Shown here piece after piece: positions 1 through 64,000 of a DNA stretch of 64,000 bases. The position numbers and the translations under genes are program-made. The stretch is from NCBI RefSeq assembly GCF_030116705.1, contig NZ_JAOTIK010000004.1, positions 57,570-121,569 on the forward strand, read 5' to 3'. This DNA comes from Streptomyces sp. ML-6 (lineage in GTDB: Bacteria; Actinomycetota; Actinomycetes; Streptomycetales; Streptomycetaceae). The notes beneath the pieces were generated by a model that did not search any database, had not been told where the DNA came from, and was given only the letters and a program-made list of their open reading frames with translations. Position 1 is the first letter of the stretch; each line of letters opens with the position of its first letter.

Positions 1-1501
1 CGCGGGCCTGGCCGGGGGCGCCGTGGACGAGCAGGTCGACCGTGTCGAGTGCGGGGTCCACGGGGAGGAGCAGGGCGAGGTCGCGGGTGAGGGGGTAGGG
101 CTCGCCGGGGGTGGCGGGTGCGGGTTCGGCGGCCAGGCGGGTCTGGTGCGAGGAGGCGGTGACGCGGGCGGTGCGGGCGAGGTTGTCGGGGTCGTCGTCG
201 GCGAGGCCGATGACGGAGGCGTCCTGGCGCAGGAGGGTGCGGCGGACCAGGTCGGGGTGCTGGGTGGCCAGTTCGCGGGGGGTGAGGTTCTTGGTGGTGC
301 ACAGGGCGGCGGCGGTGCCGGCGGCTTCGCCGAGGGTGGCGCAGGTGGCCATGACGCGGGTGGCGCCGAAGGCGATGTGGGTGGCGGAGATGTTGCGTCC
401 GGCGAACAGGAGGTTGGTGACGTTGGCGGAGTAGAGGCAGCGCAGGGGTATGTGGAAGATGCCGTCGGCGTAGCGCTGGCGGGCGCCGGGTTCATCGGCG
501 TACATGCCTTGTGCGGGGTGGAGGTCGACGGACCAGCCGCCGAAGGCGACGCGGTCGGTGAACTGGCGTTGTTCGAGGATGTCCTGCTGGGTGAGGATGT
601 GGTCGCCGAGGAAGCGGCGGTATTCGCGTTTGCCGGGGAGGCTGCCGACCCATTCGAGGGTGAGGTTCTCGGCGTCGGGGAACTGGCCGGAGTTCTTGAT
701 GTGGTCCCAGATGCCCATGATCACGGCCTGGAGTTCGTCGCGGATGCGTTCGTTGTCGTGGACGGTGTCGAGTTCGCCGCCCCATTCGATCCACCAGTAG
801 TCGCAGCCGTTGTCGCCGGTGCGCAGGACGCGGTTGCGCAGGATGGGGGTGGTGGTGAGGTCGCGGGCGTAGGTGGGGGGGACGAATTTGACGGGGCGGC
901 CGGTGTCCTTGGTGTGGAAGAGGATGGTGGAGCCGAGGAGGGCTCCGTCGGCTTCCTGGGGGGCCCAGGGTTCGCCGAATTCGGCTTGTGCTTCGCGGCC
1001 GATGCGGTGGTGGGCGCCGGCGAGGTGGCCGAGCAGGCCGTCGCCGGTGCAGTCGAGGAACTGCTGGGCGTGGAAGGTGATGCGGCGTTCGGAGCCCATC
1101 ATCCAGCCGGTGCAGGAGTGGATCTGGCGTGCGTCGTCGGGGCCGGTGGTGTGGGCTTCCCGGACGTCGGTGTTGAGGTAGAGGTCGATGTTGGGTTCGG
1201 CGCGTACGGCGTCGAGGACGACCTGGTCCCAGTAGTAGGGGTTGCCTTCGGGGTTGCGGTACTGGTTCTCGGTGTACAGCTCGCCCATGATGCCGGTTTC
1301 GCGGGCCCAGCGGTGGACGCCGTGTGCGGTGGCGCCGCAGACCCAGACGCGGATCTCGCTGCTGGCGTTGCCGCCCAGGACGGGGCGGTTGTTGACCAGG
1401 GCGACGCGCCGGCCGAGGCGGGCGGCCGCGATGGCCGCGCAGGTCCCGGCCAGGCCGCCGCCGATGACGGCGATGTCGTAGTGGGCGTCTTCTTCCCGCA
1501 C
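1..1501 (-). CDS. FAD-dependent oxidoreductase (3' end cut by window edge)
   Basis: The 500 visible residues begin with an FAD-binding Rossmann segment, AVIGGGLAGTCAAIAAARLG, at about residues 9-28, followed by the VLGGNASSEIRVWV stretch typical of the FAD_oxidored family (PF12831). Further in are GLLGHLAG and a late NLLFAGRNISATHIAFG segment, as in flavoproteins of this class. The GTG start at 1501 was chosen because GGAGG sits about seven bases upstream. The gene runs off the left edge, so its C-terminus is not visible. It is transcribed away from the neighbouring sugar ABC transporter, and the two promoters share a motif (1581 and 1764), which suggests joint control and a role in catabolism of the imported carbohydrate. 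The substrate cannot be read from the sequence. Confidence 0.85.
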   Translation of the reverse strand, partial: MREEDAHYDIAVIGGGLAGTCAAIAAARLGRRVALVNNRPVLGGNASSEIRVWVCGATAHGVHRWARETGIMGELYTENQYRNPEGNPYYWDQVVLDAVRAEPNIDLYLNTDVREAHTTGPDDARQIHSCTGWMMGSERRITFHAQQFLDCTGDGLLGHLAGAHHRIGREAQAEFGEPWAPQEADGALLGSTILFHTKDTGRPVKFVPPTYARDLTTTPILRNRVLRTGDNGCDYWWIEWGGELDTVHDNERIRDELQAVIMGIWDHIKNSGQFPDAENLTLEWVGSLPGKREYRRFLGDHILTQQDILEQRQFTDRVAFGGWSVDLHPAQGMYADEPGARQRYADGIFHIPLRCLYSANVTNLLFAGRNISATHIAFGATRVMATCATLGEAAGTAAALCTTKNLTPRELATQHPDLVRRTLLRQDASVIGLADDDPDNLARTARVTASSHQTRLAAEPAPATPGEPYPLTRDLALLLPVDPALDTVDLLVHGAPGQAR

Positions 1502-1580
1502 GGTGCGGCCTCCTTGGTGTGAAGCTCGGATACGCTCCGGTGTAACGGAGCGGCCTTGAACGTACATCACATGCATATAG

Positions 1581-1597
1581 TGCAACCACTATTCAGC
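1581..1597 (-). promoter_or_regulatory. Operator-like motif, copy 1 (FAD oxidoreductase promoter)
   Basis: On the plus strand this reads TGCAACCACTATTCAGC. It shares TGCAAC, five or so variable bases, then TTCA with sites at 1764 and 5291. It lies 80 bp upstream of the oxidoreductase start. The half-sites TGCAAC and GTTCA are an imperfect inverted repeat, as expected for a LacI- or GntR-type repressor site. No regulator for it is visible in the window. Confidence 0.4.
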
Positions 1598-1763
1598 TAG
1601 TGGGATGTGCTGTAGATTTCCGGCGCAGTCGACGATGCCGTCGCCGTGGGCCGACGGCTGGATTCGGCCTGTTCGGCGATGCCGCCGTCCTGCTATGGAA
1701 CCGGCGTTTCGCCAGCCAGAAGGGTTGACGCCGTCGCGCGATATGGAGAACGATCCCGCATGC

Positions 1764-1780
1764 TGCAACTTGCGTTCAAT
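1764..1780 (+). promoter_or_regulatory. Operator-like motif, copy 2 (sugar ABC operon promoter)
   Basis: Reads TGCAACTTGCGTTCAAT. It matches the copies at 1581 and 5291 and lies 156 bp before the first permease gene. It is flanked by the palindromic hexamer ATGCAT at 1786, which also occurs at 1571 next to copy 1. The 1502-1935 gap otherwise holds the two divergent promoters and no recognisable gene. Confidence 0.45.
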
Positions 1781-1935
1781 GGAGCATGCATGGCATTCAC
1801 ACAGGGGCCCGGCCGGGACTGGGGACGGGGCGCGTCGGCGCCCGCGCCCGGCCGTGCCGCGCCCGCCCTCCGGCGCGCGGCCCGTCGTGCCATGCCCCGT
1901 ACCACCGCTCCCGCACCGTTCGAGAGGACACACCC

Positions 1936-2883
1936 ATGAGTACGGCCGCACCTCCTCACAAGGCCGCACCCCCCCGCACAGCCCCCGCGCGCCGCGGGCG
2001 CCTCGGCGGGCGGCTCTCCAACGGCGCGTTCGCACTGCTGCTGACCGCACCGGGGCTCGCCCTGTTCGCGACGATCATCATCTATCCGCTGGTGTCGGCG
2101 CTCTTCACGGGTTTCTTCAAGCAGGACCTGCGGCTGCCGGGCCGTGAGTTCGTCGGTCTGGAGAACTTCGCGCACTGGCTGGACGGCGACTTCCTCACGA
2201 TCCTCGAGCAGACGATGGTCTTCACCGTCGGCGCGACGATCGTGCCCTTCGTGATCGGCTTCGCGCTCGCGCTCGCGCTGAACTCGGGCCTGAAGGGCAG
2301 CGGCTTCCTGCGCGGCCTGTTCCTGTTCCCGTGGGTGATCCCGGGCGTGGTGATCTCCTTCCTGTGGATGTGGATCTTCAACGCGAACTACGGCGTGCTC
2401 AACGGCATCCTGATGAAGGCCGGGATCATCGAGGAGTCCGTCTCCTGGCTCGGCCAGCCCGGCACCGCCATGCTCGCCGTCATCATCACCAAGACCTGGG
2501 CGAGCTTCCCCTGGATGATGGTGATGCTGCTGGCCGGCCTGCAGACCGTGCCCAAGGAGCTGCACGAGGCGGCCGCGATGGACGGGGCGGGAGCGGTGCG
2601 GCGCTTCTTCGCCGTGACCTGGCCGCAGGTGCGCGGGGTCGCCTCGATCGTGCTGCTGCTGGAGTTCATCTGGAACTTCCAGCACTTCGACACCATCTAC
2701 GTGCTCACCGGCGGCGGCCCGGCCGGCGCCACCGAGACCTTCGCGACCGCCGTGTACCAGACCGCCTTCAAGGGCTTCGACATCGGCCGGGCGACCGCGC
2801 TGGGCGGCCTGTGGATGCTGCTCCTGCTGCTCCTGGTCGTCGTCTACATCCGGATCACCGAGCGGAAGGGCGACGCCCGATGA
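1936..2883 (+). CDS. Sugar ABC transporter permease, MalF/UgpA type
   Basis: A 315-residue integral membrane protein, the normal size for a binding-protein-dependent sugar permease of the MalF branch. A basic, Pro/Ala-rich N-terminus precedes hydrophobic segments beginning at about residue 30 (ALLLTAPGLALFATIIIYP). The cytoplasmic EAA loop, which contacts the ATPase, is visible as ELHEAAAMDGAGAVRRFF near residue 210. The ATG at 1936 follows GAGAGGA and replaces a longer in-frame start at 1786, whose N-terminus is low-complexity and lacks a ribosome site. It overlaps the second permease by four bases (ATGA), so the two are translationally coupled. No ATPase gene is present, which is usual in Streptomyces, where a shared MsiK-type ATPase serves many such importers. 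Confidence 0.92.
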   Translation: MSTAAPPHKAAPPRTAPARRGRLGGRLSNGAFALLLTAPGLALFATIIIYPLVSALFTGFFKQDLRLPGREFVGLENFAHWLDGDFLTILEQTMVFTVGATIVPFVIGFALALALNSGLKGSGFLRGLFLFPWVIPGVVISFLWMWIFNANYGVLNGILMKAGIIEESVSWLGQPGTAMLAVIITKTWASFPWMMVMLLAGLQTVPKELHEAAAMDGAGAVRRFFAVTWPQVRGVASIVLLLEFIWNFQHFDTIYVLTGGGPAGATETFATAVYQTAFKGFDIGRATALGGLWMLLLLLLVVVYIRITERKGDAR

Positions 2884-3803
2884 CCTCCACGACCTCCACG
2901 ACCCCGCTGTCGGGCACCGGACGGCACCGCACGCGCACCGCACCCGCCGGGCGCACCTCGCGGCGCCGGATCCGCAAGGACCTGCTGCGTTCGCGGATCG
3001 CCGCCTGGAGCGCGGTCCTGGTGATCGGCGCGTTCGGCATGCTGCCGGTGTACTGGCTGCTGGCCACCGCCCTCAGCAGCCCCGAGCAGACCTTCCAGTT
3101 CCCGCCGAAGCTGGTCCCCACCGACATCACCTTCGACAACTTCACGGCCCTGGCCGAGAACGAGCAGCTGATCTCGTACCTGGTCAATTCCCTGATCGTG
3201 GCCTCGATCACCGCCGTGCTGAGCGTGGTGGTCGCCACGTACATGGGCTACTCGTTCTCCAAGTTCCGCTACCGGGGGCGGCGCTCGCTGATGCACCTGG
3301 TGCTGGCCTCCCAGATGTTCCCCCAGGCGCTGCTGCTGGTGACGCTGTACGCGGTGTTCTCCAGTTTCGGGCTGCTGAACACGTACACCGCCCTGGTGCT
3401 GTCCTTCACCACGTTCACGATGCCGCTGTGCGTGTGGATGCTGAAGGGCATCTTCGACACCATCCCCGACGCCCTGCTGGAGGCCGCCTCCATCGACGGC
3501 GCGTCGCGGTGGCGGACGCTGCACTCCGTGGTGGCGCCGCTGGCCGCGCCCGGGATGATCGCGGCAGGCCTGTTCGCCTTCGTCCGCGGCTGGAACGACT
3601 TCATCTTCGCCGTCACGCTGGCCGACAAGGAGAAGCAGACCCTGCCCCCCGGCCTGGTCTCCACCTACATCGGCGAGTTCCAGACCGCGTGGCCCGAGCT
3701 GATGGCCGCCTCGCTCGTCGTGTCGGTCCCGGTGGTCATCGCCTTCATGTTCCTCCAGCGCTACCTCGTCGGCGGCATGACCGCCGGCTCGGTCAAGAGC
3801 TGA
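2880..3803 (+). CDS. Sugar ABC transporter permease, MalG/UgpE type
   Basis: A 307-residue inner-membrane permease and partner of the preceding gene, which it overlaps by ATGA. The N-terminal 35 residues are Thr/Arg-rich and cytoplasmic; the first membrane segment is near residue 45 (AVLVIGAFGMLPVYWLLATA). The EAA loop is visible as ALLEAASIDGASRWRTL near residue 195, followed by the FVRGWNDFIFAVTL segment characteristic of MalG-like proteins. The longer frame opening at 2331 is a shadow of the first permease and is rejected. With the binding protein downstream it forms an importer for an oligosaccharide or sugar derivative that cannot be specified from sequence alone. Confidence 0.92.
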   Translation: MTSTTSTTPLSGTGRHRTRTAPAGRTSRRRIRKDLLRSRIAAWSAVLVIGAFGMLPVYWLLATALSSPEQTFQFPPKLVPTDITFDNFTALAENEQLISYLVNSLIVASITAVLSVVVATYMGYSFSKFRYRGRRSLMHLVLASQMFPQALLLVTLYAVFSSFGLLNTYTALVLSFTTFTMPLCVWMLKGIFDTIPDALLEAASIDGASRWRTLHSVVAPLAAPGMIAAGLFAFVRGWNDFIFAVTLADKEKQTLPPGLVSTYIGEFQTAWPELMAASLVVSVPVVIAFMFLQRYLVGGMTAGSVKS

Positions 3804-3881
3804 AGCCGGCGGGCCCCGTCCCCCGCCCCCCCTCCCCCCACCTGCCCCTTTTCCGCCCACTCCCCCATCCATGGAGACACC

Positions 3882-5183
3882 ATGACCACCTCTGGCATCA
3901 GCCGGCGCGGCGCGCTGCGCATGTTCGGCATCGGCGCGCTCGGCGTGGCCGGCGCCGGCGTGCTGGGCGCCTGCGCGCCGTCCGGCGCGAGCTCCTCCTC
4001 CAACGGAGGCGACACGAAGTCCAAGGACTTCGACTTCACCTCCTGGTCGCTCAACGAGGAGGCCGCCAAGCCGGCGATCGAGAAGATCATCAAGGCGTGG
4101 GAGAAGGCCGAGGGCTCCAGGATCCGCGCGGTCTCGTACCCCTACAACGAGTACCTGAGCCAGCTCACCCTCAAGCTCGGCGGCGGGGAGACCACCGGCG
4201 CGGTGCACCTGGACATCGCCTGGCTGGCCGCGGTGGCGCAGATGGGCAAGCTCGCCGACCTGAGCGCGGTGGCCCTCAAGGGCGGCTACACGAACGTGGC
4301 GCTGGACAGCGGCATGTACGACGGCAAGCAGTACGGCCTGCCGTGGAACACCGGCTCGATCGGTGTGATCGCCAACTCCAAGCTCCTGGCGAAGGCCGGA
4401 ATCAAGAAGCACCCCACCACCATCGAGGAGTTCGAGGACGCGCTGCGGGAGCTGAAGGGGCTGGGCGGCGGCATCGTGCCCTACGCCGCGGCCACCAAGG
4501 TCGCGCAGCTCAAGGACATCTTCCCGTGGATGCAGACCTTCGGGTGCACGCTGCTGGAGGGCAACAAGGTCACCATCGGCGACGACGCCTCCGTCGACGC
4601 GGTCACCTGGTACAAGAAGCTGCACGACGAGAAGCTGATCGCCGCGGACGTGGACCGCTTCGACGCGCGTGCCCTGTTCGGGCAGGGCAAGGCCGCCTTC
4701 TACGACGACGCCATCATCGGCAAGGGCGTGACCGCGGCCCAGTCCAAGGACAAGACGCTGGCCGACGCGATGCAGCCGATGAAGCGCCCGGTGCTGCGCG
4801 CCGGTGACAAGCCCCAGGCGCTGCTGTGGGGCGGTGTGATCGCCATCGTCAAGGGCAAGGGGCAGGACGCGGCGACGCAGTTCGCGCTGCACGCCACCTC
4901 CGACCGGGCCACCACCACCCAGTACTTCACCGAGCGCGCCCTGCCGCCGTCGACCACCGCGGGCCTGTCCGACCCGAAGGTCGCCGAGGACACCTTCACC
5001 ACCCAGTGGACCGAGAAGATCACCGACACGGCCACCGGCAGCCCCTTCTGGCAGTACGCGCAGAACGCCCAGATCGAGGAGGCCGTGGCCAAGCAGGTCC
5101 AGGCCGTCCTGGTGGGCAAGGAGAAGCCGAAGGACGCGATGAGGAAGGCCGCCGAGGAGGTCACCGACCTCATCAAGCGCTGA
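3882..5183 (+). CDS. Extracellular sugar-binding lipoprotein
   Basis: A 433-residue family 1 solute-binding protein, of typical length. The N-terminus combines a twin-arginine motif (SRRGALRMFG, residues 5-14) with a hydrophobic stretch and a lipobox LGAC, placing the lipidated cysteine at about residue 31. It is therefore predicted to be Tat-exported and anchored outside the membrane. A Ser/Gly linker follows, then the mature ligand-binding fold starting KDFDFTSWSLNEEAAKPAIE. It lies 78 bp after the second permease in the same orientation and completes the importer. A strong hairpin at 5205 closes the unit. Confidence 0.92.
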   Translation: MTTSGISRRGALRMFGIGALGVAGAGVLGACAPSGASSSSNGGDTKSKDFDFTSWSLNEEAAKPAIEKIIKAWEKAEGSRIRAVSYPYNEYLSQLTLKLGGGETTGAVHLDIAWLAAVAQMGKLADLSAVALKGGYTNVALDSGMYDGKQYGLPWNTGSIGVIANSKLLAKAGIKKHPTTIEEFEDALRELKGLGGGIVPYAAATKVAQLKDIFPWMQTFGCTLLEGNKVTIGDDASVDAVTWYKKLHDEKLIAADVDRFDARALFGQGKAAFYDDAIIGKGVTAAQSKDKTLADAMQPMKRPVLRAGDKPQALLWGGVIAIVKGKGQDAATQFALHATSDRATTTQYFTERALPPSTTAGLSDPKVAEDTFTTQWTEKITDTATGSPFWQYAQNAQIEEAVAKQVQAVLVGKEKPKDAMRKAAEEVTDLIKR

Positions 5184-5204
5184 ACCGGCACCCGGCGCCC
5201 CAGG

Positions 5205-5239
5205 GGCCCGGCACGGACCGCGACGGTCCGTGCCGGGCC
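5205..5239 (+). terminator. Hairpin terminator after the ABC importer operon
   Basis: A perfect 16-bp GC-rich stem with a three-base CGA loop starts 22 bases after the binding-protein stop codon. There is no U-tract, which is common for actinomycete terminators. Confidence 0.7.
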
Positions 5240-5290
5240 TCTGGCCTTTCCGCACACGTATTCCTCAGGGCGTATTTCAGATCCGTATTG

Positions 5291-5307
5291 TGCAACTTCT
5301 GTTCATG
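5291..5307 (+). promoter_or_regulatory. Operator-like motif, copy 3 (BNR-protein promoter)
   Basis: Reads TGCAACTTCTGTTCATG, the closest match to the copy at 1764, and lies 112 bp upstream of the BNR-repeat gene. Its presence after the terminator suggests that this gene has its own promoter under the same regulator as the importer. Confidence 0.45.
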
Positions 5308-5418
5308 ATCCGGGATCCGCTGTAGGCTCCCGGCGCGGCGGAGGGGCGGGCCGGCCTGCGGGGCCGCTTCCCGCCCCGCCCGCACCGTCTCCACCCCACG
5401 CCCGCGAAGGAGTTCACC

Positions 5419-6732
5419 TTGCGACGTCCCACGGCACGCGCGTACGCCGCCTCGGCCGCGGCCCTGGCCGCCCTGCTCACGGCCCTGCCGGCCGCCCACG
5501 CCGACAGCACCGACAGCGCCGGGGGCACGGCGGCCGCGGCGACGGTGATCGAGAAGGTCCCGTACGCGATGGACTCGTCGAACCAGGCCGCCTGGTGGAC
5601 GCCGGTCGCCACGTACAAGGGCCGCGGCCAGTACACGTACTTCGCCTTCAACGAGCCCGGCTCGACGGCCGCCACGCACCGCCCGGCCATCGCCCGGCGC
5701 GACCCCGACGGGGTCTGGAGCCGGCTTCCGCTGCTGAACAGCAACGGGCAGCAGGCCGAGTTCCCCGACGACAACGGGCACAACCAGCCCTCCGTGGCGC
5801 GCGACGGCAGCGGCCGCCTGCACGTGTTCGCCTCCATGCACGCCAGCTCCTGGCGCTACTTCCGCACCGAGGCCCCCGGCACCGACGTCACCGACCACGC
5901 GGCCGAACTGCCCGACCAGGGCGTGGGCATCACCTACCCCGTCGTGACCACCGCGCCCAACGGCGACCTGTACCTGGCCGCCCGGGTCGGCTCCGGCGCC
6001 GACCAGCGGCCCGGCAAGCTGTACCGCTGGGACAACGCCGCCGCGCGCTGGAGCACGGTCGCCACCTTCGCCGGGGCGCTGAACCGCTCCGTGTACCCCG
6101 ACGACCTGACGGTGGACGCCGCCGGGCGCGTGCACCTGCTGTACGAGTGGGCCAAGGCCCCGGCGACCGCGTTCCGCCACCAGCTGTCCTACCTGCGCTA
6201 CGACCCGGCGACCGGCGCCTTCGCCGACAGCACGGGCGCGGCCGTCACCACCCCGGTCACCCCCGCCACCTCCGACGTGATCCAGGACCTCACCGCGGGC
6301 GAGGAGTGGAGCATCGACAACGCCTACACCGGCCCGGCGGTGCAGAGCGCCAAGCTCACCCTGGACGGCTCCGCCCCGAAGGTCGCCTACCGCTACCGCT
6401 CGGCCGACAGCGGCGGCAACTTCCGCGTGCACTACGCCTACCCGAGCGGCAGCAGCTGGGTCAGCAAGACCGTGTACGCGGGCGGCCAGACCGCGGCGGC
6501 CCTGGGCATCACCTGGAACGCGACGGACACCAAGCGGGTGTACTACATCACCGGCACCGGCACCGACCGGGTCTTCGCCGCGACCCAGGCCGCGGACGGG
6601 ACCTGGACCTCGCAGTCCGCCGCGCCGGGCGTGAGCGCGGACCGGCTCGCGGTGCAGCGGGACTCCGACGGCAGGGACGTGCTGTACCTGCCGGACGTCG
6701 CGCACAACTCGCTCTACTACGGGCTGCGCTGA
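5419..6732 (+). CDS. Secreted BNR-repeat protein, probable polysaccharide-active enzyme
   Basis: A 437-residue exported protein. Translation from TTG at 5419 is supported by GAAGGAG seven bases upstream. Residues 1-28 form a Sec-type signal peptide with likely cleavage after AHA. The mature part begins with TVIEKVPYAMDSSNQAAWWTP and contains several blade-like repeats (for example GHNQPSVARDGSGRLHVF and SVYPDDLTVDAAGRVHLLYEW), matching the BNR_4 family (PF15892). That family includes polysaccharide lyases and related beta-propellers. Position beside the importer, and the shared operator-like motif, suggest it acts outside the cell on the polymer whose fragments are imported. Catalytic residues were not assigned. 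Confidence 0.75.
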   Translation: MRRPTARAYAASAAALAALLTALPAAHADSTDSAGGTAAAATVIEKVPYAMDSSNQAAWWTPVATYKGRGQYTYFAFNEPGSTAATHRPAIARRDPDGVWSRLPLLNSNGQQAEFPDDNGHNQPSVARDGSGRLHVFASMHASSWRYFRTEAPGTDVTDHAAELPDQGVGITYPVVTTAPNGDLYLAARVGSGADQRPGKLYRWDNAAARWSTVATFAGALNRSVYPDDLTVDAAGRVHLLYEWAKAPATAFRHQLSYLRYDPATGAFADSTGAAVTTPVTPATSDVIQDLTAGEEWSIDNAYTGPAVQSAKLTLDGSAPKVAYRYRSADSGGNFRVHYAYPSGSSWVSKTVYAGGQTAAALGITWNATDTKRVYYITGTGTDRVFAATQAADGTWTSQSAAPGVSADRLAVQRDSDGRDVLYLPDVAHNSLYYGLR

Positions 6733-6771
6733 GGCCCCCTCCGGCAGCAGCCGGACACGGACGGACAGGTG

Positions 6772-6802
6772 GGCGGGCGGGCCGGGGTGCGGCCCGCCCG
6801 CC
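6772..6802 (+). terminator. Hairpin terminator after the BNR-protein gene
   Basis: A perfect 12-bp stem around a seven-base loop, 40 bp after the stop codon and upstream of the SARP promoter. It marks the boundary between the carbohydrate locus and the biosynthetic cluster. Confidence 0.6.
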
Positions 6803-6863
6803 CGTCGTCGTCCGGGGGCGGAAGGCCGCGGTCCGGGGGCGGTATCGGTGTGCGGGCCCGGGC

Positions 6864-6895
6864 GATAACCCATGGATAAGGGTGCCGCCTACCTT
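6864..6895 (+). promoter_or_regulatory. SARP-box promoter of the SARP gene
   Basis: Heptamers GATAACC and GATAAGG are separated by four bases (11-bp period). They are followed by eight bases and the -10-like hexamer TACCTT, 44 bp before the regulator's ATG. The geometry is that of SARP binding sites, implying autoregulation or control by the second SARP at 60814. Confidence 0.6.
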
Positions 6896-6938
6896 CGGGT
6901 TCCATGCAGGAGGCTCAGACCTGAAAGGGGTTTGCCGC

Positions 6939-8780
6939 ATGGACTTCCGGATTCTCGGGCCGGTGGAGGCCCGGCGTGAGGGGGACTGGATCGCGCTGTC
7001 CGGTTCCAAGGTGCACACGGTCCTCGCCACGCTGCTGCTCGCGCACGGGCGGGTCGTCTCGGACTCCCGGCTCAGCGCGATGCTGTGGGGGTGGGACCCG
7101 CCGGTCACCGCGAACGCGCAGATCTACACGTACATGTCGCGGCTGCGCAAGCTGCTCGGCGACGGGGTCGAGATCGTGCGGCGCCAGCCGGGGTACATCC
7201 TGCGCGCGCCCGGGGCCCGTATCGACGTCGTCGAGTTCGAGCGGCTGGACCGGCTCGGCCGTGAGGCGCTGCGGGAGCGGCGGCACGCCGATGCGCGGGC
7301 GCTGCTGGGCGAGGCGCTGGGGTGGTGGCGCGGTCCGGCGCTGTCGAACGTGACCGAGTTCCTCCTGGAGGCCGAGCTGCCGCGGCTGGAGGAGGCGCGG
7401 ATGCTGGCGCTGGAGAACCGGATCGAGGCGGATCTCGCGCTGGGCATGCACGAGCAGGTGACCGCCGAACTGACGGGGCTGGTCGCCGAGCATCCCGTGC
7501 GGGAACGGCTGCGGGCGCAGCTGATGACCGCGCTGTACCGGTGCGGGCGGCAGGCCGATGCGCTGCAGACGTACTACGAGGGGCGCAAGGTGCTCGTCGA
7601 TCAGCTGGGGGTGGATCCGGGTGAGGTGCTCGGGGCCACGTACCAGGCCGTGCTGGGCGGGGAGTTGCGGCTGCGGGGTGCAGGGGCGGCGCGGGGGCGG
7701 TCCGATGTGCCCGCCATGCTTCCCGCGGCGGAGGGTGATTTCGTGGGCCGGGCCGCGGAGCGGTCGCTGCTGGCGGCGCGGCTGGCGGAGGGGGCTGGGC
7801 GGCCCCGGCGTCTGCTGGTGACGGGGATGGCGGGGGTGGGCAAGACGGCGCTCGTGGTGCGGGCCGCGCAGGACTGTGCGGGCCGTTTTCCCGACGGGCA
7901 GCTCTTCGCCGAGCTGTGTCACCGTGACGGCAGGCCCAAGGACGCCGGCGAGGTGCTGGTGCGGCTGCTGCGTGCGCTGGGCGAGCCGGGGCTGGAGGAG
8001 GGTTCCTCGCGGGCCCTGGACCGGGACGAGCTGGTCCGGCTCTACCGGGCGCGGACCTCGGGCAAGCGGCTCCTGGTCGTTCTGGACGATGCGGCGGGTG
8101 ATCTGCAGGTGGCGCCGTTGCTGCCGGCGAGCCCGCAGGCGGCCGTGCTGATCACGAGCCGGTCCCGGCTGGCCCGGGTGGCGGGGGCGGACACGGTGGC
8201 CCTGGCTCCGCTGGACGAGGAGGAGTCGCTGGCGATGCTGGTGGCGGCGGCCGGTGCGGAGCGGCCGGCGAAGGACCCGGATGCCGCCGAGGACCTGGTG
8301 GCCTATTGCGGGGGGCTGCCGCTGGCGCTGGCCGTGGTGGGGGCGCGGATGGCGGCGCGGCCGTCGTGGCCGGCGGGGCGGTTCGCGAACCGGCTCGCGG
8401 ATCCGGCGCGGCGGCTGGCGGAGCTGTCGTTCGGTGATCTGGATGTGCGCGGGGCGTTGCTGCCGTCGGTGCGGCGTCTGGCGGCTGCCGGTCCGCAGGC
8501 GCTCGCGATGCTGTCGGGTGCCGGTACGGAGCCGTTCTCGGCGCGGGACGTGTCGGTGCGTCTGGGGGTGTTGGAGGAGGAGGCGGAGCGGGTGCTGGAG
8601 CTGCTGGTGGACAGCGCGCTGCTGGATCTGTCGGGGCTCGATGCGCAGGGGCTTCCGCTGTACCGGTGTCATGAGCTGGTGCTGTTGTACGCGGCGGCGC
8701 CGGACCCGGCCGCTTTCGCTCCCCCGTCCTCCGTGGGGGGTGCGGGGGTGGTGCGCGGCGGTGCCACCGCGGTCGGGTGA
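6939..8780 (+). CDS. SARP-family transcriptional activator with NB-ARC domain (no TPR)
   Basis: A 613-residue cluster-situated regulator. An OmpR-type winged-helix domain occupies about residues 1-95 (MDFRILGPVEARREG, then SRLSAMLWGWDPP and YIYMSRLR-like helices). The bacterial transcriptional activation domain covers about 100-245, ending QLGVDPGEVLGATYQAVL. An NB-ARC/STAND ATPase follows, with Walker A GMAGVGKTALV near 295 and Walker B LLVVLDDA near 375. It lacks the C-terminal TPR array of AfsR, so it is an intermediate-length SARP. The ATG at 6939 follows GAAAGGGG; the much longer open frame upstream is a shadow of the BNR gene. Its own promoter carries the box found across the cluster, so it is the likely pathway activator. 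Confidence 0.9.
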   Translation: MDFRILGPVEARREGDWIALSGSKVHTVLATLLLAHGRVVSDSRLSAMLWGWDPPVTANAQIYTYMSRLRKLLGDGVEIVRRQPGYILRAPGARIDVVEFERLDRLGREALRERRHADARALLGEALGWWRGPALSNVTEFLLEAELPRLEEARMLALENRIEADLALGMHEQVTAELTGLVAEHPVRERLRAQLMTALYRCGRQADALQTYYEGRKVLVDQLGVDPGEVLGATYQAVLGGELRLRGAGAARGRSDVPAMLPAAEGDFVGRAAERSLLAARLAEGAGRPRRLLVTGMAGVGKTALVVRAAQDCAGRFPDGQLFAELCHRDGRPKDAGEVLVRLLRALGEPGLEEGSSRALDRDELVRLYRARTSGKRLLVVLDDAAGDLQVAPLLPASPQAAVLITSRSRLARVAGADTVALAPLDEEESLAMLVAAAGAERPAKDPDAAEDLVAYCGGLPLALAVVGARMAARPSWPAGRFANRLADPARRLAELSFGDLDVRGALLPSVRRLAAAGPQALAMLSGAGTEPFSARDVSVRLGVLEEEAERVLELLVDSALLDLSGLDAQGLPLYRCHELVLLYAAAPDPAAFAPPSSVGGAGVVRGGATAVG

Positions 8781-8790
8781 CCGCGGTGGC
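8763..8790 (+). terminator. Hairpin overlapping the SARP stop codon
   Basis: A perfect 12-bp stem with loop GGGT whose right arm begins inside the TGA stop. It lies between convergent genes (the next gene ends at 8840 on the other strand) and probably terminates both. Confidence 0.55.
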
Positions 8791-8839
8791 CGGGGCGGGG
8801 GTGGCGGTGCCGTTCACGGGAGGGCCGGCGTGCGGGGTG

Positions 8840-9385
8840 TCACCATGTTCCGCGGGTCCAGGAGTAGGTGGGGATCTCGGGGACGAGGGCGGGGGCGATG
8901 GTCTCGCGGACCACGGTCCAGGCGTCGGCGACGAGGCGTTCGCGGGGCGGGCGGGGTGTGGCGGGGGTGAGGGCGGTGGCGGTGACCGCCCACATCGCGG
9001 CGACGGCGGCGACGGCCCGGACCTCGGCGGAGGGCTTGGCCGGGAGGGTGCGGCTCCGGCCGACGTCGATGCGGAAGCCGAGTTCGGTGGCCTGGGCGGT
9101 GCGCACCTGGTGGGCGACCGTGCTGTCGGGGTGGGCGAACACGGTGGTGGACAGGGGGTGTTCGTAGGCGGTGCGGACCCAGGCGCAGACCCGGACGCGT
9201 TCGCGTTCCTCCCAGCCGCCGGGTGCGGCGGGGCCGGGGTCGGCCTGTTCGACGGCGGTGGCGAGGTCGGCGAAGTACCGGGTCAGTGCGGTGTCGTCGA
9301 GCGGGCCGGGGCTTTCGGCGGGGGTGGTGGCCGGGGCGGGGCCGGGGTGGCGGGGTGGTGCGGTTTGGAGGTGCGGTGTGGTCAT
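8840..9385 (-). CDS. Hypothetical protein, 181 aa
   Basis: I do not recognise this protein. After about 40 Pro/Thr/Ala-rich residues it appears mostly helical: a DTALTRYFADLATAVEQA segment, a WEERERVRVCAWVRTAYEHP segment, a middle containing AHQVRTAQATELGFRIDVG and an end containing VVRETIAPALVPEIPTYSW. The C-terminal part is loosely reminiscent of ligand-binding domains of TetR regulators, but no helix-turn-helix is visible, so no function is assigned. Its ATG overlaps the stop of the upstream PPTase gene (ATGA), which makes translational coupling certain and suggests a role linked to carrier-protein activation or the pathway. Start at 9385 was chosen on that overlap. Confidence 0.7.
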   Translation of the reverse strand: MTTPHLQTAPPRHPGPAPATTPAESPGPLDDTALTRYFADLATAVEQADPGPAAPGGWEERERVRVCAWVRTAYEHPLSTTVFAHPDSTVAHQVRTAQATELGFRIDVGRSRTLPAKPSAEVRAVAAVAAMWAVTATALTPATPRPPRERLVADAWTVVRETIAPALVPEIPTYSWTRGTW

Positions 9386-10224
9386 GAGGGCGGGTTTCCT
9401 TCGGTGCGGGGCGGTGTGCCGGGCCGGCCGGGCGGTGCGGGGAGGGGGTGGATGTGGACGGGTCCGGGGGGGTTGTCGCCGGGCGGGCGGGCGAGGGCGG
9501 CGGCGACGTGGTCGTCGAGTTGCAGGTCCTGTACCGACCAGACGGTGGTGCGGCCGGAGTGGGTGTGCAGGACGCGGACCGGTCCGTGCCGGGCCGGCCA
9601 GGTCTCCAGCCGGTTCAGTGCGGTGCCCACCAGGCCGAGTCCGGCTGCTTTCACGACGGCTTCCTTGCGGGTCCAGATGCGGTGGAAGCCGGTGTCGCGC
9701 CGGGGTCCGGGCGGCAGTGAGAGCAGGTGGGCGCGTTCGTTGTCGGTCAGTACCGAGTCGTACAGCGAGGTGCGGCGCAGGGGGCGCACCTCTTCGACAT
9801 CGATGCCGATGGCGTGTCCTTCGGTGAGGGCGAAGACGCCGTATCCCGCGGTGCGGGAGAGGCTGATGGCCCAGGGCACTTGGGGGTGTTCGATGATGGG
9901 CGGGCCGTGTCCGGGGTCTTTGCAGCCGGGGCAGCGGCGGCGGCCCAGTTCGATGGTTTGCGGTGGTACGAGCAGCAGTTCGGACAGGGCGCGGCGTGCT
10001 CCGGCCCTGGTGTGCACGAAGGCGGCGACGTCCCGTTCGGCCAGCAGGCTCAGGGCGCGGTGGAATTCGTCGGTGCCGAGCAGGGCGAGGTCGTCGGGGA
10101 GGACTTGCTGCGGTGGCTGCCACCACCAGATGTGGGCGGCGCCGGCGAGGTCCGGTGGGGTGGGGGCGGCCCGGGGTGGCTGCCCGGGGCCGGTGTTGTT
10201 CGGTGTGTCGTGCGTGAATGCCAT
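9382..10224 (-). CDS. 4'-phosphopantetheinyl transferase, Sfp type (first copy)
   Basis: A 280-residue Sfp-type PPTase that would convert apo-carrier domains of the NRPS and PKS to the holo form using coenzyme A. The family's magnesium-binding motif is visible as IGIDVEEVRPL near residue 140, and the C-terminal signature as WTRKEAVVKAAGLGL near residue 190. A CPGCKDPGHGPP stretch near residue 98 is also typical of actinomycete homologues. The ATG at 10224 is preferred over the long upstream extension because that reads through the divergent promoter region. The gene has its own SARP-box promoter (10361). A second PPTase of the same type lies at 15991. Confidence 0.92.
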   Translation of the reverse strand: MAFTHDTPNNTGPGQPPRAAPTPPDLAGAAHIWWWQPPQQVLPDDLALLGTDEFHRALSLLAERDVAAFVHTRAGARRALSELLLVPPQTIELGRRRCPGCKDPGHGPPIIEHPQVPWAISLSRTAGYGVFALTEGHAIGIDVEEVRPLRRTSLYDSVLTDNERAHLLSLPPGPRRDTGFHRIWTRKEAVVKAAGLGLVGTALNRLETWPARHGPVRVLHTHSGRTTVWSVQDLQLDDHVAAALARPPGDNPPGPVHIHPLPAPPGRPGTPPRTEGNPPS

Positions 10225-10360
10225 GGGGTGACCCTCGTTTCTTCGTGTCCGTGCCGGCCTCGGCCGGTTTTTCCGGCTTTTCGGGTCTCTTTTTTTGTTG
10301 TTCTGTGGTTTCTGGCCGGTCCGTGGGGCCGGGCCGTGCGGGCAGAAATGCCACGGGGCG

Positions 10361-10392
10361 ATCGTCCGCCGGGCGGCTACGGGCCGTCTATA
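10361..10392 (-). promoter_or_regulatory. SARP-box promoter of the PPTase operon
   Basis: On the minus strand: heptamers TATAGAC and CGTAGCC, four bases apart, then eight bases and the -10-like hexamer GACGAT. It stands back-to-back with the hydroxylase box at 10412 inside a 256-bp divergent promoter region. Confidence 0.5.
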
Positions 10393-10411
10393 TGTGTCCG
10401 TGTGCATTCCC

Positions 10412-10443
10412 CGTAGGGTTGCGATAGCGGTTCCCCGGAGACT
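10412..10443 (+). promoter_or_regulatory. SARP-box promoter of the hydroxylase gene
   Basis: Heptamers CGTAGGG and GATAGCG on an 11-bp period, then eight bases and the -10-like hexamer GAGACT, 37 bp before the ATG of the hydroxylase. Confidence 0.55.
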
Positions 10444-10480
10444 GGTGCGGTCATTTCCGACCGATCCGAGGGATATTCGT

Positions 10481-11491
10481 ATGTCCAAGACCCATACGCT
10501 TTTTGTGCCGCGTTCCGCGGCTGCGGCCGGTACTGTCGTGGAGCTGACCGCGGCCGAGCGAAGTGCGGTGGCCGCGGTCGCCGGGCAGTTGGTGGCGCAG
10601 GATCCGGGGGGCGGCAGGATCGATGATCCTTGCTGGCTGGAGGCTGCTCGTGAGGTGTCCGTGCGGCTTCCGCACCGGATTCTCGCGGCGTTGCGGGCGT
10701 TCCGGCACGATGCGGGCCCCGACGGGGTGCTCCTGCTGCGCGGTCTGCCGGTGGTGGCGGGCGATCCGCTGCCGGCGACTCCGGCGGTGAAGGGGTCGGT
10801 GGAGCGTGTGCCCACCGTCGCCGCTTCCGTGATCACCACCGCGATGCTTCATCTCGGGGAGGTGGTGGCGTTCCGCAACGAGAAGGGCGGTGCCCTGGTG
10901 CAGAATGTTGTTCCGGTGCCGGGGAGTGAGACTTCGCAGAGCAATGCGGGTTCTGTTCTTCTCGAACTCCACATCGAGAACGCTTTCCATGACAACCGCC
11001 CGGATTTTGTGGGTCTGCTGTGTGTGCGGGAGGATCCGACGGGGGATGCGAGGCTGTGCACGTCGTCGGTCCGCCGGGCGCTTCCGCTGCTTTCCGCGAA
11101 GGCGCGGGCGGTGCTGGGTGAGCCGCGGTTCCTGACGGAGCCGCCGCCGTCCTTCGGTGTGCTGGACCGGGTGGCGGCCGCCCATGCGGTGCTGAACGGG
11201 GATGCGGCGGATCCCAATGTGCTGGTGGACTTCTCCGCCACGCATCCGCTGGACGACGAGGCCCGGGGGGCCATGGCGGAGCTGCGGGAGGCGTTCGTGG
11301 AGACGATGTCGGCGCTGTCGCTGCGGGTGGGTGACCTGGCCGTGGTGGACAACCGTCTGGCGGTGCACGGCCGTACGTCGTTCACTCCGTCCTATGACGG
11401 TGCGGACCGCTGGCTGCACCGGGTGTACGCGCATCTGGACCACCGGCGCAGCCGGGTGGACCGGGCGGGCAATGGTGCGGTGCTGGGCTGA
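10481..11491 (+). CDS. Fe(II)/2-oxoglutarate-dependent amino-acid hydroxylase, VioC/AsnO-like
   Basis: A 336-residue oxygenase of the clavaminate-synthase-like superfamily, to which the arginine beta-hydroxylase VioC and asparagine beta-hydroxylase AsnO belong. The iron-binding triad is visible: H164 and E166 in the ELHIENAFHDNRPDF segment, which matches the family consensus, and H296 in RLAVHGRTSF. An arginine near residue 313 (RWLHRVY) is placed to bind 2-oxoglutarate. The enzyme probably hydroxylates the beta-carbon of a free amino acid before NRPS loading. Several A domains in the cluster have asparagine-like pocket residues, so asparagine is a reasonable candidate, with arginine next. 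Start at 10481 follows GAGGGA. Confidence 0.85.
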   Translation: MSKTHTLFVPRSAAAAGTVVELTAAERSAVAAVAGQLVAQDPGGGRIDDPCWLEAAREVSVRLPHRILAALRAFRHDAGPDGVLLLRGLPVVAGDPLPATPAVKGSVERVPTVAASVITTAMLHLGEVVAFRNEKGGALVQNVVPVPGSETSQSNAGSVLLELHIENAFHDNRPDFVGLLCVREDPTGDARLCTSSVRRALPLLSAKARAVLGEPRFLTEPPPSFGVLDRVAAAHAVLNGDAADPNVLVDFSATHPLDDEARGAMAELREAFVETMSALSLRVGDLAVVDNRLAVHGRTSFTPSYDGADRWLHRVYAHLDHRRSRVDRAGNGAVLG

Positions 11492-11519
11492 GCGGGGTTG
11501 AGCGTCCGGTGTCCGTTGT

Positions 11520-11565
11520 CGGCCGAGGGGCCGGCCCCCGGTGGTGGGGGCCGGCCCCTCGGCCG
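11520..11565. terminator. Bidirectional hairpin terminator
   Basis: A perfect 20-bp GC-rich stem with a six-base loop between the convergent hydroxylase (ends 11491) and ABC permease (ends 11623). It is one of the strongest hairpins in the window. Confidence 0.75.
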
Positions 11566-11622
11566 TGGTGTCGTGCGGTGTGGTGGGGGTGCGGCCGGGT
11601 CCGGCCGCACCCCGGGGTGGTG

Positions 11623-14199
11623 TCATTGGCGGGCGCTGATGACGTCGGCGGGGCGGCCGCCGAGGGCGACGCGGCCGGGGACCAGGGTGGCCGTTGCGGT
11701 GAGGAGTGCGGCCAGGCCGAGGACGCCCAGGAACATCGGCAGGTCGAGGGAGGGCTGGGCGGCGCCGGTCATCCCGATGCTGAAGGCGGTGAGGACCGCG
11801 AGGGAGATGGCGGTGCCCAGGACCGCGGCGACCAGGACGATCAGGGCGGACTCGATCCTGAGCATCGACATCACCTGGCGGCGGGTGGTGCCGACCAGGC
11901 GCAGGAGGGCGAACTCGCGGGTGCGGTCGGAGACCGACATGGCCAGGGTGTTGACCACGGCGATCGCGGTGAACGCGATGATCAGGCCCATGGCGAGGTA
12001 GTTGACCTCGGCGTTGGACTGCTGGACCTCGGCCTGGAGGTCGTCGACCTGGGTGCGGTCCATGACGCCGAGGCCGGGGAACTGTTTGAGGGCGGCGGCC
12101 AGTTGTTCGCGGCCGGCCTTGCCGTCGCCGATGGTCTTGACCAGGACGGAGGAGGCCAGCGGGTTGTCGACGTGCCGGGACACCAGGGCGTGGGACATGG
12201 TCAGGTCGCCGAATCCCAGGCCGCGTTCGTAGACGGCGGCGACCTTCAGTTCGACCACGGTGGCGTCGCCGAGGGTCACTTTGAGCGTGTCGCCGGGTTT
12301 CTTGCCGAGGTGGTCGGCGGAGACGTCGCTCATCGCGATGCTCCTGTCCCCGAAGCCCTTGAGGCTTCCCCGGGAGACGTCGGGGTCCCAGTTGGTGGTG
12401 AGGCCGGGGGCGGAGATGCCCTGGGCGGGGTACTTGTCGAGGCCGACGCGGACCTGGGTGCGGACAATCTCGGTGACCTGAGTGACGCCGGGCACGGTGC
12501 GCAGGGCGTCGGTGGCCTGGGCGGGGACGCCGGGGCCGTCGGAGGCGACCACCCAGTCGGCCCGGTTGCCGGCCTTGGCCTGGGCCGTGGCGGCGTCGCC
12601 CATGGTGGTCTGCACGAACAGGACGGTGCAGGCCATGCCGATGAGCAGGACCAGGGGGGTGACGGCGGCGGCCATCCGTTTGGCGTTGGCGCGGGCGTTG
12701 GCGGTGGCGAGGTGGCCGCCGACGCGGGAGAGTTTCAGCGGGATGCCCAGGACGGCGACGGCGATGCGGGCGATGACCGGGCCGAGCAGTGAGACCGCGA
12801 CGGCCAGGACGACGACGGACAGGAACGTGACGGGCTGCGAGGCCGGTTCGGTGCGCAGGAAGCCCAGCAGGACGACGACGCCGATGCCGAGGGCCAGGAC
12901 GAGGATGCCCGCGCCGAGCCGTCCCCAGGCGAAGTGGCGCTGTTCCATGGATGCTTCGGACAGGGCTTCGGCGGGGCGGATGCGGGCGGTGCGGCGGGCG
13001 GAGATGCGGGCCGCGACCCAGGCGCCGAGCAGGGCCGCGCCGACGGCGGCGGCGAACGGCACGAAGCTGAAGGTGAGTTCGAGGGTGTCGGGGATGGCCT
13101 TGAAGTCGATGAACTTGCTGTGCAGCCAGTACGCGATGGGCAGGCCGGCCACCGAGCCGAGGCCGCCGGCGAGGCCGCCGATGATCAGGGCTTCGCGGCC
13201 GATCAGCTGGCGGACCTGCTTGGGGGTGGCGGCGATGGCGCGCAGCAGGGCGAGTTCGCGGTAGCGCTGCTGGATGGACAGGGCGAAGGTGCCGACGACG
13301 ACGAGGACCGCGACGAGCAGGGAGGTGCCGCCCATGGCGCCGCCCATGGAGACGAGTTTGACGCGGGCCTTGCCCGCGTCGAGGAATTCGATGGGGCCGC
13401 GTTCGCCGCCGGTGGCGACGGCGTACCTGCGGCCGTCGCCGTCCAGGGCCTTCTTCGCCTGGTCGGCGAGGTCGGAGGGGGAGACGCCGGGTTTGGGCAG
13501 CAGGCCGACGGCGGTGATCCGGCCGGGGCGGCCGGACAGGGTGCGGGCGGTCTCGTCGGAGAAGAACAGGGAGGTCTGCTGGTGCAGGTCGCCGTCCTGG
13601 GGTGCGGCGATGCCGCTGACCTTGTAGGTGGTGGGGGCGCCGGTGGACTGGATGACGAGACTGCTGCCGGTCTTCAGGCCGGTGCGGGTGGCCAGTTCCC
13701 GGTCCAGGACGACGTCGCCCGGGTGGGTGGGTGCTTTGCCCTCGGTCAGCCGGAAGGGGGTCAGTTCGGCGGAGGACCAGGCGTGTCCGTAGGAGGGTTT
13801 GTTGTCGATGCCGGGCACGATGCGGCCCTGGGGGCCGACGGCGTGGGCGGGGAAGTTCGTCTCGGGCACCGCCTTGCGCACGCCGGGCAGGGCGGCGAGG
13901 GTCTGGAGGGTTTTCTCGGGCAGCCAGACCCGTTCGGCCAGGGGCTTGGCCTTGTGCTTCTGTTTGACCTTGCCCTTCTTCTTCTTGATGGTGGTCTGGT
14001 GGACGTTCTGGTCGGCGCCGACGATGACCGGGGCGGCGGCGTAGCGTTCGGTGGCGATGGTGCCGCGCAGGCCGGTTTCCAGGAGGATGCCGCAGGCGGT
14101 GACCAGGGCGGCGGCGCAGAACAGGGCGAGGAAGGCGCCGATGAAGCCGCCTTTCCTGGCCTTGAGGGTCTGCAGTGCGTAGCGCAGCATCAGGCCCAC
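11623..14199 (-). CDS. ABC transporter permease, FtsX/MacB-like
   Basis: An 858-residue permease of the duplicated FtsX type. A membrane segment at about residues 17-37 precedes a large extracytoplasmic domain. Two FtsX cores then follow: membrane helices around VAVLVVVGTFALSIQQRYRELALLRAIAATPKQV (near 290-320), and the matching C-terminal AFTAIAVVNTLAMSVSDRTREFALLRLVGTTRRQV (near 745-780). The paired RxxELALLR and RTREFALLR signatures are diagnostic. It forms an exporter with the upstream ATPase, probably for product efflux or self-resistance. Start 14199 has GGGAG close upstream and overlaps the ATPase end; an alternative ATG lies at 14190. Confidence 0.9.
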   Translation of the reverse strand: MGLMLRYALQTLKARKGGFIGAFLALFCAAALVTACGILLETGLRGTIATERYAAAPVIVGADQNVHQTTIKKKKGKVKQKHKAKPLAERVWLPEKTLQTLAALPGVRKAVPETNFPAHAVGPQGRIVPGIDNKPSYGHAWSSAELTPFRLTEGKAPTHPGDVVLDRELATRTGLKTGSSLVIQSTGAPTTYKVSGIAAPQDGDLHQQTSLFFSDETARTLSGRPGRITAVGLLPKPGVSPSDLADQAKKALDGDGRRYAVATGGERGPIEFLDAGKARVKLVSMGGAMGGTSLLVAVLVVVGTFALSIQQRYRELALLRAIAATPKQVRQLIGREALIIGGLAGGLGSVAGLPIAYWLHSKFIDFKAIPDTLELTFSFVPFAAAVGAALLGAWVAARISARRTARIRPAEALSEASMEQRHFAWGRLGAGILVLALGIGVVVLLGFLRTEPASQPVTFLSVVVLAVAVSLLGPVIARIAVAVLGIPLKLSRVGGHLATANARANAKRMAAAVTPLVLLIGMACTVLFVQTTMGDAATAQAKAGNRADWVVASDGPGVPAQATDALRTVPGVTQVTEIVRTQVRVGLDKYPAQGISAPGLTTNWDPDVSRGSLKGFGDRSIAMSDVSADHLGKKPGDTLKVTLGDATVVELKVAAVYERGLGFGDLTMSHALVSRHVDNPLASSVLVKTIGDGKAGREQLAAALKQFPGLGVMDRTQVDDLQAEVQQSNAEVNYLAMGLIIAFTAIAVVNTLAMSVSDRTREFALLRLVGTTRRQVMSMLRIESALIVLVAAVLGTAISLAVLTAFSIGMTGAAQPSLDLPMFLGVLGLAALLTATATLVPGRVALGGRPADVISARQ

Positions 14200-14975
14200 G
14201 CTCCCAGGTGCGTCATGCGCTCGGCGACGAGGTCGGCGGTGGGGGCTTCCATCTGGCCGGCGATCTTGCCGTCGGCCAGGAATAAGACGGTGTCGGCGTA
14301 GGAGGCGGCGACCGGGTCGTGGGTGACCATGACGACGGTCTGGCCGGTCTCGTTCACGCAGGTGCGCAGCAGGGAGAGGATTTCCTTGGCGGTGACGGTG
14401 TCGAGGGCGCCGGTGGGTTCGTCGCCGAAGATGACGTCGGGGCGGGTGATGAGGGCGCGGGCGATGGCGACGCGCTGCTGCTGGCCGCCGGAGAGTTCGG
14501 CGGGGCGGTGGGAGGCGCGGCCGCCCAGGCCGACGCGGCCCAGGATCTCGTCGAGCCAGTTCCTGTCGAGGCTCTCGCCGGCCAGGCGCAGGGGCAGTTC
14601 GACGTTCTGGCGGACCGACAGGGAGGGGATGAGGTTGAAGGCCTGGAAGACGAAGCCGATGCGCTGGCGGCGCAGTTTCGTCAGCTGGGTCTCGTTCATG
14701 TCGTTGAGCTGGGTGTCGCCGATGTAGGACTGGCCGGTGGTGGGTTTGTCGAGGCCGGCGGCGCAGTGCAGGAAGGTCGATTTGCCGGAGCCGGAGGGGC
14801 CCATCACGGCGGTGAAGGAGCCGCGCTCGATCCCTACGGAGACCCCGTCCAGGGCCCGTACGCCTCTGCCGTTTTTGCCGTACACCTTTGTCACGTCGGC
14901 CAGTCGAAGGGCGTACCCCCGGTTGACCGTGTTGTAGCCGTTGTTTCGGGAAGGGCGGCTCGTCTCGGTCACCAT
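14190..14975 (-). CDS. ABC transporter ATP-binding protein, MacB/LolD-like
   Basis: A 261-residue ATPase pairing with the FtsX-type permease. Walker A (MGPSGSGKST), the Q-loop (GFVFQAFNLIPSLSV), the ABC signature (LSGGQQQRVAIARAL), Walker B (VIFGDEPTGALD) and the H-loop (VMVTHDP) are all intact. The ATG at 14975 was chosen because an AGAGGACAGG stretch lies just upstream; the longer reading from 15044 starts inside the promoter. A SARP-box promoter at 15052 places it under the cluster's activator, so export is co-regulated with biosynthesis. Confidence 0.92.
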   Translation of the reverse strand: MVTETSRPSRNNGYNTVNRGYALRLADVTKVYGKNGRGVRALDGVSVGIERGSFTAVMGPSGSGKSTFLHCAAGLDKPTTGQSYIGDTQLNDMNETQLTKLRRQRIGFVFQAFNLIPSLSVRQNVELPLRLAGESLDRNWLDEILGRVGLGGRASHRPAELSGGQQQRVAIARALITRPDVIFGDEPTGALDTVTAKEILSLLRTCVNETGQTVVMVTHDPVAASYADTVLFLADGKIAGQMEAPTADLVAERMTHLGAWA

Positions 14976-15051
14976 GTTGCGACCTGTCCTCTCCATCATG
15001 TGGTTCCGGGTCTCAGAGGGATGGTTTTTGAGCGTATAAGGCATCGGGTCG

Positions 15052-15083
15052 AGCGTGTTCCGTACTTCTATATTCGATCTATT
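15052..15083 (-). promoter_or_regulatory. SARP-box promoter of the ABC exporter operon
   Basis: Minus strand: heptamers AATAGAT and TATAGAA on an 11-bp period, then eight bases and CACGCT. It overlaps the last bases of the upstream membrane-protein gene, so the exporter has its own start of transcription. Confidence 0.5.
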
Positions 15084-15902
15084 TATGGGCGGTTCGGGGC
15101 GGTTGGGTGGGTGTCCTGCGGCGGGAGAGGGTGCGCCGGCGGCGGTGGAGGAGGGCTGCCGCGGCGGCGGTGAGGCAGGCGGCGTAGGAGGCGGTGACCC
15201 AGGGGGCGGGGGTGCGGCCCGCGGTGAGGCCGTGGATCACGGCGGCGGTCCAGCCTGCGTAGGAGGCGGCGTGCAGGATGCGGAAGGGGCGGATCCAGCG
15301 GCGGGCCGCGAACAGGCCGCGCCAGATGCCGGTGGCGGCGGCCAGCAGGAAGAGGTGGCAGGCCAGGGTGCCCAGGGCGAGCCAGAGGTCGGCCCGGGTG
15401 GTGGGGGGCGGGCCGATGAGGAGGGCGTCGCGGGGGGTGATGCGGTGGGCTGCGGTCTTGACGGTGATGTGCAGGAGGAGGAAGGCGGTTCCGGCCAGGG
15501 CGGCGGTGCGGTGCAGGTGCTGGGCGTACTGGCGGTGGCGTGGGGTGAGCAGGTCGCGGAAGGTGCTGGTGAGGCCGAGGAGTACGGAGCCGGAGAGGCA
15601 GACCAGGGCGGCGACGCCGGCCATGGTGTCCAGCCAGGTGCGGACGGGGCCCGTGGCGAGGGCGGCGGCGGTGATGAGGGCGGCGGCGGTGAGGGCTGCG
15701 GCGAGGAGGGGTGCGGGGCCGGGGGCGGGGTGTGCGGGGGCCTTTGCGGGGTGCGGGGGCCGGGGCGGGGGCGGGTGCGGGGGTGGGTGCGGGGGCCGGT
15801 GCGGGAGTGGGTGCGGGGGCCGGTGCGGGAGTGGGTGCGGGGGCCGGTGCGGGAGTGGGTGCGGGGGCCGGGGCGGGGGTGGGGTGCTGGGTGAGGGCCA
15901 TC
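15079..15902 (-). CDS. Ferric-reductase-like membrane protein with apparent frameshift
   Basis: The C-terminal 181 residues (15079-15624) read as a polytopic membrane protein with histidines in helices (HRTAALAGTAFLLLHITVK, and later ILHAASYAGWTAAVIHGL), as in ferric-reductase-like transmembrane proteins (PF01794). The best start is ATG at 15902, preceded by GGAG seven bases away. It opens a different frame that encodes MALTQHPT and then a Pro/Ala repeat. Removing one C from the CCCC run near 15756 would join this to the membrane frame, whose upstream part (LLAAALTAAALITAAALATG) is clearly another helix. This is either a sequencing error in GC-rich repeats or a genuinely broken gene. It ends the ebo-type operon. 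Confidence 0.55.
15783..15880 (-). repeat. 24-bp tandem repeat in the membrane-protein N-terminus
   Basis: About four near-perfect copies of a 24-bp unit (plus-strand core GTGCGGGAGTGGGTGCGGGG) encode a Pro/Ala/Thr octapeptide repeat in the frame starting at 15902. The apparent frameshift lies just after it. Confidence 0.7.
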
Positions 15903-15990
15903 GGGACTCCGGGTGGGGGGTGGGGTGCGCGGGGTTTCGGGCATGGCTTCGCGCCGCGGGAAGGGGGTTCTCGCGGCGCGAAGCTTGCTC

Positions 15991-16779
15991 TCACGCCGGG
16001 GCGTGGAGGTGGACCGGTCCGGCGGGGCCGTCGGCGGGGCGGGCCACGGAGGCCGCCCAGCGCTCGCCGATGTCGAGGTCCGTCACCTGCCAGCGTGTTT
16101 CCTCACCGCGGTAGCGGTGCACCACCTGGACGGGCCCGTCCTGGGCGGGGTGGACGTCCAGGGTGTTGAGCGGCATGCCCAGCAGGCCGAGGCCGACGGC
16201 CTTGACGACGGCTTCCTTGCGGGTCCAGGCCCGGTGGAAGGCGGCGTCCCTGGCCGGGCCGGCGGGCAGGCCCAGGACGTGTGCGCTCTCGGGCCCGGTG
16301 AGAACCATGTCGGCCAGGCCGGCCGGTTCGACCGGCCGCAGGGCCTCCACGTCCACGCCCACCCAGTCGCCCGCCCGTACCGCGAAGGCTCCGGCCCCCG
16401 CGGTGCGGGACAGGCTGACCGCGAGCGGGACCGGCGGGTCGGACACGGCCGGCGGGCCGTGTTCCCGGTCGCCGCAGCCGGGGCAGGTGCGGCGGCCGAA
16501 GCCGACCTGGTGCGGTTCGATGCCGAGCAGTGCGGCCACGGCCCGCCGGGCACCGGCCCGGGTGGCGGTGAACGCGGCCGCGTCCGCCTCGGCGTGGAAG
16601 CGCCGGGCCCGGCCCCGTTCCACCTCGTCGAGCACGGCGTGGTCGGCCGGGTCGGTCCTGGTGCCGAGCGGCCACCACCACACGTGGATCTCGCCCGATT
16701 CCCGCATCCGGGCGACCGCTTCGAGCGCCGGGCGGGGTATGCGCACCTCGCTGATCGCGGTGTTCCGCCGAGGTGTCAT
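15991..16779 (-). CDS. 4'-phosphopantetheinyl transferase, Sfp type (second copy)
   Basis: A 262-residue paralogue of the PPTase at 9382. The two share an HVWWWPLG/HIWWWQPP start, CPGCGDREHGPP, the metal-binding VGVDVEALRPV (near 140) and WTRKEAVVKAVGLGLLG (near 190). The start at 16779 has GAGGAGG six bases upstream. It follows the EboF gene by 36 bp in the same operon. Two intact copies in one cluster suggest a division of labour, for example NRPS thiolation domains versus the discrete PKS ACP, but the sequences alone do not say which serves which. Confidence 0.9.
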   Translation of the reverse strand: MTPRRNTAISEVRIPRPALEAVARMRESGEIHVWWWPLGTRTDPADHAVLDEVERGRARRFHAEADAAAFTATRAGARRAVAALLGIEPHQVGFGRRTCPGCGDREHGPPAVSDPPVPLAVSLSRTAGAGAFAVRAGDWVGVDVEALRPVEPAGLADMVLTGPESAHVLGLPAGPARDAAFHRAWTRKEAVVKAVGLGLLGMPLNTLDVHPAQDGPVQVVHRYRGEETRWQVTDLDIGERWAASVARPADGPAGPVHLHAPA

Positions 16780-16815
16780 CTGGCCTCCTCTCGATCCTTG
16801 TCGATACGGCCGGTC

Positions 16816-18192
16816 TCAGGCCAGTCCGTTGAGGCGCAGGAGCAGTTCCTTGACCTCGGTGGCGTGGTAGCGGTCCCGTTCCTGGCCCGGGTCGGAGCAC
16901 AGCAGCAGCGGCCCGTCCCGGTGGTCCTGGGGCAGCCGTCCGTGGCTGCCCCTGACGTGGGCCGGGTCGAGCGGCACCACGGTGAGCGGTGCGCGCATCC
17001 CGGCCTTCTTGCGCAGCAGGGTGAGTGCCGCCTTCGCCTTCACCGCCCTGTCGGCGGGGTCGAAGAAGAGTTCGGCCGGGTCGTAGCCCGGCTTGCGGTG
17101 GATCTCGACGCCGCGCGCGAAGTCGGGGGCGCGGGTGTCGTCGAGCCAGTAGTAGTAGGTGAACCAGGCGTCCGGTTCGGTGACGGCGACCAGTTCGCCC
17201 GCGTTGGGGTGGTCGATGCCGTAGGTGTGCTGCTGGGTGCGGTCCCAGATCTCGTCGATTCCCTCGGTGTGCTTGAGGACGTCGCGCACGCGCGGGATGT
17301 CGGCGGGGTCGGCGACGTACACGTGGGCGGCCTGGTGGTCGGCCACGGCGAACGCGCGGGAGGTGCAGGGGTCCAGGTATTCCATGCCGCGCTGGGTGGA
17401 GACGGACAGGAGTCCTTCGCGGCGCAGGGCGCGGTTGATGTCGACGGGGCGGGAGACGGGGCTGATGCCGTACTCGGCGAGGGCGACGACGGTGGTGCCG
17501 CGGTCGCGCAGGTCCGCCAGGAGGGGGGCGAGGGCGGTGTCGGCCTCGCGGGCGGCGCGCAGGGCCTGGGGGCTGTGGGGGCCGTGGCGCTGGAGGTCGT
17601 AGTCGAGGTGGGGCAGGTAGATGAAGGACAGGTCGGGGCGGCGGGTGGCGTCGATGTGGCGGGCGGCTTGGGCGATCCACCGGGTGGAGGCGATGGAGGC
17701 GGTGGGGCCCCAGTAGTGGAAGAGGGGGAACTCGCCCTGGAGGGCGGTGAGTTCGTCGCGCAGTGCGGCGGGTTTGGTGTAGCAGTCGGGGGATTTGCGG
17801 CCGTCGTAGTGGTAGACGGGGCGGGGGGTGAGGATGGTGTCGACGTCGGCGCCCATGGCCCACCACCAGCACAGGTAGGCGGTGGTGTGGGCGGGGTTCT
17901 TCCGGCGGGCGGCCTGCCAGACCTTCTCGCCGTGGACGAGGGCGTTGTGCTGGCGCCACATCATGACTTCGCCGTGGTCGCGGTGGTACCAGCCGTTGGC
18001 GACGGCGCCGTGGTCGCGGGGCAGCAGGCCGGTGGTGAGGGTGGCCTGGACGGTGGCGGTGACGGCGGGGAAGACGGTGTCGAGGCGGGCGGTGAAGCCT
18101 TCCTGGCCGATGGCGGCGAGGTGGGGCATCGCGCCCAGGAGGCGGGGGGTGAGGCCGACGGTGCACAGGACGGCGACCTGGCGGGTGGTCAT
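16816..18192 (-). CDS. eboF: EboF-like alkaline phosphatase/nucleotide pyrophosphatase family protein
   Basis: A 458-residue member of the nucleotide pyrophosphatase/phosphodiesterase branch of the alkaline phosphatase superfamily. It opens with VAVLCTVGLTPRLLGAMPHL and LDTVFPAVTATVQATLTTGL; the threonine of the latter segment is the usual nucleophile position. Late segments HLDYDLQRHGP, EYGISPV and VADHQAAHVYV contribute metal ligands in this fold. This family is part of the conserved ebo gene set, known from cyanobacteria and other phyla, where the complex is linked to movement of a metabolite precursor to the periplasm. It overlaps EboE by four bases, and no signal peptide is visible. Confidence 0.8.
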   Translation of the reverse strand: MTTRQVAVLCTVGLTPRLLGAMPHLAAIGQEGFTARLDTVFPAVTATVQATLTTGLLPRDHGAVANGWYHRDHGEVMMWRQHNALVHGEKVWQAARRKNPAHTTAYLCWWWAMGADVDTILTPRPVYHYDGRKSPDCYTKPAALRDELTALQGEFPLFHYWGPTASIASTRWIAQAARHIDATRRPDLSFIYLPHLDYDLQRHGPHSPQALRAAREADTALAPLLADLRDRGTTVVALAEYGISPVSRPVDINRALRREGLLSVSTQRGMEYLDPCTSRAFAVADHQAAHVYVADPADIPRVRDVLKHTEGIDEIWDRTQQHTYGIDHPNAGELVAVTEPDAWFTYYYWLDDTRAPDFARGVEIHRKPGYDPAELFFDPADRAVKAKAALTLLRKKAGMRAPLTVVPLDPAHVRGSHGRLPQDHRDGPLLLCSDPGQERDRYHATEVKELLLRLNGLA

Positions 18193-19370
18193 GGGGTGGC
18201 TCCGGGGTGCTCGGTGAGGCCGAGGCGGGTCAGTTCGCCGTGGGTCCATTCGAGTTCGGTGGCGATGCCGGCGGCGATGCCCGGGGCGCCGGTGGGGCGC
18301 AGTCCGGGGGGCAGGACGTCCCAGGTGTAGGTCTCGACCTCGACGTGGTCGGTGAGGGCGTGCGGTCCGCCGAGGGTGGCGCGCAGGGTTTCCTGGAGGG
18401 CGTCGCTGGTGTTGCGCAGGGGTGGTTCGGGCTGGTCGTGCAGGGGGACGTGGTAGTGGATGCGCCAGGGGGCGTGGCCGGGCAGGGCGCCGGCCAGGGC
18501 GGGGGCGAGGTCGTCGCAGCCGCGCAGGGTGCCGTCGGGGAGCTGTTCGCGGACCTGGTGCAGGAAGCGGGGTTCGGTGAAGGAGTGCAGGGCCCGGCGG
18601 GACTCGGGGTCGGCGGGGGTGTCGGCGACCAGGGCGGAGGATGCCTGGAGTTTGACGACGGGTACGCCTGCGGCGGTCAGGGCGGCGACGGCGTCGTGCG
18701 GGTCCTCGTGCTGGACGGCGAGGTGGCAGGCGTCCAGGCACAGGCCGATCCAGTCGTGGTCGGCGCCGGCGATGGCGTGGGCGGCCTGGGCGGTGGTCTC
18801 GGCGACGCAGCCGGGTTCGGGTTCCAGGCCGACGCGTATGGTGCGGCCGGTCTCGGCCTCGATCTGTTTGAGTCCGGCGGCCAGGTCGTCGAGGTGGCGG
18901 GCGGCGGTGGAGCGCTGCACGCCGGTCCAGGGGGTGCGCCAGGCCAGGGGCAGGGTGGAGATGGAGCCGCGGGCCGCGTCCTGGGGCAGCAGGGCGGCCA
19001 GGACGCGGGCGAGGTTGAGGGTGTAGGTGAGGCGGGAGGGTTCGGACCAGTCGGGGAAGTAGACGCCGCGTTTGACGACGGGGGTGTGGAAGCCGCGGTA
19101 GGGGAAGCCGTTGAGGGTGACGGTTTCCAGGCCGCGGGCGGTCAGGGTGCGGCGCAGTTTCTCGGTGTCGTCCGGGTGGGCGGCGAGGTGGTGGGCGACG
19201 TCGGCGGGGAGCCACAGGCCCAGGCCGACGAGGTCGGTGTCCAGGTGGCGGCGGACCTGTTCGGCGTGGCCGGTGAGCTGGGCCGTGATCCCGTCGAGGG
19301 TTTCCGCCGGGTACACGTTGGTGCAGTAGGCGAGGTGGATGGTGGTGGAGTCGGGGTGGTGCAGACGCAT
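18189..19370 (-). CDS. eboE: Metabolite traffic protein EboE (TIM barrel)
   Basis: A 393-residue sugar-phosphate-isomerase-like TIM barrel. The N-terminal IHLAYCTNVYPAETLDGI and the segments TVTLNGFPYRGFH and GLEPEPGCVAE, with GLCLDACHLAVQHEDP supplying a metal-binding Asp/His pair, match EboE proteins. It belongs to the ebo set and is coupled to EboF by an ATGA overlap. By analogy with xylose isomerase-like barrels it may bind a divalent metal and a phosphorylated polyol, but no reaction has been established for the family. The operon also encodes an inositol-phosphate synthase homologue, which makes a cyclitol phosphate a plausible ligand. That link is inference. Confidence 0.82.
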   Translation of the reverse strand: MRLHHPDSTTIHLAYCTNVYPAETLDGITAQLTGHAEQVRRHLDTDLVGLGLWLPADVAHHLAAHPDDTEKLRRTLTARGLETVTLNGFPYRGFHTPVVKRGVYFPDWSEPSRLTYTLNLARVLAALLPQDAARGSISTLPLAWRTPWTGVQRSTAARHLDDLAAGLKQIEAETGRTIRVGLEPEPGCVAETTAQAAHAIAGADHDWIGLCLDACHLAVQHEDPHDAVAALTAAGVPVVKLQASSALVADTPADPESRRALHSFTEPRFLHQVREQLPDGTLRGCDDLAPALAGALPGHAPWRIHYHVPLHDQPEPPLRNTSDALQETLRATLGGPHALTDHVEVETYTWDVLPPGLRPTGAPGIAAGIATELEWTHGELTRLGLTEHPGATP

Positions 19371-19382
19371 GATGAATCGCCC

Positions 19383-20240
19383 TCAGCTGCCGCCGCGGGC
19401 GATCGAGTTGCCGGCGTACAGCCCCGCGGCCTGTACATCGTTGTAACCGTCCAGGTCGAGCCTGCCCGACTGTCCGTAGAACGTGATCGGGTTGCGCCAC
19501 ATGACGCGGTCGACATCATCCTCGTCGAAACCGGCGTCGAGCATGGCCTGGGCGGTGGTCCTGGTGAGGAGGGGGTCGCTGTGTCCCCAGTCGGCCGCCG
19601 AGTTCACGAGCATGTGTTCCGTTCCGTACTTTTTGAGGATGGCGACCATCCGCTGCGGGGTCATCTTGGTGTCGGGGTAGACGGAGAAGCCCATCCAGCA
19701 GCCGGTGTCGATCACTTCGGTGACGGTGACCTCGTTGAGGTGGTCCAGGACGACGTGTGCGGGGTCGATGCCGGATTCCTCGATGACGGCCAGGGAGCGG
19801 GCGGTGCCGCCGGCCTTGTCGCGGTGGGGGGTGTGGACGAGGGCGGGCAGGGCGAATTCGACGGCCAGGGCGAGCTGGGCCCGGAAGGCGTGGTCCTCGG
19901 CGTCGGTCATGGTGTCGTAGCCGATCTCCCCGACCGCTACGACGGAGTCCTTGGCGAGGTAGCGCGGCAGCAGGTCGAGCACGGGGGTGCAGCGCGGGTC
20001 GTTGGCCTCCTTGGGGTTGAGGCCGATGGTGCAGTGGTGGCGGATGCCGAACTGGGCGGCGCGGTAGGGCTCCCAGCCGAGCAGGGCGTCGAAGTAGTCG
20101 GCGAAGCTGGCCGGGTGGGTGCGTGGCTGGCCGAGCCAGAAGGCCGGTTCCACCAGGGCGCGTACACCTGCGTCGTACATGGCCCGGTAGTCGTCGGTGG
20201 TCCGGGACGTCATGTGGATGTGCGGGTCGAATATGCGCAT
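19383..20240 (-). CDS. eboB: EboB-like TatD-family metal-dependent hydrolase
   Basis: A 285-residue amidohydrolase-fold protein. The N-terminal metal ligands are in FDPHIHMTSRT (residues 4-14). VVAVGEIGYDT carries the conserved Glu near residue 103, PALVHTPHRD a metal His near residue 133 and VVLDHLNE another near 160, consistent with the TatD family. The protein is a standard member of the ebo gene set. It is preceded by GGAGA and separated from EboA by 63 bp. Whether it acts as a nuclease, like some TatD proteins, or on a small molecule is not known; the context favours a small molecule. Confidence 0.85.
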   Translation of the reverse strand: MRIFDPHIHMTSRTTDDYRAMYDAGVRALVEPAFWLGQPRTHPASFADYFDALLGWEPYRAAQFGIRHHCTIGLNPKEANDPRCTPVLDLLPRYLAKDSVVAVGEIGYDTMTDAEDHAFRAQLALAVEFALPALVHTPHRDKAGGTARSLAVIEESGIDPAHVVLDHLNEVTVTEVIDTGCWMGFSVYPDTKMTPQRMVAILKKYGTEHMLVNSAADWGHSDPLLTRTTAQAMLDAGFDEDDVDRVMWRNPITFYGQSGRLDLDGYNDVQAAGLYAGNSIARGGS

Positions 20241-20303
20241 GGCCGGTCTCCGTCGGGTGGGTGGGGCCCGGTCCTGGGTGCGGGGCCGGGCGGGGGTGGT
20301 TTC

Positions 20304-20963
20304 TCAGCCGTCGTGGGTGGCGATCAGCCACAGGTCTGCGGGTACGGTGCGGCCGGCGGCGCGGCGTTCGGCGGCGAAGCCGGCGGCCATCCGGGCGAGT
20401 TCGGCGTCGCGTCGTTCGTGCAGTCCGGCGACTTTGGCCAGGGGGATGTTGGTGAACAGGCATTTCAGGACGGCCTGGCGCCAGCGGTACTGGTCGAGGT
20501 GGGCCTGTGCGTAGGGGCCGAGTGCGGCGGCGATCAGGCGGGTGTCGTTGGTGCGCAGGGCGTCGTCGGTGAGGTGGACGGCGTGGGGGCCCAGGGGCAG
20601 GAAGGGCAGGGCGTGCAGGACGCCGCGGCGTTCGGCCGCGTCGCCGTCGTGGTAGCGGCGGGTGACTTCCTGGGCCAGGGGTGTGGCGGGGAGGCCGAGT
20701 TGGGCGAGCAGGCGGGTGCGTACGGCGTCCTCGATGTGCCAGCCCGCCCAGCCGGGCAGGCGGGTGCGGCCGTAGGTGCGGCCGGCGGCGGGGAAGCGGG
20801 TGTCGAGGGCGGGCGGGCCCTGTTCGGTGACGGCCTGGAGGTCCTGGGCCAGGCGGGTGCGGTGTTCGTGGCCGAGGGCGGCGCTAAGTCCTTCGGCCAG
20901 GGCGCGCAGGGTCAGGGGGTGGTGCACGGTGGCGGGGGGCGGGGTGATCGTGGGTGCGGTCAT
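20304..20963 (-). CDS. eboA: EboA domain-containing protein
   Basis: A 219-residue protein matching EboA. The signature is a WHIEDAVRTRLLAQLGLP segment followed by a short HEAT-like set of helices (AAERRGVLHALPFLP, DALRTNDTRLIAAALGPYA) and the LDQYRWRQAVLKCLFTNIPLAKVAGLHER block that defines the family. The chemistry of EboA is unknown; it is thought to be part of the Ebo complex. The ATG at 20963 overlaps the stop of the upstream TIM-barrel gene (ATGA). Together with the adjacent EboB, E, F and C homologues, the identity is well supported. Confidence 0.82.
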   Translation of the reverse strand: MTAPTITPPPATVHHPLTLRALAEGLSAALGHEHRTRLAQDLQAVTEQGPPALDTRFPAAGRTYGRTRLPGWAGWHIEDAVRTRLLAQLGLPATPLAQEVTRRYHDGDAAERRGVLHALPFLPLGPHAVHLTDDALRTNDTRLIAAALGPYAQAHLDQYRWRQAVLKCLFTNIPLAKVAGLHERRDAELARMAAGFAAERRAAGRTVPADLWLIATHDG

Positions 20964-21847
20964 GCCGGTTCGGTCTCCTTCGGCCGGGCTGCGGTGCGCA
21001 GGAACTCGATGCTGTGGCGGGCGGTCGCGGTGGCGGCGTGGCTGTGCCGGGGCAGTTCGACGGAGACCAGTCCGCGGTATCCGGTGGTGGTCAGGGTGTG
21101 CAGGACCGGGGGGAAGTCGATCTCGCCCTGGCCGAAGGGGAGGTGTTCGTGGATGCCGCGCCGCATGTCCTCGATCTGGACGTGGGCGAGGCGGTCGGAT
21201 GCCAGTTCGATGCAGCGGGAGACGGTGTGGGGTTCCAGGCACTGGCAGTGGCCGATGTCCAGGGTGAGGCGGAAGCGGTCGGGGTGGCCCAGGGTGCGGT
21301 GGAGTCTGCGGTAGCCGGCGAGGTCGGCGACGAGCATGCCGGGTTCGGGTTCGAAGGCGAGGTCGATGCCGGTGGCGTCGGCGTGCGCGACGGTTTCGGC
21401 GCAGCCCTCGACGAGGTGGTGCCAGGCCTGTTCGGGGGTGGTGTCCGGGTCGGGGGTGCCGCTCCAGAAGTGGACGGCCTCGGCGCCGAGTTCGGCGGCG
21501 ATGCCGATGGCGCGGCGCAGCAGTCCGCGGCGCAGTTCGCGGCCTTCCGGTTCGGCGGACATCAGGGTGGGGCGGTGTTTGTGCCAGGGGTCCAGGAGGT
21601 AGCGGGCGCCGGTCTCGACGACGACGGCGAGGCCGGTGGCCTCCAGGGCGTGGCGGGTGCGGGTGATCTGCTGGGGCAGGTCGGGTGCGTAGGGGTCGAG
21701 GTGCTGGTGGTCCAGGGTGAGGGAGACGCCCTGGTAGCCGAGGTCGGCCAGGATGCGCAGGGCGTCGGGCAGGCGGTGGTCGGCGAAGCCGTTGGTGCCG
21801 TAGGCCAGGCGCAGGCCCTGGGGCGGGGCGGGGTGGCGGGGGCTCAT
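20960..21847 (-). CDS. Sugar phosphate isomerase/epimerase-like TIM barrel
   Basis: A 295-residue xylose-isomerase-like TIM barrel, distinct from EboE. Strands and metal ligands are visible in LRLAYGTNGFADHRL, VVVETGARYLLDPWHKH, DLAFEPEPGMLV, RLTLDIGHCQC (Asp and His) and HVQIEDMRRGIHEHLPFGQGEIDF. The last motif is typical of enzymes that isomerise or epimerise keto-sugars or inosose. Its start overlaps the UbiA gene (ATGA). Next to an inositol-3-phosphate synthase homologue, an inosose- or cyclitol-directed activity is a sensible working hypothesis; it is not proven by sequence. Confidence 0.82.
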   Translation of the reverse strand: MSPRHPAPPQGLRLAYGTNGFADHRLPDALRILADLGYQGVSLTLDHQHLDPYAPDLPQQITRTRHALEATGLAVVVETGARYLLDPWHKHRPTLMSAEPEGRELRRGLLRRAIGIAAELGAEAVHFWSGTPDPDTTPEQAWHHLVEGCAETVAHADATGIDLAFEPEPGMLVADLAGYRRLHRTLGHPDRFRLTLDIGHCQCLEPHTVSRCIELASDRLAHVQIEDMRRGIHEHLPFGQGEIDFPPVLHTLTTTGYRGLVSVELPRHSHAATATARHSIEFLRTAARPKETEPA

Positions 21848-22725
21848 GTCGGGGACACCTTCCGGGCGAGGCGGCCGGCCAGGGGCAGGGCGGCGACGAA
21901 CGGCAGGGCGAGCAGGGGTGCTCCGGTGCGGGCGATCAGGGCGGCCTGGAGGGGGAGCAGGGCGTGGATGCCGGTGGTGACGGCGGTGCGGACGCGGGGG
22001 GCGCAGGGGGTGCGGGCGGCGGCGCTCTGGGCGCGGGTGCAGGTGGCGGCGTAGGCGGCCAGGGCGGTGGCGGTGACCAGGGCGGGGTGTTTGGCGGCGG
22101 GCGGGGTGGTGAGGAGGCGGGCGGTGTTGGCGGTGGTGATGGCCGTGGTGGTGGCCAGGGAGAGTTTCGGTTCGCCGGGCGGTGCGCCGTCGGTCTCGTG
22201 GCGGCTGAGGCGGGTGAGTGCGTAGGTGTGTGCGGCGATGGTGGCGGCGGCCGGGAGGGCGGCGGGCAGGCGGCCGGGGGCGGTGGCGTGCAGGACGTCC
22301 AGGGCGCGGGCGGCGGCCATGGTGGCGGGGCCGAGCGGGGTGTGTTTGAGGCCGAGGTCGTAGGCCCAGACGGCGGCGGCCAGCGGCAGGGTGCGGTGCA
22401 GCAGGGTGCGGCGGCCGCCGGCGAGGGCGGCCAGGCCCAGGCCCGTGCCGGTGAGGGCGGTGGCGGTGGCCAGGGCGGCGCGGGGGGTGAGGCGGCCCGA
22501 GGGGATGGGGCGGTGGGGGCGTTCGGTGGCGTCCTGGGTGCGGTCGGCCCAGTCGTTGAGGGCCATGCCCGCCCAGTACAGGGTGACGGAGGAGGCGGCC
22601 AGGGCCGTGGTGCGCAGGGCGTTGGGGCGGCCGGCGGCCAGGGCCCCGGCGACGACGTCGCCGGGGACCGTGAGGGCGGCCGGGGCGCGGACCAGTTCCG
22701 CGTAGGCGGCCAGGGCGGTGTTCAC
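21844..22725 (-). CDS. eboC: UbiA-family prenyltransferase, EboC/SCO6762 type
   Basis: A 293-residue polytopic membrane protein of the UbiA superfamily. The first aspartate-rich motif is intact in NDWADRTQDATERPHRPIPSG near residues 60-80, and about seven to nine hydrophobic segments follow. The second Asp-rich motif, usually in the later loop, is not obvious; only LTRLSRHETDG is seen there, so activity as a prenyltransferase could be altered. Translation from GTG at 22725 overlaps the stop of the preceding gene (GTGA). EboC would provide the membrane component of the Ebo assembly and may lipidate the cyclitol-type precursor, which is inference. Confidence 0.85.
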   Translation of the reverse strand: MNTALAAYAELVRAPAALTVPGDVVAGALAAGRPNALRTTALAASSVTLYWAGMALNDWADRTQDATERPHRPIPSGRLTPRAALATATALTGTGLGLAALAGGRRTLLHRTLPLAAAVWAYDLGLKHTPLGPATMAAARALDVLHATAPGRLPAALPAAATIAAHTYALTRLSRHETDGAPPGEPKLSLATTTAITTANTARLLTTPPAAKHPALVTATALAAYAATCTRAQSAAARTPCAPRVRTAVTTGIHALLPLQAALIARTGAPLLALPFVAALPLAGRLARKVSPT

Positions 22726-23909
22726 CGGGGGCTGCCCGCGGTGGCCGGGACGGGGGCGGTGGCCCAGGCGGTCAGGGCCTCGTACTGGAGGGTGAGGTTG
22801 TGCTCGCGGGAGCCGGCCGGGTCCTTGAAGAAGAAGCCCAGGGCGGTCAGTGCGCCGCTCTCGCCGCGGCGGCGGCCGTGGGCGGCCAGCCGGGCCAGGT
22901 CCAGGACGAGCGGGGCGGCCAGGGCGGAGTCGCAGCCCTGCCAGGTGAACTGCATGGACATCCGTACGCCGAGGAAGCCCTCGAAGGAGATGTGGTCCCA
23001 GGCGGTCTTCCACTCCCCCATCTCGGGGACGTTGTCGATGTGGACCTGGCCCTGGACGGGGTGGCCGACGGTCTCCTCCAGGCTGCGCTGCTTGGACTCG
23101 GTCTTGCTGCGGGCGGCGGCGGGGTCCTGGAGGGTGGCGCCGTCGCCGCCGCCCAGGAGGTTGGTGCCCGACCAGGAGCGCAGGCGCAGGGCGCGCTGGG
23201 TGAACATCGGGGCCAGGGCGCTCTTGACGAGGGTCTCGCCGGTCTTGCCGTCGCGGCCGGCGTGCGGGACACCGCGCAGGCGGGCGAGTTGTTCCAGGGC
23301 GGGCAGCGAGGCGCCCGCGGAGGGGGTGAAGTTGACGTAGGCGCAGCCGGCGCGGAAGGCGGCGTAGGCGTACAGGGAGCTGGGCGGGAGCAGGCCGGTG
23401 CTGGTGGCGAGGGCGTTCTCGAGGTGGGTGAGGTCGAGGTGGGCGGGGTCGGGGTCGGGCAGGGGTTCGGTGGAGGAGACGTTGAGGACGACGACCTGTT
23501 CCAGGGCGTGCCGTTCGCGGAAGGAGACGATGTCGGCGGCCAGGCGTGCGGCGGTGGCGGCCTGGGTCTCGCCGGGGCGGGGGGATCCGTCGCGGATCTC
23601 GCGGTCGGCGGCTTCCAGGGCGTCGTGCACGGTGGCGGGGAGTGCGGGGGGCAGGACGCCTGCCGCGGCGAGTTGCCCGGCCCTCGCCGTCAGGGGGACG
23701 GACACGATGTCGTGTCCGGCGAACACGAGGTCGGCGAGGGCCGGGAGGGATGCGTCGCGGAAGGGGGGGAGGTCCGTGACGCATCCGTCCGGGGAGGCGT
23801 GGCCCGCGGCGATCGCGGCGGCGCCGGCGGTCGCGGCCGTGGCGACCGAGCCTCGTGCGCCGATCATCCAGACGCCGATGCGGGGTGAAGTTGCGGTCGT
23901 GGCTGGCAT
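22722..23909 (-). CDS. Inositol-3-phosphate synthase family protein
   Basis: A 395-residue protein of the myo-inositol-1-phosphate synthase family. The NAD-binding start GVWMIGARGSVATAATAGA, the VVLNVSSTEPLPDP segment, the LYAYAAFRAGCAYVNFTPSAGAS block and GKTGETLVKSALAPMFTQRAL, with the catalytic lysines, are all visible. HVQ-type GQVHIDNVPEMGEWKTAWDHISF follows. Canonical enzymes cyclise glucose-6-phosphate to inositol-3-phosphate. In the ebo sets I know of from other phyla, the sugar cyclase is a 3-dehydroquinate-synthase-like protein (EboD), which is absent here; this gene seems to take that place. AGGAGG ten bases upstream supports the start. Confidence 0.88.
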   Translation of the reverse strand: MPATTATSPRIGVWMIGARGSVATAATAGAAAIAAGHASPDGCVTDLPPFRDASLPALADLVFAGHDIVSVPLTARAGQLAAAGVLPPALPATVHDALEAADREIRDGSPRPGETQAATAARLAADIVSFRERHALEQVVVLNVSSTEPLPDPDPAHLDLTHLENALATSTGLLPPSSLYAYAAFRAGCAYVNFTPSAGASLPALEQLARLRGVPHAGRDGKTGETLVKSALAPMFTQRALRLRSWSGTNLLGGGDGATLQDPAAARSKTESKQRSLEETVGHPVQGQVHIDNVPEMGEWKTAWDHISFEGFLGVRMSMQFTWQGCDSALAAPLVLDLARLAAHGRRRGESGALTALGFFFKDPAGSREHNLTLQYEALTAWATAPVPATAGSPR

Positions 23910-23964
23910 GGTGGGCTGTGCCTCCTGAGTCGTACGGGGGGTGGGGCCGGCGGGGCCCGGGGGT

Positions 23965-24753
23965 CTAGAACTTGCCCAGGTCGGCCGGGTAGGGGTAGGT
24001 GTCGAAGGCCTGGTCGAGGCGGCGGGGGCTGCGGTGCAGCCACTTGCGGGTGATGCCGTGCACGGTGCGCCGGGGCAGGTGCTTGTTGTCGTTGGCGTCG
24101 GTGACCGGCTGTCCCAGGGACTGCAGTTCCCAGGCGGTGCCCGCGAGGCGGTTGATGTGTGTCCACCACTGCACGTCGATGTCCAGCAGCCGGAAGCCGG
24201 CCAGGAAGGGGTGCCAGCGGTGGTAGGCGTGGGTGAAGTCCGGCGGGGTGAAGTTCATCATGTGGACCTTGTTGCCGGCCGGGCGGCGCGGGTCGAACAG
24301 GACGCCCTGGCCGAAGAGCTGGAAGGCGCGGACCAGTCCGTGCGGGTCGTGGCGGTAGAACTCGCGGTAGACCTCGCGCTGGGCGTGGGACAGGAGGGCG
24401 AAGGCGTCGCGGTTGGGGCGGATGAGTTCCAGGTAGCTGCGCGGGTAGCGGCCGCCGGCGCGGGTGGCGGCCCAGGCGGAGTCGACCTTGGTGAAGTCGC
24501 CGAACGGCTTGCAGATGACGTCGACGGCCTCGACGAGGTCGGGGGTGGGGTTGTAGTAGAACCGCTCGTCGTACTCGTACCAGAACTCGTTGGCGCGGCG
24601 GTCGCCGACCATGCCCGGGACCTCGGGGAACCGGTGGGGCCGGCCGTGGGCGGTGGCCGGCAGGGTGCCGGCCACCGTCACCGCGGCCGCCGCCCCGGCG
24701 ATGCCGGCGGCGGCCCTGAGGACGCCCCGGCGGTCCATGGTGTTGTGCGGCAT
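23965..24753 (-). CDS. Tat-exported protein of unknown function, first gene of the ebo-type operon
   Basis: A 262-residue protein with a twin-arginine signal (DRRGVLRAAAGIAGAAAAVTVAG, positions 7-29) and likely cleavage after ATA or THA, so it should fold in the cytoplasm and act outside the membrane. The mature protein is aromatic-rich: FWYEYDERFYYNPTPD, FQLFGQGVLFDPRR, KVHMMNFTPPDFTHAYHRWHP and DIDVQWWTHINRLAG. I do not recognise the family. It lacks an obvious lipobox and membrane anchor. It begins the operon and follows GAAGGAG seven bases away. An exported protein fits a pathway that delivers a metabolite across the membrane. Confidence 0.75.
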   Translation of the reverse strand: MPHNTMDRRGVLRAAAGIAGAAAAVTVAGTLPATAHGRPHRFPEVPGMVGDRRANEFWYEYDERFYYNPTPDLVEAVDVICKPFGDFTKVDSAWAATRAGGRYPRSYLELIRPNRDAFALLSHAQREVYREFYRHDPHGLVRAFQLFGQGVLFDPRRPAGNKVHMMNFTPPDFTHAYHRWHPFLAGFRLLDIDVQWWTHINRLAGTAWELQSLGQPVTDANDNKHLPRRTVHGITRKWLHRSPRRLDQAFDTYPYPADLGKF

Positions 24754-24784
24754 CGGTGGGTCTCCTTCGTCGGTGGGCGGTGCA

Positions 24785-24905
24785 TCGGTGTGCAGTGCGT
24801 TGGTGTGCGGTGCGTTGGTGTGCGGTGTGCGTTGGTGTGCGGTGTGCGGTGTGCGTCGGTGTGCAGTGCGTTGGTGCGTGGGTGTGCATGGGTGTGCGGT
24901 GGTGC
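24785..24905 (-). repeat. GTGTGCGTTG-type repeats in the ebo operon leader
   Basis: About ten imperfect copies of the decamer-like unit GTGTGCGGTGCGTTG fill the predicted 5' leader between the SARP-box promoter and the first gene. It encodes nothing recognisable and may affect mRNA folding. Confidence 0.5.
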
Positions 24906-24909
24906 ACCG

Positions 24910-24941
24910 ATGCTCGCGGGGTGCGCTATGTGCGTCCTATA
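24910..24941 (-). promoter_or_regulatory. SARP-box promoter of the ebo-type operon
   Basis: Minus strand: heptamers TATAGGA and CATAGCG on an 11-bp period, then eight bases and GAGCAT. It is about 160 bp before the first gene. The divergent side of this 378-bp gap carries only a partial match (GATAGGG at 25014) before the membrane-protein gene. Confidence 0.55.
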
Positions 24942-25131
24942 ACCGCCCCGGCGGGGTGTACTGGCTGGTCACGGGGGTGCGGGCGGGGGTGGAAGCCGCC
25001 GTGATGCCCGGACGATAGGGCAACGGATTACGTTCCTCCGGAAAACGGCCGTACGTGGCGCCGGGCCGTTCTCCGGCCCCGTGTGCACGGGCCGGCAGCC
25101 GGTCACTGCCCCCACCAGTGAAGGAGACACT

Positions 25132-26136
25132 GTGGTCACGCTCACCCATGCCCGGGTCCGGCTCAGGGACACCGGAGGCGGGGGGAATCCGCCCCGATTA
25201 CACGGCCCCCTCGCCCGGTGCGCGGCGGCCATGGCCCTGCTCGCGGTCGTCGCCGCGGGCGGTCTGCTCCTGGACGAACGCACCGTGCTGGGTGAGGGGG
25301 TGTGGCTCAAGCCCCTGAAGTTCGCGGTGTCCTTCGGCCTGTATGCGATCACTCTGGCGTGGATGATCGGTCTGATGGAGCGCCGGCAACGTGCCCTGCG
25401 GCGGATCGGCACGCTTCTGGTGGTGCTGTTCATCGTGCCGGAGATGTCGGTCATCACGTTCCAGGCCGTGCGGGGCGAGCGCAGTCATTTCAATGTGTCG
25501 TCCGCGTTCGACGACGTGCTGGTCAAGGCGATGGGCGGGGCGGCGTACGCCGGCTGGGCCATGACGCTGCTGCTGGGGGTGCTGCTGCTGTGGCAGCGCC
25601 GGGTGGACCGGCCGATGGCCTGGGCCCTTCCGCTGGGGCTGTTCGTGTCCCTGGCGGGGATGTCGGTCGGGTATCTGATGACCACTCCCACGGCCGCGCA
25701 GCAGCGGGCCCTGGACGCCGGGCAGGATCCGCCCGTGCTGGGCGCGCACGGGGTCGGGGTGGCGGACGGGGGTCCGGGGCTGCCGCTGACCGGCTGGGCG
25801 GTGGGCGGCGGTGATCTGCGGGTGGCGCACTTCGTGGGCCTGCACGCGCTGCAGCTGCTGCCTCTGGTGGCCGTGGGGCTGGGGATGCTCGCGGTGCGGG
25901 TGCCGTTGCTGCGGGGCCAGGGTACGCGCACGGCCCTGGTCATCATCTGCGGGGCGGGGCATGCCGCTCTGAGTGCTCTGCTGCTGTGGCAGGCGCGGCG
26001 GGGGCAGGCGCTGCTGGAGCCCGACCGGGCCACGCTCGTGGCCGGTGCCTGTGTGGCCGGTGCGGTCGTGGCGGCGGCGGGTGCGGTGCTGGTGGCGGCG
26101 GCGTGCCGTGCGGGGCGGGCCTCGCCGGACAGGTGA
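25132..26136 (+). CDS. Multi-pass membrane protein of unknown function
   Basis: A 334-residue protein with about eight hydrophobic segments: CAAAMALLAVVAAGGLLL, VSFGLYAITLAWMIGLME, IGTLLVVLFIVPEMSVITF, GWAMTLLLGVLLLW, WALPLGLFVSLAGMSVGYLM, ALQLLPLVAVGLGMLAV, TALVIICGAGHAALSALLL and a last one near the C-terminus. The HFVGLHALQ motif and the conserved-looking LGAHGVG loop resemble unassigned actinomycete membrane proteins. No transporter signature was recognised. The GTG start at 25132 follows GAAGGAG; the earlier ATG at 25081 lies in the leader. It stands alone, divergent from the ebo operon and convergent with the NRPS operon end. Confidence 0.75.
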   Translation: MVTLTHARVRLRDTGGGGNPPRLHGPLARCAAAMALLAVVAAGGLLLDERTVLGEGVWLKPLKFAVSFGLYAITLAWMIGLMERRQRALRRIGTLLVVLFIVPEMSVITFQAVRGERSHFNVSSAFDDVLVKAMGGAAYAGWAMTLLLGVLLLWQRRVDRPMAWALPLGLFVSLAGMSVGYLMTTPTAAQQRALDAGQDPPVLGAHGVGVADGGPGLPLTGWAVGGGDLRVAHFVGLHALQLLPLVAVGLGMLAVRVPLLRGQGTRTALVIICGAGHAALSALLLWQARRGQALLEPDRATLVAGACVAGAVVAAAGAVLVAAACRAGRASPDR

Positions 26137-26151
26137 GGTGCGCGCAAGGGT

Positions 26152-26191
26152 GCTTGCAGGGGCCGTCGCGGCTGCGGCGGCCCCTGCGGGC
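26152..26191. terminator. Convergent hairpin terminator
   Basis: A stem of about 17 bp (one G-T wobble) with a four-base loop, centred at 26171, between the membrane protein and the convergent MFS gene. Confidence 0.6.
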
Positions 26192-26242
26192 CTGGGTGCA
26201 AGGCGGTGTGGTGCCGGGGCCTGCCCCGGGGGGTGTTGTGGT

Positions 26243-27685
26243 TCAGCGGGCCGGGGCGAAGGGGCCCCGGCGCAGGGCCGGGGAGAGCAGGGCGGCCAGG
26301 GCGGTCGCGGCCATCGCGAGGCTGAGGGCCAGGATGGTGCGGGTGGGGCCCATGCCTTCCAGGGCGAAGCCGGCCGCGACGGGGCCGGCGGCCATCGCGC
26401 CGCCGCCGACCAGCATGGCCAGGGAGTTGGCCCGGCCCCGCATGCGGTCCGGGGCGATCCGTACGAGGTAGACCCCGCCGGCCACGTTGAACACGCCGCC
26501 CACGTAGCCGCTCAGGGCGAAGATCGCGCCCAGGGCGTAGGGGTCGCGGAGCACGGCGACGGGCACCATCAGCAGGGCCCAGGCAGCCAGTCCGCCGATG
26601 ACCAGGGCGCGCATCGACAGGCGCTCGGTCCACTTGCCGCCGCTCAGGGCTCCGGCCAGGCCGCCGGCGCCGCTGAGCGAGAGCACGACGCCCGCCTGGA
26701 ACTCGGTGCCGCCCGCCGACTGGATGCCGGACATCACGGCCAGGTTGAGGCCCTGGAAGAGGAGGTTGGAGACGGCGATGGCGGCCATCACGGCCCGCAG
26801 GAAGTGCTGGCGCCACATCCAGGCCAGCCCGGCGCGGACCTCGGCGGCCAGGGCGGTTTCCCGGGTGCCCCGGCGTTCCTGCTGGAGTTTTCCGCGTACC
26901 TTGAACAGACAGGCGGTGGAGGCGAGTTGGCCCAGGGCCGCGGCGGCGAACGGCAGGGCCGTGCCGAGGGTGACCAGGGCGCTGCCCAGGGGCTGGCCGG
27001 TGATGGCGGCCGCCCGGGTGCGGGCCTCGTTGCCGGTCATGGCGGCGCCGATCTGCCCGGGCGGCACCACGGCGGGCACGGCGGCCCGTTCGGCCAGCTG
27101 GAACAGGACGCCCAGGGTGCCCTCGGCGAACGCGGCGGCCAGCAGCGCCCACAGCCAGATGTGCCCGCTCAGCAGGAGCGCCGCGACCGCGCCGGTGACC
27201 ACCGCCTGTCCCAGTCCGGCCGCCAGCAGGATGCGCCGCCGGTCCCAGCGGTCGACGAGGGCGCCCGCGGGCAGTTGCACCACCAGCTGCGGGAGCAGCA
27301 GCGCGGTGCCGACGAGTCCGGCGTCGGCGGGCGAGGCGGTCGCCCACAGGACGGCGAGCGGGTAGGCGACGGCGGTGGCGCGGCCGGCGAGCAGCGAGAG
27401 GCCGGCGCCGCCCCACAGCAGGCGGTAGTCGCGGTTGCGGCGCAGCGGTGCGGGCGGGGGTGCCGCGGCCTTCCCGGCCCCTCCCCCGGCCCCGGCTCCT
27501 CCCCCGGCTTCTCCCCCGGTCTCTTCCCCGGTCCTGTTGCCGTGCGGGGCGGGCTGCGGCTGTGCGGTCGGGCGGTGGTCCTGCCCCGGTCCGGGGCCGG
27601 GTGCGGGGCCGGGTGCGGGGCCGGGTGCGGGGCCGGGTGCGGGGCCGGGTGCGGGGCCGGTGGTGGTGTCGGTCGGGGGTTTCAT
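26243..27685 (-). CDS. MFS exporter with low-complexity N-terminal extension
   Basis: A 480-residue major facilitator protein. The first about 75 residues are a (PAPG)n and Gly/Glu-rich extension encoded by 12-bp tandem repeats (27596-27660). The transporter proper begins RRNRDYRLLWGGAGLSLL, with the motif-A-like loop ALVDRWDRRRILLAAGL near residue 135 and about twelve membrane segments. It is of the MFS_3/enterobactin-exporter-like type often found in NRPS clusters, so it probably exports the peptide. The ATG at 27685 overlaps the carbamoyltransferase stop (ATGA). It is the last gene of the mbtH-NRPS operon. Confidence 0.88.
   Translation of the reverse strand: MKPPTDTTTGPAPGPAPGPAPGPAPGPAPGPGPGQDHRPTAQPQPAPHGNRTGEETGGEAGGGAGAGGGAGKAAAPPPAPLRRNRDYRLLWGGAGLSLLAGRATAVAYPLAVLWATASPADAGLVGTALLLPQLVVQLPAGALVDRWDRRRILLAAGLGQAVVTGAVAALLLSGHIWLWALLAAAFAEGTLGVLFQLAERAAVPAVVPPGQIGAAMTGNEARTRAAAITGQPLGSALVTLGTALPFAAAALGQLASTACLFKVRGKLQQERRGTRETALAAEVRAGLAWMWRQHFLRAVMAAIAVSNLLFQGLNLAVMSGIQSAGGTEFQAGVVLSLSGAGGLAGALSGGKWTERLSMRALVIGGLAAWALLMVPVAVLRDPYALGAIFALSGYVGGVFNVAGGVYLVRIAPDRMRGRANSLAMLVGGGAMAAGPVAAGFALEGMGPTRTILALSLAMAATALAALLSPALRRGPFAPAR
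27596..27660 (-). repeat. 12-bp tandem repeat encoding (PAPG)n
   Basis: Five consecutive copies of the unit GGGGCCGGGTGC encode the Pro-Ala-Pro-Gly run at the start of the MFS exporter. Confidence 0.8.
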
Positions 27686-28653
27686 CGTGCGGCCGCCAGG
27701 GTGCGGTCGGGGGCCGGTGCGGGTTCCTTTGCGGTGGCGGGGGTGCGGACGAACTCCAGTACCGCCATTGCGCTGTGCATCTTGTTGGTGGCCTGGGCGA
27801 AGGCGATGCTGTGCGGTCCGTCCAGTACCTCGGCCGTCACCTCCTCGCCCCGGTGGGCGGGCAGGTCGTGCATGAACACGGCGCCGGGGCTGGTCTCCCA
27901 CAGGGCGGGGGTGACCTGGAAGGGGGCGAAGGCGTGGCGCCAGCCGGGGTCGGGTTTGCTGGTGCCGGTGGTCTGCCAGCGGGTCGTGTAGATCACGTCG
28001 TGGCCGCCGGTCGGTTCGTCCATGTCGTGCCGCTCGACCAGGGTGGCGCCGGTGCGGGCGGCGCGGGCGCGGGCCCGGTGGGCGACCGTCTCGCTCAGGC
28101 CGTAGCCGGGCGGGGTGCGGATCTCCAGGCGGACGCCGGGGAAGCGGGTCAGGGCGAGGGCGAGGGCCGCGGCGGTGTTGTTTCCCTCGCCCGCGTACAG
28201 GATGCGCAGGCCCTCGAGGCGGCCGAAGTGGCGCAGCAGGGTGGTGAGGTCGGTGAGGGCCTGGGTGGGGTGTTCCTCGGCGGTCATGGCGTTGACCACG
28301 GACATGGTGTTCTGCCGTGCCCAGGCGCGCAGTTCGGCTTCCGGTCCGGCGGTGCGGGCGACCAGGACGTCGAGCATGCCGGACAGCACGCGGCCGGTGT
28401 CCTCGGTGGTCTCGCCGGTGTTGAGCTGGAGGTCGCCGGGGCCGTAGGCGATGAGGGAGCCGCCCAGGCGCAGGGCTCCGGAGGAGAAGGCGGTACGGGT
28501 GCGGGTGGAGGTCTTGGCGAAGTAGATGCCGACCACCTGGCCGTCCAGTGGTGCGGGGCGCCGGGCGGAGCCGGCGGAGAATTCGGCGCCGCGGTGCACG
28601 ATCCGTCGCAGTTGCGCGTCGGTGAGGTCGTCGATGGAGATCAGATGGCGCAT
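27682..28653 (-). CDS. Ornithine-carbamoyltransferase-like enzyme (VioL-type candidate)
   Basis: A 323-residue aspartate/ornithine carbamoyltransferase homologue. The carbamoyl-phosphate site is intact: KTSTRTRTAF near residues 51-60 and EEHPTQALTD near 130. A GEGNNTAAALALAL domain-2 segment follows. The amino-acid side differs from housekeeping OTCase: the usual SMG-type loop is replaced by DLPAHRGEEVTAE. In viomycin biosynthesis an OTCase homologue (VioL) carbamoylates 2,3-diaminopropionate to beta-ureidoalanine. With SbnA and SbnB genes present here, the same reaction is the leading hypothesis; citrulline formation is the alternative. It starts four bases after the NRPS stop codon. Confidence 0.85.
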   Translation of the reverse strand: MRHLISIDDLTDAQLRRIVHRGAEFSAGSARRPAPLDGQVVGIYFAKTSTRTRTAFSSGALRLGGSLIAYGPGDLQLNTGETTEDTGRVLSGMLDVLVARTAGPEAELRAWARQNTMSVVNAMTAEEHPTQALTDLTTLLRHFGRLEGLRILYAGEGNNTAAALALALTRFPGVRLEIRTPPGYGLSETVAHRARARAARTGATLVERHDMDEPTGGHDVIYTTRWQTTGTSKPDPGWRHAFAPFQVTPALWETSPGAVFMHDLPAHRGEEVTAEVLDGPHSIAFAQATNKMHSAMAVLEFVRTPATAKEPAPAPDRTLAAAR

Positions 28654-28657
28654 GGGT

Positions 28658-31600
28658 TCAGCCTTCCTGGGCCGGGTCGTGGGCCGTGCGGACGTCGAGT
28701 GCGGCGGCCAGGTGTTCCACGGTGTGGTGGCGCAGTGCCGTCGCGAGGTCGAGCGGGAGGCCGGCCCTGCGGGCGGCGAGCAGCAGGGGCGGTACGAGCA
28801 GGGAGTCGCCGCCCAGGTCCCTGAAGTCGTCGTGCATGCCGACCTGTTCGAGGCCCAGGACCTGGGCCCAGACGGCGGCGAGGCGGCGTTCGGTGTCGGT
28901 GCGCGGTGCCTGGTAGGGGGCGGGGGCGGCGGTGGCGGTGCGGGCCGCCGGGGCGGACCTGTCGCGTTTGCCGTTGGCGCCGAGCGGGAGGGCGGGCAGG
29001 GCGGTGACGGTGGCCGGGATGGCGGCGGCGGGCAGGACGGCGCGCAGTCTCTCGCGCAGGGCGGGCACCAGGACGGTGTGTCCCGGGGCGGGGACGACCC
29101 AGGCGGCCAGGCGTTTGCCTCCGTCGGCGGCGGTGACGGCGGTGACGAGGGCTTCGCTCACCGAGGGGTCGGCGGCGAGTGCCGCCTCGGCCTCGCCGGG
29201 TTCGACGCGGTGTCCGCGGATCTTGACCTGGTGGTCGGTGCGGCCGAGGAATTCCAGGGCGCCGCCGGGCAGGCGGCGGGCCAGGTCCCCGGTGCGGTAG
29301 AGGCGGGTGCCGGGCAGTCCCCAGGGGTCGGGCAGGAAGGCTGCGGCGGTCAGGTCGGGGCGGCCGGCGTAGCCGCGGGCCAGGCCGTCGCCGCCGATCC
29401 ACACCTCGCCGGCGGTGCCGTCGGGGACCGGTCGCAGGGTGGTGTCCAGGAGGCGCAGGGTGGTGCCGGGGAGGGGGGAGCCGAGGGCCACGAGGGTGCG
29501 GGGGTGGCGGGGTCGTTCGGGGGCGTGCAGGGTGTCGGCGTGCTGGAGTCCGGCCGGCAGGCCGGAGGGGGGTGCGGCGGGGCCGGGGGCCGGGGGCCGG
29601 GGGCGGTGGCGGTGGCGGGGCAGGACGCGCAGGGCGGTGGCGGCGACGGTGGTCTCGGTGGGGCCGTACTCGGCGGCCAGGGCCATGCCGCCGGGCCGGA
29701 TGCGGGCGGCGACGCGGTCGGCCTGGGCGGTGGGGTAGGCGTCGCCCGCGCAGACGGCGAGGGCGGCCAGTCCTGCGAGTTCGGTGTCGGTCAGCTGTGT
29801 TTCCAGCAGGGCCAGGTGGCCGGGGGTGAGTCCGACGAAGGAGTAGGGGGCGCCCTTGAGGAGTTCGGTGCCGAACTCTTCGGGCCGGTAGGTCTGCGGG
29901 AGCAGGCGCACGGTCTGGCCGGTCATCAGGGGGGCGTACAGGGCGGGGATGCCGAGGTCGAAGGCGGCGGAGGTGAACCAGGGGGCGCCGCCGGTGCCGG
30001 CTGCGGCGTACTGCTCGACGGCCCAGTGCAGGTAGTGGGCGAGCGAGCGGTGGCTGATCTCGACGCCCTTGGGGGTGCCGGTGGAGCCGGAGGTGTGCAG
30101 GACGTAGGCGAGCCGGTCCGGGTCGTGGGCGGGGGCCGTCCTGCGGGTGGGGGTGGGGGCGGGTTGGGGGGTGGGGTCGAGTTCTTCGGTGATCAGGAGG
30201 GGGGTGTTGCCCAGGCGGGGGGCGTGGCGGTGTTCGGTGACGGCGAGGGTGAAGCCGGTGGCGGCGATGCGGGTGTCGGGGGTGCAGGGGTCCAGGGGGA
30301 TCTGGGCGGCGCCGGTCTTCCAGATGCCCAGGAGTGCGGCCACCAGGTCGAAGCCGCGGTCCAGGAGGACGGCGACGCGGGTTTCGGGGCCGGCGCCCAG
30401 GGTGCGCAGGTGGCGGGCGACGGTTTCGGCGCGGGCGTCGAGTGCGGCGTAGGAGAGGGTGGCGGTGCCTGCGGAGAGGGCGGGGGCGTTCGGGGTGCGG
30501 GCGGCCTGGGTCTCGAAGGCGGTGAGGACGTCGGTGGGGGTGTGGGAGTGCGGCAGGGCGGGTGCGGTCAGGGCGGCGTGTTCGTGGGCGTCGGGGTAGG
30601 CGTGGCGGGCGTCGCCGTCGGCGCCGGTGCGGGCCATGTCGGTGAGGACGGCGGTGTAGAGGGCGGCGAGGCGTTTGGCGCGGCCGCGGGAGAGGGTGCG
30701 GGTGCGGGAGGCGAGGGAGAGGTGGCCGCGCACGGGGGTGCCGACGACGAGGCGGAATTCGTTGGGGCTGTCGTCGCGGCTGGCCATGATGTCGATGAGT
30801 TCGGTGTCGACCTGGTGGAAGTCGAGGTAGTGGAAGAGGACGTCGATGAGGTGGGATTCGCCGCCGGGGGTGCGCATGGCGGGCATGGGGTAGCGGCGGT
30901 GGGGCCACAGTTCGACTTCGCGGGCGAAGACCTGCTGGGCGAGTTGGCCCCAGGTGGTGGCGGTGCGTTCGTAGGGGAAGGGCACCGAGTTGAGGTACAT
31001 GCCGGAGACGCGTTCGGCTCCTGCCTGTTCGGGGCGGGCGTCGGCGACCATGCCGCCGCGGAAGCGTTCGGCGCGGGTGAGCAGGGACAGGACCTTGCTG
31101 TGGGCGGCGTGCAGGACGCTCTTGTAGGGGACTTCGGCGGCGGTGGCCAGGGTGCGCAGGCCGGGTTCGAGGGTGGTGAGGGGGATGTCGATGCGGTAGC
31201 GTTCGTCGGTTTCGTCGTCGTCCTGCCATCCGGCGGGGACGGTGAAGCGTTCGTGGGTGTCGACGATGTGGCGCCAGTGGTCGCGGTCGGCCGGGTCGTC
31301 CAGGGAGCGCAGTTCGCCGGCGATGAAGTCGGCGTAGCGGACGGCGGGCAGGGGCGGGGCGGGGTCGGGGCGGTTGCCGGAGCGCAGGGCGCGGTAGGCG
31401 CGGAGCATCTCCATGAGCTGGGAGTGGTAGCTCCAGCCTTCGATGACGGGGTGGCATTCGGTGATGGACAGCCACCAGCTCTCGTCGTCCAGGAGGTGGA
31501 CGGCCATGCGCATGAGCGGTGGGCGGGTGAGGTCGAAGAGCTGTTGGCGGTCGCGGTCGGCGAATTCCCACAGGGTCTGGGTGCGTTGCTCGGCGGGCAG

Positions 31601-34600
31601 GTGGCGCAGGTCGTCGAAGAGGCAGGGCATGCGGGCGGCGGCGTGGACGAGCTGGAGGGGGCGGGAGTGGCCGTCCAGGGCGAAGGAGGTGCGCATGACC
31701 TCGTGGCGTTCGACGATCAGGTCGGCGGCCTGCTGGAAGGCGTCGGGGTCGAAGGGGAGGTGGTCGCGGATCCGGAAGGAGGTGATGTTGTGGTAGCGGT
31801 TCTCGGTGCTGCGGCCGTACATCTCGACGAGCATTCCGGCCTGGGTGAGGGAGAGGGGGTAGGCGTCGGTGACGTCGGCGGGCAGGGCGGCCCGGTCCTT
31901 TTCGTCGATGAGGGCGAAGCGGGCGACGGGGGCGTGCGGTGCGGGGGTTTCGCCGTGGCCGTGGCCGTGGCCCAGGGTGTCGCCGAGGGCGGTGCGCAGG
32001 CGGGCGACGGTGCGGTGGGCGAAGATGTCGCGGACGGTGGTTTCCCAGCCGGCTTCGCGCAGGGCGCCGACGAGGGTGACGGCGCGGATGGAGTCGCCGC
32101 CGAGTTCGAAGAAGCTGTCGTGGATGCCGACGGTGTCGCGGCCCAGGACGGTGGCCCAGATCCTGGTGAGGGTGTGTTCGGTGGTGTCGCGGGGGGCGGT
32201 GTAGGCGCCGACGGCGGTGGCGGTGCGGCCGGGGGCGGGCAGGGCGGCCCGGTCGAGTTTGCCGTTGGGGGTCAGGGGCAGGGCGTCGAGGGTGAGGTAG
32301 GCGGCGGGCACCATGTACGGGGGGAGGGTCTCGCCGGCGCGGGCGCGCAGTGCGGCGGGGGTGAGGTCGGCGGGGTCGGCGTCCTGGGCGGGGACGAGGT
32401 AGGCGACCAGTTCCCTGGCGCCGGGGGTGTCCTCGCGGACCAGGACGACGGCTTCGGCGACGGCTTCGTGGGCGGTGAGGACGGTTTCGATCTCGCCGGG
32501 TTCGATGCGGTAGCCGCGGAGTTTGACCTGGTGGTCGGCGCGGGTGACGAAGTCGAGGTTGCCGTCGGGCAGGACGCGGGCGATGTCGCCGGTGCGGTAG
32601 AGGCGGGTGCCGGGTTCGCCGTAGGGGTCGGGGACGAAGCGTTCGGCGGTCAGGTCGGGGCGGCCGGCGTAGCCGCGGGCCAGGCCGGTGCCGCCGATCC
32701 ACACCTCGCCGGGCACGCCGATGGGCAGGGGGCCCAGGTGTTCGTCCAGGACATACATGGTGGTGTTGGGGATGGCGCGGCCGATGGGGACGAGTTCGGT
32801 GGTGAGGGGGGTGTCGAGGAAGTAGGCGGAGTTGCCGACGGTGATCTCGGTGGGGCCGTACTCGGCGGCCAGGCGGGTGCCGTGGGGGCCTGCCGAGGTG
32901 GTCCAGCGTTCGGCGAGGCGGGTGGTGAAGGAGTCGCCGGCGGCGATGACGAGGCCGGCCAGGTTCTTGATCTGGTCGTCGGTCAGCTGCTGCTGGAGCA
33001 GGTCGAGGTGGCCGGGGGTGAGTTTGATGAAGGAGTACGGGGCGCCGCGGGCGAGCAGGGTGCCGAGGTCGGCGGTGTCGAGGTCCTGTGGGAGCAGGTC
33101 GACGTGGCGGCCGGTCATCAGCGGTGCGTACAGGTCGGGTACGCCGAGGTCGAAGGCGATCGAGGAGAACAGCGGGGCGCCGCCGGGGTTGGCGTGGGTG
33201 TAGGCCTGGACGGTCCAGCCGAGGTAGTTGGCCAGGCCGCGGTGGGTGACCAGGACGCCCTTGGGGCGGCCGGTGGAGCCGGAGGTGTGGATGACGTAGG
33301 CGAGGGTGTCGAGGTCGTGGGTGGTGGGCAGGGCGGCGGTGGCGGTGGTGCGGGCGGCCTGTTCGGCGGGGTCGTCGGTGACCAGGACGAGGGGGCGGTC
33401 CTGCCCGGCGGGGGTGCGGGTTCCCTCCCCGGTGGGGCGGTCTTCGCCGCCGTCGGGGGTGGTGAAGCGGTGGGCGTGGCGGGTCTGGGTGAGGACGGTG
33501 CGGGTGCGGGTGGTGGCCAGTATGTGGCCGATGCGCTCGTCGGGGCAGCCGGGGTCGATGGGTACGTAGGCGGCGCCGGCGCGCCAGATGCCGAGGAGGG
33601 CGGCGATCAGCTGCGGTGAGCGGTCCAGGAGGACGGCGACGGTGTCCTCGGGGCCGATGCCGAGTGCGGCCAGGCGGCGGGCGTGGTGTTCGGATTCCTC
33701 GGCGAGCCGGCGGTAGGTGCAGGTGGTGTTGTCGTGGCGCAGGGCGGTGGCGTCGGGGGTGGCGGCGGCCTGTTCCAGGATGGTGTGCAGGACGGGGCGC
33801 AGGGTGGTGGGGTCGAGGGGGTGGCCGGTGCCCGGGGGGGTGGCCGGGCCGTTCAGGAGCAGGGCGCGTTCCTGGGGGCCGATCGGGTCGAGGGCGTGCA
33901 GGGGGGTGTCGGGGGCGGTGGCGATCTGGGTGAGGAGGCGGGTGTAGTGGCCGGCGATGCGGGCGGCGGTGGCCGGGTCGAAGAGGGCGGTGGCGTATTC
34001 GAGGCTGCCGTGCAGGGTGTTGTCGGGGCGTTCGGCCAGGTGCAGGGTGAGGTCGAAGCGGGCGATGGTGCCGGTGGCGGGGACGGGTTGGGCGGTGAGG
34101 CCGGGCAGGTCGGGGGTGTTGGTTCCCTCGTCGGTGGCGAGGTCGAACATGACCTGGAAGAGGGGGGTGGTGGACAGGTCGCGTTCGGGTTCCAGTTCGT
34201 CGGCGATGCGGTCGAAGGGGGTGTCCTGGTGGTCGAAGGCGTCCAGGACGGTGGTGCGGTTGGCGGCCAGGACGTCGCGGAAGGTGGGGTCGGTGCCCCA
34301 GCGGGCCCGCAGGACCAGGGTGTTGTACGCGTATCCGGCCATGCGGTGCAGTTCGGGGCGGGTGCGTGCGGAGACGGCGGTGCCGACGGCGATGTCCCGT
34401 TTGCCGGTGTAGCGGCCGAGCAGGGTCTGGTAGGCGGTGAGCAGGACCATGAAGAGGGTGGCGTCGTTGTCGCGGGCGAGGGTGCGCAGTTTTTCGGTGG
34501 TGGCGGCGGGGATGTCGAAGCCGTGGGTGGCGCCGTCCCAGGTGCGTACGGCGGGGCGGGGCCGGTCGGTGGGCAGGGCGAGCGGCTGGGTTCCGGCGAG

Positions 34601-35320
34601 TTGCCGGCGCCAGTGGTCCAGGCCGCGGTCGGCGTCGGGGCTGTTTTGGCTGCGGGCGGTCCAGGCGGCGTAGTCGGCGTACTGGACGGGCAGTTCGGGC
34701 AGTTGTTCGCCGCGGTAGAGGGCGGCGAGGTCGTCCAGGAGCAGGGGGCGGGTCAGGGCGTCGCAGGCGATGTGGTGCAGGACGACGAGCAGGACGTGGT
34801 CGTCGGGGGCCAGGCGCAGCAGCCGGACGCGCAGGGGGTGGTCGGTGGCCAGGTCGAGGGGCTGGGTGGCGTGGGTCCGGGTGAAGGCGGCGGCGGCTTC
34901 GTCCCGGGCGGTGGGGTCCAGGCCGGGCCGGTCGGTGAGGGCGAGGTCGACGGGGCCGGGCGGGTCGATGACCTGGTGGGGGCCGGCGGGGTCCAGGACG
35001 TAGCGGGTGCGCAGGATCTCGTGGCGGGCGGCCAGGGCGTCGAAGGCGTGCTGGAGGGTGTGCGTGGGCAGGGGGCCGCGCAGCCGGTGGGCCATCGGCA
35101 GGAGGTATTCGGGGCTTTCGGGGTCGAGCTGGTGCAGGAACCACAGCTGGCGCTGTCCGGCGGACAGTTCGAGGGGGCGGGTGCGGTCGGCGGGCGGGAT
35201 CGCCGTGGTGCGGGCGGGGGTTTTCGCGCCGTTCCCGGCGCGTCCGGCGAGGCGGCGGCGCAGGAGCTCGGCGCGCAGCTCCTGCTGGGTGGGCCGGGTC
35301 GGCGCGGTGGGTGCGGTCAC
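28658..35320 (-). CDS. Nonribosomal peptide synthetase, C-A-T-C-A-T (modules 3 and 4)
   Basis: A 2220-residue synthetase. Module 3: condensation domain (about 50-480, motif HHIACDA near 183), adenylation domain (TSGSTGRPKG near 682) and thiolation domain (FFELGGDS near 1072). Module 4: an unusual condensation domain beginning YPLSLTQAGMLVEMYGR whose active-site motif reads CHPVIEG near 1288 instead of HHxxxDG, an adenylation domain (TSGSTG near 1747) and a terminal thiolation domain (FRDLGGDS near 2167). Pocket residues aligned by eye to PheA read D-L-P-K-I-A-E-V-G-K for module 3, close to asparagine codes, and D-L-P-G-V-A-E-V-A-K for module 4. No epimerase or thioesterase is present. GTG at 35320 overlaps the preceding NRPS stop. 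Confidence 0.92.
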   Translation of the reverse strand: MTAPTAPTRPTQQELRAELLRRRLAGRAGNGAKTPARTTAIPPADRTRPLELSAGQRQLWFLHQLDPESPEYLLPMAHRLRGPLPTHTLQHAFDALAARHEILRTRYVLDPAGPHQVIDPPGPVDLALTDRPGLDPTARDEAAAAFTRTHATQPLDLATDHPLRVRLLRLAPDDHVLLVVLHHIACDALTRPLLLDDLAALYRGEQLPELPVQYADYAAWTARSQNSPDADRGLDHWRRQLAGTQPLALPTDRPRPAVRTWDGATHGFDIPAATTEKLRTLARDNDATLFMVLLTAYQTLLGRYTGKRDIAVGTAVSARTRPELHRMAGYAYNTLVLRARWGTDPTFRDVLAANRTTVLDAFDHQDTPFDRIADELEPERDLSTTPLFQVMFDLATDEGTNTPDLPGLTAQPVPATGTIARFDLTLHLAERPDNTLHGSLEYATALFDPATAARIAGHYTRLLTQIATAPDTPLHALDPIGPQERALLLNGPATPPGTGHPLDPTTLRPVLHTILEQAAATPDATALRHDNTTCTYRRLAEESEHHARRLAALGIGPEDTVAVLLDRSPQLIAALLGIWRAGAAYVPIDPGCPDERIGHILATTRTRTVLTQTRHAHRFTTPDGGEDRPTGEGTRTPAGQDRPLVLVTDDPAEQAARTTATAALPTTHDLDTLAYVIHTSGSTGRPKGVLVTHRGLANYLGWTVQAYTHANPGGAPLFSSIAFDLGVPDLYAPLMTGRHVDLLPQDLDTADLGTLLARGAPYSFIKLTPGHLDLLQQQLTDDQIKNLAGLVIAAGDSFTTRLAERWTTSAGPHGTRLAAEYGPTEITVGNSAYFLDTPLTTELVPIGRAIPNTTMYVLDEHLGPLPIGVPGEVWIGGTGLARGYAGRPDLTAERFVPDPYGEPGTRLYRTGDIARVLPDGNLDFVTRADHQVKLRGYRIEPGEIETVLTAHEAVAEAVVLVREDTPGARELVAYLVPAQDADPADLTPAALRARAGETLPPYMVPAAYLTLDALPLTPNGKLDRAALPAPGRTATAVGAYTAPRDTTEHTLTRIWATVLGRDTVGIHDSFFELGGDSIRAVTLVGALREAGWETTVRDIFAHRTVARLRTALGDTLGHGHGHGETPAPHAPVARFALIDEKDRAALPADVTDAYPLSLTQAGMLVEMYGRSTENRYHNITSFRIRDHLPFDPDAFQQAADLIVERHEVMRTSFALDGHSRPLQLVHAAARMPCLFDDLRHLPAEQRTQTLWEFADRDRQQLFDLTRPPLMRMAVHLLDDESWWLSITECHPVIEGWSYHSQLMEMLRAYRALRSGNRPDPAPPLPAVRYADFIAGELRSLDDPADRDHWRHIVDTHERFTVPAGWQDDDETDERYRIDIPLTTLEPGLRTLATAAEVPYKSVLHAAHSKVLSLLTRAERFRGGMVADARPEQAGAERVSGMYLNSVPFPYERTATTWGQLAQQVFAREVELWPHRRYPMPAMRTPGGESHLIDVLFHYLDFHQVDTELIDIMASRDDSPNEFRLVVGTPVRGHLSLASRTRTLSRGRAKRLAALYTAVLTDMARTGADGDARHAYPDAHEHAALTAPALPHSHTPTDVLTAFETQAARTPNAPALSAGTATLSYAALDARAETVARHLRTLGAGPETRVAVLLDRGFDLVAALLGIWKTGAAQIPLDPCTPDTRIAATGFTLAVTEHRHAPRLGNTPLLITEELDPTPQPAPTPTRRTAPAHDPDRLAYVLHTSGSTGTPKGVEISHRSLAHYLHWAVEQYAAAGTGGAPWFTSAAFDLGIPALYAPLMTGQTVRLLPQTYRPEEFGTELLKGAPYSFVGLTPGHLALLETQLTDTELAGLAALAVCAGDAYPTAQADRVAARIRPGGMALAAEYGPTETTVAATALRVLPRHRHRPRPPAPGPAAPPSGLPAGLQHADTLHAPERPRHPRTLVALGSPLPGTTLRLLDTTLRPVPDGTAGEVWIGGDGLARGYAGRPDLTAAAFLPDPWGLPGTRLYRTGDLARRLPGGALEFLGRTDHQVKIRGHRVEPGEAEAALAADPSVSEALVTAVTAADGGKRLAAWVVPAPGHTVLVPALRERLRAVLPAAAIPATVTALPALPLGANGKRDRSAPAARTATAAPAPYQAPRTDTERRLAAVWAQVLGLEQVGMHDDFRDLGGDSLLVPPLLLAARRAGLPLDLATALRHHTVEHLAAALDVRTAHDPAQEG

Positions 35321-38300
35321 GGCTGGTACTCCCGGTGGGCGAGGGCGAGTTCGGCGTCGGTGAGGGTGTGGATCTCGGCCGTCACGGCCTCTTCGACGGC
35401 GTGGGCGAGCCGGGTGACGGTGGGGTGTTCGAAGACGGTGCGCAGGGGCAGTTCGATGTCGAACTCCTCCTGGATGCGGGCGATGACCCGGGCGGCGCGT
35501 ACGGAGTTCCCGCCGCTGCGGAAGAAGCCCTGGCGGGAGCCGATGCGGTGGTGGGTGGCGGTGTGGGGGCCGTGGAGGACTTCGGCCCAGATACCGGCGA
35601 TGATTTCCTCGACGGGGCCTTCGGGGGCGGTGTAGGGCTCGTCGGCGAGGGCGGCGGTGAGGTCGGGGGCGGGCAGGGCTGTGGTGTCGACCTTGCCGTG
35701 CCGGGTGAGGGGGAGGGTGGTGATCGGCACGAGGAGGGCGGGGACCATGTAGTCGGGCAGGTGGCGGGCGCAGTGGTCCAGGAGTTCGCTGTCGCCGGGT
35801 GGGGGTGTGCCGTCGGCGGCCACCCAGTGGGCGACGAGTGCGGCGTCGGGGCCGGTGTGGTGGACGGTGACGACGGCCTGGGCGACGGCGGGGTGTTCGG
35901 CCAGGACGGCCTGGACCTCGCCGGTTTCCACGCGGCGGCCGCGGATCTTGACCTGGCCGTCGGCGCGGCCGGCGAATTCGAGGGTGCCGTCGGGCAGCAT
36001 GCGGGCCATGTCGCCGCTGCGGTAGAGGCGGGCGCCGGGTTCGCCGTGGGGGTCGGGGACGAAGGCGGCGGCGGTCAGGTCGGGGCGGCCGTGGTAGCCG
36101 CGGGCCAGGGCGGTTCCGCCGATGCACAGTTCGCCGGTGGTTCCGTAGGGGACGGGGGTGAGGTGTTCGTCCAGGACGCGGACGGTGCAGTGGGGGTAGG
36201 GGCGGCCGATGGGGGTGGTGGGGGCACTGTCGTGGGCGTCCCAGCGGGTGGAGGCGATGGTGGTCTCGGTGAGGCCGTATTCGTTGATGAAGCGGCGCAG
36301 TCGGCGGGAGAGGTCGCGGGCCAGGGCGGGCGGGCAGTTCTCGCCGCCGGTCTTGCCGGTCAGGGGGCGGTGTCCGAAGCCGGCGTCGATGAGCATCTGC
36401 CAGTGGGCGGGGGCGGCCTGGAGGTGGCTGACGTCGTGCCGGTCGATCAGGGCCAGCTGGGCGCGGTGGTCGCGCAGTTCGTGGTCCTGGGCCAGGACGA
36501 CCCGGCCGCCGGCCAGGAGCGGCATGATCAGTTCGGTCCAGGAGATGTCGAAGGTGGGCTGGGCCAGGGCGAGGTAGGCGTCGTCGGGGCCCTGGCCGAA
36601 GTCCAGGTGGGCCTGGAGGGCGCGCAGGGTGGGCAGCAGGGTGCGGTGTTCGACGGCGACGCCCTTGGGGCGGCCGGTGGAGCCGGAGGTGTACATGAGG
36701 TAGGCGAGGCGGGCGGGGTCGGGGGCGGGCAGCGGTGTGCTGCCGGCCGGCGGTGCGGTGCCGGGTTCCGTGTCCAGGGTGAGGACGGGGCCGTGGTGGA
36801 GGCCGGCCAGGCGGGCGGCGCCGGCGGTGTCGGTGACCAGGACGCCGGCGCGGGAGTCGGTGAGGACGTGGGCGATGCGGTCGTCGGGTGCGCCCGGGTC
36901 GAGGGGGACGTGGGCGGCTCCGGCGTGCCAGATGCCGAGGATGGTGGCGATCAGGTCGGGGGTGCGGTGGAGGAGGACGGCGACGGTGGTCTCGGGTCCG
37001 GCGCCCAGGTCGCGCAGCCGGTGGCCGAGGAACGCGGCGCGGCGGTCGAGCCGTTGGTAGGTCCAGGTCTCGTCGCCGCAGACGACGGCCGGGTCCTGCG
37101 GGGCGCGGCGGGCGGCCTGTGCGATCGCGGTGTGCACGCCGCCGCCGTCGTCGGGTGCCTGGGTGAGGGTGTTGCCCGCGCCGGCGGGGCCGGGGCCGTG
37201 GGCGAGGAGTTCGGTGCGCAGGGCGGCGGGCAGGAGGTCGGCGGTGCCCAGCGGTGTGCACGGGTCGTCGGTGACCGCTTCCAGCAGGCGGGTCCAGCAG
37301 TCGGCGAACCGTTCGACGGTGGCGGGGTCGAACAGGGCGGTGGCGTATTCGGCCATGCCGAGCAGGGAGCCGTCGTCCTGGCGCTGCACGACGAGGGTGA
37401 GGTCGGTGCGGGCGGCCTGCCAGGCTTTCCGGAAGGCGGTGAGGTCGCCGGAGGAGGCCGCGGTGCCGGTGCGGCCCTCCTCGTGCAGGTCGAACATCAC
37501 CTGGTAGAGGGGGGTGCGGGCGGCGTCGCGGCTCTCGTCGAGGGCGGCGACGAGGTGGTCGAAGGGCAGTTCCTGGTGGGCGAAGGCCTCCCGGGCAAGG
37601 TCGCGGACGCGGACGACGGCGTCGTGGAAGGTGTCGTGGGGGGCGGGGGTGCAGCGCAGGACGAGGGTGTTGAGGAAGAACCCGACGACGTCGGCGGTCT
37701 CGGGCCGCTCGCGGCCGGCCACGGGGATGCCGACGGGGACGTCCCAGCGGCCGGTGAGGCGGGCGACGAGCGTGGCGAACGCGGTGAGCAGGGTCTGCTG
37801 GAGGGTGGCGCCGCGGCTGCGGCCGAGGGCGGCGACGCGTTCGGTGAGCGCGGCGGGGACGGTGAAGAGGTGGACGGCGCCGCGGGCGTCGCGCACCGGG
37901 GGGCGGGGCCGGTCGGCGGGCAGGTCCAGGGGGGTGATGCCGTCCAGGACCTTCTTCCAGTGGGCCAGTTCGCGGGCGAGGAAGGTGTCGGTGAGCCGGG
38001 CGCGGCGGTGGGCGGCGTGGTCGGCGTACTGCACCGGGAGTTCGGGCAGGTCGGCCCGGGTGCCGGTGTGGGCGGCGGCGGCGAGTGCGGTGAGGTCGCG
38101 TTCCAGGACGACGGAGGACCAGCCGTCGCAGGCGATGTGGTGCAGGCAGAGGATCACGTGCAGGGGTCCGGTGTCCCGGCGTACGGTCAGGGCCCGCCAG
38201 ACGGGGCCGTTCTCCAGGTCGAAGGGCCGGGCGAACTCCTGGTGCACGATCGCGTTCAGTTCGTCGTCGGTGGTGGCGTGCGCGGTGCGCAGCAGGGGCG

Positions 38301-40665
38301 GGCGGGTGCCGGGCGGGTCGGCGATCTGGACGGGTGCGGTGCCGTGCAGGACGTAGCGGGTGCGCAGGATCTCGTGCCGGTCGGCCAGGGCGGTCAGGGC
38401 GGCGGCCAGGGTGGTGTCGCTGTAGTGGGCGGGCAGGGTGAGGAAGGCGGGTGCGTTCCACTCGCTGCTGCCGGGGCGCAGCCGGTCGAGCAGCCACATG
38501 CCCTGCTGTCCGGGCGAGAGCGGCATGCCTTCGGGCTTGCGGGGCACGGGAAGGATCGTTTCGGCGGTGTGGTCGTCGCCGGCCGGGCCTGCGGGGCGGT
38601 CGAGCAGCGCGGCCTGGGCGCGGACGGTGGTGGCGGTGAACAGGGCGCGCAGCGGGACGGGGGTGCCGGCCGCGGCGGACAGGAGTTCGGCCAGGCGGGT
38701 CAGCATCAGTGAGGAGCCGCCGAGCTGGAAGAAGTCGTGGGTGGCGCCGATCCGGGAGGCGGGGACGCCGGTCAGCCGGGCCCAGATCTCGGTGACGGCC
38801 CGTTCGGCGGTGGTGCGCACCGGGACGTGTTCGGTGGTGGTGGGGCTGTCGGCGGGGTCGGGCAGGGCGCCCCGGTCGATCTTCCCGCTGGCGGTCAGCG
38901 GCCACTGCTCGACGGGGACGAACACGGAGGGCACCAGGACGTCGGGCAGGGTGCGGCGCAGGAAGGCGCGCAGTTCGTCGGGGCGGGGCTGTGGGCCGCG
39001 CGGCTGGATCCAGGCGGCCAGGCGGCTGCCGGGGCCGGCGGGGTCGGGCACGGCGGCGGCGACGGCGGCGCGTACCCAGGGGTGGGCGGTGAGGGCGGCC
39101 TCGACCTCGCCGGGTTCGATGCGCACGCCGTTGACCTTGGTCTGCTGGTCGAGGCGGCCGAGGTATTCCAGGACGCCGTCGGCGCGCCAGCGGACCTTGT
39201 CGCCGGTGCGGTAGAGGCGGGCGCCGGGCTCGCCGTGGGGGTCGGGCACGAAGCGTTCGGCGGTCAGGCCGGGCCGGCCCAGGTAGCCGAGGGCCAGTCC
39301 GGTGCCGCCGGCGTGGAGTTCGCCGGGGACGCCGACGGGCACGGGGCGCCCGGCCGGGTCCAGGACGAGGACGCGCATGTTGCCGATGGGGCGTCCGATG
39401 GGCACGGCGCCGGTGTCCCGTTCGGGGTCCCACTCGTGTTCGGTGATGTCGACGGATGCCTCGGTGGGGCCGTAGGTGTTCCAGATGCGGACGCCGGGGG
39501 CGCGCTGGAGGATGCGGCTGCACAGGTCGGCGTGGAGGGGTTCGCCGGCGCTGAAGACCAGGCGCAGGGCGCCGGCGCGTTCCCAGCCGGGTTCCTCGAC
39601 CAGGCGCCGGTAGACGGAGGGGACGCCCTGCAGGACGGTGATGCCGTGGTCGGCGACGGCGGCGAGCAGGGCCGCGGGGTCGTGTTCGGTGCCCTCGGGG
39701 GCCAGCACGAGGGCGGCGCCGCTGATGAGCGGGGAGAACAGTTCCAGTCCGGCGGCGTCGAAGCCGATGGTCGTCTTGAGCAGGACCCGGTCGGCGGGGC
39801 CCAGGCGGTGGCGGTGGGCCAGCCACCGCACCCGGTTGGCGATGCCCGCGTGCGGGACGGCGACGCCCTTGGGCCGGCCGGTGGAGCCGGAGGTGTGCAG
39901 GAGGTAGGCGGCCCGGGCCGGTTCGGGAACGAACGGCGGGGCGGTCACGGGCTGCTGGCCGGGGGCTCCCCCGGGCTGCTCGGCGGGGGCGGCCGCGGGC
40001 CGTTCGGCGGGGACGGCCGCGGGGGGGCCGCCGGGGACTCCCCCGGGGTGTTCGGCGGAGGCTCCCCCGGGCTGCTCGGCGGGGGCGGTCACGGGATGGT
40101 TGCCGGTGACGTCCTCGGGCCGTTCGGCGGGGACTCCCCCGGGGTGTTCGGCGGAGACTCCCCCGGGCTGCTCGGCGGGGGCGGTCACGGGCTGCTGGCC
40201 GGGGGCTCCCCCGGGGTGGTCGCCGGGGACGTCCTCGGCCAGCAGCAGCCGGGCGGCGGCGGGCAGTTTGCCGGCGGTGGACTCCTGGGCCAGGACCGCC
40301 TTGGCCCGTGCGTCCTCCAGGACCAGGGCGATGCGGCTTCGGGGGTGGTTCGGGTCCAGCGGCACGTAGGCGCCGCCCGCCAGCCAGACGCCCAGGAGCC
40401 CGGCGACCAGGTCGGGGGTGCGGTGCAGGCACACGCCGACGAAGTCGCCCGGGCGCACGCCCAGGGCGTGCAGGCGGGCGGCGAACAGGGCGGCGCGGGC
40501 GCCGAGTTCGGCGTAGGTGGTCACGCTCGCGTCCGCACCGATCACGGCGGGCGCGTGGGGCGTGCGGGCGCGCTGGGCGGCGAACAGCGCGGGCAGCAGG
40601 GGTGCGGTCCTGGGCCGGGCGGCGGCGGCACCGGTGTGCGGGCCCGACAGCGTGCGGTCGTTCAC
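35317..40665 (-). CDS. Nonribosomal peptide synthetase, A-T-C-A-T (modules 1 and 2)
   Basis: A 1782-residue synthetase that starts directly with an adenylation domain, marking a loading module or one acylated in trans. Order: A1 (TSGSTGRPKG near 260), T1 (FFQLGGSS near 648), C2 (canonical HHIACDG near 842), A2 (TSGSTGRPKG near 1325) and T2 (FFRSGGNS near 1718). By-eye pocket residues are D-A-L-Q-F-A-T-V-D-K for A1 (partly like glutamine codes) and D-I-T-Q-K-G-E-I-A-K for A2 (partly like asparagine codes); both are weak predictions. A repetitive insert of about 100 residues separates the A2 and A3 core motifs of A1. GTG at 40665 is preceded by GGAGGAGA, 82 bp after mbtH. Confidence 0.92.
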   Translation of the reverse strand: MNDRTLSGPHTGAAAARPRTAPLLPALFAAQRARTPHAPAVIGADASVTTYAELGARAALFAARLHALGVRPGDFVGVCLHRTPDLVAGLLGVWLAGGAYVPLDPNHPRSRIALVLEDARAKAVLAQESTAGKLPAAARLLLAEDVPGDHPGGAPGQQPVTAPAEQPGGVSAEHPGGVPAERPEDVTGNHPVTAPAEQPGGASAEHPGGVPGGPPAAVPAERPAAAPAEQPGGAPGQQPVTAPPFVPEPARAAYLLHTSGSTGRPKGVAVPHAGIANRVRWLAHRHRLGPADRVLLKTTIGFDAAGLELFSPLISGAALVLAPEGTEHDPAALLAAVADHGITVLQGVPSVYRRLVEEPGWERAGALRLVFSAGEPLHADLCSRILQRAPGVRIWNTYGPTEASVDITEHEWDPERDTGAVPIGRPIGNMRVLVLDPAGRPVPVGVPGELHAGGTGLALGYLGRPGLTAERFVPDPHGEPGARLYRTGDKVRWRADGVLEYLGRLDQQTKVNGVRIEPGEVEAALTAHPWVRAAVAAAVPDPAGPGSRLAAWIQPRGPQPRPDELRAFLRRTLPDVLVPSVFVPVEQWPLTASGKIDRGALPDPADSPTTTEHVPVRTTAERAVTEIWARLTGVPASRIGATHDFFQLGGSSLMLTRLAELLSAAAGTPVPLRALFTATTVRAQAALLDRPAGPAGDDHTAETILPVPRKPEGMPLSPGQQGMWLLDRLRPGSSEWNAPAFLTLPAHYSDTTLAAALTALADRHEILRTRYVLHGTAPVQIADPPGTRPPLLRTAHATTDDELNAIVHQEFARPFDLENGPVWRALTVRRDTGPLHVILCLHHIACDGWSSVVLERDLTALAAAAHTGTRADLPELPVQYADHAAHRRARLTDTFLARELAHWKKVLDGITPLDLPADRPRPPVRDARGAVHLFTVPAALTERVAALGRSRGATLQQTLLTAFATLVARLTGRWDVPVGIPVAGRERPETADVVGFFLNTLVLRCTPAPHDTFHDAVVRVRDLAREAFAHQELPFDHLVAALDESRDAARTPLYQVMFDLHEEGRTGTAASSGDLTAFRKAWQAARTDLTLVVQRQDDGSLLGMAEYATALFDPATVERFADCWTRLLEAVTDDPCTPLGTADLLPAALRTELLAHGPGPAGAGNTLTQAPDDGGGVHTAIAQAARRAPQDPAVVCGDETWTYQRLDRRAAFLGHRLRDLGAGPETTVAVLLHRTPDLIATILGIWHAGAAHVPLDPGAPDDRIAHVLTDSRAGVLVTDTAGAARLAGLHHGPVLTLDTEPGTAPPAGSTPLPAPDPARLAYLMYTSGSTGRPKGVAVEHRTLLPTLRALQAHLDFGQGPDDAYLALAQPTFDISWTELIMPLLAGGRVVLAQDHELRDHRAQLALIDRHDVSHLQAAPAHWQMLIDAGFGHRPLTGKTGGENCPPALARDLSRRLRRFINEYGLTETTIASTRWDAHDSAPTTPIGRPYPHCTVRVLDEHLTPVPYGTTGELCIGGTALARGYHGRPDLTAAAFVPDPHGEPGARLYRSGDMARMLPDGTLEFAGRADGQVKIRGRRVETGEVQAVLAEHPAVAQAVVTVHHTGPDAALVAHWVAADGTPPPGDSELLDHCARHLPDYMVPALLVPITTLPLTRHGKVDTTALPAPDLTAALADEPYTAPEGPVEEIIAGIWAEVLHGPHTATHHRIGSRQGFFRSGGNSVRAARVIARIQEEFDIELPLRTVFEHPTVTRLAHAVEEAVTAEIHTLTDAELALAHREYQP
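39935..40215 (-). repeat. Degenerate repeat inserted in the first adenylation domain
   Basis: Roughly 280 bp of related units encode Pro/Gly/Ala/Glu-rich peptides such as AEQPGGVSAEHPGGVP, about residues 150-245 of the synthetase. In known A domains this stretch is a short surface loop. The frame is kept, so the enzyme should still be made. Confidence 0.75.
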
Positions 40666-40747
40666 AGTCTCTCCTCCATCGGGATCGGGCGGCGCGGTGG
40701 GGGACGGGCCCGGCCTCGGATCCGGCGGCCAGTGCGGCCGGGGGCGG

Positions 40748-40969
40748 TCAGGCGGCGGTGGCGTCCATGCGGCGGCGCAGGCTCAGCGGGCGCAGGTCGG
40801 TCCAGATCTCGTTGATGCGGTCGAGGCATTCCTGGCGGGTGCCCTCGGTGCCCTCGGCGTGCCAGCCGGCCGGCAGGTCGCGTCCGGCCCACCAGATCGA
40901 GTACTGCTCCTCGTCGTTGAGCACGACGCGGTACCGGGTCTGCTCGTCCTGCTCATTTCGTTCGCTCAT
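40748..40969 (-). CDS. mbtH: MbtH-like protein
   Basis: A 73-residue MbtH-family protein, full length. The signature residues are present: LNDEEQYSIW near residue 17, the two tryptophans of WWAGRDLPAGWHAEG, and the C-terminal DLRPLSLRRRM. These small proteins bind NRPS adenylation domains and are needed for their solubility or activity. It is first in the operon with both NRPS genes, the carbamoyltransferase and the exporter, directly behind a SARP-box promoter, so its dosage is tied to the synthetases. Confidence 0.95.
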   Translation of the reverse strand: MSERNEQDEQTRYRVVLNDEEQYSIWWAGRDLPAGWHAEGTEGTRQECLDRINEIWTDLRPLSLRRRMDATAA

Positions 40970-41004
40970 CAGTTCGGTGCCCTTTCGTGTGATCGGTTGT
41001 GGCC

Positions 41005-41036
41005 ATGGTTGGGCGGGGCCCTATCAGGCCCCTATG
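41005..41036 (-). promoter_or_regulatory. SARP-box promoter of the mbtH-NRPS operon
   Basis: Minus strand: heptamers CATAGGG and GATAGGG on an 11-bp period, the most alike pair in the window, then eight bases and AACCAT, about 36 bp before mbtH. Confidence 0.6.
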
Positions 41037-41076
41037 CCGGACGTGTACCGGGCCGGGGGCGGGGGCGGGGTGTGGC

Positions 41077-41111
41077 GGGGCCCCTGGCGCGGGGAGAGCG
41101 CCAGGGGCCCC
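41077..41111 (-). terminator. Hairpin terminator after the monooxygenase gene
   Basis: A perfect 14-bp stem with a seven-base loop, between the monooxygenase stop (41210) and the mbtH promoter. It separates the PKS/C-domain unit from the NRPS operon. Confidence 0.65.
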
Positions 41112-41209
41112 TGGTTTCGGCGGCAGGCATCCGGAACGGTGCCGGGCCGGGCCGTGCGGTGTTGTGGGGTGCGGTGTTGCGTGGTGCGGTGGGGTGTGGT
41201 GTTGGTGTG

Positions 41210-42388
41210 TCAGGCCGCTGCGGGGCGGGGGGTGTCCTGGGTGTGGTGCAGGGCCCTCTCGGCATCGTGGGCGAGGATCCAGTCGACGTTCTGGGCGTCG
41301 ACGCGGCGCTGCGCGGAGGCGTCCTGGGGCCGCTGCCCGGTGCGGGAGCCGAGCTGCACGCGGGTGGTGTGCGGGCGGCGGGCCCGTTCGTAGCGGTGCA
41401 GGGCGGCGGCGGTGCCGTCCGCGCCGGGCGCCGCCTGCTGGAGGCAGACGGCGAGGGCCACGGCGTCCTCCACGGCCTGGTTGGCGCCCTGGCCGTGGTG
41501 CGGGAGCATCGGGTGGGCGGCGTCGCCCAGCAGGGTGGTGCGGCGGGTGCTCCAGCGCTGCAGCGGTTCGCGGTCGTACAGGGCCCAGCGGCGTACCTCG
41601 CCCGCCGTGCCGGCCAGGGCGCGCACGGCCGGGTCCCAGCCCTCCAGGACGCTCTCCAGGTCGGTGCGGTCGCCCGCGCTGGTCCACGACTCGGCGGCGC
41701 CCTCGGGGGTGGGGGTGACCACGACGTAGGTGAACTGCCGTCCCCCGGAGACCGGGTAGAGCAGGACGCGTGCGGCGGGGCCGGCGTACAGGTACATCAG
41801 TGCGGGGTCCAGGTGGGGCAGGTCGGCGGCGTCGGCCAGGCCGCGCAGGGCGCTGTTGCCGGAGTAGACCGGGGTGTCGGGGCCGGTGAGGGCGCGGCGG
41901 ACCGCCGAGTGGACGCCGTCCGCGCCGATCAGTACGTCGGCGTGCGCGGTGGTGCGGTCGGCGAAGTGCAGGACGACGCCGTGGGCGGTCTCCTCGAAGC
42001 GGACCAGTTCCCTGCCGGTGTGCACCCGGTCGGCGGGGACGCGGGAGGCCAGCATCCGGTGCAGGTCGCCGCGGTGCACGGTGTAGTAGGGGGCGCCGAA
42101 GCGCTGCTGCCAGGCCTCGCCCATCTCCTGGCGGGCCAGGGTGGTGCCGTCGTGGAAGGCCCGTACTTCCAGGGCCCGGGGGCGTACCGCGCACCGTTGC
42201 AGGTCCGGTCCCAGGCCCAGGCGCTGGAGCAGCCGGGTGCCGTTGGGGCCCAGGTGCATGCCCACGCCCTGTTCGCGCAGGCGCTCGCCCCGTTCGTGGA
42301 CCTGGACGTCCAGGCCCCGGTGGTGCAGTGCGGCGGCGGCCGTCAGTCCGCCCAGTCCCGCGCCCACGATCGCGATCCGCATGGTCAT
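41210..42388 (-). CDS. FAD-dependent aromatic monooxygenase (PHBH-like)
   Basis: A 392-residue class A flavoprotein monooxygenase. The FAD-binding GxGxxG is in IAIVGAGLGGLTAAAALHHRG, the DG motif in VLIGADGVHSAVR near 160, and the second FAD/NAD(P)H motif in TTLLGDAAHPMLPHHGQGANQAVEDA near 295. These are characteristic of salicylate/3-hydroxybenzoate hydroxylase relatives acting on aromatic rings. Likely substrates in this cluster are tryptophan- or anthranilate-derived units, or the acyl chain; this is inference. The start at 42388 overlaps the condensation-domain gene (ATGA); an alternative ATG is at 42382. It closes the operon. Confidence 0.9.
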   Translation of the reverse strand: MTMRIAIVGAGLGGLTAAAALHHRGLDVQVHERGERLREQGVGMHLGPNGTRLLQRLGLGPDLQRCAVRPRALEVRAFHDGTTLARQEMGEAWQQRFGAPYYTVHRGDLHRMLASRVPADRVHTGRELVRFEETAHGVVLHFADRTTAHADVLIGADGVHSAVRRALTGPDTPVYSGNSALRGLADAADLPHLDPALMYLYAGPAARVLLYPVSGGRQFTYVVVTPTPEGAAESWTSAGDRTDLESVLEGWDPAVRALAGTAGEVRRWALYDREPLQRWSTRRTTLLGDAAHPMLPHHGQGANQAVEDAVALAVCLQQAAPGADGTAAALHRYERARRPHTTRVQLGSRTGQRPQDASAQRRVDAQNVDWILAHDAERALHHTQDTPRPAAA

Positions 42389-43848
42389 CGGTGGTCCCAG
42401 GAGTTCTCGAAGGAGTCGAATTCGTCGAAGCCGGCCGTGTCGTCGAAGGGGGTGGAGCCGAGGGCGAGCAGTGCGGCCGTCTCGTCCTGTCCGGCCAGTT
42501 CCACGTCGGCGATCCGGGTGCCCGGGTCGGCGACGGCGGCGGCGAGCATCCGTTCGTAGCCGGCCGCGAACCGCTCGACGGTGGCGTGGTCGAGCAGGTC
42601 GGTGTCGTAGGAGAAGACGGCGGTGATGCCGTGGGGGGTCTGTTCGATGCGCAGCAGCAGGTCCAGCTGGCCTTCTTGCTGGGGGACGTCGATGAGGGCG
42701 ATGTCCAGGCCCTTGTGGGTGAGGAAGGGGCCGATGGCCTGTCCGGGCGGGACGTTGGGCACCGGCGGGTCCATCCGGTCCATCTGGACCAGGAACAGGG
42801 CGGTGCGGAAGACGGTGGCCTGCGGGAAGGCCAGGGCGCAGGGGTAGCGGACGTTGACCATGCCCCGCATCACCCGCTCGCCGGCCAGGGCGGCGGTGCC
42901 CCGGAAGGTGCTGGCGGCGTCGAACTGGGCGCGTACCGGCATGGTGTTGAGGAAGCAGCCGATCACGTCCCGCTGCGCCTTGCCCGTCCGGCTGGTGGCG
43001 GGCACGCCGAGGACGAATTCGTCCTGGCCGGTCCAGCGGTGGGTGAGGGCCTGGAAGACGCCGAGCAGGTACGCGAAGGGGGTCACGCCGGCGTCGTCGG
43101 CCGCCGCGTCGAGCCCGTGGGCGGTGGCGGGGTCCAGGACGCGGACCACGGTGGCGCCCTTCAGGGAGCGCACGGCGGGGCGGGGACGGTCCAGGGGGAG
43201 CTGGGCGGCCGGGGCCCGGCCGGCCGACTCGCGCCACCGGGCCGCGGCGCGTTCGCCGGCCGGGGAGGCGGTGTGGCGCAGTTCCTCGGCGGCGTGGTCG
43301 GTGTAGGAGGCGGAAAGGGGGCGCCACTGGGGTGCGGTGCCGGTGGAGATGCCGGCGTAGGCGTCGAGCAGGTCGCGCACGAGCAGCCAGCGGGAGGTGA
43401 AGTCGCTGACGATGTGGTGGGCGGCGGTCACCAGGGCCCATTCGGTGTCGCTGCGGCGCAGCAGCACGACGCGGAAGGCGCCGGTTTCCAGGCGGAAGGG
43501 GCGGGCGCCGGCTTCCTGGGCGGCGTGGCGCAGGCCGTCCTCGTCGGTGCCGTCGAGGTCCTCGTACTCCATGCGGACCAGGGCCCGTTCGGCGGCGGTG
43601 CGCACCGGGGTGCCGTCCTGCTCGGTGAAGACCGAGCGCAGCAGTTCCTGGCGGTCGCCGACGGCGGTGACCGCCTCGGCCATGGCGTCGGGGTCGAGGG
43701 GGCCGCGCAGCAGCAGCGGCATCACGATGTTGTAGGCGGCGCTGTGGGGGGCGACGCGGTAGGCGGTCCACATCGCTTCCTGGACGGCGGTCAGCGGCAG
43801 GGTTTCCCCGGCCGTGGTGGGCTGGTCGGTGCCGGTCGCGGTGGTCAT
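42385..43848 (-). CDS. Free-standing NRPS condensation domain
   Basis: A 487-residue protein consisting of one condensation domain. It opens LPLTAVQEAMWTAYRVAP and keeps the catalytic motif as AAHHIVSD (HHxxxD, with S/F instead of the usual G following) near residue 145. Later core motifs are seen in FVLGVPATSRTGKAQRDVIGCFLNTMPVR. No A or T domain is attached. Because the first NRPS starts with an A domain, this protein is a good candidate to join the PKS-derived acyl chain to the first amino acid in trans, or alternatively to release or cyclise the product. ATGA overlaps tie it to the genes on both sides. Confidence 0.88.
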   Translation of the reverse strand: MTTATGTDQPTTAGETLPLTAVQEAMWTAYRVAPHSAAYNIVMPLLLRGPLDPDAMAEAVTAVGDRQELLRSVFTEQDGTPVRTAAERALVRMEYEDLDGTDEDGLRHAAQEAGARPFRLETGAFRVVLLRRSDTEWALVTAAHHIVSDFTSRWLLVRDLLDAYAGISTGTAPQWRPLSASYTDHAAEELRHTASPAGERAAARWRESAGRAPAAQLPLDRPRPAVRSLKGATVVRVLDPATAHGLDAAADDAGVTPFAYLLGVFQALTHRWTGQDEFVLGVPATSRTGKAQRDVIGCFLNTMPVRAQFDAASTFRGTAALAGERVMRGMVNVRYPCALAFPQATVFRTALFLVQMDRMDPPVPNVPPGQAIGPFLTHKGLDIALIDVPQQEGQLDLLLRIEQTPHGITAVFSYDTDLLDHATVERFAAGYERMLAAAVADPGTRIADVELAGQDETAALLALGSTPFDDTAGFDEFDSFENSWDHR

Positions 43849-44567
43849 CCGCAGCCTCCCGCGTGGCTCATGTCGGTGGTCCGGCCCGCGGCGGTGGCGG
43901 GGGGCTCCCCCTCGGCACCGGTTCCGGTTCCGGTGGGGGCGGGGGTGGTGAGGGAGGCGGCGAAGTCGGTGACGCGGTCCAGGCCCCAGTACGGTTCGCT
44001 GCCGTTGATGAAGTACGGGACGCCGAAGACGCCGTCGCGGTGCACGTCCAGGAGGGCCTGGACGCCCTGTTCGCGTACGAGGGGGTGGTGGGGGGCCTGG
44101 GCGACCTCTTCCCCGTCCAGGCCGATCTCCTCGGCCAGTTCGCGTACCACGTCCGGGTCGCAGATGTCGCGTCCCTCCAGCCAGCGGGCCCGGCCGGCGC
44201 GGGCGGCCCAGGCGCGGCCCAGTCCCTCGCGCTGGGCGAGGAACCAGGTCAGGTGGGCCGGTTCCCACCAGGGTTTGCGGTCCACCGGCCAGGTCAGGGT
44301 CATGTTGCGGGCGGCGGCCAGGCGGCGTACGTCGCGCAGGATGTAGAACTGCTTGGCGCGGGACATGGGGTGGAAGGGGAACTCGGCGCCGGGTGCGGCC
44401 CGGGCCAGGAGTTTCTCGCTGGTGGGGTCCGGTTCCCAGAACGGGCGCCACTGGATGCGGTCCAGGAGCTGGGGGTGGTCGCGTTCCAGGTCGGCGAGGG
44501 CGAAGAAGTTGTAGGGGCTGCGCAGGCTGAAGTAGAACCGGGGCGGCCTGGTGGTGCGGGCGGTCAT
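43845..44567 (-). CDS. DsbA-family protein, 2-hydroxychromene-2-carboxylate isomerase-like
   Basis: A 240-residue thioredoxin-fold protein. The start PRFYFSLRSPYNFFALADL matches the FYFDFxSPYxY signature of 2-hydroxychromene-2-carboxylate isomerases, where the serine replaces the DsbA cysteine pair. Helical middle sections and the late GVFGVPYFINGSEPYWGLDRV are also typical. Known members catalyse cis-trans isomerisation assisted by a thiol cofactor. Beside a small type II PKS, a role in setting double-bond geometry of a polyene acyl chain is plausible but unproven. The ATG at 44567 has AAGGAG six bases upstream; the C-terminal 35 residues are low complexity. Confidence 0.82.
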   Translation of the reverse strand: MTARTTRPPRFYFSLRSPYNFFALADLERDHPQLLDRIQWRPFWEPDPTSEKLLARAAPGAEFPFHPMSRAKQFYILRDVRRLAAARNMTLTWPVDRKPWWEPAHLTWFLAQREGLGRAWAARAGRARWLEGRDICDPDVVRELAEEIGLDGEEVAQAPHHPLVREQGVQALLDVHRDGVFGVPYFINGSEPYWGLDRVTDFAASLTTPAPTGTGTGAEGEPPATAAGRTTDMSHAGGCG

Positions 44568-44724
44568 GGCGGACTCCTTGGAATCACGGGGTCGCGGGGG
44601 CACGGAGGGCGCGGGGCGCGGAGGTCGCGGGGGTGCAGGGGCCGCGGGGGGCGCCGGGGCCGCGGGGGTGGGAAGAGTGGGGGGCCGCGGGGGGTGCGGG
44701 GGTGAGGGGTGGGGTGGGGTGGGG

Positions 44725-45468
44725 TCAGACGACCAGGCCGCCGTCGATGGAGAAGACCTGTCCGGTGATGTAGGCGGCGCGGTCGGAGGCGAGGAAGGCC
44801 ACCAGTTCGGCGACTTCCCCGGGCTCCCCGAACCGGCCGAGGGGGATGTTCCTGGTCATGGTGGTGGTGTACTTCTCGGAGAGCTGGCCGGTCATGTCGG
44901 TGCGGATGAAGCCGGGGGCCACGGTGTTGGCGCGCAGTCCGGCCCGGCCGCATTCCTTGGCCAGGGCCTTGGTGAAGCCGATGATCCCGGCCTTGGAGGC
45001 GGAGTAGTTGGTCTGGCCGGCCTGGCCGCGGGCGGCGACCGAGGAGAGGGTGATCACGGTGCCCCGGCGGCGTTTCATCATCGGGAAGACCACGGCCCTG
45101 GCGAAGTTGTACGTGCCGTCGAGGTTGGTGCCCACCACGGCGTCCCAGTCGGCGTCGGTGAGGGTGGCCAGGTTGCTGTCCCGGACGATTCCGGCGGCGG
45201 TGACCAGGGTGTCCACGGGGCCGAGGGTGTCCTCGGTCTCGGCGACGAAGGCGCGGACCTGTTCGCGGTCGGTGACCTCGACGCGGCCGGTCAGGGTCCG
45301 GGCGCCGTGTTCGTGGGCCGCCTTCGCGGCGAGCAGGGCCTCCTGGGTCCGGGAGCGGTAGCACAGGGCCACGTCGTACCCGTCGCGGGCCAGTGCCTCC
45401 ACGACGGACCGTCCGATGCCGCGCGATCCGCCGGTGACCAGGGCCACCGGCCTGGGAGTGTCGGACAT
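44725..45468 (-). CDS. 3-oxoacyl-ACP reductase, FabG-like (PKS ketoreductase)
   Basis: A 247-residue short-chain dehydrogenase. The NADPH-binding ALVTGGSRGIGRSVVEAL, the LVTAAGIVRDSNLATL segment, and the catalytic triad with S in ITLSSVAARG and YSASKAG (Tyr and Lys, near residues 150-154) are intact. TYNFARAVVFPMMKRRRGTVI is typical of FabG. It would reduce the beta-keto group made by the KS pair on the discrete ACP. It is separated from KS-beta by 237 bp containing repeats and a hairpin, so its expression may be uncoupled from the KS genes. No dehydratase gene was seen in the window. Confidence 0.92.
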   Translation of the reverse strand: MSDTPRPVALVTGGSRGIGRSVVEALARDGYDVALCYRSRTQEALLAAKAAHEHGARTLTGRVEVTDREQVRAFVAETEDTLGPVDTLVTAAGIVRDSNLATLTDADWDAVVGTNLDGTYNFARAVVFPMMKRRRGTVITLSSVAARGQAGQTNYSASKAGIIGFTKALAKECGRAGLRANTVAPGFIRTDMTGQLSEKYTTTMTRNIPLGRFGEPGEVAELVAFLASDRAAYITGQVFSIDGGLVV

Positions 45469-45534
45469 GGTGCGTGCCCTTTCTGCTCTGCGAGTACTGC
45501 GCGGGAAGTCCGGAAGGCCGGGGGCCGGGAAGGC

Positions 45535-45628
45535 GGGGCGGGGTTGGCGGGGCGGGGTTGGCGGGGCGGGGTTGGCGGGGCGGGGTTGGTGGTGCGGGGT
45601 TGGTGGTGCGGGCGGGGTTGGTGGTGCG
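45535..45628 (-). repeat. 15-bp tandem repeat upstream of the ketoreductase gene
   Basis: Four or so copies of GGCGGGGCGGGGTTG followed by variants with GGTGGTGCGGGGTT. Non-coding in every sensible reading. Confidence 0.65.
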
Positions 45629-45661
45629 GGACACGGCCCCGCGGGGGTGGGGGCCGTGTCC
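45629..45661 (-). terminator. Hairpin between KS-beta and ketoreductase genes
   Basis: A perfect 12-bp stem with a nine-base loop, 45 bp after the KS-beta stop. Because the genes are co-oriented, it may attenuate rather than end transcription. Confidence 0.5.
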
Positions 45662-45705
45662 GGCTGGTGGTGCCCGCCGCCCCGGGGGGAAGGAAGGGGC
45701 GGGGT

Positions 45706-46803
45706 TCAGGGGGCGAGGCGGAGCAGGGCCGCGCCGACGGTGCCGTCCCGGTCGAGGGCGGTGACCAGGGCGGGGCGGCCGGCCAGGTCCGGGCGGGCGG
45801 CGGGGGCGGCGAGGACGGCGGCGAGCTGGAAGGCGGCGCCGGCCGCGGTGGTGTCGCCGATCAGGGGGCGGACCTCGGTGCGCGGGGCGGTGAGGTGGTC
45901 CAGGGCCGTGCGTTCCTGCTTGCCCAGGATGCCGGGCGGGGTGCCGGGGGCGATGAGGGCGATGTCGTCGGGGGTGTGCCCGGCGGCGGCCAGGACGTCG
46001 TCGATGCAGTTCTTCAGCACGGCGCCGGCGCGGTCGGTGCTGCGGAAGGCGCGGAAGCGGCAGCCGAGGACCGTGGCCAGGGGGGTGCGGTGGGCGCGGC
46101 GGGCGGCCTCGGCGCTCTCCAGGAGGAACAGGGCCGCGCCCTCGCCCAGCGGCCCGGCCTCGCCGCCGTGGTGGTCGGCGGCCTGTTCCAGGCGGGCGCG
46201 CTGGAGCGAGAACTCCTCGGCGGCGCCCGCCAGGAGTGCGCCGGCGTGGCCGCCGCGCAGCAGCCGGGAGGCGTAGTTGAGGGCGAGCAGTCCGGTGGCG
46301 GCGCCCGCGGAGACGGTGACGTTGGGGCCCTTGAGCGTGTGCCGGATGGCGCTGTGCCCGGTGGGGCAGTTCATCACGGTGTTGGGGAACTTGGCGGGGT
46401 CGACCAGGTAGGGGGCCTTGCCGGTGAGGGCGTCGCGGGTGAAGTCCATGATCGACTGGACGCTGCCGGAGGTGCCCAGGACCAGGCCGGTGTGCTCGGC
46501 GTCGTCGGCCGGGCCCGTTGCGTACTCCTCCAGGAGCATGCCCACGGTGGTGGCGGCGATGGCGGTGACCCGGTCCATGGAGCGGGTGCCCTTGCGGCCG
46601 AGGACGGCCCTGATGTCGAAGCCGGGGATGAGTCCGGCCCGTTCGTAGGGCACCGGCCACTGCTCGCCGTCCAGGCCGGTGAGGGCGGTGCGGCCCTCGT
46701 GCAGTCCGGTCGTGAACCCGTCCCGGCCCAGCCCGTACGGGCTGGAGACGGCCCAGCCCGAGACGACCAGGTCCTGCGCGGGGGTGACCGCGTCGGCTGA
46801 CAT
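45706..46803 (-). CDS. KS-beta (chain-length-factor-like) ketosynthase
   Basis: A 365-residue ketosynthase homologue lacking the active-site cysteine. The nucleophile-elbow region reads GPNVTVSAGAATGLLALNYA, with Ala where KS-alpha has Cys, and the two catalytic histidines are not in their usual motifs (only LIGDTTAAGAAF remains). This is the pattern of the beta subunit in type II PKS heterodimers, which sets chain length. It follows the KS-alpha gene by six bases. Small KS/KS-beta pairs of this kind make short, highly reduced or polyene chains in several peptide clusters. GAGGAG supports the start. Confidence 0.88.
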   Translation of the reverse strand: MSADAVTPAQDLVVSGWAVSSPYGLGRDGFTTGLHEGRTALTGLDGEQWPVPYERAGLIPGFDIRAVLGRKGTRSMDRVTAIAATTVGMLLEEYATGPADDAEHTGLVLGTSGSVQSIMDFTRDALTGKAPYLVDPAKFPNTVMNCPTGHSAIRHTLKGPNVTVSAGAATGLLALNYASRLLRGGHAGALLAGAAEEFSLQRARLEQAADHHGGEAGPLGEGAALFLLESAEAARRAHRTPLATVLGCRFRAFRSTDRAGAVLKNCIDDVLAAAGHTPDDIALIAPGTPPGILGKQERTALDHLTAPRTEVRPLIGDTTAAGAAFQLAAVLAAPAARPDLAGRPALVTALDRDGTVGAALLRLAP

Positions 46804-46809
46804 GCCGTT

Positions 46810-48135
46810 TCAGCTCCTCTCTGTGGCCGCGCGGGGCCGGTTCACGCCGCCGTCGAGGGGGCGGGCGGGCAGGGGGTGTGCGGTGTCCTGGTCCCAGTGG
46901 CCGAGCATCAGGACCGCGTTGTTCCCGCCGAAGGCGAGGCCGTTGTTCTGCACGACGCGCAGCCTGGCCCCGACCGCCTGGTTGGGCACGCAGTCCACCG
47001 CGCACTCGGGGTCGGTGGTGCGGTGGTTGATGGTGGGCGGGATGAAGCCCTCCCGCAGGGCCAGGGAGCAGGCCGCGGCGGCCAGTGCGCTCGCGGCGCC
47101 CATGGTGTGGCCGATCATCGACTTGATCGACACGGTGCGCGGCATGCGGTCGCCGAAGACCTGCCGGATCGCGCCGACCTCGGTGACGTCGTTGGCCCTG
47201 GTGCCGGTGCCGTGCGCCGAGATGAAGTCCACCTCGTGTGCCTGGATGCCGGCGTTGCGGTGGGCGGCGGTGATGCAGCGGGCGATGGAGTCGCGGTCGG
47301 GGGCCACGGGGTGGCTGGCGTCGCAGGACAGTCCGTAGCCCAGGACCTCGGCGTAGATGCGGGCGCCGCGGGCCAGGGCGGAGGGCAGGGACTCCATCAG
47401 CAGGATGCCCGCGCCCTCGCCGGTCAGGATGCCCTGCCGGCCGGTGTCGAAGGGGCGGCACACGTCGGGGGCGATGGTGCCCAGGCGGTAGAAGCCGGTG
47501 AACGTCTTGCGGCACAGGGCGTCGGCCCCGCCGCACAGGGCCATCTCCACGTCGCCGGAGCTGATCGCGTCGTAGCCGGAGCCGACCGCGTAGTTCCCCG
47601 CGGCGCAGGCGGTGGGGACGGTGACCGTCTCCACGTCCTCCAGGCCCAGTTCGCGCACGATGCCGGCGGAGAGCCGGCCGGGCCACACCCGGCGGGCGAC
47701 GGTGGCGTCCAGCCGGTCCGGGCCGCCGGCGACCTGCAGGGCCGTCAGGTGGTCCAGGTCGCGGGACTCGCCGTCGGTGGTGCCGACCGAGACCAGGGTG
47801 CGCCTGGCCCGTACGTCGTCCTCGGTCAGTCCCGCGTCCGCGACCGCCATCCGGCTGCCGGCCACCGCGAACTGCGCGGCCCGGCCGAGCTCCTCGGCCG
47901 GGGTGTCGCGCAGCCACTGCCCGGGGTCGAAATCGGTGATCTCGCAGGCGTTGGCGTGCGCGAAGCCCGTGGTGTCGAAGGCGCTGATGGGCTGGGCGCC
48001 GCTGCGCCCGGCCCGCAGCCCCTCGGCGAAGGCGTCCACCCCGGTGCCGATGCTGGTCACCACGCCGAGCCCGGTGATCACCACCCGGTGGCGGGGGGCC
48101 GTGCGCGGGGTGGCGCCGTGCGTGGCCGCGCTCAC
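46810..48135 (-). CDS. Beta-ketoacyl-ACP synthase (KS-alpha, FabF-like)
   Basis: A 441-residue elongating ketosynthase with an intact catalytic triad. The nucleophile Cys is in VPTACAAGNYAVGSG near residue 180, and the histidines are in SAHGTGTRANDVTE near 320 and MIGHTMGAASAL near 355. The N-terminal VVITGLGVVTSIGTG and C-terminal NGLAFGGNNAVLML are typical of the family. It forms the heterodimer with KS-beta and extends malonyl units on the adjacent ACP. GTG at 48135 overlaps the ACP stop codon (GTGA). The longer frame reaching 49842 crosses two other genes and is rejected. Confidence 0.93.
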   Translation of the reverse strand: MSAATHGATPRTAPRHRVVITGLGVVTSIGTGVDAFAEGLRAGRSGAQPISAFDTTGFAHANACEITDFDPGQWLRDTPAEELGRAAQFAVAGSRMAVADAGLTEDDVRARRTLVSVGTTDGESRDLDHLTALQVAGGPDRLDATVARRVWPGRLSAGIVRELGLEDVETVTVPTACAAGNYAVGSGYDAISSGDVEMALCGGADALCRKTFTGFYRLGTIAPDVCRPFDTGRQGILTGEGAGILLMESLPSALARGARIYAEVLGYGLSCDASHPVAPDRDSIARCITAAHRNAGIQAHEVDFISAHGTGTRANDVTEVGAIRQVFGDRMPRTVSIKSMIGHTMGAASALAAAACSLALREGFIPPTINHRTTDPECAVDCVPNQAVGARLRVVQNNGLAFGGNNAVLMLGHWDQDTAHPLPARPLDGGVNRPRAATERS

Positions 48136-48395
48136 TTTCCCTCGGCCTCCGCGACCACGGCGTACACGCCTGCCAGGTTGGTCATGCGGCTGAGCTCGGC
48201 CTGCTCCAGGGCGATGTCGAAGGCGCGCTCCATCGCGGAGAGGATCTCGATGGTGCGCAGGGAGTCCGCGTCGTGCTCCTCCTTGAAGAGGCTGGTGTCG
48301 GTGACCTCGTCGAGGTCCAGCTCGAGGATGTCGCAGACGATTTCCTTGATCTCGGCCTTGCGCTCGGTGCTGAGGTCGGCGATCTGGGTGGTCAT
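48132..48395 (-). CDS. Acyl carrier protein
   Basis: An 87-residue ACP. The phosphopantetheine attachment serine is in EHDADSLRTIEIL near residue 44; note DADSL where most ACPs have GxDSL. Four-helix features are seen (ERKAEIKEIVCDILELDLDEV at the start, SAMERAFDIALEQAE after the serine). It is the discrete carrier for the KS pair and a substrate for one of the two PPTases. The first gene of the KS unit, it is preceded by CGGAGG nine bases upstream and a long repetitive leader. Confidence 0.93.
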   Translation of the reverse strand: MTTQIADLSTERKAEIKEIVCDILELDLDEVTDTSLFKEEHDADSLRTIEILSAMERAFDIALEQAELSRMTNLAGVYAVVAEAEGK

Positions 48396-48776
48396 GGGAT
48401 GCCTCCGGGTATCGGTTCGGGTTCTTCTGGGGCCTGGCCCCTTTTTTTTCCGGGCCCTTCATCTCCGGGCCCTTCATCCCCGGCCCCCCCTTTTTTTCCG
48501 GGTCCTTCTTCCCCGGCCCCCTTCTTCCGGGTCCTTCTTCTCCCGGCCGGGACTCCCGGTGCAAGGGCCCCCGGGTGCCGGGGATTTCGGTTTCCGGGGG
48601 TTTCCGGTGCCGGGCCCCGGGTGCCGGGGATTTCCGGTGCCGGGGTTTCGGTGCCGGGGTTCTTTCGGTGCCGGGTTTTCGGGTGCGGGGTTTCGGTGCC
48701 GGGGTTCTTCCGGTGCCGGGGGTGGGGGTGCGGGTTTCCGGGTTCCTGGTGGGAGAAATCCTGCGGCGGCCCGCTA
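48396..48776 (-). repeat. Low-complexity leader upstream of the ACP gene
   Basis: This 381-bp gap holds no gene. The half near the ACP has repeated TTTTTTTCCGGG and CCTTCTTCCCCGG-type units (A-rich runs on the transcribed strand). The other half has many copies of GGTGCCGGGGTTTC. It could be a long structured leader, or contain a terminator for sbnA. Confidence 0.6.
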
Positions 48777-49829
48777 TTACTGGGCTATATCGGCCAGTTG
48801 CCCCGCCGCGGGAGCGGGTGCGGGGGTCTGGTCCCACAGGTGGGTGACGTCCCCGAAGTGGCGGCGTACCCAGGTGTCGTCGTAGATCGTGTCGAGGTAG
48901 CGGTCGCCGCCGTCGGGCAGCACGATCACGACGTTGGAGCCGGGTGGTATGGCGGGGGCGAGGCGGGCCAGGGCGGCGACGACGGCGCCCGAGGAGCCGC
49001 CGGCCAGGATCGCCTCGCGGCGTACCAGGGTGCGGCAGCCCACCACGCAGTCCAGGTCGCCGACGTGCACGACGCGGTCGGCGTCGCCGGGCCGCAGCAG
49101 GCGGGGGGCGATGGACGCGCCGTGGCCGGGCACCAGGCGGGTGCAGGGGGCGGGCGGGCCGAACAGGGCGCTGCCCAGGGCGTCGACGGCGTTGAGGGTG
49201 GTGCCCAGGCGGTGGTGGCGGATGTAGTCGGCGCAGCCGCCGAGGGTGCCGCTGGTGCCGGCGGCCACGACGAGCTGGTCGACCTTGCCGTCCAGGGCGA
49301 GGTCGATCTCCTGCATGGTGGTGTGGTGGGCCTGCCGGTTGAGCGGGTTGGCGTACTGGTCGGGCCAGTAGGCGTGGGGGGTGGCCGCCACGAGTTCGGC
49401 GACCCGGTGCAGGCGGGCGGGCAGCAGCTGGCCGGTGGCCGGGTCGGGTTCGGTGATGATCTCGACCTCGGCGCCGTAGGCGCGCAGGATCGCGATGTTC
49501 TGCCGGGTGGTGCGGGAGTCGACCACGCACACGAGCCGCAGGCCGTAGTAGCCGCAGATCTGCGCCAGTCCGATCGCGAGGTTTCCCGAGCTGGACTCGA
49601 TGACCGTGGAGCGGCCGGGGACGAGTTCGCCCGACCGGATTCTCGCGGCCACCATGTTCAGCGCGGAGCGGTCCTTGACGCTGCCGCCGGGGTTGAAGCG
49701 CTCCATCTTGGCGAACACCCGCGAAGCGAACCCCGGTATCAGCCGTTCGAGCTCTACGAGCGGGGTTCCTCCCACGGTGGAAAGGATTCCTTTCGGCCCC
49801 GTCTTCGGCTCCCGTTCTGTGCGCGGCAT
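48777..49829 (-). CDS. sbnA: SbnA-like 2,3-diaminopropionate biosynthesis enzyme
   Basis: A 350-residue PLP-dependent enzyme of the cysteine synthase fold. The PLP lysine is in ERFNPGGSVKDRSALNM near residue 47, the substrate loop in IESSSGNLAIGLAQIC near 80, and the phosphate-binding loop in VVAAGTSGTLGGCADYIR near 180. SbnA condenses O-phosphoserine with glutamate to ACEGA, which SbnB then oxidises to 2,3-diaminopropionate. An SbnB homologue lies at 58687, so the pair is complete although split 9 kb apart. The ATG at 49829 gives the expected family length. The promoter carries a SARP box and faces the halogenase promoter. Confidence 0.9.
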   Translation of the reverse strand: MPRTEREPKTGPKGILSTVGGTPLVELERLIPGFASRVFAKMERFNPGGSVKDRSALNMVAARIRSGELVPGRSTVIESSSGNLAIGLAQICGYYGLRLVCVVDSRTTRQNIAILRAYGAEVEIITEPDPATGQLLPARLHRVAELVAATPHAYWPDQYANPLNRQAHHTTMQEIDLALDGKVDQLVVAAGTSGTLGGCADYIRHHRLGTTLNAVDALGSALFGPPAPCTRLVPGHGASIAPRLLRPGDADRVVHVGDLDCVVGCRTLVRREAILAGGSSGAVVAALARLAPAIPPGSNVVIVLPDGGDRYLDTIYDDTWVRRHFGDVTHLWDQTPAPAPAAGQLADIAQ

Positions 49830-49881
49830 GTGATGCGGCCATCCTCTGCTGGGGGATACGAGTACGGAATCAACAGGTCCC

Positions 49882-49913
49882 AGGCTGTGCCCGTGCGCTA
49901 TACGCCCTCCATA
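49882..49913 (-). promoter_or_regulatory. SARP-box promoter of sbnA
   Basis: Minus strand: heptamers TATGGAG and TATAGCG on an 11-bp period, then eight bases and CAGCCT. It is 53 bp before the sbnA start, in a 213-bp region shared with the halogenase. Confidence 0.5.
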
Positions 49914-49956
49914 AGTACCGGGCCCCGCCGATCTCATTCGGCCTTTTCCGCCGGGT

Positions 49957-49988
49957 TATAGATGTGCCGTAGACAGGCTGCCGATTCT
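49957..49988 (+). promoter_or_regulatory. SARP-box promoter of the halogenase operon
   Basis: Heptamers TATAGAT and CGTAGAC on an 11-bp period, then eight bases and GATTCT, 54 bp before the halogenase ATG. Confidence 0.55.
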
Positions 49989-50042
49989 GGCCATCTCCAC
50001 AGTTACGGCACCGTAACTCCGTCCGGAAGAGGGAAATCTGAT

Positions 50043-51656
50043 ATGACGGGCACCTCCACCGCAACAGACAACTCCATCAAGAAGGTCGTGATCCTCGGCG
50101 GCGGCACGGCCGGCTGGATGACCGCCGCCTATCTCGGCAAGGCGCTGCGCAGCACGGTCGAGGTCACGGTGCTGGAGGCGCCGGGCATTCCGCGGATCGG
50201 TGTGGGCGAGGCCACCGTGCCCAATCTGCACCGGGTGCTCTTCGACTTCCTCGGGATCGAGGAGGAGGAGTGGATGCGTGAGTGCAACGCCAGTTACAAG
50301 ATGGCGGTCCGTTTCATCAACTGGCGTACTCCGGGGCGGGGCCAGAGCGGTCCGCGGGAGCTGGAGGGCGGCGGCCCGGACCACTTCTACCACCCGTTCG
50401 GCATCAGTCCGGAGCACGACGGGATTCCGATGTCGCACTACTGGTTCAAGAACAAGTACGAGGGGAGGACCAGCGAGCCGTACGACTACGCCTGTTTCCG
50501 TGAGGCGCCCCTGATGGACGCGAAGAAGGCGCCGCGGCACCTGGACGGTTCCTCCCCCACCCGGTACGCGTGGCACTTCGACGCGGCGCTGGTGGCCGAC
50601 TTCCTGCGCCGGTTCGCCACCGGGAAGCAGGGGGTGCGGCACGTCCAGGACGAGATGACGCGGGTCGAGAAGGACGAGCGGGGTTTCGTCCGGGCCCTGC
50701 ACACCCGGCAGGGGCGGGTCCTGGAGGCGGATCTGTTCGTGGACTGCTCCGGTTTCCGCAGTCTGCTGATGAACGGGGCGATGGAGGAGCCCTTCGTCGA
50801 CATGAGCGACCAGCTGCTGTGCGACCGGGCGGTGGCCACGGCCGTGCCGCACGACGACGACGCCCACGGGGTGGAGCCGTACACGTCGGCGATCGCGATG
50901 TCCTCGGGGTGGGCGTGGAAGATACCGATGCCGGGCCGTTTCGGGACCGGTTACGTCTATTCCAGCCGTTTCACCACGCAGGAGGAGGCCACCGCCGAGT
51001 TCTGCGAGCTGTGGGGGCTGGACCCGGAGAAGACCGAGTTCAACCACGTGAAGTTCCGGGTCGGGCGCAACCGCCGGGCCTGGGTGAAGAACGTCGTCGG
51101 CATCGGTCTTTCGGGGGCTTTCCTGGAGCCGCTGGAGTCCACCGGCATCTACTTCATCACCGCCGCGGTCTACCAGCTGGCCCGGCACTTCCCGGACAAG
51201 ACGTTCAACCAGTCCCTGGTCGACAACTTCAACAGGGAGATCGAGGTGATGTTCGACGACACCCGGGACTTCATCCAGACGCACTTCTACTTCGCGCCGC
51301 GCACCGACTCGGCGTTCTGGCGGGCCAACAAGGAGCTGGAGCTCCCCCAAAGCATCCGGGAGAAGATCGACGCGTACAAGGCGGGTCTTCCGGTCAACCA
51401 GGCGGCGACGGACGACGCGACGTACTACGGGAATTTCGACGCGGAGTTCCGCAACTTCTGGACCAACGAGCGCTATTACTGCATTTTTGCCGGTCTCGGT
51501 CTGGAGCCGGACGCGCCGCTGCCGATCCTTTACCACAAGCCGGAGTCGGTGGCCGGTGCGCAGGCCATGTTCGACCGGGTCAAGAAGGAGCAGCAGGAGC
51601 TGCTCAACTCCCTGCCCAGCACCCGTGAGGCGCTCGGCCGGCTGCACGGCAAGTAG
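50043..51656 (+). CDS. FADH2-dependent tryptophan halogenase (PrnA/RebH type)
   Basis: A 537-residue flavin-dependent halogenase. The FAD motif GGGTAGW is at residues 19-25, the halogenase signature GWAWKIP near 289, and the catalytic lysine at residue 86 (ASYK), aligned with Lys79 of PrnA. The [12 protein letters not shown] segment keeps the glutamate matching PrnA Glu346. The FYHPFG stretch retains the His and Phe that sandwich the indole in PrnA/RebH, and [15 protein letters not shown] resembles RebH. This places it with tryptophan 7- or 6-halogenases rather than the 5-halogenase PyrH; the exact position cannot be fixed by reading. Free tryptophan is the likely substrate, and reduced flavin comes from the next gene. 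Confidence 0.93.
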
Positions 51657-51744
51657 CCGTGCCGCGCCGCGTGCCCCGGTGGTCCGGTCTCCTGTCCGGC
51701 CGGCCGCCGGGGGCGCGGCACACGTCTTCGACAGGAGGATTTCC

Positions 51745-52281
51745 ATGACCGACCGGCCCGTTCCGCAAGCCGACATACGCCCGCTGATGGGCGGTTTTCC
51801 TTCCGGGGTGTCCGTGGTGACGGCGCTCGACGCCGACGGCACGCCCCGGGGGATGACCTGCACGTCGCTGGCGAGCGTGGCGCTGGGTCCGCCGACGCTC
51901 GTGATCTGCCTGCGCACGGCGAGTCCCACCACCCGCAGTGTGCTCCTGGGCGGGCAGCTGGCCCTGAACCTGCTGCACGAGAAGGCGCGTGCCACTTCCG
52001 ACCTGTTCGGGTCGGGTGCTCCCGACCGGTTCGCGCTGACGGCCTGGCATCTGCCGCTGGGGGCGGGCGGGCCGCATCTGACGGGGGCCGCGCACGCCAT
52101 CGCCGACTGCGAGGTGACCGGTACCAGGGAGGTCGGGGACCACACGGCGGTGTTCGTGCGGGTGCGGCGCTTCACCGCCGATGAGTCGGCCGCTCCGCTG
52201 TTGTACGGGCGGCGGCGTTATGCGCGCTGGTCGCACGCGGTGGCGGGGGCGCGGGAAGGGGCCGGTCATGTCGGGGCGTGA
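51745..52281 (+). CDS. NAD(P)H:flavin reductase (halogenase partner)
   Basis: A 178-residue flavin reductase of the PF01613 family, full length. The typical core is visible: MGGFPSGVSVVTALDADGTPRGMTCTSLASVALGPPTLVICL, followed by LALNLLHEKARATSDLFG and a C-terminal LLYGRRRYARW. It supplies FADH2 to the tryptophan halogenase 88 bp upstream. AGGAGG lies seven bases before the ATG. Its end overlaps the antiporter gene by 14 bp, so the three genes form one operon. Confidence 0.92.
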   Translation: MTDRPVPQADIRPLMGGFPSGVSVVTALDADGTPRGMTCTSLASVALGPPTLVICLRTASPTTRSVLLGGQLALNLLHEKARATSDLFGSGAPDRFALTAWHLPLGAGGPHLTGAAHAIADCEVTGTREVGDHTAVFVRVRRFTADESAAPLLYGRRRYARWSHAVAGAREGAGHVGA

Positions 52282-53710
52282 TCCGCTGCCCGGTCTCCTG
52301 GTCGCCATCCCGGTGGTGATCCTGGCGTGCCAGGCCGGTGCGCTGGTGTTCCGCAGGCTGGGCCAGCCGCCGGTCGTCGGGGAGATCACGCTGGGTATCG
52401 TGCTGGGGCCCTCGCTGCTGGGCTGGGTCTGGCCGGCGGCGCAGTCCTGGCTGTTTCCCGGGCCGGTGGCGGAGTTCCTGGGGGCGTTCGGCAGCATCGG
52501 GCTGCTGGCCTTCATGTTCCTGGCCGGGCTGGAGCTGGATCTGGGCGCGCTGCGCGGGCACCGCAAGGTGGCGATAACGGTCAGCCAGGCCAGTATCGTC
52601 CTGCCTCTGGTGCTGGGGTCGCTCCTGGGCCTTGCGATGTTCCCGGTGTTCGCGCCGCCGGGGGTGGGCCGGGTGCCGTTCGTGCTGTTCCTCGCCGTGT
52701 CGATGAGCGTCACCGCTTTTCCCGTGCTGGCCCGGGTTTTGAGCGACCGGGGCCTGAGCGGGACCCGGATGGGTTCGCTGGCCATGGCGTGCGCGGCGGT
52801 CGACGACGTGAGTGCCTGGTGCCTGCTGGCGGCGGTGGCCGCCATCTCCACGAGCGGCTCGCCCGCCCAGGCGCTGACCACGGCGGTGCTGGCCGCCGTG
52901 TTCCTCGCCGTCATGGCGGGCGTGCTGCGTCCGCTGCTGGCCCGGTGGGCGGGGCGGGCGGGCGGGGCGGCGGACGGGGCGGTGCTGGTCGTCCTGTTCA
53001 GCGGCCTGTGCCTGTCCGCGCTGGCCACCGACAGGATCGGGGTGCACGCCCTGTTCGGCGCGTTCGTCTTCGGTCTGGTCACTCCCCGGGGATCACGGGC
53101 GGTCGAACGGTGCACGGCGCGGCTGCGCGCGTTCTGTGTGCCGGTGCTGCTGCCGCTGTTCTTCGTCTCCACCGGGCTGCACACCGATGTGTCGCTGCTG
53201 GCCGGTGACCCGGTCCAGTGGCTGTGGGCGCTGGCCGTGCTGGGCGTGGCGGTGCTCGGCAAGTGGGGCGGGAGCACGGGCGGGGCCCGGCTCGCGGGAC
53301 AGTCCTGGCGTGATTCCCTCTCGCTCGGGGCCCTGATGAACTGCCGGGGCCTGACGGAACTGGTGGTGCTGAACCTGGGGCTGGAACTCGGGGTGATCGG
53401 CCCCGGCCTGTTCACCATGCTGGTCCTGATGGCCCTGGTCACCACGGCCCTCACCTCACCGGCCCTGTCCTGGATCCGGCGCGGGGACACCCCCGCACCC
53501 CCACCCGCCGGAACCCACACCCCCGCCGGGACCACTCCCCCCGCCGGGAACGGCCCTGCCGGGAACGGCCCGGTGGGGAGCGGCGCCCCGGTGGGGGCCG
53601 GTACCCCGGCGTCCGCGGCCGGCCCGGCGAACCCGCCCCCCGAACCGGACCGGGACCCGGAACGGGGCGGGGGGCGGGAACAGGTACGGGAACCCGCCCC
53701 TGCCCGGTGA
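52268..53710 (+). CDS. Cation/proton antiporter (CPA2, Kef-like)
   Basis: A 480-residue membrane protein of the monovalent cation:proton antiporter-2 family with about twelve hydrophobic segments in residues 1-405. Signature stretches are QPPVVGEITLGIVLGPSLLGW, LAFMFLAGLELDLGAL, SMSVTAFPVLARVLSDRGL, AVDDVSAWCLL (the paired Asp residues of the ion path) and MNCRGLTELVVLNLGLE. The last about 70 residues are a Pro/Gly-rich low-complexity tail. Such antiporters often accompany halogenases in peptide clusters and are suspected to serve export, resistance or ion balance. No NAD-binding RCK domain is attached. Confidence 0.9.
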   Translation: MSGRDPLPGLLVAIPVVILACQAGALVFRRLGQPPVVGEITLGIVLGPSLLGWVWPAAQSWLFPGPVAEFLGAFGSIGLLAFMFLAGLELDLGALRGHRKVAITVSQASIVLPLVLGSLLGLAMFPVFAPPGVGRVPFVLFLAVSMSVTAFPVLARVLSDRGLSGTRMGSLAMACAAVDDVSAWCLLAAVAAISTSGSPAQALTTAVLAAVFLAVMAGVLRPLLARWAGRAGGAADGAVLVVLFSGLCLSALATDRIGVHALFGAFVFGLVTPRGSRAVERCTARLRAFCVPVLLPLFFVSTGLHTDVSLLAGDPVQWLWALAVLGVAVLGKWGGSTGGARLAGQSWRDSLSLGALMNCRGLTELVVLNLGLELGVIGPGLFTMLVLMALVTTALTSPALSWIRRGDTPAPPPAGTHTPAGTTPPAGNGPAGNGPVGSGAPVGAGTPASAAGPANPPPEPDRDPERGGGREQVREPAPAR

Positions 53711-53775
53711 CCCGCGGGAAACCCGCCACCACCCACTGCCCGCCGGCCGACCGGCCGGACTGACGGCCGGACTGC

Positions 53776-53835
53776 CGGCCGGCCGGGCTGCGGCCGGCCG
53801 GGCTGCGGCCGGCCGGGCTGCGGCCGGCCGGGCTG
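53776..53835. repeat. Four exact copies of a 15-bp repeat
   Basis: CGGCCGGCCGGGCTG repeated four times without change in the convergent gap (53711-54114) between the antiporter and trpD. The unit can fold on itself, so it may add to transcription termination. Confidence 0.85.
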
Positions 53836-53857
53836 CTGGCTGCTGTGGCCGGCTGGG

Positions 53858-53892
53858 CGGCCGGCACGGTACGCCGGTGACGGTGCCGGCCG
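53858..53892. terminator. Convergent hairpin terminator
   Basis: A 10-bp stem with a 15-base loop that itself contains a short inverted repeat, between the convergent antiporter and trpD genes. Confidence 0.5.
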
Positions 53893-53990
53893 GGCACCCC
53901 CCGCCCCCGCCGCCCCGCCACTCCGCCGCCCCCGCATGTCCCCTCCCCCGGCCGCCGGGCACGCGCCGGGGCCGGGTTCCCGGGCCGGGG

Positions 53991-54046
53991 TTGGATTCCC
54001 GGACCGGGGTTGGATTCCCGGACCGGGGTTGGATTCCCGGACCGGG
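53991..54046. repeat. Three copies of a 19-bp repeat
   Basis: TTGGATTCCCGGACCGGGG repeated three times head-to-tail, followed by G-rich low-complexity sequence up to the trpD stop. No gene is seen in the 404-bp gap. Confidence 0.85.
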
Positions 54047-54114
54047 CCGGGGGCCGGGTTCGGGGGGCGGGTTCGGGGGCGGGGGGCCGGGTTCGGGGGC
54101 GGGGGGTGGGGTGT

Positions 54115-55242
54115 TCATGCGGCTGTGGTGATCCGGGCCCCGGCGGCGGGGGGCCGGGCGGAGGCGGGGGGCCGGGCGGCCGGGGGGCGGGGGGTTGAGG
54201 TGGCCCGTACCCACCGGTCGAGGGTGGCGGCCGCGGCGCCGGAGTCGATCGCCCGGCCCGCCGCCTCCACCGCCCGGCCCAGGCGTTCGGTGACGGTGCG
54301 GCCCCGGGCCGGTTCGCCCGCCACCAGTGCCGCGCCCGCCGACAGCAGCACCGCGTCCCGTACCGGGCCGCGTTCGCCGTCCAGGACGCGCCGGGCGACG
54401 GCCGCGTTGTGGGCGGCGTCCTGTCCCCGCAGTGCCCGGGGCGGGGCGAGGGCGATGCCCACGTCGCGCGGGTCGAAGCGTTCCCGGGTGATGTCTCCGT
54501 CCTGGACGGCCAGGACGGTGGAGGTGGTGGTGACGGTGAGTTCGTCCAGGCCGTCGTCGCCGCGGAAGACCAGTCCCCTGCCGCCGGCGCGGGCCAGTGC
54601 CCCGGCGATCAGCGGGAGCATGCGGGCCTCGGCGACCCCGATCGCCTGGGCGGTGGGGGCCGCCGGGTTGGTCAGCGGCCCCAGCGCGTTGAAGACGGTG
54701 GGGATGCCCAGCTGTCTGCGCGGGCCGGCGGCATGGCGCATCGCGGGGTGGAAGTCGGGGGCGAAGCAGAAGGTGATGCCGGCCTCGTCGGCCACGGCGG
54801 CGACCCGTTCGGGCGGCAGCCGCAGGGTGACGCCCAGCGCTTCCAGGACGTCGGCGGAGCCGGAGGCCGAACTCGCCGCACGGTTGCCGTGCTTGACGAC
54901 CCGTGCGCCGGCTCCCGCCGCGACGATCGCGGACATCGTGGAGATGTTGACGGTGCGGGCCCCGTCGCCCCCGGTGCCCACCACGTCGACGGTCCTGCCC
55001 GGCACGTCGATGTGCACGGCGTGGGCCAGCATGCCGTGCACGAGTCCTTCGAGCTCGTCCACGGTCTCGCCCTTGGCCCGCAGGGCCACCAGGAAACCGG
55101 CGATCTGCGCTTCGGTGGCCCGCCCCCGCATCACCTGGTCCATCGCCCAGGCGGTGTCGAGGGCGTCCAGGTCCCGGCCCCCGAGCACCTGCCCCAGCAG
55201 CAGGGGCCAGGAGCGTTCCGGTGATGGTCTCGTGGCGCTCAC
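54115..55242 (-). CDS. trpD: Anthranilate phosphoribosyltransferase
   Basis: A 375-residue TrpD. The PRPP-binding [21 protein letters not shown] near residue 86 and the [23 protein letters not shown] segment near 110 are intact, as is [13 protein letters not shown] near 170. It joins anthranilate to phosphoribosyl pyrophosphate in tryptophan synthesis. An about 25-residue Ala/Pro-rich tail is unusual. GTG at 55242 is preferred because AAGGAG lies nine bases upstream, whereas the ATG at 55263 lacks a ribosome site. It starts 45 bp after the small DDPWHP-repeat gene and is probably co-transcribed with it. A pathway-specific copy would raise tryptophan supply for halogenation. Confidence 0.9.
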
Positions 55243-55287
55243 TGGTCCTGTCTCCTTCTTCATCGTCAGTCGGTCGCGGTGCGGGGC

Positions 55288-55614
55288 TCAGGCGCCCGGC
55301 GCCGGGTGCCAGGGGTCGTCCGCCGAGGCCGGTCCGGCCGCCGGGGCGGGGTGCCAGGGGTCGTCCGCCGGCCCGGAAGCGGCCGCCAGGCCCGGGTGCC
55401 AGGGGTCGTCCGCCGGCGCGGGGGCCGGGGAGGGGTGCCACGGGTCGTCCAGCAGGCCGGCGGCCACGGTGGCCGGGCAGGAACTGCCGCAGGTTTCCGG
55501 GCCGCTCTGCCCGGCCGCCTGCGCGGCGCCCTGCCCGGCGGCGAATAACGCCGCACCGGCCAGGGCCCCGACGGCGGCCTTGCGGATCTTCCCGGTGATC
55601 GCATTGAGCTCCAT
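55288..55614 (-). CDS. Small secreted peptide with four DDPWHP repeats
   Basis: A 108-residue protein that I do not recognise. Residues 1-33 look like a Sec signal peptide (basic GKIRK, hydrophobic AAVGALAGAALFAAG, cleavage near AQA or AQAA). After CGSSC comes a tail in which DDPWHP occurs four times, spaced 13, 15 and 15 residues apart by Ala/Pro/Gly linkers, ending DDPWHPAPGA. ATG at 55614 has GGGGGG upstream. The even layout resembles multi-core precursor peptides, and the repeats each carry one tryptophan beside a tryptophan halogenase and trp genes. No RiPP-type modifying enzyme other than the halogenase and monooxygenase is visible, so a surface or metal-binding role (the His and Asp residues) is equally possible. 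Confidence 0.65.
   Translation of the reverse strand: MELNAITGKIRKAAVGALAGAALFAAGQGAAQAAGQSGPETCGSSCPATVAAGLLDDPWHPSPAPAPADDPWHPGLAAASGPADDPWHPAPAAGPASADDPWHPAPGA
55304..55449 (-). repeat. Four copies of a 17-bp repeat encoding DDPWHP
   Basis: Plus-strand GGGTGCCAGGGGTCGTC at 55304, 55349 and 55394, and a one-base variant at 55433; spacing 45, 45 and 39 bp. Linkers between copies have diverged, so the hexapeptide looks selected. Confidence 0.85.
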
Positions 55615-55937
55615 GATGTTTCCCCCCACATGAACTGTTGCGGCTCGTTCCGACATCCAGAACATTAGGAAGGACCGGTTTCGAATCATTATCGCCGGGC
55701 CTCCCGCCTGCCAGACCCGGCAATAAAATCGATATAACCGCTGCTCAGACCCCGTACGGGAAGGAATTCCCCGCCCTTGCGGAAGAGGACGGGAAGGGGC
55801 CCGGGACGGGGCCGGGGAAAAGGATCACCCCCCTTGCGGAAGGAACGGTCCGCATTCCGGTCACCCCACGCGGCAGCCGTGTTCCGGACGAAAGGATCCG
55901 TGCCTGTCTCCCCCTCCCCCGGCCACCCGCCGGAATT
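55615..55937 (-). promoter_or_regulatory. Intergenic region upstream of the DDPWHP gene
   Basis: A 323-bp gap with an AT-rich patch at 55720-55740 (ATAAAATCGATATAACC on the plus strand) and a GATAAT-like -10 near 55690 on the minus strand. It does not fit the SARP-box layout, so this gene pair may have a different promoter. A small GCCGGG/CCCGGC hairpin lies between the two. No gene was seen. Confidence 0.35.
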
Positions 55938-56771
55938 TCACCGGGTCTTCGGCCTGTCGCGCGCATCCGGCCCGCCCGCCCTCACCGCCGCACCCGGGAA
56001 AACGGACACGGGGACAGGAACGGGCCCGGGCACGGTGGATGCGGGCACGGTGGGTGCGGGTGCGGGCACGGTGGATGCGGGCACGGAGACGGGTGCGGGT
56101 GCGGGCACGGTGGATGCGGGCACGGTGGGTGCGGGTGCGGGCACGGTGGATGCGGGCACGGAGACGGGTGCGGGGGCGGGTGCGGTGGGTGCGGGGGTGG
56201 TGGGGCGGGCGGTGGCCAGGAAGTTGTCCAGGAGCCGCAGGCCGCCGGCGGTGGTGACGGACTCGGGATGGAACTGCACCCCCTCCACCGCCAGGGTGCG
56301 GTGGCGCAGCCCCATCACGTAGCCGTCGTCCTGGGAACGGGCGGTGACGGCCAGGGGAGGCGGCAGCGGCTCGGCGGCGATCAGCGAGTGGTAGCGCGTG
56401 GCGGTCAGGACCGGTTCCAGTCCCGCGAACACGCCGGTGCCGTCGTGGTGCACGGGGCTGGTCTTGCCGTGCCGGAGGCGTTTGGCGACGGTGACCCGGC
56501 CCCCGTAGGCCAGGCAGATGGCCTGGTGGCCCAGGCAGATGCCGAGCAGCGGTACCGTCCCGGCGAAGGCGCGGACCAGTTCGACGTGCCCGGAGGCGGC
56601 CGCGTGGCCGGGACCCGGGCCCAGGACGACGGCGTCGGGCCGCAGGGCGGCGAGCTGCTGCGGGGTACGGGTGTGCGAGCGCACGACGTCGGTGGCGGCG
56701 CCCAGGGTGCGCAGGTACTGGTCGATGATGTGGGTGAAGCTGTCGTAGGCGTCGACGAGCAGGACTTTCAC
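55938..56771 (-). CDS. trpG: Anthranilate synthase component II (glutamine amidotransferase)
   Basis: A 277-residue TrpG. The N-terminal VKVLLVDAYDSFTHIIDQYL, the catalytic cysteine in PLLGICLGHQAICLAYGG near residue 80, and the His-Glu pair in VEGVQFHPESVTT near 170 are intact. It supplies ammonia to TrpE. The normal domain ends near residue 190; the remaining about 85 residues are a VPASTVPAPAPT-type repeat tail not found in the family, encoded by tandem DNA repeats (56035-56175). GTG at 56771 overlaps the trpE stop (GTGA). Confidence 0.9.
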   Translation of the reverse strand: MKVLLVDAYDSFTHIIDQYLRTLGAATDVVRSHTRTPQQLAALRPDAVVLGPGPGHAAASGHVELVRAFAGTVPLLGICLGHQAICLAYGGRVTVAKRLRHGKTSPVHHDGTGVFAGLEPVLTATRYHSLIAAEPLPPPLAVTARSQDDGYVMGLRHRTLAVEGVQFHPESVTTAGGLRLLDNFLATARPTTPAPTAPAPAPVSVPASTVPAPAPTVPASTVPAPAPVSVPASTVPAPAPTVPASTVPGPVPVPVSVFPGAAVRAGGPDARDRPKTR

Positions 56772-58672
56772 GGTGTCAGCTCCCGTCCGGTCAGGGCCCA
56801 GTAGGCCGCGCCCATCTTGTGGAGGGTCTCGTGCCACTCGGCGCGGGGGCGGGAGTCGGCGACGATGCCCGCGCAGCTCTGGGTGGAGTAGGTGCCGGTG
56901 TCCGGGTCGTGCACGATCGTGCGGATGCACAGGGCGAGCCGGCTCCAGCCGCGCAGGTCGATGAGGCCGACGGCACCGGCGTACAGGCCGCGCGGTTCGC
57001 TCTCCAGTTCCTGGATGATCTCCATGGCGCGGATCTTGGGGGCGCCGGTGACGGTGCCGGCCGGGAAGGCGGCGCGCAGCACGCTCCAGGTGTCGTGTCC
57101 CGCCTCCAGGGTGCCCTGGACGGTGGAGACGAGGTGGAAGACGTGCGAGTACGTCTCGACTCTCATCAGATCCGGTGTCTGCAGCGTGCCGGGCGCGCAG
57201 ACCCGGCCGATGTCGTTGCGGCACAGGTCCACGAGCATGATGTGCTCGGCCCGTTCCTTCTCGTCGGCCAGCAGACGGGCGACCCGGGCCCGGTCGGCGG
57301 CCTCCTCGCCGCTGCGCGGCGCGGTCCCGGCGATGGGCCGCATGACGACCGTGCCGCCGCGGGTATGGAAGAGCACTTCGGGGCTGGCCCCGATGACGGT
57401 GCGCCCGGCGCGCGGCAGGAGGTACATGTACGGGGAGGGGTTGCGGCCGCGCAGGCGCCGGTAGACGTCCAGGGGGGCCAGGGAGGTGGCGACGTCGATG
57501 CGGTGGCCGATCTGGATCTGGTAGATGTCACCGACACCGATGTGTTCCAGGCAGCGCCGCACCCGTGCCAGGAACGTCTCCTCGTCGCAGGTGTCCCTCA
57601 CCCGGTACGGGCGGGGCGCTTCGGGCAGGACCCCGCCCTCCGTGCTCTCCCCGCCCGCCGCGGCCAGGGCAGCGGCGGCGGTGACGGCCGCGGTGACCAC
57701 CCCCGCACCCGCGAGGCTGGCGGGGACGGCTGAGGCGGTGGCGGGGCCGGGGCCGGCCGTGGAGCCGGTGGCGGCCGAGGTCGTGGCGGGGCCGGGGACG
57801 GCCGTGGAGCCGGTGGCGGCCGTGGGGCCGGGGACGGCTGAGGCGGTGGCGGGGCCGGCGGCGGCTGAGGTGCCGGCGGCCGTGGGACCGGTGACGGCGG
57901 TTGTGGCTGCGGCGGTTGGGGTGCCGGTGGGAGTCACGGGGCCGACGGGGGGTGTGGGGTGGGGGGCGGGGTCGGGGAAGGCGTCGCTGTGGGCGGTGAG
58001 CCTGCGCACCGTGCCGGGTTCGGGGCCGTACCAGAGGGTCTCGCGGAACAGGCCGAGCACGATGTCGGGCCCGGCGGCGGGTCCGGCGGCGGGTCCGGCG
58101 GCGGGTGCGGCGGCGGGTCCGGCGGCGGGTGCGGCGGCGGGTGCGGCATCGGGTGCGGCATCGGGTGTGGGGGCGGGTGTGGTGTCCCGGCCGGGCAGGG
58201 TCTCCATGTGCCAGGCGGAGCCGTAGCCGAAGGTGGCCAGGAACCCGAAGGCGTAGCTGTCGCGGGGGCGGGTGGTCTCCACGGTGAACAGGTCCTGGAC
58301 GGCGCGCAGCAGCTGCCAGGTCTGCTCGCGGTGGACCAGGCCGCGTTCGTTGCCGGGGCGGGGGGCCAGGCCCAGGGCGTCGGCGGTCTGGAGGATTGCG
58401 GTGACCAGGGGGGCGGTGCCGTGGACGGTGATCCGGTCGGCGTGCAGGCGGATCTCGGCGAGCAGTCCGTGGCCCACGACCGTGGCCGCGGGGTCCTGGC
58501 CGGGGTGGGGGGCGTTCTCCAGCAGGAACACCTCGTGGGGCGCGTGCCGGTGCAGTACGGCGTACAGGTCGAGCGGCCGGTGGGGGGCGGGGCGGGTCTC
58601 CTCCACCCGGACGGTGATGGCGCCCGGTGCGGGACGGGGCGGGCGGGGCGGGCTGTCGAGCACGGTGGTCAC
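56768..58672 (-). CDS. trpE: Anthranilate synthase component I with a low-complexity insert
   Basis: A 634-residue chorismate-binding enzyme. The catalytic C-terminal domain is complete: MRPIAGTAPRSGEEAADRARVARLLADEKERAEHIMLVDLCRNDIGRV and PAGTVTGAPKIRAMEIIQELE, then the CAGIVADS end. TrpE proteins are usually about 500 residues. The extra length comes from Ala/Pro/Gly/Thr repeats between the N-terminal regulatory domain (ends near 215) and the catalytic domain (starts near 370), in two blocks (58080-58160 and 57720-57940). Separate trpG makes this anthranilate synthase, not the fused TrpEG form. GTG at 58672 has AGGAG upstream and lies 14 bp after sbnB. Confidence 0.88.
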   Translation of the reverse strand: MTTVLDSPPRPPRPAPGAITVRVEETRPAPHRPLDLYAVLHRHAPHEVFLLENAPHPGQDPAATVVGHGLLAEIRLHADRITVHGTAPLVTAILQTADALGLAPRPGNERGLVHREQTWQLLRAVQDLFTVETTRPRDSYAFGFLATFGYGSAWHMETLPGRDTTPAPTPDAAPDAAPAAAPAAGPAAAPAAGPAAGPAAGPDIVLGLFRETLWYGPEPGTVRRLTAHSDAFPDPAPHPTPPVGPVTPTGTPTAAATTAVTGPTAAGTSAAAGPATASAVPGPTAATGSTAVPGPATTSAATGSTAGPGPATASAVPASLAGAGVVTAAVTAAAALAAAGGESTEGGVLPEAPRPYRVRDTCDEETFLARVRRCLEHIGVGDIYQIQIGHRIDVATSLAPLDVYRRLRGRNPSPYMYLLPRAGRTVIGASPEVLFHTRGGTVVMRPIAGTAPRSGEEAADRARVARLLADEKERAEHIMLVDLCRNDIGRVCAPGTLQTPDLMRVETYSHVFHLVSTVQGTLEAGHDTWSVLRAAFPAGTVTGAPKIRAMEIIQELESEPRGLYAGAVGLIDLRGWSRLALCIRTIVHDPDTGTYSTQSCAGIVADSRPRAEWHETLHKMGAAYWALTGRELTP

Positions 58673-58686
58673 GGGCGTGTCTCCTG

Positions 58687-59721
58687 TCAGCCGTAGCGGC
58701 ACGTCTCGTGGAAGAAGCCGTCCACGACGGCGAGTTCGCCGCGGGCGCGCAGGGTGTCGTAGACGTGCCCGCCCAGGGCGAGGTCCAGGACGCCGAGCCC
58801 GAAGGGCGAGAAGACGACGGGCCGGCCGTGCGGGACGTCCAGGGTGCCGGTGAGCACGTCGTACAGGGTGCCGGCGATGAAGTCCCGGTTCCCGGTGGCC
58901 TGTTCGGCCAGGTGCGGGGAGGTGCCGGCCCTGAGGCAGTGGTCGATGTCGTCGACGATGTTCGCGGCCGTGAGGATCACCTCGGGCGACAGGTCGCGCA
59001 AGGACACGTGCAGGACCAGGGGGTTGTGGGTGAACCAGCCGGGATCGGTGACGTGCGGGGCGGGGGCGACGGTGGCGAAGACGACGAGGTCGCTGGAGCG
59101 GATCAGCTCGCCGGGATCACTGTGCAGGGTGAGGGTGCCGTTGTCGCCCTCGCGTCCGAGGTGCCCGGCGAAACCCCGGGCGTGTTCGGCCGACAGGTCG
59201 TACACACCGGTTTCGGTGAAGCTCCAGCCGGTACGGGCGAGGTACTGGTGGATGAACCGGGCGATCAGGCCGGTGCCGAAGAAACCGATCCGGCGCGGCC
59301 GCTCGCGCCCCCGGGTGAGCCGGTCCGCGGCCAGCACCGCCGAGGCGGCGGTCCGGGCCGCGCTGATGATGGAACTCTCCATACAGGCCAGCGGGTAGCC
59401 GGTCACCGGGTCGTTCAGGACCAGGACCGCGGAGGCCCGGGGCAGGCCGGCCGCCACGTTCCGCGGGAAGCTGGAGATCCACTTGATGCCGTCCAGGGGC
59501 GCCGGCCCGCCCAGCGAGGCGGGCAGAGCGATGATCCGCGAGTCGGGACGGTCGGGAAAACGCAGGAAACAGGACGGCGGGTTGACCGTGTCACCACCGC
59601 CGTGCACACGGTAGGCCGACTCGACCAGCCGGACCACTTCCCCGTGCCGGCCGTCAAGGACTCGGTGCACGTCCGCGCCGGGAATCACGGCGAACGAAGG
59701 CACCCGGGGGGCAGGCGGCAT
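58687..59721 (-). CDS. sbnB: SbnB-like 2,3-diaminopropionate biosynthesis dehydrogenase
   Basis: A 344-residue member of the ornithine cyclodeaminase/mu-crystallin family, matching SbnB. The substrate-site lysine is in GIKWISSFPRNVAAGLPRASAVLVLND near residue 76, and the NAD-binding GxGxxA-type motif in IGFFGTGLIARFIHQYL near 145. It oxidises the SbnA product ACEGA to 2,3-diaminopropionate and 2-oxoglutarate. The ATG at 59721 is favoured by GGAG eight bases upstream and by family length; GTG at 59724 is possible. It leads the sbnB-trpE-trpG operon, so diaminopropionate and tryptophan supply are co-regulated. Confidence 0.9.
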   Translation of the reverse strand: MPPAPRVPSFAVIPGADVHRVLDGRHGEVVRLVESAYRVHGGGDTVNPPSCFLRFPDRPDSRIIALPASLGGPAPLDGIKWISSFPRNVAAGLPRASAVLVLNDPVTGYPLACMESSIISAARTAASAVLAADRLTRGRERPRRIGFFGTGLIARFIHQYLARTGWSFTETGVYDLSAEHARGFAGHLGREGDNGTLTLHSDPGELIRSSDLVVFATVAPAPHVTDPGWFTHNPLVLHVSLRDLSPEVILTAANIVDDIDHCLRAGTSPHLAEQATGNRDFIAGTLYDVLTGTLDVPHGRPVVFSPFGLGVLDLALGGHVYDTLRARGELAVVDGFFHETCRYG

Positions 59722-59764
59722 CACACACTCCACAGCTCTCGGGAAAAAGGGGAACTCCGTGACG

Positions 59765-59796
59765 ACGCTAGGCACATGCCTTATCGGCGTGATATC
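59765..59796 (-). promoter_or_regulatory. SARP-box promoter of the sbnB-trpE-trpG operon
   Basis: Minus strand: heptamers GATATCA and GATAAGG on an 11-bp period, then eight bases and TAGCGT. The second heptamer is identical to that of the SARP gene's own box at 6875. Confidence 0.6.
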
Positions 59797-59961
59797 GCCG
59801 GATTACCGACCCCGGCCCGTCGGGGAGACGTCGGGGCGGCGCCCGGGTGCCGGGGCCGGGGCCGGGGGGCGGGGCGGCCGGGCTGCGCCTGGCAGGGGCC
59901 CGGACCCATTCCCCCGGGCCGGGGCCCGCCCGGCCGGCGCACCAGGCCGGCACCGCCCCCG

Positions 59962-60012
59962 CCCCCGCCCTCCCGCACCGGCTCAGGGGCCGGTGCGGGA
60001 GGCGGGGGTTTT
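59962..60012. terminator. Strong hairpin with flanking T-tract
   Basis: A 20-bp stem with one bulged base, followed on the plus strand by TTTT. It lies between the 132-bp repeat block and the sbnB promoter, and probably shields that promoter from transcription coming from the right. Confidence 0.6.
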
Positions 60013-60079
60013 GTGCGGGCTCAACGGGCTCAGCGGATTCCCGGCGGCAGGTTTCCCGCGGGCTCTGCAACGGGCCGGG

Positions 60080-60770
60080 CGGAAGTCCTGCGGCGGACCC
60101 GGCGGGCCGCGCGGCAGGACCTGCGACGGACTCTGCGACAAATTCCGCAACGGCCCCGACAGGAATCCTGCGGCGGACCCGGAAGCCCTGCAGCGGACCC
60201 GGCGGTCCGGGCGGAAGCCCTGCGGCGGACCCGGCGGGCCGCGCGGCAGGACCTGCGACGGACTCTGCGACAAATTCCGCAACGGCCCCGACAGGAATCC
60301 TGCGGCGGACCCGGAAGCCCTGCAGCGGACCCGGCGGTCCGGGCGGAAGTCCCGCGGCGGACCCGGCAGGCCGCGCGGCAGGACCTGCGACGGACTCTGC
60401 GACAAATTCCGCAACGGCCCCGACAGGAATCCTGCGGCGGACCCGGAAGCCCTGCAGCGGACCCGGCGGTCCGGGCGGAAGTCCCGCGGCGGACCCGGCA
60501 GGCCGCGCGGCAGGACCTGCGGCGGACTCTGCGACAAATTCCGCAACGGCCCCGACAGGAATCCTGCGGCGGACCCGGAAGCCCTGCAGCGGACCCGGCG
60601 GTCCTGCGGCGGGCCCGGCGGTCCGGGCGGAAGCCCCGCGGCGGACCCGGCAGGCCGCGCGGCAGGACCTGTGACGGACTCTGCGACAAATTCCGCAACG
60701 GACCGACAGGAATCCTGCGGCGGACCCGGGGGTCCTGCGGCGGGCCCGGCGGTCCGGGCGGGGGTCCTGC
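60080..60770. repeat. 132-bp tandem repeats (about five copies)
   Basis: The core GACTCTGCGACAAATTCCGC recurs with starts near 60129, 60261, 60393, 60525 and 60677: three intervals of 132 bp and one of 152 bp, where 20 bp were added. Each unit contains several copies of CTGCGGCGGACCCGG and one AT-richer core, TGCGACAAATTCCGCA, that is partly palindromic. Because 132 is a multiple of three, all frames stay open through most copies, but the 20-bp insertion and absence of a start or ribosome site argue against coding. The rest of the 59722-60813 gap is G-rich simple sequence. Confidence 0.85.
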
Positions 60771-60813
60771 GGCGGACCCGGGGGGTCTATGGGGGCCCGG
60801 GGGGCCGGGGGGT

Positions 60814-63800
60814 CTATGGGGGGGCCGGGGGGCCGGGCGGGTTTTCCGGTCCGGGGGGCGGGGGCGGGAAGCCGTCGAGTTCCCGGGCGGCTTCCTCCTG
60901 CCAGCGGGTGGCGCCCCGCAGGGTGAACAGTTCCCTGGCGCCCGTGAGTTCGGTACGGGCCTCCTCATGGCGGCCCAGCTCCCGCAGGAGCACCCCGAGT
61001 TTCAGCCGGATCGATCCCTCGACCACGGGATTGCCCAGCCCGCGGGCGACCTTGCGTCCCTGGACGTAGGCGGACTCGGCCGACTCCAGCGCGCCGAGCG
61101 CCACCCGGGCCTGTCCCAGCCCGTACAGGGCATGGGCCAGGCCGTGGCTGTCGGCCTTGGCCCGGGACAGTTCCTCCACGCGCAGGTAGGACTCCTCGGC
61201 CTCCCGGGCCCGGCCCGACAGCAGCTGGGCGCTGCCCAGCCGGTACAGGCACTGGGCCAGGCTGCGCGAGGAGCCCGAGGGCATGGACTCCGCGACCCGG
61301 ACCGCGTCACGGGCATGACCGAGACTGGCTTCGTAGTTGCCCCGGTCGAGTTCGAGCTGGGCCATGTTCTGCAGGACGGAGGACTGCGAGGACAGATCAC
61401 CGGCCTCCCGGAAAACGGGCAGCGCCGCGCGCAGCAGGCCGGCCGCCGCGTCCGGGTCGCCCTGGAGACGGTAAACGACCGCGAGATTGCGCAGGACCAG
61501 GGCACGGCCCAGCTCCTCGCCCAGGGCCCCATACAGGCCGAGTGCTTCCTGCGAGCGGGCCTTGGCCTCGTCCATGTGCTGGCGCATCAGCGCGGCCGCC
61601 CCCAGATGGTGGAGCATGACCGCCTCGCCCAGGCGGTCCTGCGCGCTCCTGGCCGCCCGCAGGGCGTGCAGGGCGCAGCTGTGCCAGTTCTCGACGTAGC
61701 TGCGGGTCTCGAACAGGACCGACGCGCAGCCGGTCAGGTCCCAGGCCAGGCCGGCCATGCCCATCCGGGCGGCCTGTTCGACCATGCCCACCAGGCACAG
61801 GCGTTCGGCCTCGAACCAGGCCAGGGGGTCGGCAAGGAGCTCTTCGAGCAGGTCGGTGTCCACCGGGCGGGGCCGGACCGGGCCGCGCACGATACCGAAC
61901 GCGCCGCCGCTCTCGCGGCGGTGGGCCTCACGGGCGATGGCCAGGGCGGTGCTGAAGACACGGCGCAGCGCCTCGTGCCCGTCCTGGCCGGGCTCTTCCT
62001 CCCGGGCCCGTTCCCCCGCATACAGGCGCAGCAGGTTCTGGAAGCGGTAGCGCAGCCGGCCGGTCGCATCCACACCGACGACCTCGAGGAACTGGGTGTC
62101 GACCAGGTCTTCCAGGAGCAGTTCCGCCTCGATGACATCCACGTCGAGCAGGGCGGCGGCCACCCAGGAAGTGAAATCGGGCACCCCGGCCAGGCCCAGG
62201 CGGCGGTAGAGACGGGCCGCCCGGGGCGACAGGTAGCGGTAGCTGAGCTCGAACCCGGCCCGGACCCGGGAAGCGCCCTGGCTCAGCTCATCGAGCCTGC
62301 GGCGTTCATCACTCAGACGGGTGACCAGGTGCTGCAGGGACCAGTGAGGCCGGGAAGCCAGCCGGGCCGCCGCGATCCGCAGGGCCAGCGGGAGACGGTC
62401 GCACAGCTCCGCCAGCCGGACCGCATCCGCACGGGCCGCAGCAACCCGCTCCTCCCCCGCGATCCTCGCGACCAGCTCCACCGCCTCGCCCGGCAACAGG
62501 ACCCCCAGATGGACACGGGCCCGCGGCGGCCAGGTGACCAGTTGCTCGAGCTGGTCCCGGCTGGTGACCACCACACAACTCGCCCCGCTGCCCGGCAAAA
62601 GCGGCGCCACCTGGGCATGAGTACGCACATTGTCCAGAACGATCAGCACACGACGTTCACTCAGCAGACTGCGGTAAAGCGCCACACGCTCCTCGAGCGC
62701 CCCGGGAATCTGCTGCCCCGCCACCCCCAGCGAACGCAGAAAACGCCCCAGCACATCCCCCACCGGCGCCGGCTCGTGCTGCTCGTCATAACCCCGCAGA
62801 TCCGCGAAAAGCCTCCCATCGGGATACTCACCGGCCACCCGGTGCGCCCAGCGCAGCACCAGACCCGACTTCCCCACCCCCGCCACCCCGGTCACCAGCC
62901 CGACCGTCGGACTTTGCAGCACCGCCGCAGAACGCACCACCAGCGCGTCCAGAGCCGCCAGCTCCCTCTCCCGCCCCGTAAAACCCGGAACATCGGGCGG
63001 CAGCTCGGAAGGAACCACCACCGCCTCCCCACCGGCCCCGCCCTCCCCCACCACCGCCAACGGCCCCTCACCCAGAGCCAGCGACGGATCATCCCGCAGG
63101 ATCAGATCATGCAGCCCCTGCAGATCCGGACCCGGCTCCAGACCCAGCTCCTCGATGAACTGCTCACGGGCCCGGCGATAGGACTCCATCGCCTCCGCAC
63201 GCCGCCCGGCCCGGTACTGGGCAAGCATATGATGATAACGAGTCCGCTCCCGCAACGGATGCTCCTGCACCACCCCACCAAGCTCCGGCAGCAACTCGTA
63301 ATGCCGCCCCAGCCCCAGCTGCACAGCCGTCGCATCGTCATACGCATTGAGCCGGCACTCCGCCAGCCGCGCCGCCTCCTCCTCCACCAAAACCCCCGAC
63401 ACCCCCGCCAGAGCCGGCCCCCGCCACAACCCCAGAGCCCGCCGGTAACACACCTCCGCATCCCGCAACCGCCCCTCCCCCACCGCCTCCTCCGCCCGCC
63501 CCACCAAAACCCCGAACTCCACCGCATCCACCTCATGACCCCCCACATCCAGGAAATACCCCGGATACGCCGTCACGATCACCCCCTCCCCCGCCCCCTG
63601 CGCCCTGAACGTCTTACGCAACGCAGCAATCACGATCGCGATCTGCGTCCGGGCCGTCGCCGGAGGACACCCCTTCCACACCTCCTCCACCAACGTGTCC
63701 ACCGGCACCACCCGCCCCGGATTCAACAACAGCAAAGCAAGCGTGGTCCGCTGACGCGCCCCCCCGATCACCACCTTCCGCTCACCCGCCATCACCACAA

Positions 63801-63858
63801 GCGGACCAAGCACCCCGAACACCAACCGTTCCCCCACCAGCCCTCCCCCCTGAGGCAT
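60814..63858 (-). CDS. AfsR/SARP-family regulator, full length with TPR domain
   Basis: A 1014-residue regulator. Domains: winged helix (about 12-100, RLVFGVLGPLVVMAGE), activation domain (about 105-255, ending ELGLEPGPDLQGLHDLILRDD), NB-ARC with Walker A GVAGVGKSGLV near 325 and Walker B VLIVLDN near 405, an arm region, then TPR-like repeats from about 740 (AVMLHHLGAAALMRQHMDEAKARSQEALGLYGALGE, and several more). The last about 20 residues are poly-Pro. It may act with the shorter SARP at 6939. The annotated ATG lies very close to a G-run; a GTG at 63837 with GGAGG upstream is an alternative start. No SARP box was seen in the 142 bp upstream. Confidence 0.9.
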   Translation of the reverse strand: MPQGGGLVGERLVFGVLGPLVVMAGERKVVIGGARQRTTLALLLLNPGRVVPVDTLVEEVWKGCPPATARTQIAIVIAALRKTFRAQGAGEGVIVTAYPGYFLDVGGHEVDAVEFGVLVGRAEEAVGEGRLRDAEVCYRRALGLWRGPALAGVSGVLVEEEAARLAECRLNAYDDATAVQLGLGRHYELLPELGGVVQEHPLRERTRYHHMLAQYRAGRRAEAMESYRRAREQFIEELGLEPGPDLQGLHDLILRDDPSLALGEGPLAVVGEGGAGGEAVVVPSELPPDVPGFTGRERELAALDALVVRSAAVLQSPTVGLVTGVAGVGKSGLVLRWAHRVAGEYPDGRLFADLRGYDEQHEPAPVGDVLGRFLRSLGVAGQQIPGALEERVALYRSLLSERRVLIVLDNVRTHAQVAPLLPGSGASCVVVTSRDQLEQLVTWPPRARVHLGVLLPGEAVELVARIAGEERVAAARADAVRLAELCDRLPLALRIAAARLASRPHWSLQHLVTRLSDERRRLDELSQGASRVRAGFELSYRYLSPRAARLYRRLGLAGVPDFTSWVAAALLDVDVIEAELLLEDLVDTQFLEVVGVDATGRLRYRFQNLLRLYAGERAREEEPGQDGHEALRRVFSTALAIAREAHRRESGGAFGIVRGPVRPRPVDTDLLEELLADPLAWFEAERLCLVGMVEQAARMGMAGLAWDLTGCASVLFETRSYVENWHSCALHALRAARSAQDRLGEAVMLHHLGAAALMRQHMDEAKARSQEALGLYGALGEELGRALVLRNLAVVYRLQGDPDAAAGLLRAALPVFREAGDLSSQSSVLQNMAQLELDRGNYEASLGHARDAVRVAESMPSGSSRSLAQCLYRLGSAQLLSGRAREAEESYLRVEELSRAKADSHGLAHALYGLGQARVALGALESAESAYVQGRKVARGLGNPVVEGSIRLKLGVLLRELGRHEEARTELTGARELFTLRGATRWQEEAARELDGFPPPPPGPENPPGPPAPP

Positions 63859-64000
63859 TCCCCCCGCACACTACCCGCCCAACAGTTCGACACGAACAAC
63901 CACCAACAAACTCCCCCACCCCCACCCCCACCGGCATATGCCCCCCCCACACCACACACCCCCACCCCCCACCCCCCGGCACCCCCCGGGCACCACCACC

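Follow-up and report, generated by a model that had tools for sequence, protein, structure and literature searches.

The stretch of Streptomyces sp. ML-6 DNA analyzed here (the window, 64,000 nucleotides, 73% GC) carries an antibiotic-type gene cluster with a series of promoters that share an operator-like layout, raising the question of whether one regulator or more than one acts on them. A preliminary description had listed nine such promoters and assigned all of them to a single SARP. The sites fall into two classes; both are found again upstream of the same genes in relatives, and the second class is linked with a second SARP gene (Table 1).

Table 1. Putative operators and associated genes in the window
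Feature	Position	Strand	Location or description
Class A site	10361..10392	-	before phosphopantetheinyl transferase gene (9382-10224, - strand)
Class A site	10412..10443	+	before TauD-type hydroxylase gene (about 10481-11491, + strand)
Class A site	15052..15083	-	7 nt before ATG of ABC exporter ATPase (14190-15044, - strand)
Class A site	24910..24941	-	before ebo operon (ebo as labeled in the preliminary description)
Class A site	41005..41036	-	before mbtH-NRPS
Class A site, new	48758..48789	-	before ACP-KS-CLF-KR genes; A model 26.7
Class A site	49882..49913	-	before sbnA
Class A site	49957..49988	+	before tryptophan halogenase gene
Class B site	6864..6895	+	before SARP1 gene; B model from relatives 40.8, A model 1.6
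Class B site, new	55662..55693	-	before small ORF and trpD; B model 20.7
Class B site	59765..59796	-	before sbnB-trpEG; B model 29.0, A model 1.7
Weak class B-like site	25003..25034	+	before membrane protein gene (about 25132-26136, + strand); B model 12.1
SARP1	6939..8780	+	613 aa; Trans_reg_C, BTAD, NB-ARC; no TPR match
trpD	54115..55263	-	24 nt downstream of small ORF
Small ORF	55288..55614	-	108 aa; signal-peptide-like N-terminus, four DDPWHP repeats; proposed pheromone precursor
sbnB-trpE-trpG	55938..59727	-
SARP2	60814..63858	-	1014 aa; Trans_reg_C, BTAD, NB-ARC, TPR; AfsR architecture

Operator sites and their geometry

All nine 32-bp sites are present where they had been placed, each consisting of two heptamers on an 11-bp period, eight bases and a -10-like hexamer (a 7-4-7-8-6 layout). 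SARP operators are characterized by an 11-bp direct-repeat period and by 8 bp between the 3' repeat and the -10 element; the -10 hexamers assigned here are themselves guesses from the consensus. In leave-one-out tests over about 128,000 positions each of the nine sites still came within the top 8 to 18, a count that includes the other training sites. A matrix built from the nine sites found ten matches scoring at least 20 in the window, namely the nine and the site at 48758. Equal-scoring sites at random positions, which the preliminary description regarded as grounds for giving up its reading, were absent from 18 stretches of the same genome (357.6 kb, about 4% of the 9.13 Mb) and from 200 dinucleotide shuffles of the window; a single match, at 20.2, was found in a further 20-kb stretch (L133) that had been picked because of the SARP1 paralog there. 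A degenerate pattern returned the identical ten sites, with one match in the 357.6 kb and a mean of 0.17 (maximum 2) in the 200 shuffles. With a class A model built from relatives, a period of 11 and a gap of 8 gave eight matches at 17 or above in every one of three clusters (the training set included two of them), while all other combinations of period and gap tried gave zero to two.

The layout, together with the conservation of the sites before the same genes in relatives, supports the original identification of these sites as SARP-type operators, and the conserved sites likewise support a connection of the ebo, halogenase, export and trp genes with the pathway. The original list holds for all nine entries but was incomplete, having missed the class A site at 48758, the class B site at 55662 and the weak site at 25003. 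Transcription of the ABC exporter ATPase gene is probably leaderless.

Two classes of operator

The nine sites comprise seven of class A and two of class B. Class A has the motif TATAGg/gATAGcg and a weak -10 without the consensus first T, while class B has GATAAC/[GA]ATAA and a -10 of the form TAnnnT. The two split cleanly at positions 1, 5, 6, 16 and 27, which fall in each of the two heptamers and on the opening base of the -10. (The class A set excludes four low secondary rows, G301 TauD 6873, G301 MbtH 36796, L023 sbnA 9812 and G296 PPT1 6614, as well as two memb25 rows, one Cdom row and a 13.5-bit match at 1789.) Class A sites stand upstream of the biosynthesis, export, ebo, halogenase and NRPS genes, and class B sites upstream of SARP1, sbnB-trpEG, and the small ORF and trpD.

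The class B site before SARP1 is conserved upstream of many SARP1 homologs. A named plasmid (18.7) and four relatives (G295, G296, G301 and L023; scores 11.8 to 20.7) carry a B-type site at the place equivalent to 55662. The weak site at 25003 is also present in S. gelaticus and is absent from G295.

The two SARPs and their distribution

SARP1 and SARP2 both have the N-terminal wHTH (Trans_reg_C) followed by BTAD that defines the family, with Pfam scores above cut-off, and in SARP2 these are followed by NB-ARC and TPR, as in the large SARPs of the AfsR type. Neither the SARP2 gene nor the small ORF had been named in the preliminary description. SARP2 residues 690-1014 are predicted to form a TPR superhelix that resembles the pheromone receptors Rap and NprR among other TPR proteins (VIA-align), a comparison in which AfsR chains are not among the 50 rows listed and in which the shared TPR fold shows no function. 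The recognition helix of SARP2 differs from that of SARP1.

SARP2 is present in most clusters with sites. A class B site upstream of SARP1 goes together with SARP2: it is present in 27 of 30 SARP2-bearing genomes and in none of the eight that lack SARP2. Around SARP1 homologs of 53 to 61% in seven genomes (G201, G277, G159, G128, G142, G292 and G257), no class A site scored above 11.3, in stretches of 14 to 20 kb that distant sites can escape. Of 12 SARP2-bearing genomes whose SARP1 homologs are 51 to 55%, G016 alone has an A site around the homolog (23.9); the others score at most 7.4. In G040, G065 and G074 the A sites lie only farther away, so short stretches can miss them. These homolog-flank scans do not support the idea that SARP1 kinship alone predicts class A sites.

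A candidate peptide gene linked with SARP2

The small ORF and SARP2 genes are 5 kb apart in the window. On plasmid NZ_CP108877 the ORF at the same place is annotated as a hypothetical protein. Similar ORFs with acidic-x-(P)W motifs are found at 33 of 34 SARP2-clade loci (none was found at the G015 locus), with repeats of the types DDPWHP, DMPWG, EVPWT, DLPWT, VDPWS, EEDWH and others; in G297 the peptide ORF and SARP2 are on different contigs. The class B score before these ORFs is at least 11 in 19 of 34 (G307 counted), 2.8 to 9.5 in ten and -1.7 in one, the remaining four not having been scored from the right start. The first peptide search rule gave one unrelated match (L097), and looser rules gave scattered matches, some of them also within SARP2 stretches (L100, L168). 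Since the peptide and receptor genes are mostly neighbors, matching trees would follow from joint inheritance. A contrast at SARP2 residues 790-797 between peptide loci and five supposedly peptide-less relatives proved void, as EWH-type peptides are present in four of the five.

A proposed two-step cascade with peptide feedback

We favor, with a probability of roughly 60%, a two-step cascade in which SARP2 acts on class B, SARP1 acts on class A, and a peptide feeds back on SARP2. Two SARP2 molecules would sit side by side as a dimer on the pair of 11-bp repeats of each class B operator, at a distance of 8 bp from the -10, and would recruit RNA polymerase to three transcripts: SARP1, sbnB-trpEG (for diaminopropionate and anthranilate supply) and the small ORF-trpD unit. 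SARP1 would in turn bind the class A operators, whose -10 lacks the consensus first T, and turn on the NRPS, ketosynthase, halogenase, sbnA, hydroxylase, exporter and ebo genes. This assignment of SARPs to classes is the most likely one. The small ORF product would leave the cell by way of its signal peptide and be processed into short acidic-x-Pro-Trp peptides, which would be re-imported and recognized by the TPR/NB-ARC portion of SARP2, the loop forming a positive-feedback quorum switch; we infer these steps, as we do the pairing of regulators with operators.

Alternative readings

Instead of a pheromone precursor, the small ORF could be an intracellular helper of the AfsS type, a tandem-repeat neighbor directly activated by an AfsR-type SARP, although we consider this rather unlikely. 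AfsS, the closest analogue of the small ORF, is described as sigma-like and not as secreted. SARP2 has the AfsR domain order and aligns to AfsR of Streptomyces coelicolor over residues 12-978, small tandem-repeat ORFs follow most AfsR loci examined (in 13 of the 20 rows whose helix is AfsR-like), and AfsR acts at the afsS promoter according to PMC10972967 and PMC10936776, the latter of which also describes direct repeats on an 11-bp period, 8 bp separating the 3' one from the -10. However, SARP2 forms a clade separate from the AfsR rows and lacks the AfsR base contacts T88 and R92 (having I and A instead), and the SARP2-linked operator is of the GATAAC type rather than the AfsR CGTT(T/C)ATCGNN (PMC10972967). 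The small ORF also differs from AfsS, which is short, without a signal peptide and with DxHx-type repeats: the repeats are of the xPW or xWH type, and its N-terminus is hydrophobic and signal-like by a crude hydropathy rule, a property that was part of the search rule for the members used. The DxHx definition comes from this analysis, whose script separated the two kinds by N-terminus.

The single regulon of the preliminary description, in which every site, the SARP1 promoter included, is a target of SARP1 and class B is an autoregulatory variant with a better -10, was set aside after the two-class split, and we now think it improbable. It would account for the identical geometry of both classes and for the B site before SARP1 in 27 of 30 SARP2-bearing genomes (the exceptions, G213, G303 and G074, score 5.2, -3.4 and -2.2). 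It does not sit well with the clean split between the classes, with the lack of any class B site before SARP1 in all eight genomes without SARP2, or with contig 353 of G277, where B sites lie beside a SARP2-like protein and no SARP1 is found within the stretch.

That SARP2 binds both classes, with SARP1 a side branch or redundant, seems to us quite improbable. SARP2 is the larger, AfsR-like protein and accompanies most clusters with sites, and the same G277 contig holds one class A match (21.2) near its SARP2-like protein. On the other side, G304 and contig 155 of G315 have class A sites alongside SARP1-like genes but lack a SARP2 in the vicinity, and SARP1 keeps the AfsR base-contact residues that SARP2 lacks.

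The small ORF could also be a leader for tryptophan attenuation or the precursor of a RiPP, as its position just upstream of trpD in the window and its one Trp per repeat suggest, but this is very improbable. The attenuator was set aside because in many relatives the ORF lies beside SARP1 or SARP2 and away from trp genes, and no Rfam match was found in the window at the gathering threshold. Chance matches in A/T-richer promoter stretches, conceivable given A/T-rich core letters in a GC-rich window, are refuted for practical purposes by the shuffles, the own-genome background, the exact spacing and the conservation in relatives.

Relation to known systems and significance

Activation of one cluster SARP gene by another is known from the PolY-PolR and CpkO-CpkN cascades (PMC10972967), which resemble the SARP-on-SARP step proposed here, whereas here there are two separable operator classes across many clusters and a linked peptide-like gene. 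The same source describes PimR-type SARP-LAL operators as heptameric direct repeats with 4-nt spacers, as in the sites of this cluster.

A parallel for the peptide loop is the RRNPP group of the Bacillota (for example PlcR-PapR, Rap-Phr and NprR-NprX), in which a TPR regulator adjoins a small secreted propeptide; the small ORF and SARP2 match this pattern, secretion being judged by a crude hydropathy rule. The superhelix predicted for the TPR part of SARP2 can be aligned to Rap and NprR, as to other TPR proteins. RRNPP receptors are not known to carry BTAD or NB-ARC, while SARP2 has both, and the loci described here are from Streptomyces, Kitasatospora and Actinoplanes. Tandemly duplicated RRNPP propeptides are known (PMC11343458), the PapR7 peptide is ADLPFEF (PMC6568020), and an RRNPP survey gives Actinomycetota signals as typically small molecules (PMC10075063). 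Within the open-access literature, covered at the level of titles and abstract openings, no SARP with a peptide pheromone turned up, and no title retrieved with the peptide strings concerned Streptomyces.

It is about an even question whether SARP2-type regulators serve as receptors of short secreted pheromones that often come in tandem, with one peptide per SARP2 clade, in a peptide quorum-sensing system that controls antibiotic-type clusters of these three genera. The AfsR-AfsS pair may work on similar lines with DxHx peptides, and this would account for the purpose of AfsS.

The two classes amount to a readable operator code for the two SARPs of one cluster, making their regulons legible from sequence, and silent clusters could be switched on through the choice of SARP. 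If the peptide reading is true, such clusters could be awakened by adding a synthetic short peptide, peptide pheromones would join the signaling classes of Streptomyces, and how AfsS works would become directly testable.

Specificity of the sites

All nine sites claimed in the preliminary description are present in the window, with the layout 7-4-7-8-6 and oriented toward the genes named there. A matrix built from the nine gives ten window positions scoring at least 20, the tenth being a site that had not been listed (Table). No position reached that score in 18 other stretches of the same genome (357.6 kb) or in any of 200 shufflings of the window; the genome scan proposed as a check covered about 4% of the 9.13 Mb. 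A degenerate pattern recovers the same ten sites, with one match in the 357.6 kb background and a mean of 0.17 (maximum 2) in 200 shuffles. In each of three clusters, the 11-bp period with an 8-bp gap yields 8 matches, compared with 0 to 2 for other spacings. Domain assignments come from domain searches, and sbnA, sbnB and trpD are named after the annotation of plasmid NZ_CP108877; labels such as ebo follow the preliminary description or general knowledge of such genes.

Features of the window (window coordinates)
Feature	Position	Strand	Details
SARP1	6939-8780	+	613 aa; BTAD, NB-ARC
Exporter ATPase ATG	15044-15057		7 nt past the -10 of its class A site
Simple repeat in ebo operon leader	24780-24900		GTGCGGTGT type; extends the leader
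Low-complexity leader	48396-48757		about 360 bp; class A site to ACP gene
Tenth site	48758	-	before ACP-KS-CLF genes; nine-site matrix score at least 20
Small ORF	55288-55614	-	108 codons; ends 24 nt before trpD
Class B site of small ORF	55662	-	48 nt upstream of the ORF
sbnB site	59765		class B
Tandem repeat, SARP2 to sbnB	~59850-60700		several hundred bp; noticed in translation
SARP2	60814-63858	-	1014 aa, AfsR-like; BTAD, NB-ARC, TPR

Two operator classes

The proposal that one SARP regulon covers all of these sites should give way to two operator classes, separable at positions 1, 5, 6, 16 and 27: class A (TATAGg/gATAGcg), before the biosynthesis, export, ebo, halogenase and NRPS genes, and class B (GATAAC/[GA]ATAA), before SARP1, sbnB and the small ORF. 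The comparison set 70 sites upstream of biosynthetic genes (67 of them distinct, the window's included) against 22 upstream of SARP1 homologs (18 distinct). Position 1 is G in 4 of the 70 and in all 22, position 5 is G in 68 and none, position 6 is C in 5 and all 22, position 16 is G in all 70 and 2, and position 27, where the -10 begins, is T in none and all 22. Four sbnB sites match the SARP1 group at all five positions. The split was seen before it was tested, and p-values for it are descriptive only. A fairer test used models trained on relatives only, with every sbnB site withheld from class B training: the 59765 site scores 29.0 with the B model and 1.7 with the A model, and the B model reveals a new site, 55662 (20.7), against background maxima in the 357.6 kb of 13.1 (A) and 9.3 (B). 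The -10 elements are TAnnnT in class B and [GCA]AnnnT in class A promoters, from which we infer that transcription from class B promoters should start sooner or more readily. The two classes probably form a cascade.

Elsewhere in the strain's genome (L133, 11347 on the minus strand; G000:C1, near 5.15 Mb), a class A-like site scoring 20.2 with the nine-site matrix lies inside a second SARP/ketosynthase cluster, and cross-talk between the two clusters is possible.

The exporter ATG lies about 7-13 nt downstream of the -10 in most relatives read, a short distance pointing to a leaderless transcript. The ACP leader spans 55-132 bp in seven relatives, and the ebo site-to-gene distance is 157 bp in the window as against 51-83 in three relatives. 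The SARP2-sbnB gap is short in three relatives (G295, G296 and G301).

Which SARP reads which class

Of 30 genomes that have a SARP2 ortholog, 27 carry a class B site scoring at least 12 before the SARP1 homolog; SARP2 lies on another contig in three of them and 45 kb away in one. Such a site was found in none of eight genomes lacking a full-length SARP2 ortholog, two of which (G277 and G292) encode a shorter SARP2-like protein elsewhere. Nor was one found before SARP1-like proteins of 40 to 47% identity in ten further genomes, the window's own included (best 10.9; SARP2 status checked in few). On contig 353 of G277, the shorter SARP2-like protein is accompanied by B sites of 25.0 and 23.3 and an A match of 21.2, with no SARP1 within the 20 kb read. 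The stretches read from G304 and from contig 155 of G315 have class A sites and SARP1-like genes and neither SARP2 nor a B site. The G277 class B sites (L171, 5856 and 11443, both minus strand) adjoin the SARP2-like protein, which lacks TPR, and precede trpE and an MbtH-looking ORF.

In AfsR, T88 and R92 contact bases (PMC10936776; residue numbers counted on our alignment). SARP1 has T and R at these two positions, whereas SARP2 has I and A.

The scarcity of A sites around SARP1 homologs counts against a simple SARP-to-class map: of the stretches of 14 to 20 kb read around homologs of 53 to 61% (7 genomes) and 51 to 55% (12 SARP2-bearing genomes), a single one (G016, 23.9) contains an A site that scores above 11.3. 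Some of these absences reflect the reach of the stretches, as in G040, G065 and G074, where the SARP1 stretch has no A site and farther stretches hold A sites of 20.6 to 25.8.

Conservation in relatives

The cluster is present in several Streptomyces. Streptomyces sp. ADI95-17, S. gelaticus and S. tibetensis have the majority of sites before the same genes with identical spacing, although the S. gelaticus mbtH site is under threshold; the 25003-type site was found only there and in the window. S. lavendulae, S. xanthochromogenes, S. misionensis and S. turgidiscabies each carry a partial set, as do clusters with other NRPS genes. The 36 loci with an sbnA relative are, from L035 onward, mostly site-free. 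The cluster is frequently carried on plasmids: of 30 plasmid records matching window 41000-60000 (29 from Streptomyces), 19 contain at least 80% of the stretch, with identity of about 88% in the ten listed.

The small ORF

The feature of greatest interest in the window is the small gene reached via class B. It encodes a signal-peptide-like N-terminus, then a linker, then four DDPWHP repeats. Its homolog on NZ_CP108877, annotated as a hypothetical protein, is preceded by a B site (18.7). Similar ORFs near SARP2 orthologs end in DMPWG x2 (nine genomes), DLPWT x2, EVPWT x2 or 3, VDPWS x1 to 5, EQPWS x2, ENPWN or ENPWP x9, and in six genomes the endings are of WH type (SGEWH, EEDWH, DESWH, TEEWH). 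Such an ORF was found at 33 of 34 SARP2-clade loci (32 placed on the tree; G296 and G297 assigned by identity), including Kitasatospora mediocidica, the one exception being G015; this is a descriptive count since the search rules were broadened as new endings turned up. Just outside the clade, one of four large SARPs has one (Actinoplanes liguriensis, G307, ending NWPWD). Beside the two SARP2-like proteins that lack TPR (on G277 contig 353 and G292 contig 19), no such ORF with a B-type site was found; the latter contig has an ORF ending LDPIWG. Under a stricter rule the 357.6 kb of background gave no match and L097 one unrelated ORF. A looser rule gave three in the background and, among 31 stretches classed as SARP2-less or AfsR-like, seven; upstream B scores were -6.3 or lower throughout.

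Both copies read DMPWG in each of 26 database sequences homologous to the DMPWG-type ORFs, with third-base changes within the motif, while linker length and letters vary; in 11 homologs of the window type, DDPWHP occurs two to four times. Where sources name these proteins, the name is hypothetical, secreted or uncharacterised, the exception being a single, seemingly misassigned transporter name. On the SARP2 tree (FastTree, 49 proteins), 8 changes, the fewest possible, account for the motif types of 28 labelled tips, compared with at least 14 in 1000 shuffles. Such agreement is expected of linked genes, and it is no proof of binding.

Proposed mechanism and comparison with known systems

On the model of the AfsR initiation complex (PMC10936776), each SARP would sit on its repeats as a dimer across the -35 and bring polymerase to a promoter that is poor. 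SARP2 would activate the SARP1 gene, the peptide gene and the genes for precursor supply (sbnB, trpEG, trpD), and SARP1 would turn on the remaining cluster genes. Given a TPR regulator together with a signal-peptide ORF, the most economical reading is a peptide-sensing loop, with putative export, cleavage, uptake and sensing.

SARP cascades are already known, for example PolY-PolR and CpkO-CpkN (PMC10972967); we found no link between a SARP and a peptide pheromone in the open-access papers searched. The closest parallel to SARP2 and its small ORF is AfsR adjoining afsS, AfsS being described as a sigma-like protein of 63 aa with three 12-aa repeats (PMC2267785). We read 23 AfsR-like loci, 20 with the AfsR-type helix; 13 of the 20 are followed by a small ORF in which DxHx is repeated two to six times, and another rule adds three more. 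Downstream of AfsR in four loci (L152, the window strain's own; L176, G296; L186, G040; L193, G213), there is, besides the AfsS-type ORFs with their DxHx repeats, a signal-peptide ORF carrying that kind of motif, examples being ENHAG x2 (window strain) and DSHIT x3. From these four loci, AfsR may share the peptide logic.
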